A stretch of 23,447 bases of DNA from a virus. The notes below the pieces were generated by a model. The model searched no databases. It saw only the letters and a program-made list of their open reading frames with translations, and was not told where the DNA came from. Made by a program: the position numbers and the translations under genes. How positions within the stretch are numbered: the stretch's first letter is position 1; every line of letters begins with the position of its first letter. Below are positions 1 through 23,447 of this stretch, piece by piece. Location of the stretch: the IMG/VR virus record IMGVR_UViG_3300035230_000136, positions 1-23,447 of that record; one strand, written 5' to 3'.

Positions 1-336
1 TGGGCAAATGACTAAAACCGAGGGTTGTAGCCATTCTTCATGGTCATAAAACGCATACCAAGTCGTTCTGTCGTATTTATGCTGATTGTAGTTACCAGTG
101 ACCAATACTTTCTGGTCAATGAGGTTTTTTAAGATGCGATTAATCTGTCTTGTCGTCCAAAATGGAAAGCGAACTCTTAAAGCGGCAACGCTATCGTATG
201 ACCAAATCCTGTCATCATAAATATTGCGCCCATTGGAAGCATTCATCCCAATAAAGAGTTGAAAGTTGCGAATTAAAATGGCTTCGCCAATCCCATATTT
301 AGCCGCTACTTCGGTGTTAAACGAACAGTTTTCCAT
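1..336 (-). CDS. Replication-initiator-like winged-helix protein, N-terminal part (cut by left edge)
   Basis: An open frame of 112 codons reads leftward from ATG at 336 and runs off the window without a stop. The product begins MENCSFNTEVAAKYGIGEAI and contains IWSYDSVAALRVRFPFWTTR followed by QINRILKNLIDQKVLVTGNY. This matches the N-terminal winged-helix pattern of phage replication or replisome-organiser proteins (YG..EAI...N, a tryptophan-rich strand, then a recognition helix followed by G.YN...YDRT.WY), as I know the family. It probably binds origin DNA or loads helicase; the C-terminal part that would decide this is outside the window. A purine-rich GGGGAAAAAGAAG lies just before the start. 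It follows cro and is separated from it by an intrinsic terminator, so its expression may need read-through or antitermination. The role is inferred from the N-terminus only. Confidence 0.7.
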   Translation of the reverse strand, partial: MENCSFNTEVAAKYGIGEAILIRNFQLFIGMNASNGRNIYDDRIWSYDSVAALRVRFPFWTTRQINRILKNLIDQKVLVTGNYNQHKYDRTTWYAFYDHEEWLQPSVLVICP

Positions 337-367
337 CTTCTTTTTCCCCACTTACCAAAACCAATGC

Positions 368-393
368 AAAAAAAGACCTCCCAGAGAGAGGTC
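368..393 (-). terminator. Intrinsic terminator between cro and the replication gene
   Basis: Read on the minus strand, the stem GACCTC/GAGGTC (6 bp, 7-nt loop, positions 375-393) is followed directly by seven T residues (368-374). It lies just after the cro stop and before the replication gene start at 336. On the plus strand there is no T tract, so it acts leftward only. Its place resembles tR1 of lambda, between cro and the replication genes. Confidence 0.8.
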
Positions 394-403
394 AAAATCA
401 GCA

Positions 404-583
404 TTACTTTTTATATTTGTCTATATTTGCTTTGAGTTTGCCGCCGGACATGACCTCAAACACCGCATTCCAAGGTAATTTGAGAGGTTCGCCCATCCTG
501 TAAACGTGTGATGGGTGCTTTTTTATCGCTTTAGCCGCATCAGCGACCGAGCCGAAATAATCTTTTAAGTCTTTTCTGTTCAT
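404..583 (-). CDS. cro: Cro-like repressor, 59 aa
   Basis: The product, MNRKDLKDYFGSVADAAKAI followed by KKHPSHVYRMGEPLKLPWNA, matches the P22 Cro type of small HTH repressor. Helix 2 is about residues 12-20 (VADAAKAI), the recognition helix about 23-30 (HPSHVYRM), and LP..A corresponds to the conserved segment after it. The frame stays open up to a TTG at 619, but the ATG at 583 gives the usual Cro N-terminus. No good Shine-Dalgarno sits directly before 583, so the exact start is uncertain. It diverges from the repressor gene at 757, with one operator copy (626-642) over its likely promoter. Cro would shut down repressor synthesis and commit the phage to lytic growth. It should be the first gene of the leftward lytic transcript. 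Confidence 0.8.
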   Translation of the reverse strand: MNRKDLKDYFGSVADAAKAIKKHPSHVYRMGEPLKLPWNAVFEVMSGGKLKANIDKYKK

Positions 584-625
584 GGTGTAAGTAAACCACA
601 GTTCCCCTAGACGGTGCAAACTTAA

Positions 626-642
626 TTGTCGCTTATAGTCGA
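626..642 (-). promoter_or_regulatory. Operator copy 1, over the cro promoter
   Basis: On the minus strand this reads TCGACTATAAGCGACAA, an imperfect palindrome with half-sites TCG/CGA around a TATA centre. The same 17 bp occurs at 1121-1137 (one mismatch) and 1076-1092 (two mismatches). The central TATAAG is a reasonable -10 box for cro, with a weak -35 TTATTG 17 bp upstream, so a bound repressor would block cro transcription. That it binds CI/Cro is inferred from repetition and position. Confidence 0.7.
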
Positions 643-695
643 ATCTAACGGAACCAATAATAAAACATCCACTCTAGACATAATGTTTCTTTAGG

Positions 696-724
696 TTGAC
701 ACTTCGTAGGTATTTGCTTACAAG
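696..724 (+). promoter_or_regulatory. Sigma-70 promoter of the repressor gene
   Basis: A perfect -35 box TTGACA (696-701) is separated by 17 bp from TACAAG (719-724, 4/6 match to TATAAT), 32 bp before the repressor start at 757. No operator copy overlaps it. The closest is at 626-642, so repression of this promoter by Cro would have to act from upstream or through a weaker site. Confidence 0.6.
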
Positions 725-756
725 AGCAATTCAACTCACAGACAGGTAAACGTAAA

Positions 757-1062
757 ATGAAAATCAGTGACAGACTCATCTTAATGAGAAAAGACCTTTC
801 GCTTTCTGGAAGCGAGTTGGGTGCGCTTGCAGGAATTAGCAAATCGGCTATTTCGAAGTTAGAACTAGGAAAATCAACTAACCTAAAGCTAGAGCATCTA
901 TATAGCATGGCAGACGAAACCGGGTATTCGGCAGAGTGGATAGCCATTGGTCGGGGCAAAAAAGTAGCAACGCCGCCCGAATTTATCATTGATTTGATGG
1001 ATTATTCAAAAGAGAATCGTGAACTCATTTTGCAACTAATTAGCCACATACCCAAGCGATAA
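757..1062 (+). CDS. CI-like HTH (XRE) prophage repressor without a peptidase domain, 101 aa
   Basis: Residues 4-60 form a Cro/CI-type helix-turn-helix (RLILMRKDLSLSGSELGALA followed by GISKSAISKLELGKS; recognition helix about 27-36), then SAEWIAIGRG, typical of short XRE phage repressors. The C-terminus is short and lacks the S24/LexA Ser-Lys peptidase, so induction by RecA-stimulated self-cleavage is not expected; an antirepressor or another signal would be needed. A weak AGG lies 8-10 nt before ATG. It diverges from cro and has its own promoter (696-724). Operators lie beyond each end (626-642; 1076-1137), consistent with silencing both the cro promoter and the promoter of the operon that follows. 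The assignment as lysogeny repressor rests on fold and context. Confidence 0.8.
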   Translation: MKISDRLILMRKDLSLSGSELGALAGISKSAISKLELGKSTNLKLEHLYSMADETGYSAEWIAIGRGKKVATPPEFIIDLMDYSKENRELILQLISHIPKR

Positions 1063-1075
1063 ACACACATATTTG

Positions 1076-1092
1076 TCGACTATAGGCGATAA
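1076..1092 (+). promoter_or_regulatory. Operator copy 2, upstream of the early operon
   Basis: TCGACTATAGGCGATAA differs at two positions from operator copy 1. It lies between the repressor stop and the start at 1160. A possible promoter overlaps it: TTGTCG (1073-1078), 17 bp, TATTGT (1096-1101). The repressor would thereby control the operon directly behind it. Confidence 0.65.
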
Positions 1093-1097
1093 AAGTA

Positions 1098-1137
1098 TTG
1101 TAATCACTTCACCCCAAGAGTAGACTATAAGCGACAA
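1098..1137 (+). promoter_or_regulatory. Early operon promoter with operator copy 3
   Basis: TTGTAA (1098-1103), a 17-bp spacer and TAGACT (1121-1126) form a plausible sigma-70 promoter. The third operator copy, TAGACTATAAGCGACAA (1121-1137), covers its -10 region. Copies 2 and 3 start 45 bp apart, between four and five helical turns, which could allow cooperative binding. A good ribosome site, GGAG at 1150-1153, then leads to ATG 1160. Confidence 0.6.
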
Positions 1138-1159
1138 CATAGTTATTTTGGAGTGAACA

Positions 1160-1492
1160 ATGAGCAACCTCGGCAGAACAAAACAGATACACCTCAATGT
1201 ATCTGAAGAAGAAAAAACTACATTAAAGACATGGGCAGAAAGTCAGAATATGACGATCACGCAAGTGCTTCGCAACCACATTGCCAAGCTAAAAGTCTTT
1301 TCAGATGCAGAGTTGCAAGCACTGAAAACACCTAATTTTGTTAAACAAGATTTCGAATTAGAACCAGAATCACCACGATTAACGTTCCATTTAACCCACA
1401 CACCTAGAGGATTTTGCCGTCCTTGCGACACGCTACGCATACATGAAAATGGCAAATGTGCGGCTTGTGGTGAGTGGGTAGTGGTCGAGTGA
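1160..1492 (+). CDS. Ribbon-helix-helix plus zinc-ribbon protein, 110 aa
   Basis: Residues 6-45 (RTKQIHLNVSEEEKTTLKTW followed by AESQNMTITQVLRNHIAKL) have the beta strand and two helices of an RHH/MobC-like DNA-binding domain. The C-terminal part has C86-x2-C89-x10-C100-x2-C103, a compact zinc-ribbon pattern. The two are joined by about 40 residues of acidic and proline-containing linker. I do not recognise this combination as a named family. It is the first gene behind operators 2 and 3, so it is probably a regulator of the early operon or a protein that acts with the recombination genes that follow. Ribosome site GGAGTG before the ATG. The next gene starts one base after its stop. Confidence 0.6.
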   Translation: MSNLGRTKQIHLNVSEEEKTTLKTWAESQNMTITQVLRNHIAKLKVFSDAELQALKTPNFVKQDFELEPESPRLTFHLTHTPRGFCRPCDTLRIHENGKCAACGEWVVVE

Positions 1493-1493
1493 T

Positions 1494-1703
1494 ATGTCTG
1501 ACTATTTCATCAATAACGACCACCATCTTGACCCCCCAGATGATCCGTATTATGAATCACCGGAACTGCAAGGGCATCAAGAAGAACTACTGAAAGACCT
1601 TGAGAAAATGACAGCAGATTTAGATTTCAACCAAGGGGCATCAGACGAATTTTACGAAGCTGTTGAGGAAGAAGTTGACAGGCTTAGGAGGTTATTCAAA
1701 TGA
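1494..1703 (+). CDS. Small acidic protein of unknown function, 69 aa
   Basis: A strongly acidic product, roughly 22 Asp/Glu against few basic residues, with a likely amphipathic helix at residues 28-69 (EELLKDLEKM ... EAVEEEVDRLRRLFK) and a low-complexity, His/Asp/Pro-rich start. I do not recognise a family. It begins one base after the preceding stop, with GAGTG as a possible ribosome site, and its stop overlaps the next start as ATGA (1700-1703), so it is coupled to the ERF gene. Acidity and position are compatible with a DNA mimic or a recombinase accessory protein, but that is a guess. Confidence 0.55.
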   Translation: MSDYFINNDHHLDPPDDPYYESPELQGHQEELLKDLEKMTADLDFNQGASDEFYEAVEEEVDRLRRLFK

Positions 1704-2386
1704 GTTTACATAAACGATTGAGCGACATTCAAAAGAAGTTGGTCGCTCCAAAAAACCAACAAGGGCATAACTACAATTTTCGTAGTTGCGAAGATATTCT
1801 GGAAGCACTCAAGCCGCATCTTGGAGAGTGTGCCGTCACGATGAGTGATGAGATTGTGATGGTGGGCGAAAGATACTATGTGAAATCACACGTTTGGTTG
1901 TGTGATGGTGGGGGCGATGACGCTGTTGGCGCTGTCGCTTGGGCAAGGGAGCCAGAGAAAAGTAGAACCGGAATGGATGAGTCGCAAATCACAGGTAGCG
2001 CATCCAGTTATGCGCGGAAATATGCTTTGTCTGCGCTGTTTGCGATAGACGATGTGACTGATCCAGATTCGATTAAACATCGAGGGATTCTCGCCAAATT
2101 ATCTGATCCAGAAATTAACGAAACAGCGGTTAGAGAAACGGCAGAATTGGTAACAGAATTGATGGAAAAAGATGACACTGCCGGAGCCTATCAGCTTTAT
2201 GACGAACTAAACCGGCTAGAGCAATCTCTCATCTTAACCGCGCCAAAGAACTTCACTGACGCGAACATCAAGCCTATCCTCACAACAGCAGAAGTGAAAT
2301 GGTTCAGAGAAAGCGCCAACGACCAAGCGGCTATCAACAAGCAATTAGCAGAACAAGAAAAAACTAAAGCAAGGGGTAAGAAATGA
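1700..2386 (+). CDS. erf: ERF-family single-strand annealing recombinase, 228 aa
   Basis: The N-terminal 130 residues show the ERF-superfamily pattern: LHKRLSDIQKKL, then HNYNFRSCEDILEALKPHL, and the signature GSASSYARKYALSALFAIDD at 99-118. ERF proteins form rings on single-stranded DNA and promote annealing, for genome circularisation or phage recombination (as shown for P22 Erf). The C-terminal half (about 130-228) is helical and less conserved, with a lysine-rich end, as usual. The ribosome site is GGAGG at 1688-1692. The gene overlaps the acidic gene before it and the SSB-like gene after it by ATGA (2383-2386). ERF next to SSB is a common phage pairing, which supports both calls. Confidence 0.85.
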   Translation: MSLHKRLSDIQKKLVAPKNQQGHNYNFRSCEDILEALKPHLGECAVTMSDEIVMVGERYYVKSHVWLCDGGGDDAVGAVAWAREPEKSRTGMDESQITGSASSYARKYALSALFAIDDVTDPDSIKHRGILAKLSDPEINETAVRETAELVTELMEKDDTAGAYQLYDELNRLEQSLILTAPKNFTDANIKPILTTAEVKWFRESANDQAAINKQLAEQEKTKARGKK

Positions 2387-2745
2387 GTGAAAAACAAGAA
2401 ATAATATTTGTCGGCAACGGCATAGAAAAGTTTGGTGGAAATCTGATTTCCGTCACTATAAATTTGGACAATTTACGAGCCGCAAGGAAGCATGAGTTGA
2501 CACAGGATGGTCATGGATTTTTCGAATTCAACGGCGTGAATTACGTCAAATTGAATATCCAAAAAAACAAAACTGGTCAGCCAAATGAGTATGGCAAAAC
2601 GCACTATGTCGCCGTGGATACATGGAAACCAGACTCTCAAAAAGCCGCAATTAAAGCCGCGCAACCCAGAGCGTTTGACTCGCCAAATCGAGCCGCGCCA
2701 CCGGCAACTAAAGCTGATGAATTTGATGATGACATTCCATTTTGA
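2383..2745 (+). CDS. ssb: Single-stranded-DNA-binding-like protein with SSB-type acidic tip, 120 aa
   Basis: The last residues, DEFDDDIPF, are the classic C-terminal tip by which bacterial SSB recruits recombination and replication proteins. They follow a Pro/Ala-rich disordered linker (about 85-111). The first 82 residues are beta-rich with aromatic and basic positions (FFEFNGVNYVKLNIQKNKTG) and could form a small OB-like fold, but they do not show the standard SSB sequence. I therefore call it SSB-like from the tip, size and its place after the annealase. It overlaps the ERF gene by four bases (ATGA). Confidence 0.65.
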   Translation: MSEKQEIIFVGNGIEKFGGNLISVTINLDNLRAARKHELTQDGHGFFEFNGVNYVKLNIQKNKTGQPNEYGKTHYVAVDTWKPDSQKAAIKAAQPRAFDSPNRAAPPATKADEFDDDIPF

Positions 2746-2757
2746 TTGAGGTGATTT

Positions 2758-2892
2758 ATGAGCAACAAGATCAGAAAGAAAAAAATTAAACAAAAGTTTA
2801 CTGCCGATGAAAAAATGCGGCATCGCGACCCAAACACTAGGGGCGCAAGGCGGAATAACCGCAAACTACCGAGAGGTAATAAAGTTAACTAG
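2758..2892 (+). CDS. Very basic small protein, 44 aa, unknown
   Basis: ATG at 2758 follows a strong ribosome site, GAGGTG at 2748-2753, and the frame ends with TAG at 2890-2892. The product begins MSNKIRKKKIKQKFTADEKM and continues with an Arg/Asn-rich end, RGARRNNRKLPRG. Arg and Lys make up about 40% of the residues, and no hydrophobic core is evident. It may bind nucleic acid. The tight position between two genes of the operon and the good ribosome site are the main support that it is real. No family recognised. Confidence 0.55.
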   Translation: MSNKIRKKKIKQKFTADEKMRHRDPNTRGARRNNRKLPRGNKVN

Positions 2893-2901
2893 GAGTTAAT
2901 T

Positions 2902-3237
2902 ATGGACGTAACCAACTGGAACAAAAAAGAAGTCAGACAACTTGTAGATGTGCTGATGGAAGACAAAGAAGAACTTAAAACGCGCATCGAGGAATTGGAA
3001 TCGCAAACTTCCTTGCATAACCAACTGATTTCAACACTTGGATTGCTGACAATTCAGACGCTTGCCATGTTTGATGATGAGCGAAAAGTTAATTCAATTT
3101 TGGACAAATTCAACACGGCATTAGATGCTTTTGTTGACGATGAAAATGTTGATGTTAGCACTGTGACCAAGGACATAAAATCAGCAGTAATTAACCACTG
3201 GCAAAATACTGACCCAAAAAGACGAAAATCACACTAA
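2902..3237 (+). CDS. Coiled-coil-containing protein of unknown function, 111 aa
   Basis: The ribosome site TAGGAG stands 7-12 nt before ATG 2902. Residues 6-40 (KKEVRQLVDVLMEDKEELKT followed by RIEELESQTSLHNQLIS) look like a coiled coil. The rest is helical with an acidic patch (DAFVDDENVDVS) and a basic tail (DPKRRKSH). Probably an oligomeric accessory protein of the early operon. No family recognised. Confidence 0.55.
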   Translation: MDVTNWNKKEVRQLVDVLMEDKEELKTRIEELESQTSLHNQLISTLGLLTIQTLAMFDDERKVNSILDKFNTALDAFVDDENVDVSTVTKDIKSAVINHWQNTDPKRRKSH

Positions 3238-3427
3238 CACGTTGGGCGTGTCTGGCGCGTAAATCGGTGAGTGGCGCGGAGTTTATTAATGTTCTCTCCC
3301 ATAACCGCCGAGTGCATGGGGTAATGGGGTAACGCCCATAAAATTGCCATGCAAATATTGGGGTAGAACGACACCCTCTCATATGTCGTTCTGCTCCCCC
3401 ATTAACAACTTTTAATCGAGGTAAAAA
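3238..3427 (+). other. Intergenic region with two stem-loops in tandem
   Basis: No convincing gene lies in these 190 bases. Two structures follow each other. The first is a nested hairpin at 3314-3352, with outer stem GCATGG/CCATGC and inner stem ATGGG/CCCAT. The second is a strong hairpin at 3360-3400, with a 9-bp stem AGAACGACA/TGTCGTTCT (3365-3373/3384-3392) extended by GGGG/CCCC. No T tract follows either, so they are not ordinary terminators. TGGCGCG is repeated at 3253 and 3272. The stretch ends with the ribosome site of the gene at 3428. It could be a structured leader, an mRNA processing site or a small RNA. Confidence 0.45.
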
Positions 3428-3613
3428 ATGGATAAAACAGTAACCGAAAAAACCAGTGAATTGCTCGACTCGATGTTTCAGATGGGGTATGAGCAAGGCT
3501 ACAGCAAAGCACTTTGTGATGTTGAAGCGTTAATCAAAAAACGTGACGATGAAATTAAACGTCAAAAAGCCAAGAACTTCTACGCGCAACCACACGAATC
3601 ATCATCGAGATGA
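3428..3613 (+). CDS. Small helical protein of unknown function, 61 aa
   Basis: The ribosome site GAGG at 3418-3421 precedes the ATG. The product MDKTVTEKTSELLDSMFQMG continues with YEQGYSKALCDVEALIKKRD; the body is helical with a basic C-terminal tail rich in Lys, Gln and Ser. The G-Y-x-Q-G-Y-x-K-A segment resembles short phage early proteins, but I cannot name a family. It is the first gene after the structured intergenic region, and its stop overlaps the next start (ATGA, 3610-3613). Confidence 0.5.
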   Translation: MDKTVTEKTSELLDSMFQMGYEQGYSKALCDVEALIKKRDDEIKRQKAKNFYAQPHESSSR

Positions 3614-4044
3614 GCGAAAAAGAATGCTTGGCGTGTCGGCAGACCAAAGCCGTTGAGTTATTCCATGTGAATCGAGGATTAGCTGATGGTCGGGCAAAAC
3701 GGTGCAAGGCGTGTGTGAATGCCGAGCGCACCGCTATCATCAAGTGCATCACTTGCAACACTGAGAAAACGGCAGAAAGATTTTATCTGAATCTCAAAGC
3801 CACAAGCCGCATGGATGTATGCAAGGACTGTTACGGTGAAGCGCCGACCAGAGCGGCACACACAAGCACAAACATTCATAACACCGACCCGGTGGATTAT
3901 CAACGCATTAGAAAGCATCTCTCTAGTGATTTGTCGGAAAAAAGTGACCGTCAACTCGTTGAGTTATGGAATGTCGAAACAGATTATATATTGCCTAGAA
4001 AAAGCGGCAAAAAGAAACCATTGAAACTGATTGGGAAAGAATGA
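3610..4044 (+). CDS. Tandem zinc-finger protein, 144 aa
   Basis: Two similar zinc-binding units are visible: C6-x2-C9-x22-C32-x2-C35 and C46-x2-C49-x21-C71-x2-C74. Each follows the pattern Cys-x2-Cys ... K..E.F..N ... C-K-x-C, which resembles the zinc domain found at the start of phage recombination-endonuclease-VII-like proteins. The remaining residues (75-144) lack an HNH or EndoVII core (no DHDH-type motif), and the tail is lysine-rich. A DNA-binding or regulatory role is likely; nuclease activity is not supported. It overlaps the preceding gene by four bases and abuts the next. Confidence 0.6.
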   Translation: MSEKECLACRQTKAVELFHVNRGLADGRAKRCKACVNAERTAIIKCITCNTEKTAERFYLNLKATSRMDVCKDCYGEAPTRAAHTSTNIHNTDPVDYQRIRKHLSSDLSEKSDRQLVELWNVETDYILPRKSGKKKPLKLIGKE

Positions 4045-4335
4045 ATGGAAATTATTCAAAGCGACACAACCGTTTATCAAGAACCAAGTAAGCCGGTACT
4101 GAAAAGTTCTATGAACCGCAAAATTGATTGGGCATTGCTAGTTCAGAAGTTGAAATCGCAAAGCGGCATGACGAGCCGCAACATTGCCGGAAATATTGGC
4201 ATGACAGAAAACAAGTTAACAAAAATAATCAACGAATCGCATGAGTTCCGTGAGGGCGACCAAGCATTAGCCTTGTTGGACGCTTATTTACTTTATTGCG
4301 GCGAAAACCCACCGAAAATTGGCGATTTTGAGTAA
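4045..4335 (+). CDS. HTH DNA-binding protein, 96 aa
   Basis: Residues 28-64 (IDWALLVQKLKSQSGMTSRN, then IAGNIGMTENKLTKIIN) form a helix-turn-helix of the XRE/Cro type, with recognition helix about 51-60 (GMTENKLTKI). The first 24 residues are an unstructured extension; a second in-frame ATG at 4114 (MNRKIDW) could be the true start. It lies two genes upstream of the integrase, where phages often carry regulators of integration or excision. The target is unknown. Confidence 0.6.
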   Translation: MEIIQSDTTVYQEPSKPVLKSSMNRKIDWALLVQKLKSQSGMTSRNIAGNIGMTENKLTKIINESHEFREGDQALALLDAYLLYCGENPPKIGDFE

Positions 4336-4337
4336 TT

Positions 4338-4541
4338 ATGTTGCTCACTCAAGACGAAATCACTGAACTAACCGGATCAAAACGGTTGAGAACGCAGATT
4401 TTTGTCTTGTCTGAAAATCAAATTGGGTTTATTGTCAGATATGACGGTAAATTGTCAACAACATGGGATGCCGTTAATTCGGCACTCATAAATTCCGAAA
4501 CAGAAAAAGAGCAAGCGCCAAAACTCGATTTTTTATCATGA
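4338..4541 (+). CDS. DUF4224 family protein, possible excision factor, 67 aa
   Basis: The start, MLLTQDEITELTGSKRLRTQ, is the typical beginning of DUF4224 proteins (LLT..EI.ELTG.KR...Q), which are short and usually encoded directly before a phage integrase. The stop overlaps the integrase start (ATGA, 4538-4541). A role as recombination directionality factor has been suggested by such positions but is inference here. The last 17 residues (EKEQAPKLDFLS) are charged and probably disordered. Confidence 0.7.
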   Translation: MLLTQDEITELTGSKRLRTQIFVLSENQIGFIVRYDGKLSTTWDAVNSALINSETEKEQAPKLDFLS

Positions 4542-5479
4542 AAAGACTGCCGACAAGGGTTTATCTTAAGCATAACGCTTATTATTACGTTACCTTGCCG
4601 GACAGAAAATGGATCAGATTGGGCAAATCCGAAGCGGAGATGTACAAGTCACTAGCCAAAATAGCTGACCTTGATTCTGGCAGAGGAACAATGACGGAAT
4701 ACCTCATTCGTTATGAAAATGAAATCATCCCCACCAAAGCTGAAACCACACAAAAAGACAATTTACGCGAACTACTCAACTTAAAACGTGCTTTTGGGCA
4801 TATGAATCCAGAAGCCATTAAGCCAAAACACATTTACGCATACATGGATGCGCGAAAGACTGCAAAAGTTGCCGCAAATCATGAAAAATCACTGTTATCC
4901 CATGTATTTTCATACATGATCCGTTGGGGTATTGTCGAATCCAACCCATGCCGCGAAGTTAAGAAGTTCACCGAAAAGCCGCGCACCAGATACATAGAAG
5001 ATTCGGAATATTTCGCGTTCAGAGATTTTGCGCCACCGATGATTCAAGCCGCAATGGAAGTTGCCGTAATAACTGGTTTACGGCGTGGTGATTTACTGAA
5101 TCTGAAAAGTAGCGACCTAGAAAATGAACGACCCATTGTCACCAGTAAGACCGGTAAAAAAGTCATTTTTGAATTAACACCAGACTTGTTGGCGGCAATC
5201 AAGTTAGCTAAAGCAACCAGAGTGATGCCAAGTATTTATCTCATCACTAACAAGAAAGGTCTACCGTATACGCTCAGTGGATTCTCATCCAATTGGGGTT
5301 TTTATATGAAAAAAGCAATTGATTCTGGGATTTTAGCAGAACGATTTAGATTGCACGACTTGCGCTCTAAAGCCGGATCAGATCACAACCAAGGCGATAG
5401 ATTATTGGGGCATCAAGACCCGAAAACAACCCGGCGGCATTACGAAAGAAAGCCAATTAAAGTCCAACCTATCCGATAA
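4538..5479 (+). CDS. int: Tyrosine-family integrase, 313 aa
   Basis: A tyrosine recombinase with all catalytic positions visible: Arg182 in TGLRRGDLL, Lys204 or 207 in the beta hairpin TSKTGKK, His273 and Arg276 in LHDLRSK, His292 in LLGHQDP and Tyr302 in RRHYERK. The N-terminal part holds an arm-binding domain (about 1-45, with YVTLPDRKWIRLGKSEAE) and a SAM-like core-binding domain (about 52-140). It would catalyse integration and excision between attP and a bacterial attB. The length is normal for a compact phage integrase. It is the last gene of the early operon, coupled to the DUF4224 gene, and stands directly before the repeat-rich region (5480-5693) that should be attP. Confidence 0.92.
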   Translation: MKRLPTRVYLKHNAYYYVTLPDRKWIRLGKSEAEMYKSLAKIADLDSGRGTMTEYLIRYENEIIPTKAETTQKDNLRELLNLKRAFGHMNPEAIKPKHIYAYMDARKTAKVAANHEKSLLSHVFSYMIRWGIVESNPCREVKKFTEKPRTRYIEDSEYFAFRDFAPPMIQAAMEVAVITGLRRGDLLNLKSSDLENERPIVTSKTGKKVIFELTPDLLAAIKLAKATRVMPSIYLITNKKGLPYTLSGFSSNWGFYMKKAIDSGILAERFRLHDLRSKAGSDHNQGDRLLGHQDPKTTRRHYERKPIKVQPIR

Positions 5480-5693
5480 TTAGTTAGACAAAAACCAATT
5501 AGTTAGACACATCGTTGAAAATAACAGTAAAAACAAGCATTTACAACGTAGCTAACTGTCAGCAGATCAGTGACAAAAAGACCATTTAACGCTTTAAATT
5601 CAGTAACTTAATCAAAATAGTGTCTAACTGTAATCGTTATTTTGGACGATTATTATCAATAACTTACGTTTTTTAGCCATAAAAAGTTAGACA
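5478..5693. other. Probable attP region with integrase arm-type repeats
   Basis: This AT-rich non-coding region between convergent int and lysozyme genes holds a direct repeat, AATTAGTTAGACA, at 5478-5490 and 5497-5509 (19-bp period), an inverted GTTAGACA at 5621-5628, and another direct copy at 5686-5693. The inverted repeat TAATCGT/ACGATTA with an 8-nt spacer (5631-5652) is a candidate core or bending site. Such repeats beside an integrase gene are what arm-type integrase sites look like. The core sequence cannot be fixed without the host attB. No T-tailed hairpin terminator is seen for either convergent operon. Confidence 0.6.
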
Positions 5694-6113
5694 TTATCCT
5701 TTCCGCATCAGCATCGCATTATTAGCCGATCTGCTTGGCAATTGTCTGGCATAGGCACTATCTAAAATCTGCGCCGCCGCTTCATTAAAATCACCGATAT
5801 TGACCGCACGAATGGTTTTTTTGAAGCGTTTAAATCGAGTTTTACCCAGATTAAAGCACATATCCATCAAGCATTTTTTCCGGTTATAGCTTAAATCATC
5901 AAACGTCTGGAATATTTCACGCAATTCATCCGCAACAATTTCCAAATCATGCTCAAACATGATATTGGCTTCTTCTTCGGTGATGCCGTTATCTTCAATG
6001 TTTCTGCCATAACCAATCGTCAGCTTTCCGGCAGGACATTCGTAGGGTTTAAGCCGCAACCCCTCGTTGCGTTGGATATATTCCTCAGTAATCATATGGC
6101 ATTCCGGTTTCAT
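5694..6113 (-). CDS. Endolysin, T4-type lysozyme (GH24), 139 aa
   Basis: The catalytic pattern Glu-8aa-Asp/Cys-5aa-Thr is present as E17-x8-C26-x5-T32, inside NEGLRLKPYECPAGKLTIGY, followed by YGRN. The Cys variant of the middle residue is known in this family. The enzyme cleaves the MurNAc-GlcNAc bond of peptidoglycan. No signal peptide or SAR anchor is seen, so it should be a cytoplasmic endolysin that depends on a holin. The start at 6113 makes an ATGA overlap with the lipoprotein gene; a second ATG at 6095 (MITEEYIQ) would give a more typical N-terminus. It is the last gene of the leftward late operon, ending at the attP region. Confidence 0.88.
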   Translation of the reverse strand: MKPECHMITEEYIQRNEGLRLKPYECPAGKLTIGYGRNIEDNGITEEEANIMFEHDLEIVADELREIFQTFDDLSYNRKKCLMDMCFNLGKTRFKRFKKTIRAVNIGDFNEAAAQILDSAYARQLPSRSANNAMLMRKG

Positions 6114-6325
6114 TGCTCAGAGCAGTTAATTTGAATGGAATTTGGTTCAAGTCGACTCGCAACTGCCGTCCGTATCAATTTGCGTTTAGACGCGCTCACA
6201 GAGCAATAACGGTCAACTGCCATAACCGCACCATGTTCAACCATTGCAAGCGTAGAACACGCTGTGAGCAGTGGAATAGCCAACATCACTATTAATGCTA
6301 GGATAAAATATCGTGGAAAACTCAT
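6110..6325 (-). CDS. Small phage lipoprotein, possible spanin-like lysis protein, 71 aa
   Basis: The N-terminus has Arg5, a hydrophobic stretch (7-20) and the lipobox LLTAC with Cys23; Ser24 after it predicts sorting to the outer membrane. The mature part is only 48 residues, with two further cysteines (41 and 68) and a basic helix (SKRKLIRTAVASRL). Position next to the lysozyme and lipidation recall o-spanins (Rz1-type), but it lacks the proline-rich sequence of Rz1 and no clear i-spanin partner is seen. It shares the TAATG junction with the lipase and the ATGA junction with the lysozyme. Confidence 0.7.
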   Translation of the reverse strand: MSFPRYFILALIVMLAIPLLTACSTLAMVEHGAVMAVDRYCSVSASKRKLIRTAVASRLEPNSIQINCSEQ

Positions 6326-7062
6326 TATTCTAACTCCCTTGTTAATCGAACGTAATTGCTAACCGAATGGTCTGCTAATGAATCAATCTTTTTATCTAAA
6401 AACCCCTCAAACATTCCTGACCCGAATTGTTTTAACCGATGCCAGAAACTTGGATTTGTGGTGCAAGTGCCGTCACTGTTGAAGTAGAAAGCGATTCCAG
6501 TGTGTCTATAATTCCAGACTGCCATCGGGTGCCGACAAACAATATCTGAGTTATTTATAAATCGAAAAATGCGCTCCCCATGCTTGAAGTTTAGCACTGC
6601 CGCATAGTCAGAGTTGCCCACTCTTGGTGACCCGAAAGTGTAAAGTTGTGCCGAATAGTCATCGTACCGGGAAAATGCCAAAGTTGCCACCGCCGCTCCT
6701 AGCGAATGTCCGGTGAAGATGACGGTTCTACCCTCCGACAATCTTTCCATATCCTCGCTAATAGCATCCCAAACCATGTCGAGTGACTTTTTAAACCCTC
6801 GATGCACCTTTCCTGCTTCCCCATCGGACTCCACTGGTGTTAGCCTAAATTTCAAGTCGGCTTTAATATCTGAAAAATCGGTGATTTCTGTGCCGCGAAA
6901 AACAAAGATAAGTTCTGTTGCTGTCCAGACGGTATAAAATTGGTTATAAAAAACGGAGTGAAAGTTAAAGCGTCTGTCTGTGTGTAATTTCTGAAACGCT
7001 TTTAGTGGCAAATAAGCACGTTCTGAAAGTTGTGCCATCTCAAAAGCACGATTTTTATCCAT
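6325..7062 (-). CDS. Class 3 lipase (alpha/beta hydrolase), 245 aa
   Basis: A Lipase_3 domain covers most of the protein. The nucleophile elbow GHSLG has Ser120, preceded by VIFTGH; Asp173 in FINNSDIV is the likely acid, and the base is His187 (YRHTGIAFYF) or His232 (ADHSVSNYV). VFRGTE (54-59) and VHRGF (86-90) are family features near the oxyanion side. No signal peptide is visible. ATG at 7062 is chosen over the upstream in-frame start (7104) because GAGG lies 10-13 nt before it and the small upstream gene ends over it. It sits between holin-like proteins and the lysozyme, so membrane (phospho)lipid is a likely substrate. Activity is inferred from family. Confidence 0.85.
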   Translation of the reverse strand: MDKNRAFEMAQLSERAYLPLKAFQKLHTDRRFNFHSVFYNQFYTVWTATELIFVFRGTEITDFSDIKADLKFRLTPVESDGEAGKVHRGFKKSLDMVWDAISEDMERLSEGRTVIFTGHSLGAAVATLAFSRYDDYSAQLYTFGSPRVGNSDYAAVLNFKHGERIFRFINNSDIVCRHPMAVWNYRHTGIAFYFNSDGTCTTNPSFWHRLKQFGSGMFEGFLDKKIDSLADHSVSNYVRLTRELE

Positions 7063-7174
7063 AATAAAATACCTCAAAAATATTTTGTAACACCCAGACT
7101 GCAATAGAACTTCCTAAAATCGCAAGACCGATATAGAAAATCACTTCTACAAAAAACCTCCACCATTCTTTCAA
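7055..7174 (-). CDS. Tiny single-TM protein B, holin-like candidate, 39 aa
   Basis: A TTG start at 7174 opens a frame whose product begins MKEWWRFFVEVIFYIGLAIL and continues GSSIAVWVLQNIFEV, ending in YYG with TAA at 7055-7057. Residues 8-29 are an evident membrane helix, preceded by an aromatic-basic interface (KEWWRF). The TTG overlaps the stop of the small gene before it, and the TAA overlaps the lipase start. No other start is available in this frame. Support is architectural: size, membrane helix and coupled junctions in a lysis cassette. The ribosome site (TTGAG) is weak. Confidence 0.5.
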   Translation of the reverse strand: MKEWWRFFVEVIFYIGLAILGSSIAVWVLQNIFEVFYYG

Positions 7175-7281
7175 CTGAAAATCTCAATCAAAAATAAGTG
7201 CATCACATACCCTAATAAAAACATGGTGTAAGCAATACCTAAAAAAGCTAACAGTATTGGATAGTGATGGGCGAAATACAC
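7171..7281 (-). CDS. Tiny single-TM protein A, holin-like candidate, 36 aa
   Basis: A GTG codon at 7281 directly follows the stop of the XhlA-like gene. The frame encodes MYFAHHYPILLAFLGIAYTM followed by FLLGYVMHLFLIEIFS, hydrophobic over residues 8-35, i.e. one membrane helix, possibly a tight hairpin. The stop TGA (7171-7173) overlaps the TTG start of the next tiny gene. No Shine-Dalgarno is seen, so translation would depend on coupling to the gene upstream. This could be a holin or a holin regulator; I do not recognise a family. Confidence 0.45.
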   Translation of the reverse strand: MYFAHHYPILLAFLGIAYTMFLLGYVMHLFLIEIFS

Positions 7282-7470
7282 TCACAGTTTCAGTGTTTGA
7301 ATAAAACCGATTTCACTTAGAATGAAAAAACCCACAGCACCGTAGCACATAAAAGTAATGCGATTAATCTGCATCAGGATTTGGTCAAATTTTTCTTCTA
7401 GCGCATTAATTCTCCGCTCAAGTTCGGCATCTCTTTTGCCCAATTCTTCACACATCCGCTCATCCATCAT
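7282..7470 (-). CDS. XhlA-like coiled-coil membrane protein, 62 aa
   Basis: ATG at 7470 overlaps the preceding stop (ATGA) and has AGGGATGAA upstream; the frame is open further but this start gives a sensible protein. Residues 5-37 (RMCEELGKRDAELERRINAL, then EEKFDQILMQINR) are a charged coiled coil, and residues 40-60 (FMCYGAVGFFILSEIGFIQT) are one membrane helix. This order (soluble coiled coil, then C-terminal TM) is that of XhlA-type holin-associated proteins. It probably takes part in membrane permeabilisation with the tiny TM proteins downstream. Confidence 0.6.
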   Translation of the reverse strand: MMDERMCEELGKRDAELERRINALEEKFDQILMQINRITFMCYGAVGFFILSEIGFIQTLKL

Positions 7471-7910
7471 TTCATCCCTATGATAAGTTTTAATCCGCCA
7501 AACAGTGACCCTGCAAGGATCAGAAATGCTGCGACCCAAGCAACACAGGTCATAATGAAATCTGTTCGTTCTGCTTTTTGCCGATCTTCATCCCGTTGAG
7601 CCTTGAGCCTTGCTTTCTGTTGTTGTCCTTCGAACCGGAGGAAGTCGTCCCACATGAGATGGCGAGTTCGTATCATTAGTTCTTTAAGTTGTTCTCGCTT
7701 ATTTCGCATAGCTTCTTGAGCCATGAATATTTCTAAATCAGATTCCTGATCCGAACCTTTCTTAGCGAGTTTCGCCTTGTGTTCTATTTCTCTACCGGCA
7801 TCGGAGAACTTAGACAAATGGTCGCCCAGTTCCCAGACCTCCTTACCATTAGACACCGCAGTCCTGATGACTTCAAATGCGGCGTTGGCTATGGCGAGTT
7901 CAGCTAGCAT
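7467..7910 (-). CDS. Phage membrane protein with C-terminal TM helix, 147 aa
   Basis: The N-terminal segment MLAELAIANAAFEVIRTAVS is followed by NGKEVWELGDHLSKF; then comes a long charged helix (about 60-116, rich in Lys, Glu, Gln and Arg) and one membrane helix (117-144: FIMTCVAWVAAFLILAGSLF). Proteins with this beginning and a single C-terminal TM are familiar from marine phage genomes, near tail fibre and lysis genes, but have no firm function to my knowledge. Its start overlaps the previous gene by 11 bases and its stop overlaps the XhlA-like gene. It may belong to the lysis cassette. Confidence 0.65.
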   Translation of the reverse strand: MLAELAIANAAFEVIRTAVSNGKEVWELGDHLSKFSDAGREIEHKAKLAKKGSDQESDLEIFMAQEAMRNKREQLKELMIRTRHLMWDDFLRFEGQQQKARLKAQRDEDRQKAERTDFIMTCVAWVAAFLILAGSLFGGLKLIIGMK

Positions 7911-8226
7911 TCACATCCCATGCTTGCGTACCTTCGTTCCACATATATTTCTGTCCATCGTCTGGCATTGGAGTCGGTGCATCCCATCGGCAAGTATCTT
8001 CGTTCAGTACCCATGACGGGTATTGCTTCGGTGGAATGAAAGCGTCTCTGAGTCTGTCGTATGAGTAACCAATCCCTGCGTAGTTCTTTCTAAAGTTGCC
8101 GTTGTATGATGTTTGTCTATATGTGCTATCTGTTCTAGCACAAAGCGCTAATTCATTATCGGCATCATTGCCGACAGTCACGTTCACAACCACTCCTAAA
8201 TTATCTATTTTTGCAAAATGCGCCAT
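7900..8226 (-). CDS. Tail-fibre-associated structural protein, marine phage type, 108 aa
   Basis: The product starts MAHFAKIDNLGVVVNVTVGN and has the block TSYNGNFRKNYAGIGYSYD followed by RDAFIPPKQYPSWVLNEDTC. This block is characteristic of a small structural protein common in cyanophages and other marine phages, where it lies next to tail fibres. Trp/Asp pairs near the end (CRWDAP, KYMWNE, AWDVN) suggest a small beta domain. A G-rich ribosome site (GGGGGG) stands 9-14 nt before ATG. It follows the large adhesin gene and may cap or decorate the fibre; the exact role is unknown. Confidence 0.7.
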   Translation of the reverse strand: MAHFAKIDNLGVVVNVTVGNDADNELALCARTDSTYRQTSYNGNFRKNYAGIGYSYDRLRDAFIPPKQYPSWVLNEDTCRWDAPTPMPDDGQKYMWNEGTQAWDVNAS

Positions 8227-8238
8227 TCTGTTGCCCCC

Positions 8239-11200
8239 CTAGTTATACGTTACAGTTTCAGAAGTGGACGAAGCTGCCGTTATGACGTGTATAGTGAATC
8301 CCGATACGCTGGTAACGGTTGAATATGTCACCCCAGATGAGAAAGTGGCGGTGTATCTATCTGGTATTTTTAGAATGACAACCCCAGAGCCTCCATTTCC
8401 TGCCGATCCGCCGCCACCACCACCACCAGAGGAACCTCCGCCCGAACCGGTATTGATATCTCCATGAGTGCCGCTATTAGACGTTGAGTTACCACCAAAA
8501 CCACCAACCCCAGAACCGCCAGTGCCTCCACTACCTCCAGTAGCACCCCCACCACCGCCACCAGCGTAGTAAAGCGCCGTTCCAGTTATAGAACTTGATA
8601 CCCCATCACCACCATTACCACCAGAAGATGTACTTCCGTCCGCACCCACACTTCCTGCTCCACCACCCCCACCAGCACCATAAGCAGGTGAATATCCGCT
8701 AGCCACACCGTTGCCACCTGCATGACCTTGACCAGCAGTTCCACTTGCACCACCTGATGTGTTAAATGATTCTCCACCACCACCAGACCCACCAGACGTT
8801 GCGTTTGCAGTTGGTTGACTTTGCGCTCCACCGCCACCGCCACCGATAGTGACAATGGAAGAATAAGTAGAGTTACTGCCCGATCCCCCAGTCGTGTTCA
8901 CAGAACTAGCACCGGAACCCCCAGCACCAATAATCACTGAATAAGTTGTGCTATCGAGAAGAAAAGAAGATGATCCTGTCAAAAGACCCCCAGCACCCCC
9001 ACCACCAGACCCAGTGCTGTTATATGATTTAGCGCCACCACCGCCACCAGCGACTACCAAATAATCTGCCACTGGTGGGGCTGCTTGTATGGCACCCAAA
9101 CCGTCCCCAATATTAGTCCAAAAATTCTCATCCGTAGTAGCATCGGTGCAAACGTATGCTTCACCAGAAGTTGAGTTAATCCAGAAGTGACCTACTGTAA
9201 GGTTTGATGTGATGAGCGGGTCAGTTGTTGCTGTTGTTGAGTCGGTTAAATCTGCGAGTGATGTTGCTCCACCACCCGAACCGGATGCCGCAGCAGTTGG
9301 AGCAGTGATACGTATCCTTGCTGTTGCGTCTGCTCCAGTTCTATTAGTTACCTTGGTTGTTGTACCGGATTCAAACTCAACGCCCCAATCTTCAAATGTG
9401 TCTAGTTCCCAATAAGAAGCAGAGTCCTTGGTGAAGTCGATGGAACTGAATGAACCACCGGCAGTAATATCAACTTTAATCTTAGCCTGTCCTGCACTAG
9501 AGGGTACGGTTAGCACTCCATGATCGGCAGAGAATGCTGTCCATGTTGCACTAGATGGGTCACTAGCTAGATAGTCAAACGAAAACGCTGTAGTAGCATT
9601 AGTTGCATCTAGTGCCGTTTGTGTTAATGAATATACATTGGTTAAAACAATGACATCATCTAGTACTGTTTCACCGGCAGTGGTTAATGAGGGATACGCC
9701 GCGAGAAAACACAGACCATTCATTGTTCTAAAGACACTTCCATCATCTCTAGCGCGAAATTTGTAATAACCGGCGGTTAATAATGGTGATGAAATTAACC
9801 AAGATGAGTGTGTTGCAGGACTTGAGAACACTCCGTCATATAATGCCGTTTCTGGCAATCCAGTATTATCAGTTTCATATATATCCCATTGTTTGTTGCC
9901 AGAATTTAGACTGCCGGATGATATGTCACCATCATGATATGACATCATGAAACAATCTGCAGCGAGATGTACTGAGAAATAATGAGTTGGGGTGGTTACA
10001 TAGTTCGGATCACCACTGATTACATTAGTGTCGTTCATAGAAGTCCACTGATTGTTTTGGCTCACCCCCGTTATAAATGTAGCAGTTATAAGATTGTCGT
10101 TAATTACTAGTTGTTGTGTTATATCCTCTGGCGTTCGTGCGGCAGCAACAAAAACCTTCTTATCAACCGATGCACCGGCAATCTGTTTCTCAATATACAC
10201 AGACCGCATTTCTGCTGTGTCAGCGGTGTGGGTATACGTTTCTGGAACAAGATGGGTGAATAACTTCTCATCATCTATCAGCGTACCAATCGAACTACCA
10301 CTGGATGTACTAGCTGATGCACTAGCAGTCGGAGCAGTGATTCTGAATCGTGCTGTCGCATCTGCACCTGTGTTATTCGTGATCGTTGTCGTGAACTCGT
10401 CGGTGAACTGAACTCCCCAATCGTTATATGTTTCTAGTTGCCAGTGGGTTGATGCTGCGGTAACTGGAATTGGAACTAATGTAGATGGAGGTGTGAAATT
10501 AGATGTATATCGGGCTGACCCTACCGTTATACGGAAATCTTCTACGTTTCCAGTGTAATTATATTGAGCAGAGTATCCAGAACCGATGACTGCATCAGAG
10601 ATAATATAGTTAGTTGGGTCGGAGACTGAATACGCAGAAGTTCCATCAAGATACACTTGTGTCGTTCCGCTCGATCTCACAACTGCAACATGCATCCACT
10701 CATTTAACGTAATGCTACCCGTGACGTTTGAGTAAGACCCTCCACCATACCATGTCCATAAAGAAGTCCTCCAGTTTAAACCAATTGTTGAACCGTAACC
10801 TGTATCAAAGCCACCGGCAGAATCAGATAACTGAAACAAGTTCCAGTTAGTGCTAACGGTTGGGCGAATCCAACATTCAACTGTGAAATCACCAGTACCT
10901 ATGGTCGATATCCCATCGTAAGATACTCGGCTATTACCATCGAATGATAAAGAACTTACACCGAATTTAGTATTAGTCGTGTCGATGCTTACAGTGCCGA
11001 CCTCAGTAGCAGTTTGTTCGAAATCGCTCAAATCAGTTAACGTGTTACATACTAATAACTCAGTTCCGGTTAGGTCTGGTGCAGTAGCCGGAATCTCAAC
11101 AAACTTCTCTATATAAACCGAGCGTAGATCTTCTGAGTCTGACGTATGTGTTAATACAGCAGTTTTATCTGCTACAACTGTTATATCTGTTGCCGCAGTA

Positions 11201-11472
11201 GCAGAAGTCGTTCCGGCAGTACCATCGTTTTCATATGTGTACGCTGTCGAGGTGGAGTGGTTATCCCAGATAACGCCTGCTGTGAGAGTAGTGCCGCCTG
11301 ATGGTGTTGCTGTGCCGCCAGAACCAACGACCTCAACAATCGAGTCATCGGTATGCTTCGTGAACAACTTTCCATCGCTCGTGTTAACGGCTAACTCACC
11401 TACATCGAGGTCAGCCGCAGTCGGTTCCGCCCCGGCAATCGAAGATTTTTTTGTCAGTATTTTGTTAGCCAT
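8239..11472 (-). CDS. Large tail fibre/adhesin with LamG-like domain and glycine-rich tip, 1077 aa
   Basis: Residues 1-47 (MANKILTKKSSIAGAEPTAA, DLDVGELAVNTSDGKLF) are an N-terminal anchor type seen in phage fibres and shared with the gene at 11481. Residues about 138-330 form a concanavalin/LamG-like sandwich (SSLSFDGNSRVSYDG, FTVECWIRP, WMHVAVVR, GNVEDFRI). Beta-rich repeats with a duplicated motif (HWQLETYNDWGVQF ... TARFRITAPTA; YWELDTFEDWGVEF ... TARIRITAPTA) follow. From about 799 to 1034 the chain is very glycine-rich (ADYLVVAGGGGGA to GGSGVVILKI), like polyglycine adhesin tips that determine receptor choice. It probably binds the host surface. Ribosome site AAGGA before ATG. Confidence 0.8.
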   Translation of the reverse strand: MANKILTKKSSIAGAEPTAADLDVGELAVNTSDGKLFTKHTDDSIVEVVGSGGTATPSGGTTLTAGVIWDNHSTSTAYTYENDGTAGTTSATAATDITVVADKTAVLTHTSDSEDLRSVYIEKFVEIPATAPDLTGTELLVCNTLTDLSDFEQTATEVGTVSIDTTNTKFGVSSLSFDGNSRVSYDGISTIGTGDFTVECWIRPTVSTNWNLFQLSDSAGGFDTGYGSTIGLNWRTSLWTWYGGGSYSNVTGSITLNEWMHVAVVRSSGTTQVYLDGTSAYSVSDPTNYIISDAVIGSGYSAQYNYTGNVEDFRITVGSARYTSNFTPPSTLVPIPVTAASTHWQLETYNDWGVQFTDEFTTTITNNTGADATARFRITAPTASASASTSSGSSIGTLIDDEKLFTHLVPETYTHTADTAEMRSVYIEKQIAGASVDKKVFVAAARTPEDITQQLVINDNLITATFITGVSQNNQWTSMNDTNVISGDPNYVTTPTHYFSVHLAADCFMMSYHDGDISSGSLNSGNKQWDIYETDNTGLPETALYDGVFSSPATHSSWLISSPLLTAGYYKFRARDDGSVFRTMNGLCFLAAYPSLTTAGETVLDDVIVLTNVYSLTQTALDATNATTAFSFDYLASDPSSATWTAFSADHGVLTVPSSAGQAKIKVDITAGGSFSSIDFTKDSASYWELDTFEDWGVEFESGTTTKVTNRTGADATARIRITAPTAAASGSGGGATSLADLTDSTTATTDPLITSNLTVGHFWINSTSGEAYVCTDATTDENFWTNIGDGLGAIQAAPPVADYLVVAGGGGGAKSYNSTGSGGGGAGGLLTGSSSFLLDSTTYSVIIGAGGSGASSVNTTGGSGSNSTYSSIVTIGGGGGGAQSQPTANATSGGSGGGGESFNTSGGASGTAGQGHAGGNGVASGYSPAYGAGGGGGAGSVGADGSTSSGGNGGDGVSSSITGTALYYAGGGGGGATGGSGGTGGSGVGGFGGNSTSNSGTHGDINTGSGGGSSGGGGGGGSAGNGGSGVVILKIPDRYTATFSSGVTYSTVTSVSGFTIHVITAASSTSETVTYN

Positions 11473-11480
11473 AATTTTCC

Positions 11481-12479
11481 TTAGAAAGTGCCGCCGTCAA
11501 TGAGCTGGTCTACATTCATTTTCGATGCCAACGCATTTGTCATAGTTGTTGCAAAGTCGCCATCAGAACCTAACGCTGTTGCAAGTTCAGCAAGAGTATC
11601 TAGTGCCGCAGGAGCAGAGTTAACAAGATTTGCTACTGCTGTCGAAACAAATTCAGTGGTGGCGATCTGTGTTGTATTCGTTGATGCCGCAGCCGTTGGT
11701 GCTTTTGGGATGCCAGTAAATTCTGGCGACTCCAGATTAGCACCTCCACTACCGGCAACCACTGCCGCAACTGCCGTACCCACAAATGCTGTGGTCGCAA
11801 TTTTAGTCGTTTCATCTCCAGTAGCCGGTGTTGGTGCAGTCGGTGCGCCGCTAAGTTCAGGACTAGCCAATGGCGCAAAAGCGGCATCCACTTCTGTCTT
11901 GAGATATGAGGTCGTTTTATCTGCTTTCAGCAACAAAGAAGCGTCAACTTCTGATTTCAAATAAGAAGTCGCTTGATCTGCTTTTAGGTCTAACGCAGCA
12001 TCAACTTGCACAGCAGTATAAGTAGTTGCCGCATTAGCTTTTGCATTGACGAATGTGTCTACTTGGGTTTTCGTATAAGTGGTCGATGCTAATGCGCGTA
12101 GGTCAACTGCCGCATCTACTTCGGCTTTTGTGTAAGTTGTGGCTTGATTCGCTTTCAACGCCAATGCCGTATCAACTTGTGTTGCTGTATACGTTGTTGC
12201 TAAATCAGCTTTTAATGCTAAAGCGGTGTTGACTTGTGTTTGTGTAAACACATCAGCAGTATTAGCTTTTAAGTCTAACGCCGTATTAACTTCCGTTTGC
12301 GTAAACACATCAGCGATATTGGCTTTAAGCGTTTGATCTCCACCGATGATCGCCATATTATTATTCGACTCACCAATGAAAAGTTTTTTTGAACTTTCAG
12401 AATAAGCTAACTCACCCTCAACCAATCCGGTTGGTGTATTGGTCGTTAACGAGCGTTTAATTTTAATTACATTTGCCAT
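11481..12479 (-). CDS. Tail fibre protein with eight 19-residue repeats, 332 aa
   Basis: The N-terminal anchor (MANVIKIKRSLTTNTPTGLV, EGELAYSESSKKLFIGES) is related to that of the large adhesin. Residues 51-202 are eight copies of a 19-residue unit such as LKANTADVFTQTQVNTALA, a pattern typical of trimeric fibre shafts. Then come two fibre-2-type units (TTKIATTAFVGTAVAAV, NTTQIATTEFVSTAVANL) and a helical end, with final residues DGGTF. It is probably an elongated trimeric shaft or side fibre. Strong ribosome site AGGAGA before the ATG. Confidence 0.8.
   Translation of the reverse strand: MANVIKIKRSLTTNTPTGLVEGELAYSESSKKLFIGESNNNMAIIGGDQTLKANIADVFTQTEVNTALDLKANTADVFTQTQVNTALALKADLATTYTATQVDTALALKANQATTYTKAEVDAAVDLRALASTTYTKTQVDTFVNAKANAATTYTAVQVDAALDLKADQATSYLKSEVDASLLLKADKTTSYLKTEVDAAFAPLASPELSGAPTAPTPATGDETTKIATTAFVGTAVAAVVAGSGGANLESPEFTGIPKAPTAAASTNTTQIATTEFVSTAVANLVNSAPAALDTLAELATALGSDGDFATTMTNALASKMNVDQLIDGGTF
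11874..12329 (-). repeat. Eight 57-bp coding repeats in the fibre shaft
   Basis: This stretch encodes eight in-frame copies of a 19-residue unit (consensus LKAxxATTYTxxxVDxALx). The copies drift into two families, DVFTQT and TTYTKT/TSYLKT, showing stepwise duplication. Repeat number could change by recombination and alter fibre length. Confidence 0.8.
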
Positions 12480-12490
12480 AATTCTTTCTC

Positions 12491-12733
12491 CTAGAAATAT
12501 CCGCCATTAAGCGACAATGTGTCGGGCGTTTGATTTTGTATTGTGTCAGCATCAAGTCCACTTCCAACACCGTCAACGGTTTTCAGTTTCGTGAGTAGGT
12601 CACTTGCTGTTTCAGTTGTTGCCATGTTTGCGTTCTTGATTCTTTTTGATATGCCATTGTCGTTAATGACAAATTCCATTTCGTCTTTCGGTGTAGTCAG
12701 TTCCGGCAACCCGGAAATCGCGGAATCAGCCAT
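12491..12733 (-). CDS. Small fibre-related protein, 80 aa
   Basis: The first 36 residues (MADSAISGLPELTTPKDEME, FVINDNGISKRIKNANM) align with the start of the 643-aa structural protein at 13273 (L..LP.......ME..V.D.G..K.I..AN), suggesting a common docking module. The end (NQTPDTLSLNGGYF) resembles the DGGTF end of the neighbouring fibre. It may be a short fibre or an adaptor between baseplate and fibre. It overlaps the gene before it by eight bases, with GAGG as ribosome site. Confidence 0.6.
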   Translation of the reverse strand: MADSAISGLPELTTPKDEMEFVINDNGISKRIKNANMATTETASDLLTKLKTVDGVGSGLDADTIQNQTPDTLSLNGGYF

Positions 12734-13046
12734 TCAGACCTCGCTTCTCAGCTTTTAGCTGAAACTCCCATGCCGCATCAATGCCGGATGAATTAACTGT
12801 GATTTGTGCCACATAGACCGTGTTGTGTCTCAATTGCAAATCGCTCTGCAAGTTGAACGCATAATCCCCATCGCTAGTCGCAACATAATTCATTGCCACA
12901 GGAAAAGATTGTCCGGCAACGGCGTTTCCTGATGTGTCACTTAGCGACAGCATCACAGTTGCATCATTCACCACTGCGTTGGTTGCCGCGTTCGTCAACC
13001 CAGAAATCGACACAATATTATCGTTGCCGATGTACAAAGTTTTCAT
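12726..13046 (-). CDS. Small beta-sandwich structural protein, 106 aa
   Basis: The product is beta-rich with a pattern like an immunoglobulin or BppU-type domain: VVNDATVMLSLSDTSGNAVA, then QSFPVAMNYVATSDGDYAF, YVAQITVNSSGI and WEFQLKAEKR. Such one-domain proteins occur among tail appendage genes, as baseplate or fibre adaptors. The start overlaps the preceding stop (ATGA, 13043-13046) and GGAGG precedes it. No specific family is certain. Confidence 0.6.
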   Translation of the reverse strand: MKTLYIGNDNIVSISGLTNAATNAVVNDATVMLSLSDTSGNAVAGQSFPVAMNYVATSDGDYAFNLQSDLQLRHNTVYVAQITVNSSGIDAAWEFQLKAEKRGLNG

Positions 13047-13273
13047 ATTCCTACCTCCAATTTAATTCTGTCTCCAGACTCCAACAACAAATATCCACCA
13101 CTTTCCAACAGCAGAAATGAATCCGGTAACACTGGCAAAACAATTTCGTTCACTGCAATCGTCCCTGACATGCTGACTGCCACATTGAGTGACATATCGA
13201 GCGCAATCTTGCTATCAATACTCGTCTTTTTGAGTGCCGGAGCAACATCAAATTGAGCCGTTGCGTTAGCCAT
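13043..13273 (-). CDS. Small structural protein with LLLESGD motif, 76 aa
   Basis: The sequence ends with the internal repeat DSFLLLESGGYLLLESGDRI, KLEV, a motif common at the end of small phage virion proteins. The first part (ATAQFDVAPALKKTSIDSKI, then ALDMSLNVAVSMSGTIAV) is made of alternating strands. The start shares its A with the previous stop (TAATG) and the stop overlaps the next start. A minor structural or appendage component is likely from context. Confidence 0.55.
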   Translation of the reverse strand: MANATAQFDVAPALKKTSIDSKIALDMSLNVAVSMSGTIAVNEIVLPVLPDSFLLLESGGYLLLESGDRIKLEVGI

Positions 13274-15204
13274 TAGAATCGCACCAGAAGTTTATTTGAT
13301 GTAAGTGCTGTACCGGCAAAAACAGCGTGTTCATCTTCACTAGACTGCAAAGACCCGTCACCCCTGACCCACATTTTTGTGCCGGGAACCAATCCGGTGC
13401 GCGTTGTTTCGATTGATCCTACAGTGAGGATTAATGCTGATTCACCATCAGCGTGATTATTGGCAGCAAATCCGACAAATGGCATATCCCCCAAGTTTGA
13501 CACGATCAAATCTGAACCGGGATCATAAATCATCACGCTGATTTCTCCCCCGTTTGAAAAGAACCAAATCGTTTTGTTCACATGAACAACTTCATGACCT
13601 GAATTACTTCTTGCAACCACTCCCGGTGAAAACGTGTGTGTGCTAGATGCGATGCCGATAGAGAATGTTTGAACTGCTACATGATTCTCAGACCCATGCA
13701 GGCGAAACGCTCTGACTGCCAATGTGCCGCTTTCTGCACCTGCCTGACCGTATGTAAAAGCCTGATGATAATTGGAATAAACCATATTAACGTCATTCGG
13801 CAATGGATAACTTCCCGGATTAGGATTAACAGCACTAATATTTAAATTGTCGGTCGCACTTCCAAATGTCGGTGGTTGACCCTCAACATCTTGCCTGATC
13901 GGTAGAAGACTCAACAATGCGCCACGCTCTATTTCGGCAGGGTATGTGCCGGAAACTGTTTGCCACCCGACATACGATTTTAATACCGAGCAACTGCTTT
14001 TCGCCCATGCACTCGTTACCTTCAATGTGTTCATGCGCTGCGTTGTCCACCAACCCCCATTGCTATGTTGAATTGTACTCCACACCCTTTGCCCTGATGT
14101 GTTCAGATAACCAAGACAATATGCACCATCAACATCAAAATAATAAACGTCTAGGGCAAATGACAGTGGTGACGCGAGCCAATCGACAACAGTGCCGCTC
14201 GGTGCATACGCATGACACCCGGAGCAGTTCAAGAATCCATCGGATGATGGGTTCACGTTATGTAGCGAACCCTCAACAACCAAATCAGTGCCGTCGAATG
14301 TATATATCCCTATCTTTCTCTGCCCACCGGCATCACGATAGATATAATCAACATCGTGAGGATCGAGCGGTGGAGTCAATCCAGACGCATATTGACTGAA
14401 ACCATTCAGCGAATCACCATAACTCCCAAAAGAGATAACGACCTTATCATTAACAGCGTCATAAAAAGCCGCACTCTCATAAAAAGTTGCGTGATACCCA
14501 TTATTGAAAGTTTGAGATACCCCCCATGAGACACCACCAGAGACCAACGTGCCGACAATAAACTGCGCCCCATTTTCATGGTCATACCAGACCAAAAGTT
14601 TATCCCCGGCAATGCATGCGGAAATGTGACCATAGTTTTCAAAGTTCACCCCCCACAAAAATCCAGAAGCCACAAACTCGCTGTCGTGATCCACTTGAAA
14701 ATCATCAGCAGTTGGCACGGTGTGACCAATCAGACAGCGCACAGATGTTGGCACTGTCGCATCTTTCACTCTTTCATCCAAACTACTGCCAAAGGTATAC
14801 AGCACAACTGATTGATTCCGATCTGCATCATATAGAGAGGTGTGTATTTTGGTTTCACTACCGGTAGGATTCGTCCCATTTAGTGGGATGCTCTGAATAT
14901 TGGTGAACTGCATAGCGGCGCTAAGTGTCGTTGTTCCAACAGAAGTGACCGTGCCGTCAGTATTCAATAATACCGGCTCGCCTGCTACCAAAGAACCAGA
15001 TGCAATCAACTCGACAGCACCTCCTGCACCAACTCCGCCGCCTGCGGAAGCCCCTCCGGCAGTGGTTGTTCCTGCTGATGCAAGTCCATCAACAAAATTC
15101 GCTCTGGTGATTTTCTTGACCGTTCCGGCATCTTCCACCAGAACTTCCATCGCATTATTTGCGACAAGAATTGCCGGTAAGTCGGTTAATTTAGTCTGTG
15201 CCAT
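13273..15204 (-). CDS. Tail appendage protein with docking N-terminus, 643 aa
   Basis: ATG at 15204 is preferred because AGGAGC stands directly upstream and the product then starts MAQTKLTDLPAILVANNAME, matching the docking module of the gene at 12491. A Gly/Ala-rich hinge (about 45-65) follows, then about 500 residues of beta repeats with Trp/Gly/Asp-rich blades (DKLLVWYDHENGAQFIVGTL, NDKVVISFGSYGDS, KTIWFFSNGGEISVMIYDPG), suggesting a beta-propeller or similar receptor-binding structure. A CSGCHAYAPSG segment holds two close cysteines. The C-terminus (MWVRGDGSLQSSEDEHAVFA, GTALTSNKLLVRF) resembles intramolecular tip segments. Receptor binding or glycan contact is inferred. Confidence 0.65.
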   Translation of the reverse strand: MAQTKLTDLPAILVANNAMEVLVEDAGTVKKITRANFVDGLASAGTTTAGGASAGGGVGAGGAVELIASGSLVAGEPVLLNTDGTVTSVGTTTLSAAMQFTNIQSIPLNGTNPTGSETKIHTSLYDADRNQSVVLYTFGSSLDERVKDATVPTSVRCLIGHTVPTADDFQVDHDSEFVASGFLWGVNFENYGHISACIAGDKLLVWYDHENGAQFIVGTLVSGGVSWGVSQTFNNGYHATFYESAAFYDAVNDKVVISFGSYGDSLNGFSQYASGLTPPLDPHDVDYIYRDAGGQRKIGIYTFDGTDLVVEGSLHNVNPSSDGFLNCSGCHAYAPSGTVVDWLASPLSFALDVYYFDVDGAYCLGYLNTSGQRVWSTIQHSNGGWWTTQRMNTLKVTSAWAKSSCSVLKSYVGWQTVSGTYPAEIERGALLSLLPIRQDVEGQPPTFGSATDNLNISAVNPNPGSYPLPNDVNMVYSNYHQAFTYGQAGAESGTLAVRAFRLHGSENHVAVQTFSIGIASSTHTFSPGVVARSNSGHEVVHVNKTIWFFSNGGEISVMIYDPGSDLIVSNLGDMPFVGFAANNHADGESALILTVGSIETTRTGLVPGTKMWVRGDGSLQSSEDEHAVFAGTALTSNKLLVRF

Positions 15205-15502
15205 CGCTTGCTCCTGTGATGTTTGCAACGAGCAACTGGCTGTTTAGTGCCATACTCTTGTTATTCGATTCCACCATCTCGTCACGAAATGACGAAATCG
15301 CTTGTGTTTGTCCTCTATTTGTTTGACTCATTTCAATCTGCAATACGGGCATCCATGCAATGGCGCACCTGTATTCATCTAATTCCTCGTTAGACTGAGG
15401 GTTCTTGCCGACCACCTTGGTGTACCAGTGGCATTGATGGATTTGCCCATCTTTAATTTCTTCGCACTGGCTCCCAAGTGGGCATGTCATAACCCTTTCC
15501 AT
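15191..15502 (-). CDS. Conserved phage structural-region protein with cysteines, 103 aa
   Basis: The first part has the pattern MTCPLGSQCEEIKDGQIHQC, HWYTKVVGKNPQ, EYRCAIAWMPVLQIEM, with four cysteines (about residues 7, 13, 24 and 46), followed by QTNRGQTQAISSFRDEMVES. I know this family from marine phages next to fibre genes, where it is uncharacterised. The cysteines may bind a metal or form disulfides. TAATG junction before it, and a 14-base overlap with the next gene. Confidence 0.65.
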   Translation of the reverse strand: MERVMTCPLGSQCEEIKDGQIHQCHWYTKVVGKNPQSNEELDEYRCAIAWMPVLQIEMSQTNRGQTQAISSFRDEMVESNNKSMALNSQLLVANITGASDGTD

Positions 15503-16005
15503 TACGTTTTCACACCAACCACCACATCTGTGTATTTTGGGCTAGAAGTAGGAGTCGCAGAACCCGTTGAATGACTCGATGCTCCTGTGGAGTAAGAAAC
15601 TGTTGCTGCGACTGAATGAACGTGACCCTCCAACCATGACCCAAATGCAACTGTGCCCCCAACACCTCCACCAGTGCCAGTGACAACTCGCAATGCAGTA
15701 TCGGAGTGGCTTGTCTCATCCTCCAACACCCATCCTGTCGGTGGTGACGCTTGGTTAAAAATCATTCTTGTTCCAGACGGGAATGACGAAGTGGCGTTGG
15801 CTTGTAAAATCGGATGCCATGCATCATTCATGTAGATGTTGATCGTTGTTTGCGTGGTATCAAGCCACAACATCCAACCCACAGGGTTCGTAGGTGCTGT
15901 TGCCCCAGAATTAAGTGTTGCAAGTGACATTAGAGCATCATTAATATCTGCTCGAACCGATGATCCAGTGCCGTTGTCGATGATAAAATCAGTTGTTTGT
16001 GCCAT
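15502..16005 (-). CDS. Collar/fibre-like structural protein, 167 aa
   Basis: The middle part (FPSGTRMIFNQASPPTGWVL, EDETSHSDTALRVVTGTGGG) is the tail-collar fibre pattern (GT.M.F.QA.AP.GW....), followed by GGTVAFGSWLEGHVHS with a conserved His pair and a Ser/Thr-rich end. The N-terminal region (NPVGWMLWLDTTQTTINIYM, NDAWHPIL) is typical of marine phage fibre proteins that describe a one-line beta strand module. It probably forms part of a short fibre or tip. Ribosome site AGGA before ATG. Confidence 0.7.
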   Translation of the reverse strand: MAQTTDFIIDNGTGSSVRADINDALMSLATLNSGATAPTNPVGWMLWLDTTQTTINIYMNDAWHPILQANATSSFPSGTRMIFNQASPPTGWVLEDETSHSDTALRVVTGTGGGVGGTVAFGSWLEGHVHSVAATVSYSTGASSHSTGSATPTSSPKYTDVVVGVKT

Positions 16006-16007
16006 CG

Positions 16008-17186
16008 CTAAAATCCTGTAGCTTGATAGTTAAAAGTTGTTGTAATCGGTGCATCGTTCACATCGACAAATGTAACAGTAAACCCAGACAACGTGATATT
16101 TGATATTTCAAAACTCCCCACCAAATCATGAGCGGAAATTCCTAGAAATGGTGGTCGCCGAAATGGCTTATCAAATGTAACAGTGTGAATACCTGTCGCA
16201 TCAGTTTCGATGCCAAAACCACGCGCAGTTCTATCAGGTACATTAGCAGTAACGCCTAGCTTGCTGACTCGCACATTAGTGTTCTGCATGGGAGATGTCA
16301 GCACTAAGCGAAAATCAAATGCCAGACCGGTCATTTCTACACCATCCACAAGCGTCTGCCAGTCACCAGTTTCACTAATATCGTTACGAGTGCGAACTTG
16401 AATTTCTTTTGTCACACTGCCACCGGCAAGCGAGTCGAACTCTGTCCATGAATCCATGAATGGAACTCTCGCATCAACCAAATCCTCAAGTGACAAGTCC
16501 TCACTGTCTAAGATGCTCTTGAACGTGACCGACCCGATTTCTGCGAGTGTCAATCCGCTTGCGAAATTATAAATTCCTTGTTCTGGAACAGTGTAACTAT
16601 TCGTCACCAGAATATCATCACCGGTATTTGTGATGAGGGTATCACCATTATTCAACTCAATGAGAAATGGTTCAGGCATCAATTGAAGCACATCATCGAC
16701 AACTTCTGTCTGCCAGTGCGACCCGGCAAACTCAACGTGCTGAATGAACTCTTGCAATTCGTTCAGTTGCTTTTCTTCTATTGTTGAAACTGCCGCAACA
16801 TGGTTCGGCGATTCCATGCCTTGCCGAACCGCTTTCATCATATATGTGCCGATTTTATGTGGCGTTGTCGTTGTAACTGCCGCGTAAGAAAGCGTTTTGA
16901 TCTGTGTGCCATCCGACCACTTTGCATCATCCAGAACTGAGGTGTGCCGCAGTTCCAAACTTGCCTTTGTGTCGGTGATTCTATTCCATTCAAGATTTGC
17001 AACAGAGTCCGTCACAGTAACATTGAGATACTGCAAATCAATTGGCGCATCTTGATGCCCATCGAACGTAATATCACCGTAGTGCCAAGCGCTCGGAACT
17101 CCCGTTACGTTCACGGTACGAACTCGCAACTCAAAAACTGTGGGTTCGTCCACGACATTATTAATATATTTGGTGTAACTGGTCAT
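16008..17186 (-). CDS. Tail tip J-like protein, C-terminal half as a separate gene, 392 aa
   Basis: The start (TKYINNVVDEPTVFELRVRT, VNVTGVPSAW) is the second half of a fibronectin III domain whose first half ends the gene at 17183. A second FN3-like domain (about 50-130), a helical segment (TIEEKQLNELQEFIQHVEFA), and beta-rich terminal domains follow, the last (FRRPPFLGISAHDLVGSFEI, ... TFNYQATGF) typical of the end of J-like proteins. It overlaps the previous gene by four bases (ATGA), with AAGG about 11 nt before ATG. It should assemble with the N-terminal half to form the receptor-binding tip. Confidence 0.75.
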   Translation of the reverse strand: MTSYTKYINNVVDEPTVFELRVRTVNVTGVPSAWHYGDITFDGHQDAPIDLQYLNVTVTDSVANLEWNRITDTKASLELRHTSVLDDAKWSDGTQIKTLSYAAVTTTTPHKIGTYMMKAVRQGMESPNHVAAVSTIEEKQLNELQEFIQHVEFAGSHWQTEVVDDVLQLMPEPFLIELNNGDTLITNTGDDILVTNSYTVPEQGIYNFASGLTLAEIGSVTFKSILDSEDLSLEDLVDARVPFMDSWTEFDSLAGGSVTKEIQVRTRNDISETGDWQTLVDGVEMTGLAFDFRLVLTSPMQNTNVRVSKLGVTANVPDRTARGFGIETDATGIHTVTFDKPFRRPPFLGISAHDLVGSFEISNITLSGFTVTFVDVNDAPITTTFNYQATGF

Positions 17187-19378
17187 GACGAAGCAACCTT
17201 GTCGGTGTTTGACTCAATCTCGTCAAGTCGAATCCACTCTCCGGTGCTACGACTCCGATATTCAAATTCAGCGTAATCAGCAAACGGCTCGTTGGTTTCC
17301 CAAGTCACTGTCGCTTTTGTGACAAGCGTGTCGTCAGGGGCAATATTATCCAGAGATTGTGGAGCGTATGTGATTTCCTCGTTGCTAACCATGTCAGTTG
17401 GTGGCAAACAAGTATCGTGCTTTGGTAGGTTCGTGTCTGACTTGGATTCGGTATGTAAATTCAGTTCAGAGACATCATACACCGATTCCTCATACTCTCG
17501 ACAGCCGATTAAGATTTCATCATTCGGTTGCAATGACATTTTTAATATCCGAAACGGTTTAGCATCCCATCCCGGTGTTGGATGTGTGATGTTTATCACA
17601 TCGCCAACTTCGACCACCATACCAATAATGGTTGCTGTAAATTCCGCATAAATTTGTTGTCGTGACTGCTTGAGATTAGCAAGGGCAATCTGTTGTGCTG
17701 TTGCCGCATCACTTGTAAATGGCAGTTTCAAATCGGCTTGCAGAACTAAATTATTATCAGCATCTTTTCGCAACTCCTTGCTCTCGACAACAATCTGATC
17801 GTCCTGCCAAGTTTCGGCTTGGTTGAAAAATCTTGCTCTGACAGAATTGAATGTATTCGATTTATCGCCCAGAGAAATATTCCATGAACCGGTAATGTTA
17901 TCCGATGACGCTGTGCCAGTAACAGACGTTGGTTTGTCGATGACGAGTCGATATTTGCCACCAGAAAAGACCATAATCCCACGGCAACTGGTAAGCAAGT
18001 CACCCAGAATGCTCATCGCTTTTTTATCTACATCTACCACGCCGTTGCAGGTATATCGTTTAGCCGCTAGGTCTTGTCCTTGAAACAATATATCAAGACT
18101 AGCACCTCTATCACCGCTCATAGCCAAGTCTGGATTGGTGACCACTTTGATGCTCGTCAACGCGATAGGGTCATTCAGCGTAATAGTAACCGTTGCGCCC
18201 CTGTGACTTCGATTCCCTAACCAATAGCTATCTGATGCGGATATTTCTCCACCGGGCAATCCGTGTGATGTTGCCAACAATGTCGGGTCAAGAATATTAC
18301 CGACAGCAAATCTATCGTCAAGGGTTTCAGATGCTTCAATCGTTACGCCGTTGCTGTAACTTGCCTTAGTTGATGACTGATCTATTCTGTCACCCACATC
18401 AAACTCAACACCATCAACCAATAAACGCAATGCCCCGAATGCAGGATGTGTCTCTGTAGCGTTAACCGTGATGATGATTTTTTTCACACCGCTAAATGTT
18501 GCCGGAACATCGCTCGTCACCGTGTATTCTTCTTGAGTCGCAACGCCTGTCTGATATGGCACTGACAGTGTTGCTATGTCCTGCATCTCGGCATCGCTTG
18601 TACCTTTAGTGACCAATTCATCACAATAATCTGCCGCAACGATAATCGCCGCATCATCTATGTGAACTTCGTCAATGCCACGACCATAAACGTCATTAGT
18701 CAGATAATCTCTAATGCAAAGCGCCGGATTATCGCTCCACGCAATAACGTCAGTTCTTGGGTCTTTGACTTTCACACCTTTCACATCGAACGTGAATGTT
18801 GGGATGCCGGAATACCAAACCTTTGTGTCATGATATAAGCGAACGTAGATATATGCCACTCCACTCAATTTGTGGTTTGCAGTCCACTGATCCGGTAATC
18901 GCTCAATCAGTTTTTCATCGGCAACCTGATCCCATGCGCCAAGATGTTCGTTGAATTCGACAACCGGAACACCTCCATGAGTCACTTCAAATCTGTCGTT
19001 TATCACTCCATCAACTTCATACTGAACATCATTGATCCAAATCTTGTCAAACGATTCAATTTCACCCTCTGCAATCGCCAGAACCATGTGTAGTTCTCTA
19101 TGTTTCTTGGCACTTGACCCCACGAATACCCTAGTTGCTCCAACCCTACGCTCACCATAAATCACTTTTATTGGAGCAAGCGCAGACGCTTTGTTTGCAA
19201 GCATACCTTGACCGTCCATGCTCGGAACATCTTCACCGGTGAGTGCTTGCATGATGGTGCCAATTGCCATCGAGATTCCGATGTTTATCACTGCCGCCGC
19301 AAACGCAATCGTTCCGGCACTAAGCCCTGTGACTCCGACTGCCGCGAAAAGCGCTGTTACTCCTGCCGCGCCTGCCAT
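17183..19378 (-). CDS. Tail tip (J-like host specificity) protein, N-terminal half, 731 aa
   Basis: After a hydrophobic start (residues 1-45, ALFAAVGVTGLSAGTIAFAA) comes the J-family core: KVIYGERRVGATRVFVGSSA, HMVLAIAEGEIESFDKIWIN, FTFDVKGVKVKDPRTDVIAW and SDNPALCIRDYLTNDVYGRG. The central part (about 450-640) matches the phage tail-protein 3 region (DLLTSCRGIMVFSGGKYRLV; GMVVEVGDVINITHPTPGWD). It ends within an FN3 domain (TKATVTWETNEPFADYAEFE, YRSRSTGEWIRL). This protein closes the distal tail tip and contacts the host receptor with the next gene product. The TAATG junction couples it to the DUF5131-like gene before it. Confidence 0.85.
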   Translation of the reverse strand: MAGAAGVTALFAAVGVTGLSAGTIAFAAAVINIGISMAIGTIMQALTGEDVPSMDGQGMLANKASALAPIKVIYGERRVGATRVFVGSSAKKHRELHMVLAIAEGEIESFDKIWINDVQYEVDGVINDRFEVTHGGVPVVEFNEHLGAWDQVADEKLIERLPDQWTANHKLSGVAYIYVRLYHDTKVWYSGIPTFTFDVKGVKVKDPRTDVIAWSDNPALCIRDYLTNDVYGRGIDEVHIDDAAIIVAADYCDELVTKGTSDAEMQDIATLSVPYQTGVATQEEYTVTSDVPATFSGVKKIIITVNATETHPAFGALRLLVDGVEFDVGDRIDQSSTKASYSNGVTIEASETLDDRFAVGNILDPTLLATSHGLPGGEISASDSYWLGNRSHRGATVTITLNDPIALTSIKVVTNPDLAMSGDRGASLDILFQGQDLAAKRYTCNGVVDVDKKAMSILGDLLTSCRGIMVFSGGKYRLVIDKPTSVTGTASSDNITGSWNISLGDKSNTFNSVRARFFNQAETWQDDQIVVESKELRKDADNNLVLQADLKLPFTSDAATAQQIALANLKQSRQQIYAEFTATIIGMVVEVGDVINITHPTPGWDAKPFRILKMSLQPNDEILIGCREYEESVYDVSELNLHTESKSDTNLPKHDTCLPPTDMVSNEEITYAPQSLDNIAPDDTLVTKATVTWETNEPFADYAEFEYRSRSTGEWIRLDEIESNTDKVASS

Positions 19379-19992
19379 TAATTAGCGCCCCACAAATGGC
19401 TATGATTAATCGTAAACGCAACGTCTTGTGAACGACATTTATCGGCTAGATTCTCCGCCCACTCTTGTTTGAATGGTCGGCGTAATCCCCACGCTTCTTT
19501 TGATGCGGCAACGTGATTGATGCCGCTCAAGTCAACGTCACCAAACTCGCCCAACAATGGCACTGCCGAAACAAATCTCTGTTGAGCAGGAATCTTTTGT
19601 AAAAAACCAATCCGCCAATCGCATTCCCCCGATTCAGCAACAACACCCATCGCAATATTATCTGACCACTCAAATTGATCCGCCATGACTACCGCTCTCT
19701 CGATGCGTTTAGTCAATATTTCGTATCCGTGTTGCGGCGTGTCGTTCATGACTTTGAAAACACTCTTGATATAATCTAGCGGCACTGACTCATGAAATAA
19801 ATCACTGCCAAATGCAACCGAAAATACTTTAGGGGCAGAAATGGTTGTCGGTATAGCTAACTGGTCTGGGCAAAGTTGAACCGAGTAATCTTCGCCGGTT
19901 CTCACAGAGTGCAAATAAGATGGGCAAGAATCGCATCCACCCGAAATTCTTTCGCATCCCTTGGTGACTTGCCACGTTATCCAGTTTTCCAA
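19378..19992 (-). CDS. DUF5131 (Gp37/Gp68-like) protein with Cys motif, 204 aa
   Basis: The start, WITWQVTKGCERISGGCDSC, has C13-x6-C20-x2-C23, the Gp37/Gp68 (DUF5131) signature, followed by matching blocks: VFSVAFGSDLFHESVP, YEILTKRIERA, NIAMGVVAESGECDWRIGFL, IPAQQRFVSAVPLLGEFG, and a late AFTINHSHLWG. The fold is thought to be a TIM-barrel relative; the Cys cluster may bind Fe-S or zinc, but the usual aromatic residue after the third Cys is Pro here. Length is at the short end of the family. Function unknown. Oddly, it lies within the tail tip operon and overlaps both neighbours. Confidence 0.75.
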   Translation of the reverse strand: MENWITWQVTKGCERISGGCDSCPSYLHSVRTGEDYSVQLCPDQLAIPTTISAPKVFSVAFGSDLFHESVPLDYIKSVFKVMNDTPQHGYEILTKRIERAVVMADQFEWSDNIAMGVVAESGECDWRIGFLQKIPAQQRFVSAVPLLGEFGDVDLSGINHVAASKEAWGLRRPFKQEWAENLADKCRSQDVAFTINHSHLWGAN

Positions 19993-20417
19993 AACCTGAC
20001 CCCCACCGACTTGTCGAAAGCGTGTAGTTTTCCACGACCTGCAATCAATATTTTATTGTCTTGATTAATGACCCCCATTGTCAACGTGCCATCATTCAAA
20101 TGTGTCGCAACCTCGCATAACGCAATGTCACCATGCCGGGCAGTTGGTCTTGGAATCTCAGTCATATTATATAGTGTCGCAAGCTGCTCCATGACGCTTT
20201 CAATGCCACCTCCTGCATAATCTTTCAGCAACGAATACGCCTTGTTGCTGTCCGAGTATTTGCCCCGAAACCATGCGGCAATATCAACGCCAGACATTGC
20301 TAAAACGGCATCACCAACAAACAGACAACAATCGTGTTGCCCCCATGTGAAATCTGAGCCATGACGTTCGATCAGCAACCCATTCAGTTTAGCTTCCCAA
20401 CCGGCAACGCGGATCAT
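19977..20417 (-). CDS. DUF6950 tail protein, NlpC/P60-like, 146 aa
   Basis: ATG at 20417 overlaps the preceding stop (ATGA) with GTGGGG just upstream, so it is preferred over the in-frame codon four residues earlier. The motif FTWGQHDCCLFVGDAVLAMS (23-42) has the Asp-Cys pair of NlpC/P60-like domains, with RHGDIAL (about residue 95) as the matching His-Gly-Asp segment. Located between the DUF2163-type gene and the J gene, it corresponds to the NlpC/P60 gene of lambda- and GTA-type tails, which may act on cell-wall peptide during entry. Confidence 0.8.
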   Translation of the reverse strand: MIRVAGWEAKLNGLLIERHGSDFTWGQHDCCLFVGDAVLAMSGVDIAAWFRGKYSDSNKAYSLLKDYAGGGIESVMEQLATLYNMTEIPRPTARHGDIALCEVATHLNDGTLTMGVINQDNKILIAGRGKLHAFDKSVGVRFWKTG

Positions 20418-20983
20418 TTTATGCCCCACTTAATATCACTTAAAACGGCATCAGAGTATTGAAAGCCTTTATCAGTTGAGTCCCACCGACTCACTTGTTC
20501 ATTGTGGCTTGTGTGCCGCCCACCTCTACGTTCAAAGTCGACCCAATGGCTTGCCGCTTCAATTGAAATTACACACGTTCCCGATTCGGGGTCTTCTGAA
20601 ATAGCAGGCTTATTTATTCGCCCAGAAAACATAAGTACCGGGTCAGCGATTGGGGTCATTGCCGAGTTTAAAAAACATTTGTATAAATCCATTTGTCGAT
20701 CTAGGTAATGCTTTGAAAGCAACATCGCCATGACCGATTGATCCACCCCCGAAAGTTGTGCTGTCATCGAGGATGTTATTAGTTCTGCTGTTTCTTCAAT
20801 GTCGGAGAATCCTAAAAACGACCCGAATCCGATGTAAACTCCGGCATCAGTCGTTAAATCCCGATTGAAATCCGTCATCCTGACAACACCCTCATCCCAA
20901 TGCAATTCAAGCAAGTGAACAACGATGCACTGATCTGCTGACATTTCGTCAATTGCATCTTGCGTTGCCCCTCGATAAGCCAT
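20414..20983 (-). CDS. DUF2163-type tail protein, 189 aa
   Basis: Recognised by VRMTDFNRDLTTDAGVYIGF, GSFLGFSDIEETAELITSSM, TAQLSGVDQSVMAML and the late FERRGGRHTSHNEQVSRW with DKGFQYS. This is the N-terminal domain of the DUF2163 family, a hub or minor tail protein (equivalent to lambda L and GTA orf13). It joins the distal tail to the tip protein. Gene order tape measure, small minor tail protein, DUF2163, NlpC-like, J supports the call. TAATG junction with the gene before it, ATGA with the gene after. Confidence 0.8.
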   Translation of the reverse strand: MAYRGATQDAIDEMSADQCIVVHLLELHWDEGVVRMTDFNRDLTTDAGVYIGFGSFLGFSDIEETAELITSSMTAQLSGVDQSVMAMLLSKHYLDRQMDLYKCFLNSAMTPIADPVLMFSGRINKPAISEDPESGTCVISIEAASHWVDFERRGGRHTSHNEQVSRWDSTDKGFQYSDAVLSDIKWGIK

Positions 20984-21549
20984 TAGTTGATTACCTCAAC
21001 GAGCGACAACTGGAAAGAATGAAAAGAATGAACATCAATGGATGTATCTTGTTGGTCACTCGCAAGCGCAACCGTAAACTCAACCGATTCACAGACGATG
21101 CTTTCGCCAGACTCAATATCCGCGTGAAGTGGTGGCTCGATGTGAACGCTAGTGCTATTCGGAACATTTGTGACCATGTAGCATTTGTTGTGACCACTGA
21201 ATTTAATAAAGTCACCGGCAGCCAGCGATTGTGAACTTGTGCCAATTGAATATGCCCCTGCGTTTTGACTGATGAGCGCAGTGACAGATGCGTTTGTGCC
21301 GGTTGCGCTGTTGCCATAGCTACCCGGCACGAAAGTGAATGTTTCATACTGTCCTTTCCGAGCGACAATGAATGCCCACAGTGGGGCGAACTCAAGTCTG
21401 CTCATTGGCGGATATTCAGCTTCAATCATCCACCGATGCCCACCACGTTGTCTGACTTGCCGCTTGCCAGAATGTGTTTCTGATATGAGTGTTGGCGTGT
21501 GTGATTTGATCGTCAGTCCTTTGAACTTTGGATTTACGGGTAACTGCAT
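20983..21549 (-). CDS. Minor tail protein (lambda M / distal tail analogue), 188 aa
   Basis: The start MQLPVNPKFKGLTIKSHTPT, followed by SGKRQVRQRGGHRWMIEAEY, PPMSRLEFAPLWAFIVARKG and YETFTFVPGSYG, is a pattern seen in marine siphophages directly after the tape measure gene. The middle (about 90-150) is a beta insert of the kind SLAAGDFIKFSGHNKCYMVT. By position it corresponds to DUF2460/gpM-type distal tail proteins. Start and stop junctions are TAATG type with both neighbours. Confidence 0.7.
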   Translation of the reverse strand: MQLPVNPKFKGLTIKSHTPTLISETHSGKRQVRQRGGHRWMIEAEYPPMSRLEFAPLWAFIVARKGQYETFTFVPGSYGNSATGTNASVTALISQNAGAYSIGTSSQSLAAGDFIKFSGHNKCYMVTNVPNSTSVHIEPPLHADIESGESIVCESVEFTVALASDQQDTSIDVHSFHSFQLSLVEVIN

Positions 21550-23447
21550 TATGCTGTGACTCCCGTCCGACCTTGTTTGCGATAAGCATGGTCAATCATG
21601 CCGACAATGTGCTTCTGATTCTTCATCAGAAATGCTGTGCCGCTTTGCGTATCGACCGCATTGATTTGGAATGTGACATTGAGCGAACTATTATCCTGCT
21701 GTGATGCACCTAGTTTATCATTTGGCACAATCGTTCCCGATGTTCTTGGAACAAATAACTCTGCCCCTCTCTCACCGACAATATACGGTGTGCGACTTGA
21801 AACTGATCCGCCTTTGGCTTTTTTCTCTAGAGTCCAACCACTATTTTTGGCAGGCATCTTTGGTTTTCCCGTCATATCATCAAACAGTTTACCGAGGTCG
21901 TTCATTTTTCCTGCGCTTGCATTCAAAAATGTGTCTTGGTCATTACTTATTGGAAGTGCGGTAATGGGAGGATTGTCGCTCAAGGCGAACGTGTTTGCCG
22001 CTCCAGTTGCCTGTGGCATATTAAATGAAGCGACTGCGCTCTTAACCAATCCAATACTAGCGAGTATGGCTCGTAATATTAAGGTTTTCATAATCATTGC
22101 GGCAATATCAATCAAAATTGACTTCGCAAAATCTTTAAACGATGCCTTTCCTGTCGCCATTGCTTCAGCCATTCCTCTACCTAGATTAGTAGCAAAACTG
22201 TTTCCCAGATTAGCCACCGCTTTATCTGTGTCACCAATATCTTTATTTAACGCCATAAGTTCAGCCCTTACGCCGTCAAATGTTGGAGTTTGCATCTCAA
22301 AAAGATCATCTGTTGGTGGTTTAATATTAGGATCGGATACATCCCACTGCAAATCAAGCATTCCTTGACTAGACTCTATGAGGTCTTTTGTCTTTTCATC
22401 TACAGCAGTTAACTCAGTTAAATAGTCTGACGCGGCTTTTGATGATGCTAAAAATGCGTCATGAACCACTTTTTGAAATGTGGTCAGACTCTCGCTAACC
22501 TTTAAATTAGACTTGAACATCCAGTTCATGAAGTCAACATACGCTGTAGTTATTGAAAGCAACCCGGTTATAGCGGCATCTCGCATCAAATCTATTCCGG
22601 CGGCTACCCCTAAAGCCGCAAGGTATAAATACTTACCTGCTTTGACAACAGCCTTACTGAACGCTTGTAGCCAAGGTTCTTTTAGAACTTCGCGTAAATC
22701 CTTAATATAACCGGTGAATGCTCTGATGCCATCTGCCATTGCGTCAAAAACACCGGTATTGCCTATGGCAACAAGAAAGTAATTCCACTCGTTAGTCATT
22801 CGTTCAAATGCCGCGCCTGCTTGCTTTGACGCTCTTACCGCAACACTTTCAAACTTCGTTTGTAGAACTGTTGCTAATTTCGGCAATAGATCAACCGCAA
22901 GGATTTTCCCCTGCTCCAACATCTTTGACATCTCAGCAGTAGTCAGCCCCATAGCTTTTGCCGCCATTGGAAAAGCGCCCGGTAAATGCTCTCCAAGTTG
23001 ACCCCTTAACTCCTCGGCTTGTACGTTGGCTTTTGATAACATTTGCTCTAAAGCCTTGAGTGTTAAGCGTGTATTTTCCGAACTTAACCCCATTGCGGCG
23101 GCGGCGGTTGCTACAGAACTAAACACCCTATCCGATGTTTGTAATTCCATTCCGGTTTCTTTTGCGGCAATGGAAAACTTCTTGTAAGCGTCAGCAGTCG
23201 CAATAAAATTTATTCCAAGTCGATCTGATAGTGTTTTAATCTTCTCGACTTCTTTCCTAGCCGCACCAATAGAACCGGTTGACGCAATCATGGAGTTCAT
23301 GAAAGCATCCATGCGTCTATTTGCAGTAAATACTGATTTTGCTAACAAGCCAAAACCGGCGGCGGCTCCGGCTAATCCGGCGGCAGGAATCGACCCTAGA
23401 GATGCGTTAAGCTGAACTGCTTGCAATTTAGCATTACGCAACACTCT
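21549..23447 (-). CDS. Tape measure protein, C-terminal 632 residues (cut by right edge)
   Basis: The open frame continues through the right edge. The region about 35-210 is the tape measure N-terminal domain found in lambda-H-like proteins: NSMIASTGSIGAARKEVEKI, LGINFIATADAYKKFSIAAK, VQAEELRGQLGEHLPGAFPM, AAKAMGLTTAEMSKMLEQGK. Hydrophobic helices follow (AMIMKTLILRAILASIGLV). Near the end, AKGGSVSSRTPYIVGERGAE, LFVPRTSGTIVPN is the hallmark of tape measure C-termini. It sets tail length and probably takes part in DNA passage. A good part of the N-terminus may be missing, since GTG at 23444 is only the first start codon visible. Confidence 0.88.
   Translation of the reverse strand, partial: RVLRNAKLQAVQLNASLGSIPAAGLAGAAAGFGLLAKSVFTANRRMDAFMNSMIASTGSIGAARKEVEKIKTLSDRLGINFIATADAYKKFSIAAKETGMELQTSDRVFSSVATAAAAMGLSSENTRLTLKALEQMLSKANVQAEELRGQLGEHLPGAFPMAAKAMGLTTAEMSKMLEQGKILAVDLLPKLATVLQTKFESVAVRASKQAGAAFERMTNEWNYFLVAIGNTGVFDAMADGIRAFTGYIKDLREVLKEPWLQAFSKAVVKAGKYLYLAALGVAAGIDLMRDAAITGLLSITTAYVDFMNWMFKSNLKVSESLTTFQKVVHDAFLASSKAASDYLTELTAVDEKTKDLIESSQGMLDLQWDVSDPNIKPPTDDLFEMQTPTFDGVRAELMALNKDIGDTDKAVANLGNSFATNLGRGMAEAMATGKASFKDFAKSILIDIAAMIMKTLILRAILASIGLVKSAVASFNMPQATGAANTFALSDNPPITALPISNDQDTFLNASAGKMNDLGKLFDDMTGKPKMPAKNSGWTLEKKAKGGSVSSRTPYIVGERGAELFVPRTSGTIVPNDKLGASQQDNSSLNVTFQINAVDTQSGTAFLMKNQKHIVGMIDHAYRKQGRTGVTA

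Follow-up and report, generated by a model that had tools for sequence, protein, structure and literature searches.

Elimination of GGCC, GGWCC and CCWGG sites in a temperate siphophage fragment and the different missing-site sets of its relatives

Introduction

BsuRI (GGCC) sites are scarce in Bacillus phages, and GATC is missing from staphylococcal phages. In both groups the site of a host enzyme has been lost, which is the likeness to the phage described here, but those phages are cultured, their hosts are known and mostly one class of site is affected. Enzymes of the HaeIII type recognize GGCC, those of the AvaII type GGWCC, those of the Sau96I type GGNCC and those of the EcoRII type CCWGG.

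Phages are known to eliminate the recognition sites of orthodox Type II enzymes; an observed-to-expected ratio below 0.1 at an expectation above 15 has served as the criterion, and the strategy is rarer in temperate phages, as a trend and not by definition (Rusinov et al. 2018, PMC6286503). The phage studied here resembles the cases described there in its ratios below 0.1, in the palindromic Type II sites concerned and in being a dsDNA phage, and modification enzymes, expected in that paper to relax the pressure, may do the same here. Unlike those cases, it has lost three site classes together while carrying an integrase and a repressor, and sets of missing sites vary between its relatives and along one recombinant genome; the main text of that paper contains neither “mosaic” nor “recombin”.

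Results

The window, meaning the whole stretch of DNA analysed, is the IMG/VR virus record IMGVR_UViG_3300035230_000136 (23,447 bp), a tailed-phage genome fragment that is part of a temperate siphophage. A temperate lifestyle is predicted from a tyrosine integrase (4538..5479, plus strand; PF00589, 43.8 bits) and a CI-like HTH repressor (757..1062, plus strand; HTH_3, 37 bits), and the published trend for temperate phages does not hold for this fragment. The same end of the record encodes a possible Cro-like regulator (404..619, minus strand; Pfam P22_Cro, 21.4 bits, below the cut-off of 30.2), an ERF single-strand annealing protein (1700..2386, plus strand; PF04404, 101 bits) and a phage lysozyme (5694..6113, minus strand; PF00959, 62.7 bits). 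In a relative, G008, tblastn (against L101) gave no match to the integrase or the CI-like repressor of the window, although the flanking genes do match.

Exact counting found no GGCC on either strand from 1 to 23447, confirming the original prediction of a complete absence against some 50 expected; a maximal-order Markov model expects 51.5 (z −9.0), and GGCC is the only one of the 256 4-mers with a count of zero. GGWCC and CCWGG, which had been reported as apparently absent, are indeed so: no GGACC, GGTCC or any other GGNCC occurs on either strand of the whole record, nor does CCAGG or CCTGG (Markov expectation 12.7). Because GGSCC is necessarily zero where GGCC is zero, the only independent information in the absence of GGNCC is the loss of GGWCC. 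A second null model, in which synonymous codons were shuffled inside genes (1,000 shuffles over 33 ORFs; 22,230 nt, with overlapping stretches counted twice), expects 39.6 GGCC, 14.1 GGWCC and 17.9 CCWGG, the lowest single shuffles giving 24, 3 and 7. By the published criterion GGCC is eliminated under either model, CCWGG has an expectation above 15 by codon shuffle and below it by the Markov model, and GGWCC, under 15 in the window alone, is expected 69 times over the pooled lineage and observed once.

Words of similar composition, taken as controls, have been retained. Exact counts in the window are 20 for CCSGG, 93 for CCGG and 60 for GCGC, and relative to the codon shuffle CCSGG (20 versus 16.8), CCGG (93 versus 57.6, an excess) and GCGC (56 versus 51.8) lie at or above expectation. 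Further words are partly depleted, namely GCWGC (15 versus 52.1 expected), CGWCG (2 versus 33.9), GATC (53 versus 89.7) and AGCT (34 versus 79.9). The earlier remark that similar palindromes are common therefore holds for CCGG and GCGC but not for GATC and GCWGC, which are depleted about 1.7–3.5 fold.

Across the lineage of the window (15 records, 179,605 bp) there are 6 GGCC, 1 GGWCC and 5 CCWGG, compared with 679 CCGG. Four relatives differ from the window in 12.0–17.0% of aligned columns, and when these substitutions were reassigned randomly they yielded 6.9–15.4 GGCC, 3.6–6.4 GGWCC and 5.2–9.0 CCWGG where the window has none, while CCSGG equalled its random value. (Window counts of GGCC 1 and 2 and CCWGG 1 listed in this test are an artefact of dropped gap columns; the true counts are zero.) Since this divergence should have made 7–15 GGCC, the purging is ongoing. 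In the same test GCGC and GATC were also somewhat under random (GCGC 16 versus 25.7, L015; GATC 25 versus 37.0, L014). These values weigh against restriction as the cause, as do two observations on other words: many palindromes of 4–6 bp are mildly depleted across all these phages, and the asymmetric words GAGGC, CCAGC, AACAGG and AAAAGG, which do not fit orthodox Type II sites, are more depleted in the lineage than in the core of the relative G001.

Missing sets split along enzyme lines. Within the window CCWGG is lost and CCSGG is normal, and related phages of similar GC carry other sets, one without GGCC and CCGG but with CCWGG, another (L189) without GGNCC but with GGCC, and a third (L209, L210, L252, L254, L256 and L257) without GGWCC but with GGSCC. 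For the 67 rows of a capsid tree (65 of the best 80 of 478 capsid loci, the 15 omitted being mostly short, plus the G001 core and L022), the fewest changes are 4 for GGCC, 3 for GGWCC, 5 for CCWGG, 4 for CCGG and 4 for CGWCG, counted over the 65, 48, 58, 64 and 49 rows, respectively, with unambiguous states; GATC and GCGC give 0. As different relatives have different missing sets, the missing sites seem to trace the hosts through which a phage, or a piece of a phage, has passed.

One such piece is the tail module. The central tail fibre J and distal tail genes (16008..21549, minus strand; PHROGs 31, 5616, 2048 and 1302) form a module common to the window and G001 by blastn, without GGCC or GGWCC in either, and the adjoining tail-fibre region (8239..16005, minus strand; PHROG matches in 3 of 4 ORFs scanned) is partly syntenic by blastn with the site-free segment of G001. 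In the tape measure protein (21549..23447, minus strand; PF20155, 85.6 bits), truncated at the end of the record, the similarity of G001 to the window falls to 28% at the amino acid level and the sites return. In G001 the likeness to the window stops at 7787 and the first GGCC lies at 7838; its 12-kb tail module has 0 GGCC and its 23-kb core has 70 (Fisher 1.8e-13). In longest-gap tests (n = 2,191) on loci of at least 9 kb only the G001 and G002 loci pass Bonferroni correction, so the mosaic is one case and not a general pattern.

The G001 core encodes a C5 methyltransferase (PHROG 363), and shielding by this enzyme, in place of a different series of hosts, is a somewhat less probable reason why the core retains its sites. 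Consistent with shielding, both carriers of PF00145 among the 39 records searched, G001 and G012, hold GGCC near expectation, compared with no PF00145 in the 15 records of the window lineage (themselves fragments), and in the G001 core and L022 together GGCC, GGWCC, CCWGG and GCWGC stand at 0.92, 0.70, 0.83 and 1.14 of expectation. A different host history is favoured by the relief of the core from depletion of GAGGC, AACAGG and AAAAGG as well, words too varied for one enzyme, and by depleted words of its own (CGWCG, 1 in 23 kb). In addition, G012 has only 1 GGWCC of 4.8 expected despite its PF00145 gene, and in L022, G002, L206, L209, L210 and L213 GGCC is present although no C5 methylase was found in these fragmentary records.

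That the mosaic is an assembly chimera is unlikely. G001 and G002 were both assembled from metagenomic data; they are 99.8–100% identical where they overlap and may be a single phage assembled twice. The junction at about 7.8 kb nevertheless recurs in both records, whose metagenomes bear different numbers, the tape-measure reading frame (L010 7651–9297) stays open across it, and the GGCC-free run in G002 extends for 12.5 kb.

Phage self-modification of this kind was found in one relative each for two enzymes, the C5 methyltransferase in G001 and a Mom-like protein (PHROG 1384), present only in G008 among 30 records searched, the window not being one of them. In the window record, unlike G001, no C5 methyltransferase was found; the original statement that it holds no methyltransferase gene agrees with negative searches for PF00145, PF01555 and PF02384 (record G000) but is weak evidence, because by synteny with G001 the window lacks the head, terminase and early segment, where G001 carries its methyltransferases. 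Mom modifies adenines, and a Mom-bearing phage might have to purge sites that lack a modifiable A; G008 is still without GGCC (0 versus 21.7 expected). Pooled ratios for GGCC, GGWCC and CCWGG were 0.51, 0.41 and 0.52 in 80 Mom-bearing loci (best of 469) versus 0.83, 0.74 and 0.76 in 73 terminase relatives (from the best 80 of 591), and at an expectation of at least 10 the words were eliminated in 11/49, 14/29 and 8/35 versus 0/70, 2/36 and 5/48 loci, in sets unmatched for GC, host and kinship. Because of this, because G008 is itself in the Mom set and because CCWGG and GGWCC contain an A, Mom is kept as a lead only.

A relative of the window phage was found on a SAR86 single-cell contig. Its phage part (22.3 kb) contains no GATC, GGCC or CCWGG and lacks five site classes in all, whereas the host part (50.4 kb) contains 160, 44 and 49 of these sites, so in this case the loss is not a matter of host composition. 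The cell encodes a D12 methylase with a match (1.6e-64) to the solved structure of the DpnII methylase; a second methylase, of the N6/N4 type, and a gene resembling a nuclease lie next to it, as in a DpnII-type GATC operon. In contrast to such an operon, the nuclease matches PD-(D/E)XK weakly (23.9 bits), and no protein of known structure resembles it convincingly. Judged by gene content, this DpnII-like cluster looks cognate to the missing GATC of the phage, the specificity of the nuclease being putative. No PF00145 C5 methylase was found in the cell genome searched, which is possibly incomplete, so the cell accounts for GATC only; with five site classes missing from its phage, the missing set may record several hosts.

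The original prediction had also offered the missing set as a pointer to the host of the window phage, and here the searches gave no host. A scan of genome contigs was negative, a second scan returned 23 loci, the best being an 81% capsid match on a 10.8-kb contig in a MAG called Phycisphaerae, possibly misbinned, and in the class of G040, from which 369 genomes were sampled, 11 genomes matched, the best at 45%. The only lead, a doubtful one, is this short phage contig filed in the Phycisphaerae MAG.

Discussion

Restriction pressure, the cause originally proposed, is by far the best explanation of the lost sites, supported by the site splits, the lineage-specific sets, the upkeep after divergence, the module inheritance and, for one related phage, the cognate-looking DpnII-like cluster of its SAR86 cell. 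Very probably the lineage has been purged, then and now, by orthodox Type II enzymes of its hosts, in sets that are lineage-specific and module-borne. The pressure would have removed GGCC, GGWCC (or GGNCC-type sites) and CCWGG, and in part GCWGC and CGWCG. Mutants with a new site would be cut upon entry into an unmodified cell and lost, and synonymous alternatives would build up until the genome had no site left. Each phage lineage would bear the set selected against by its own series of hosts and, as phage recombination is modular, a recombined module would retain the set of its source lineage; G001 would then be a site-free tail module joined to a site-holding core that encodes a C5 methyltransferase and may be protected by it.

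Mutational decay, in which sites C5-methylated by host or phage enzymes are lost via 5-methylcytosine deamination, is very improbable. All three lost motifs could be C5-methylated and the decay product GGTC is in excess (z +3.3), but the other products are not (AGCC z 0.2, GACC z −0.1, GGCT z −2.4), and the largest excesses among one-step neighbours of GGCC are those of GGCA (z 8.0) and TGCC (z 5.4). The G001 core, moreover, keeps its sites despite its C5 methyltransferase, and GATC, a site at which methylation of adenine would be expected, is missing from the SAR86-cell phage too. Removal of the words by base composition, by codon usage or by a word bias found throughout the host, to which the mild palindrome depletion might point, is extremely improbable given the codon-shuffle null, the loss of W and retention of S in CCNGG, the different sets of relatives with similar GC and the sites in the host portion of the SAR86 contig.

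Beyond the known strategy, what is notable in the probable purging by restriction is that the sets are all-or-none, that they are inherited at the level of modules and that a phage encoding both integrase and repressor shows them. With somewhat less than even confidence, we suggest that the missing set could act as an all-or-none, module-borne “passport” that resolves GGNCC, GGWCC and GGCC specificities, records several past hosts and not the present one, and moves with an exchanged tail module. Recombination across passports might itself be restricted, and a modification enzyme encoded in the core, as the C5 methyltransferase is in G001, might ease it.

Complete loss of several sites in a phage with an integrase and a repressor runs counter to the published temperate trend (PMC6286503). 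For uncultured phages the limiting step is to assign a host. If missing-site sets are as clean as here and vary with lineage and module, sequence alone could serve to narrow the restriction repertoire of the host and to flag recent module exchange; the recombinant G001 and the SAR86 cell are concrete natural experiments.

Results

Sites missing from the window and its lineage

The window spans an entire IMG/VR virus record (G000, 23,447 bases), and its gene set is that of a temperate siphophage, including an HTH repressor, ERF, an integrase, a lysozyme and a Cro-like match below the cut-off. A class 3 lipase (6325-7104; 93.9 bits) adjoins the lysis genes, a DUF5131 protein (19378-19992; 151 bits) lies inside the tail gene block, and a large tail-fibre set is present with lambda-like tail tip genes and a tape measure protein cut off by the record end. 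Judged by synteny with a 35.6-kb relative (G001), the head, terminase and early segment are missing from this record.

The absence of GGCC put forward in the original prediction proved exact, as GGCC is the sole missing tetramer among the 256, and the suspected absence of GGWCC and CCWGG was also borne out, with zero copies of each. Using a null model of 1,000 codon shuffles that preserve every protein and the codon usage of each gene, 39.6 GGCC, 14.1 GGWCC and 17.9 CCWGG were expected, and zero was reached in none of the 1,000 shuffles for any of the three words. Under the same null, CCSGG is at a normal level and CCGG is above expectation. The prediction overlooked further depletion, with GCWGC and CGWCG strongly low and GATC and AGCT approximately twofold low. 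The asymmetric words GAGGC/GCCTC, CCAGC/GCTGG, AACAGG and AAAAGG are also low in the window lineage and are not low in the core of G001.

Relatives were gathered by scans with tail protein J, ERF and the major capsid protein plus one genome scan, yielding 14 further records with the same missing-site state, one of which (G008) was assigned from early genes only. Together with the window, the 179,605 bp analyzed from these 15 records contain 6 GGCC, 1 GGWCC, 5 CCWGG and 679 CCGG. Observed substitutions between the window and aligned relatives were then randomly reassigned within base and codon position. For four relatives at 12.0-17.0% divergence, reassignment gave 6.9-15.4 GGCC, 3.6-6.4 GGWCC and 5.2-9.0 CCWGG, compared to zero in the window, while CCSGG equaled its random value and GCGC and GATC fell somewhat under theirs. 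Comparisons with loci L018 and L101 (11.0 and 8.9% divergence, <4 kb) were little informative, with 3.9 and 2.8 GGCC expected. Because the window lacks sites that random substitutions would have made, the loss is being maintained, beyond mere inheritance. One lineage member with identical missing sites is a contig in a Phycisphaerae MAG (L261, JAERSY010000010.1), which may point to the host or may be there through misbinning.

Site sets change between modules and between neighboring relatives

The window tail region is common to G001 in separate aligned pieces at 69-83% nucleotide identity (measured with the near-identical record G002). From 31,036 through the end to 7,787, G001 contains no GGCC, no GGWCC and two CCWGG; its other 23 kb contain 70, 21 and 29, respectively. 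Likeness to the window stops at 7,787 and the first GGCC occurs at 7,838. The two parts also differ in GCWGC, GAGGC and CCAGC but not in CCGG or CCSGG. This junction recurs in G002, and a tape-measure frame spans it.

Among 67 capsid rows (65 of the best 80 of 478 capsid loci, plus the G001 core and L022), neighboring rows differ in the sites lost. The window clade has lost GGCC, GGWCC and CCWGG and kept CCGG; loci L190-L195 and L197, which form its sister group, have zero GGCC, GGWCC and CCGG and kept CCWGG. Loci L206, L209 and L210 retain GGCC with 0-1 GGWCC, 0-1 CCWGG and no CCGG, and L254, L256 and L257 retain GGCC without CCGG, GGWCC or CGWCG. In 27 of the 67 rows, mostly more distant ones, none of the eight scored words is missing. 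On a capsid tree from a short search, with several weak forks and flagged long branches, the minimum changes were four for GGCC, three for GGWCC, five for CCWGG, four each for CCGG and CGWCG, and zero for GATC and GCGC. Locus L189 has 19 GGCC, yet zero GGWCC and zero GGSCC (a GGNCC pattern), and L256 has 26 GGSCC and zero GGWCC (a GGWCC pattern); composition cannot easily produce such enzyme-like distinctions.

Methyltransferases

Two DNA methylases are encoded in the G001 core, one a C5 methyltransferase and the other an N6/N4 methylase fused to ParB. PF00145 was detected in two of 39 records searched, G001 and G012, whose GGCC counts are close to expectation, and in none of the 15 window-lineage records, a distribution that fits "modify or avoid". 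However, a different host history of the G001 core is at least as likely as enzyme shielding, because the relief in the core includes asymmetric words beyond one enzyme. PF01555 was detected in four of 36 records (G001, G002, G009 and the MAG G038, there on a contig other than the phage contig).

The G001 C5 methyltransferase gene holds a second conserved frame on the same strand (L011 5049-6365 and 5117-6301, both minus), the two overlapping frames matching PHROG 363 and PHROG 1008. A Mom-like DNA modification protein (L099 6611-7273, minus; PHROG 1384, 193.8 bits) occurs in a lineage member (G008) still without GGCC. Among Mom-bearing viral contigs (best 80 of 469), unmatched for kinship and GC, GGCC is missing in 11 of 49 and GGWCC in 14 of 29.

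A relative in a SAR86 single cell

A distant relative (capsid identity 46-48%) resides on a contig of SAR86 AG-390-L11, a record titled as one sorted cell. The first 50.4 kb are chromosome-like, with 44 GGCC, 27 GGWCC, 49 CCWGG, 25 CCGG and 160 GATC. All five words are missing from the last 22.3 kb, which are phage-like. A tRNA search near the junction with ARAGORN was negative, and no integrase was recognized among the ORFs there (one was Pfam-scanned, without a match), so that the phage part may be either a prophage or a chimeric join in the amplified DNA. Elsewhere in the genome of this cell, a DpnII-like cluster (L305 829-3032) encodes a D12 methylase (1.6e-64 to DpnII methylase 2dpm), an N6/N4 methylase and a protein of 177 aa that weakly matches PD-(D/E)XK. 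As no PF00145 gene was found in the cell genome, its known systems would explain the missing GATC only, and the remaining losses would stem from other hosts.

Discussion

One paper (PMC6286503) describes site elimination as an established phage strategy, less common in temperate phages, and reports no avoidance with hydroxymethylated cytosines. Among the open-access papers listed for the terms used, none had a title or abstract opening on module-borne site sets.

In G008 (L099/L101), the window repressor and integrase have no tblastn match and the flanking ERF and lysozyme match at 90-99%, which suggests, from gene content, a possible virulent derivative and that such derivatives may arise in the lineage. 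Cutting at cell entry would select against every new site until zero remain. As a temperate phage would be modified while integrated, complete site loss suggests that these phages may pass frequently between differently armed cells.

Follow-up and report, generated by a model that had tools for sequence, protein, structure and literature searches.

A class-3 lipase and a small lipoprotein are encoded side by side within the lysis operon of a marine phage; sister cassettes have an enzyme of the DUF1353 family in place of the lipase but keep the lipoprotein. We consider it probable that the lipase is a lysis-phase phospholipase, which would leave through the holin and, with the lipoprotein as partner, attack phospholipids of the envelope. 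The DNA analysed (the window) is a 23,447-base virus contig from IMG/VR that may be incomplete.

A lipase within the lysis operon

Seven tightly overlapping genes on the minus strand (5694-7910) constitute the lysis operon of the window and encode four single-TM proteins, the class-3 lipase, a 71-aa lipoprotein and a GH24 endolysin. Tail-fibre-like genes lie directly upstream of the cassette, and an integrase gene (4538-5479) is convergent with it, beyond its end at 5694. Among the tail genes, a 204-aa protein (19378-19992, minus strand) matches phrog_2045 (E 6e-38).

The first cassette gene (7467-7910) encodes tm147, which is 147 aa long, has a predicted TM at its C-terminus and received no Pfam assignment. 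It is followed by a 61-aa protein with a coiled-coil-like N-terminus and a C-terminal TM (7282-7467), a 36-aa single-TM protein with a GTG start that is a holin candidate (7171-7281), and a 39-aa single-TM protein with a TTG start (7055-7174). No holin family could be assigned to the window TM proteins, homologues of the 61-aa protein weakly resemble XhlA ‘hemolysin’ PHROGs, and a PF05106 holin was found in a single relative, L183. The lipase (6325-7062, 245 aa from its ATG) starts inside the 3' end of the 39-aa TM open reading frame, with which it shares 8 bp. Its junction with the lipoprotein gene (6110-6325) is TAATG, and that of the lipoprotein with the lysozyme gene (5694-6113) is ATGA. 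The lysozyme is an endolysin by its PF00959 match (5.4e-17) and has no visible SAR or signal sequence; the lipase also lacks a signal peptide. The translational coupling of the lipase between TM and lipoprotein/lysozyme genes, proposed in an earlier note on this DNA, is as close as described there or closer, and the operon is longer than the note had it, as the 147-aa membrane protein also belongs to it.

The lipase gene is the only one in the whole record to match Pfam Lipase_3 (PF01764; E=9.3e-27, 94.1 bits, cut-off 22). Ser120 (in GHSLG), Asp173 and His232 (in DHSVSNY) form an intact catalytic triad that is invariant across ten relatives; the earlier note had likewise read a complete Lipase_3 enzyme with GHSLG and, as likely residues, Asp173 and a histidine. 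In profile searches of the PDB, the best match is the Thermomyces lipase 1dt3 (2e-19), with the serine and aspartate aligned to its catalytic region, and the modelled fold, itself of low confidence, matches class-3 lipases (Foldseek prob 1.00). The lipase family is under purifying selection, with dN/dS of ~0.05-0.15. A LysB-type, cutinase-like mycolylarabinogalactan esterase is not indicated, as the match to the Cutinase Pfam profile, a general rather than a LysB-specific one, scores 12.5 bits, below the cut-off of 25.9. Triglycerides and feruloyl esters are also among the substrates of Lipase_3 enzymes; here the substrate would be phospholipids.

Conservation of the cassette and replacement of the lipase

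Scans with the lipase identified relatives with lipases that are 55-96% identical. The order TM–TM–TM–TM–lipase–lipoprotein is kept in independent contigs wherever the flanks are present. The gene after the lipoprotein encodes GH24 in the window, L003-L005 and L008, and peptidase M15 in L006, L007 and L012, and no endolysin adjoins the lipase–lipoprotein pair in L013 and L015. Given that the endolysin varies beside a constant order, the lipase–lipoprotein block is stable, with endolysins exchanged around it. The conserved lipase–lipoprotein–lysozyme order that the earlier note had asked to be checked in relatives thus holds for its first two members, but not for the position of the lysozyme (GH24, M15 or none adjacent). 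In two of these contigs, a small acidic open reading frame separates the lipase from the 39-aa TM protein (L003:5811-6008 and L005:5111-5308). In some large T4-like phages the lipoprotein-lipase pair is distant from recognised lysis genes. In seven large marine phages, one contig carries both tm147 and the lipoprotein-lipase pair at non-adjacent sites (L030/L053, L031/L054, L033/L055, L038/L085, L039/L098, L041/L089 and L043/L075), and this co-occurrence suggests a functional link between them.

Sister cassettes without the lipase were found by scanning with the 147-aa protein. In L018, L020, L026, L028 and L029, the lipase slot is occupied by a 122-123-aa protein that matches PF07087 (DUF1353; E 1e-15 to 1e-17), followed by a lipoprotein of the same family as in the window. 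Scans with the DUF1353 proteins yielded 17 close loci; the lipoprotein is directly downstream in every one, and in most an M15 endolysin comes after it. The function of DUF1353 was unknown until work on its member TtaP, for which phospholipase A2 activity was established biochemically, with catalytic His70, Asp71 and Asp85 and loss of activity in the D85A variant (PMC11525133). H68, D69 and D87, which correspond to the His-Asp pair and the downstream Asp of TtaP, are invariant in the 17 sequences, so the replacing enzyme is of the DUF1353/TtaP type by both profile and residues. Lipase_3 and DUF1353 are unrelated families with unrelated folds. The best PDB matches of the DUF1353 profile are phospholipases A2 (8k1w and 7ygk), at a weak E of 0.07, and a Foldseek search with the DUF1353 model for a fold link to phospholipase A2 returned nothing significant and no phospholipase A2.

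The DUF1353 proteins at L018:5741-6109 and L183:3143-3487 match phrog_1158, which is labelled ‘tail assembly chaperone’, and this label has been copied into many phage annotations. Because TtaP has phospholipase A2 activity, the label is probably wrong. In two more distant phages (L141:3836-4294 and L143:3842-4300), a GH24 endolysin is directly preceded by a DUF1353 protein whose own N-terminus resembles a lipobox, a layout that looks as if phospholipase and lipoprotein anchor had been fused in one protein. Elsewhere (L128:3420-3698, L138:3499-3783 and L140:3416-3688), the 147-aa protein is replaced by one of 90-94 aa with an N-terminal TM and a helical tail.

A lipoprotein shared by two enzyme families

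The lipoprotein has a lipobox (LTAC↓S, with a conserved Cys23), as an o-spanin would. Its mature part is ~49 residues long, is not proline-rich and contains two conserved cysteines besides the lipidated one (Y40-C41 ... C68). The second hydrophobic segment (C-terminal TM) of a unimolecular spanin is absent from the 71 residues.

All 36 distinct lipoprotein genes touch a same-strand phospholipase gene, which encodes Lipase_3 in 21 cases, DUF1353 in 15 and both in none, and the pairs lie beside GH24, M15 or GH108 endolysins. As many of these loci were retrieved via enzyme queries, a scan with the lipoprotein only is the fairer test of pairing. It yielded 20 loci, of which 19 could be assessed (one contig starts inside the gene), and a phospholipase is present in 19/19. 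Found with the lipoprotein query only were lipoprotein–divergent Lipase_3–GH24 (L179), M15–lipoprotein–DUF1353 (L182), and, in L183, a lambda-S-type holin (Phage_holin_3_1)–GH108 endolysin–lipoprotein–DUF1353 series in which all genes overlap and the last two occupy the Rz/Rz1 position after holin and endolysin. Each enzyme family is found in either gene order, a pattern that favours selection over the inheritance of a single arrangement. The 19 lipoprotein sequences are too divergent for one usable scanning profile. Among cultured phages, Caulobacter phage DMCA has the order M15–lipoprotein–DUF1353 and Nitratiruptor phage NrS-3 the order DUF1353–lipoprotein–TM protein–lysozyme; the lipoproteins beside DUF1353 in these two are unrelated to the family described here, of which tblastn found no homologue in named phages.

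The earlier note had left open whether the lipoprotein is a partner or an inhibitor of the lipase. Because one lipoprotein family accompanies two unrelated enzyme folds, the first is favoured: judging from these sequences, it may be a general partner, for example an outer-membrane tether, rather than an enzyme-specific inhibitor.

No match to the Rz family (PF03245) was found in 25 whole contigs. A feature-based search for spanin pairs, which recovered those of lambda and T7 but missed that of P2, covered the window and eight longer, possibly incomplete related contigs (32.5, 35.6, 37.8, 38.7, 44.2, 55.3, 61.0 and 62.2 kb) and turned up no credible pair; its few matches were rejected as spurious shadow or antisense frames. 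Nor does the lipoprotein gene, in the window or the eight contigs, have a linked i-spanin gene whose product has an N-terminal TM and a coiled coil in the periplasm, and a two-component spanin is thus not indicated. The impression that the window has no clear i-spanin was confirmed, and the predicted absence of Rz/Rz1 holds for the related contigs covered by these searches.

Proposed mode of action and wider meaning

So, how might the cassette work? Late in infection, the small TM proteins, whose holin function is presumed, would open the inner membrane, allowing the signal-less lipase and lysozyme to leave the cytoplasm. The lysozyme would then cut peptidoglycan, and the lipase would hydrolyse envelope phospholipids, most likely those of the outer membrane on its exposed inner leaflet. 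The small outer-membrane lipoprotein may help as a tether, receptor or local destabiliser, and the enzyme may be needed for lysis. No relatives of the cassette were found in genome contigs searched for a host; a diderm host envelope is presumed from the lipoprotein and from the marine proteobacterial phage relatives of the tail genes. The suggestion of the earlier note, that a lipase acts on the membrane with the lipoprotein in lysis, is well supported by comparative genomics, namely the conserved order, the in-situ DUF1353 replacement, the invariable adjacency and the lack of a recognisable spanin in long relatives. A general replacement of spanins, however, is not indicated. In Escherichia phage Bas80, DUF1353 shares one cluster with an endolysin, a holin and an annotated Rz-like spanin, and in several marine T4-like phages related lipases lie near classical spanin-like pairs (L056, L061, L087, L093, L100 and L110). 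A survey of 677 Gram-negative phages counted 91 (~13%) with no identifiable spanin (PMC6139136). Of 11 catalogued spanin-less phages that were tested, Lu11 has DUF1353 and P-SSM2 has Lipase_3; both enzymes are absent from the other 9 (0/9), and phospholipases as the general answer for spanin-less phages were rejected. Together, the coexistence with spanins and the nine enzyme-less phages indicate a recurrent lysis-associated component, not a universal spanin replacement.

The same observations could mean that the lipase is an accessory helper, expressed with the lysis genes, whose only effect is faster virion release or the breakdown of membrane debris and vesicles, with the outer membrane opened by an unrecognised spanin or disruptin. 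We regard this as unlikely, although it deserves serious consideration given the Bas80 and T4-like loci and the spanin-less phages that carry neither enzyme; the searches of the window and eight long relatives, which revealed no spanin pair, the strict lipoprotein-phospholipase pairing and the Rz/Rz1 slot taken by the pair in L183 argue against it. It is much more doubtful that the lipoprotein is o-spanin-like and the enzyme incidental, with the i-spanin being tm147 or the 92-aa N-terminal TM protein of other cassettes. Such a reading would explain why the lipoprotein accompanies both enzymes, and it draws on the 90-94-aa proteins with an N-terminal TM and a helical tail in L128, L132, L138 and L140, as well as on a weak match of the L183 lipoprotein to an Rz-like spanin PHROG (E 0.05). 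However, the window TM proteins are C-terminally anchored or shorter than 40 aa, too short for the periplasm, the mature lipoprotein is short and not rich in proline, and the enzyme is never missing (36/36).

Strict gene pairing would also be expected if the lipoprotein acted as an inhibitor of the immunity type and held the lipase in check until lysis, as happens with type VI lipase effectors, and lipid-cutting enzymes do require control. This seems improbable, as a fold-specific inhibitor is unlikely to be shared by two unrelated folds and the cytoplasm already retains a signal-less enzyme. An enzyme for entry or extracellular action, or a lysogenic-conversion gene, is very unlikely. A virion-borne lipase would fit the tail genes just upstream, and degradation of surface polymers after release would fit the extracellular-polymer role proposed for released phage lipases (phiNIT1 PghP, as cited in PMC12173070). 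Yet the lipase is translationally coupled inside the lysis operon, has no tail-associated domain by Pfam, and is replaced by a member of a phospholipase A2 family, not by a polymer-degrading enzyme. The reading as a lysis-phase phospholipase with a lipoprotein partner is the one that we carry forward.

Compared with Rz/Rz1 spanins, the pair likewise consists of overlapping last genes of a holin-endolysin cassette and includes a small outer-membrane lipoprotein, but there is no i-spanin, the partner is a soluble hydrolase, and the membrane-fusion architecture is absent. The Aeromonas hydrophila lipase is presumably of the SGNH type. A homologue of it with a carbohydrate-binding domain is encoded beside a holin and an endolysin in a phage of Pseudomonas syringae pv. 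actinidiae, and a lysis role has been proposed for it (PMC12173070, available part). This is again a lipase with holin and endolysin in a Gram-negative phage, but it is neither Lipase_3 nor DUF1353, and that part of the report describes no conserved lipoprotein pairing. A precedent for a lipolytic lysis enzyme is LysB, the mycolylarabinogalactan esterase in the lytic cassette of mycobacteriophages (PMC5707550). Like the lipase, it is an alpha/beta-hydrolase esterase directed at the outermost envelope layer; unlike it, LysB belongs to another family, has another substrate, acts on a mycobacterial envelope and has no lipoprotein partner. The phiKT disruptin also achieves non-spanin outer-membrane disruption in lysis, but is a short cationic peptide rather than an enzyme (PMC12819732). 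TtaP, of the same family as the enzymes that replace the lipase, is encoded in a bacterial genetic islet that also has the phage-type muramidase TtsA; according to the portion of the report at hand, its deletion has no envelope phenotype and a lysis role is not proposed (PMC11525133).

The literature searched yielded no previous description of a lysis module that joins a lipoprotein with interchangeable phospholipases. The way in which spanin-less phages breach the outer membrane is an unsettled question in the field (PMC6139136, PMC12819732). At the level of gene content, the exchange of the enzyme with retention of the lipoprotein suggests a so far undescribed way of breaking the bacterial outer membrane. 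We tentatively propose, as quite possible though short of probable, a route to outer-membrane opening that would be the third, next to those of spanins and disruptins. In it, a phospholipase would be paired with a lipoprotein that takes it to the outer membrane, and class-3 lipase and DUF1353 phospholipase A2 could stand in for each other. If this is true, TtaP next to TtsA would be what is left of such a cassette after its capture. Since the alternative enzyme comes from a family with a proven phospholipase A2, the enzyme–lipoprotein pair makes one answer to spanin-less lysis open to direct test. The pair also points to a function for the widespread family labelled by PHROGs as a tail assembly chaperone, and may provide a context for the puzzling phospholipase TtaP.
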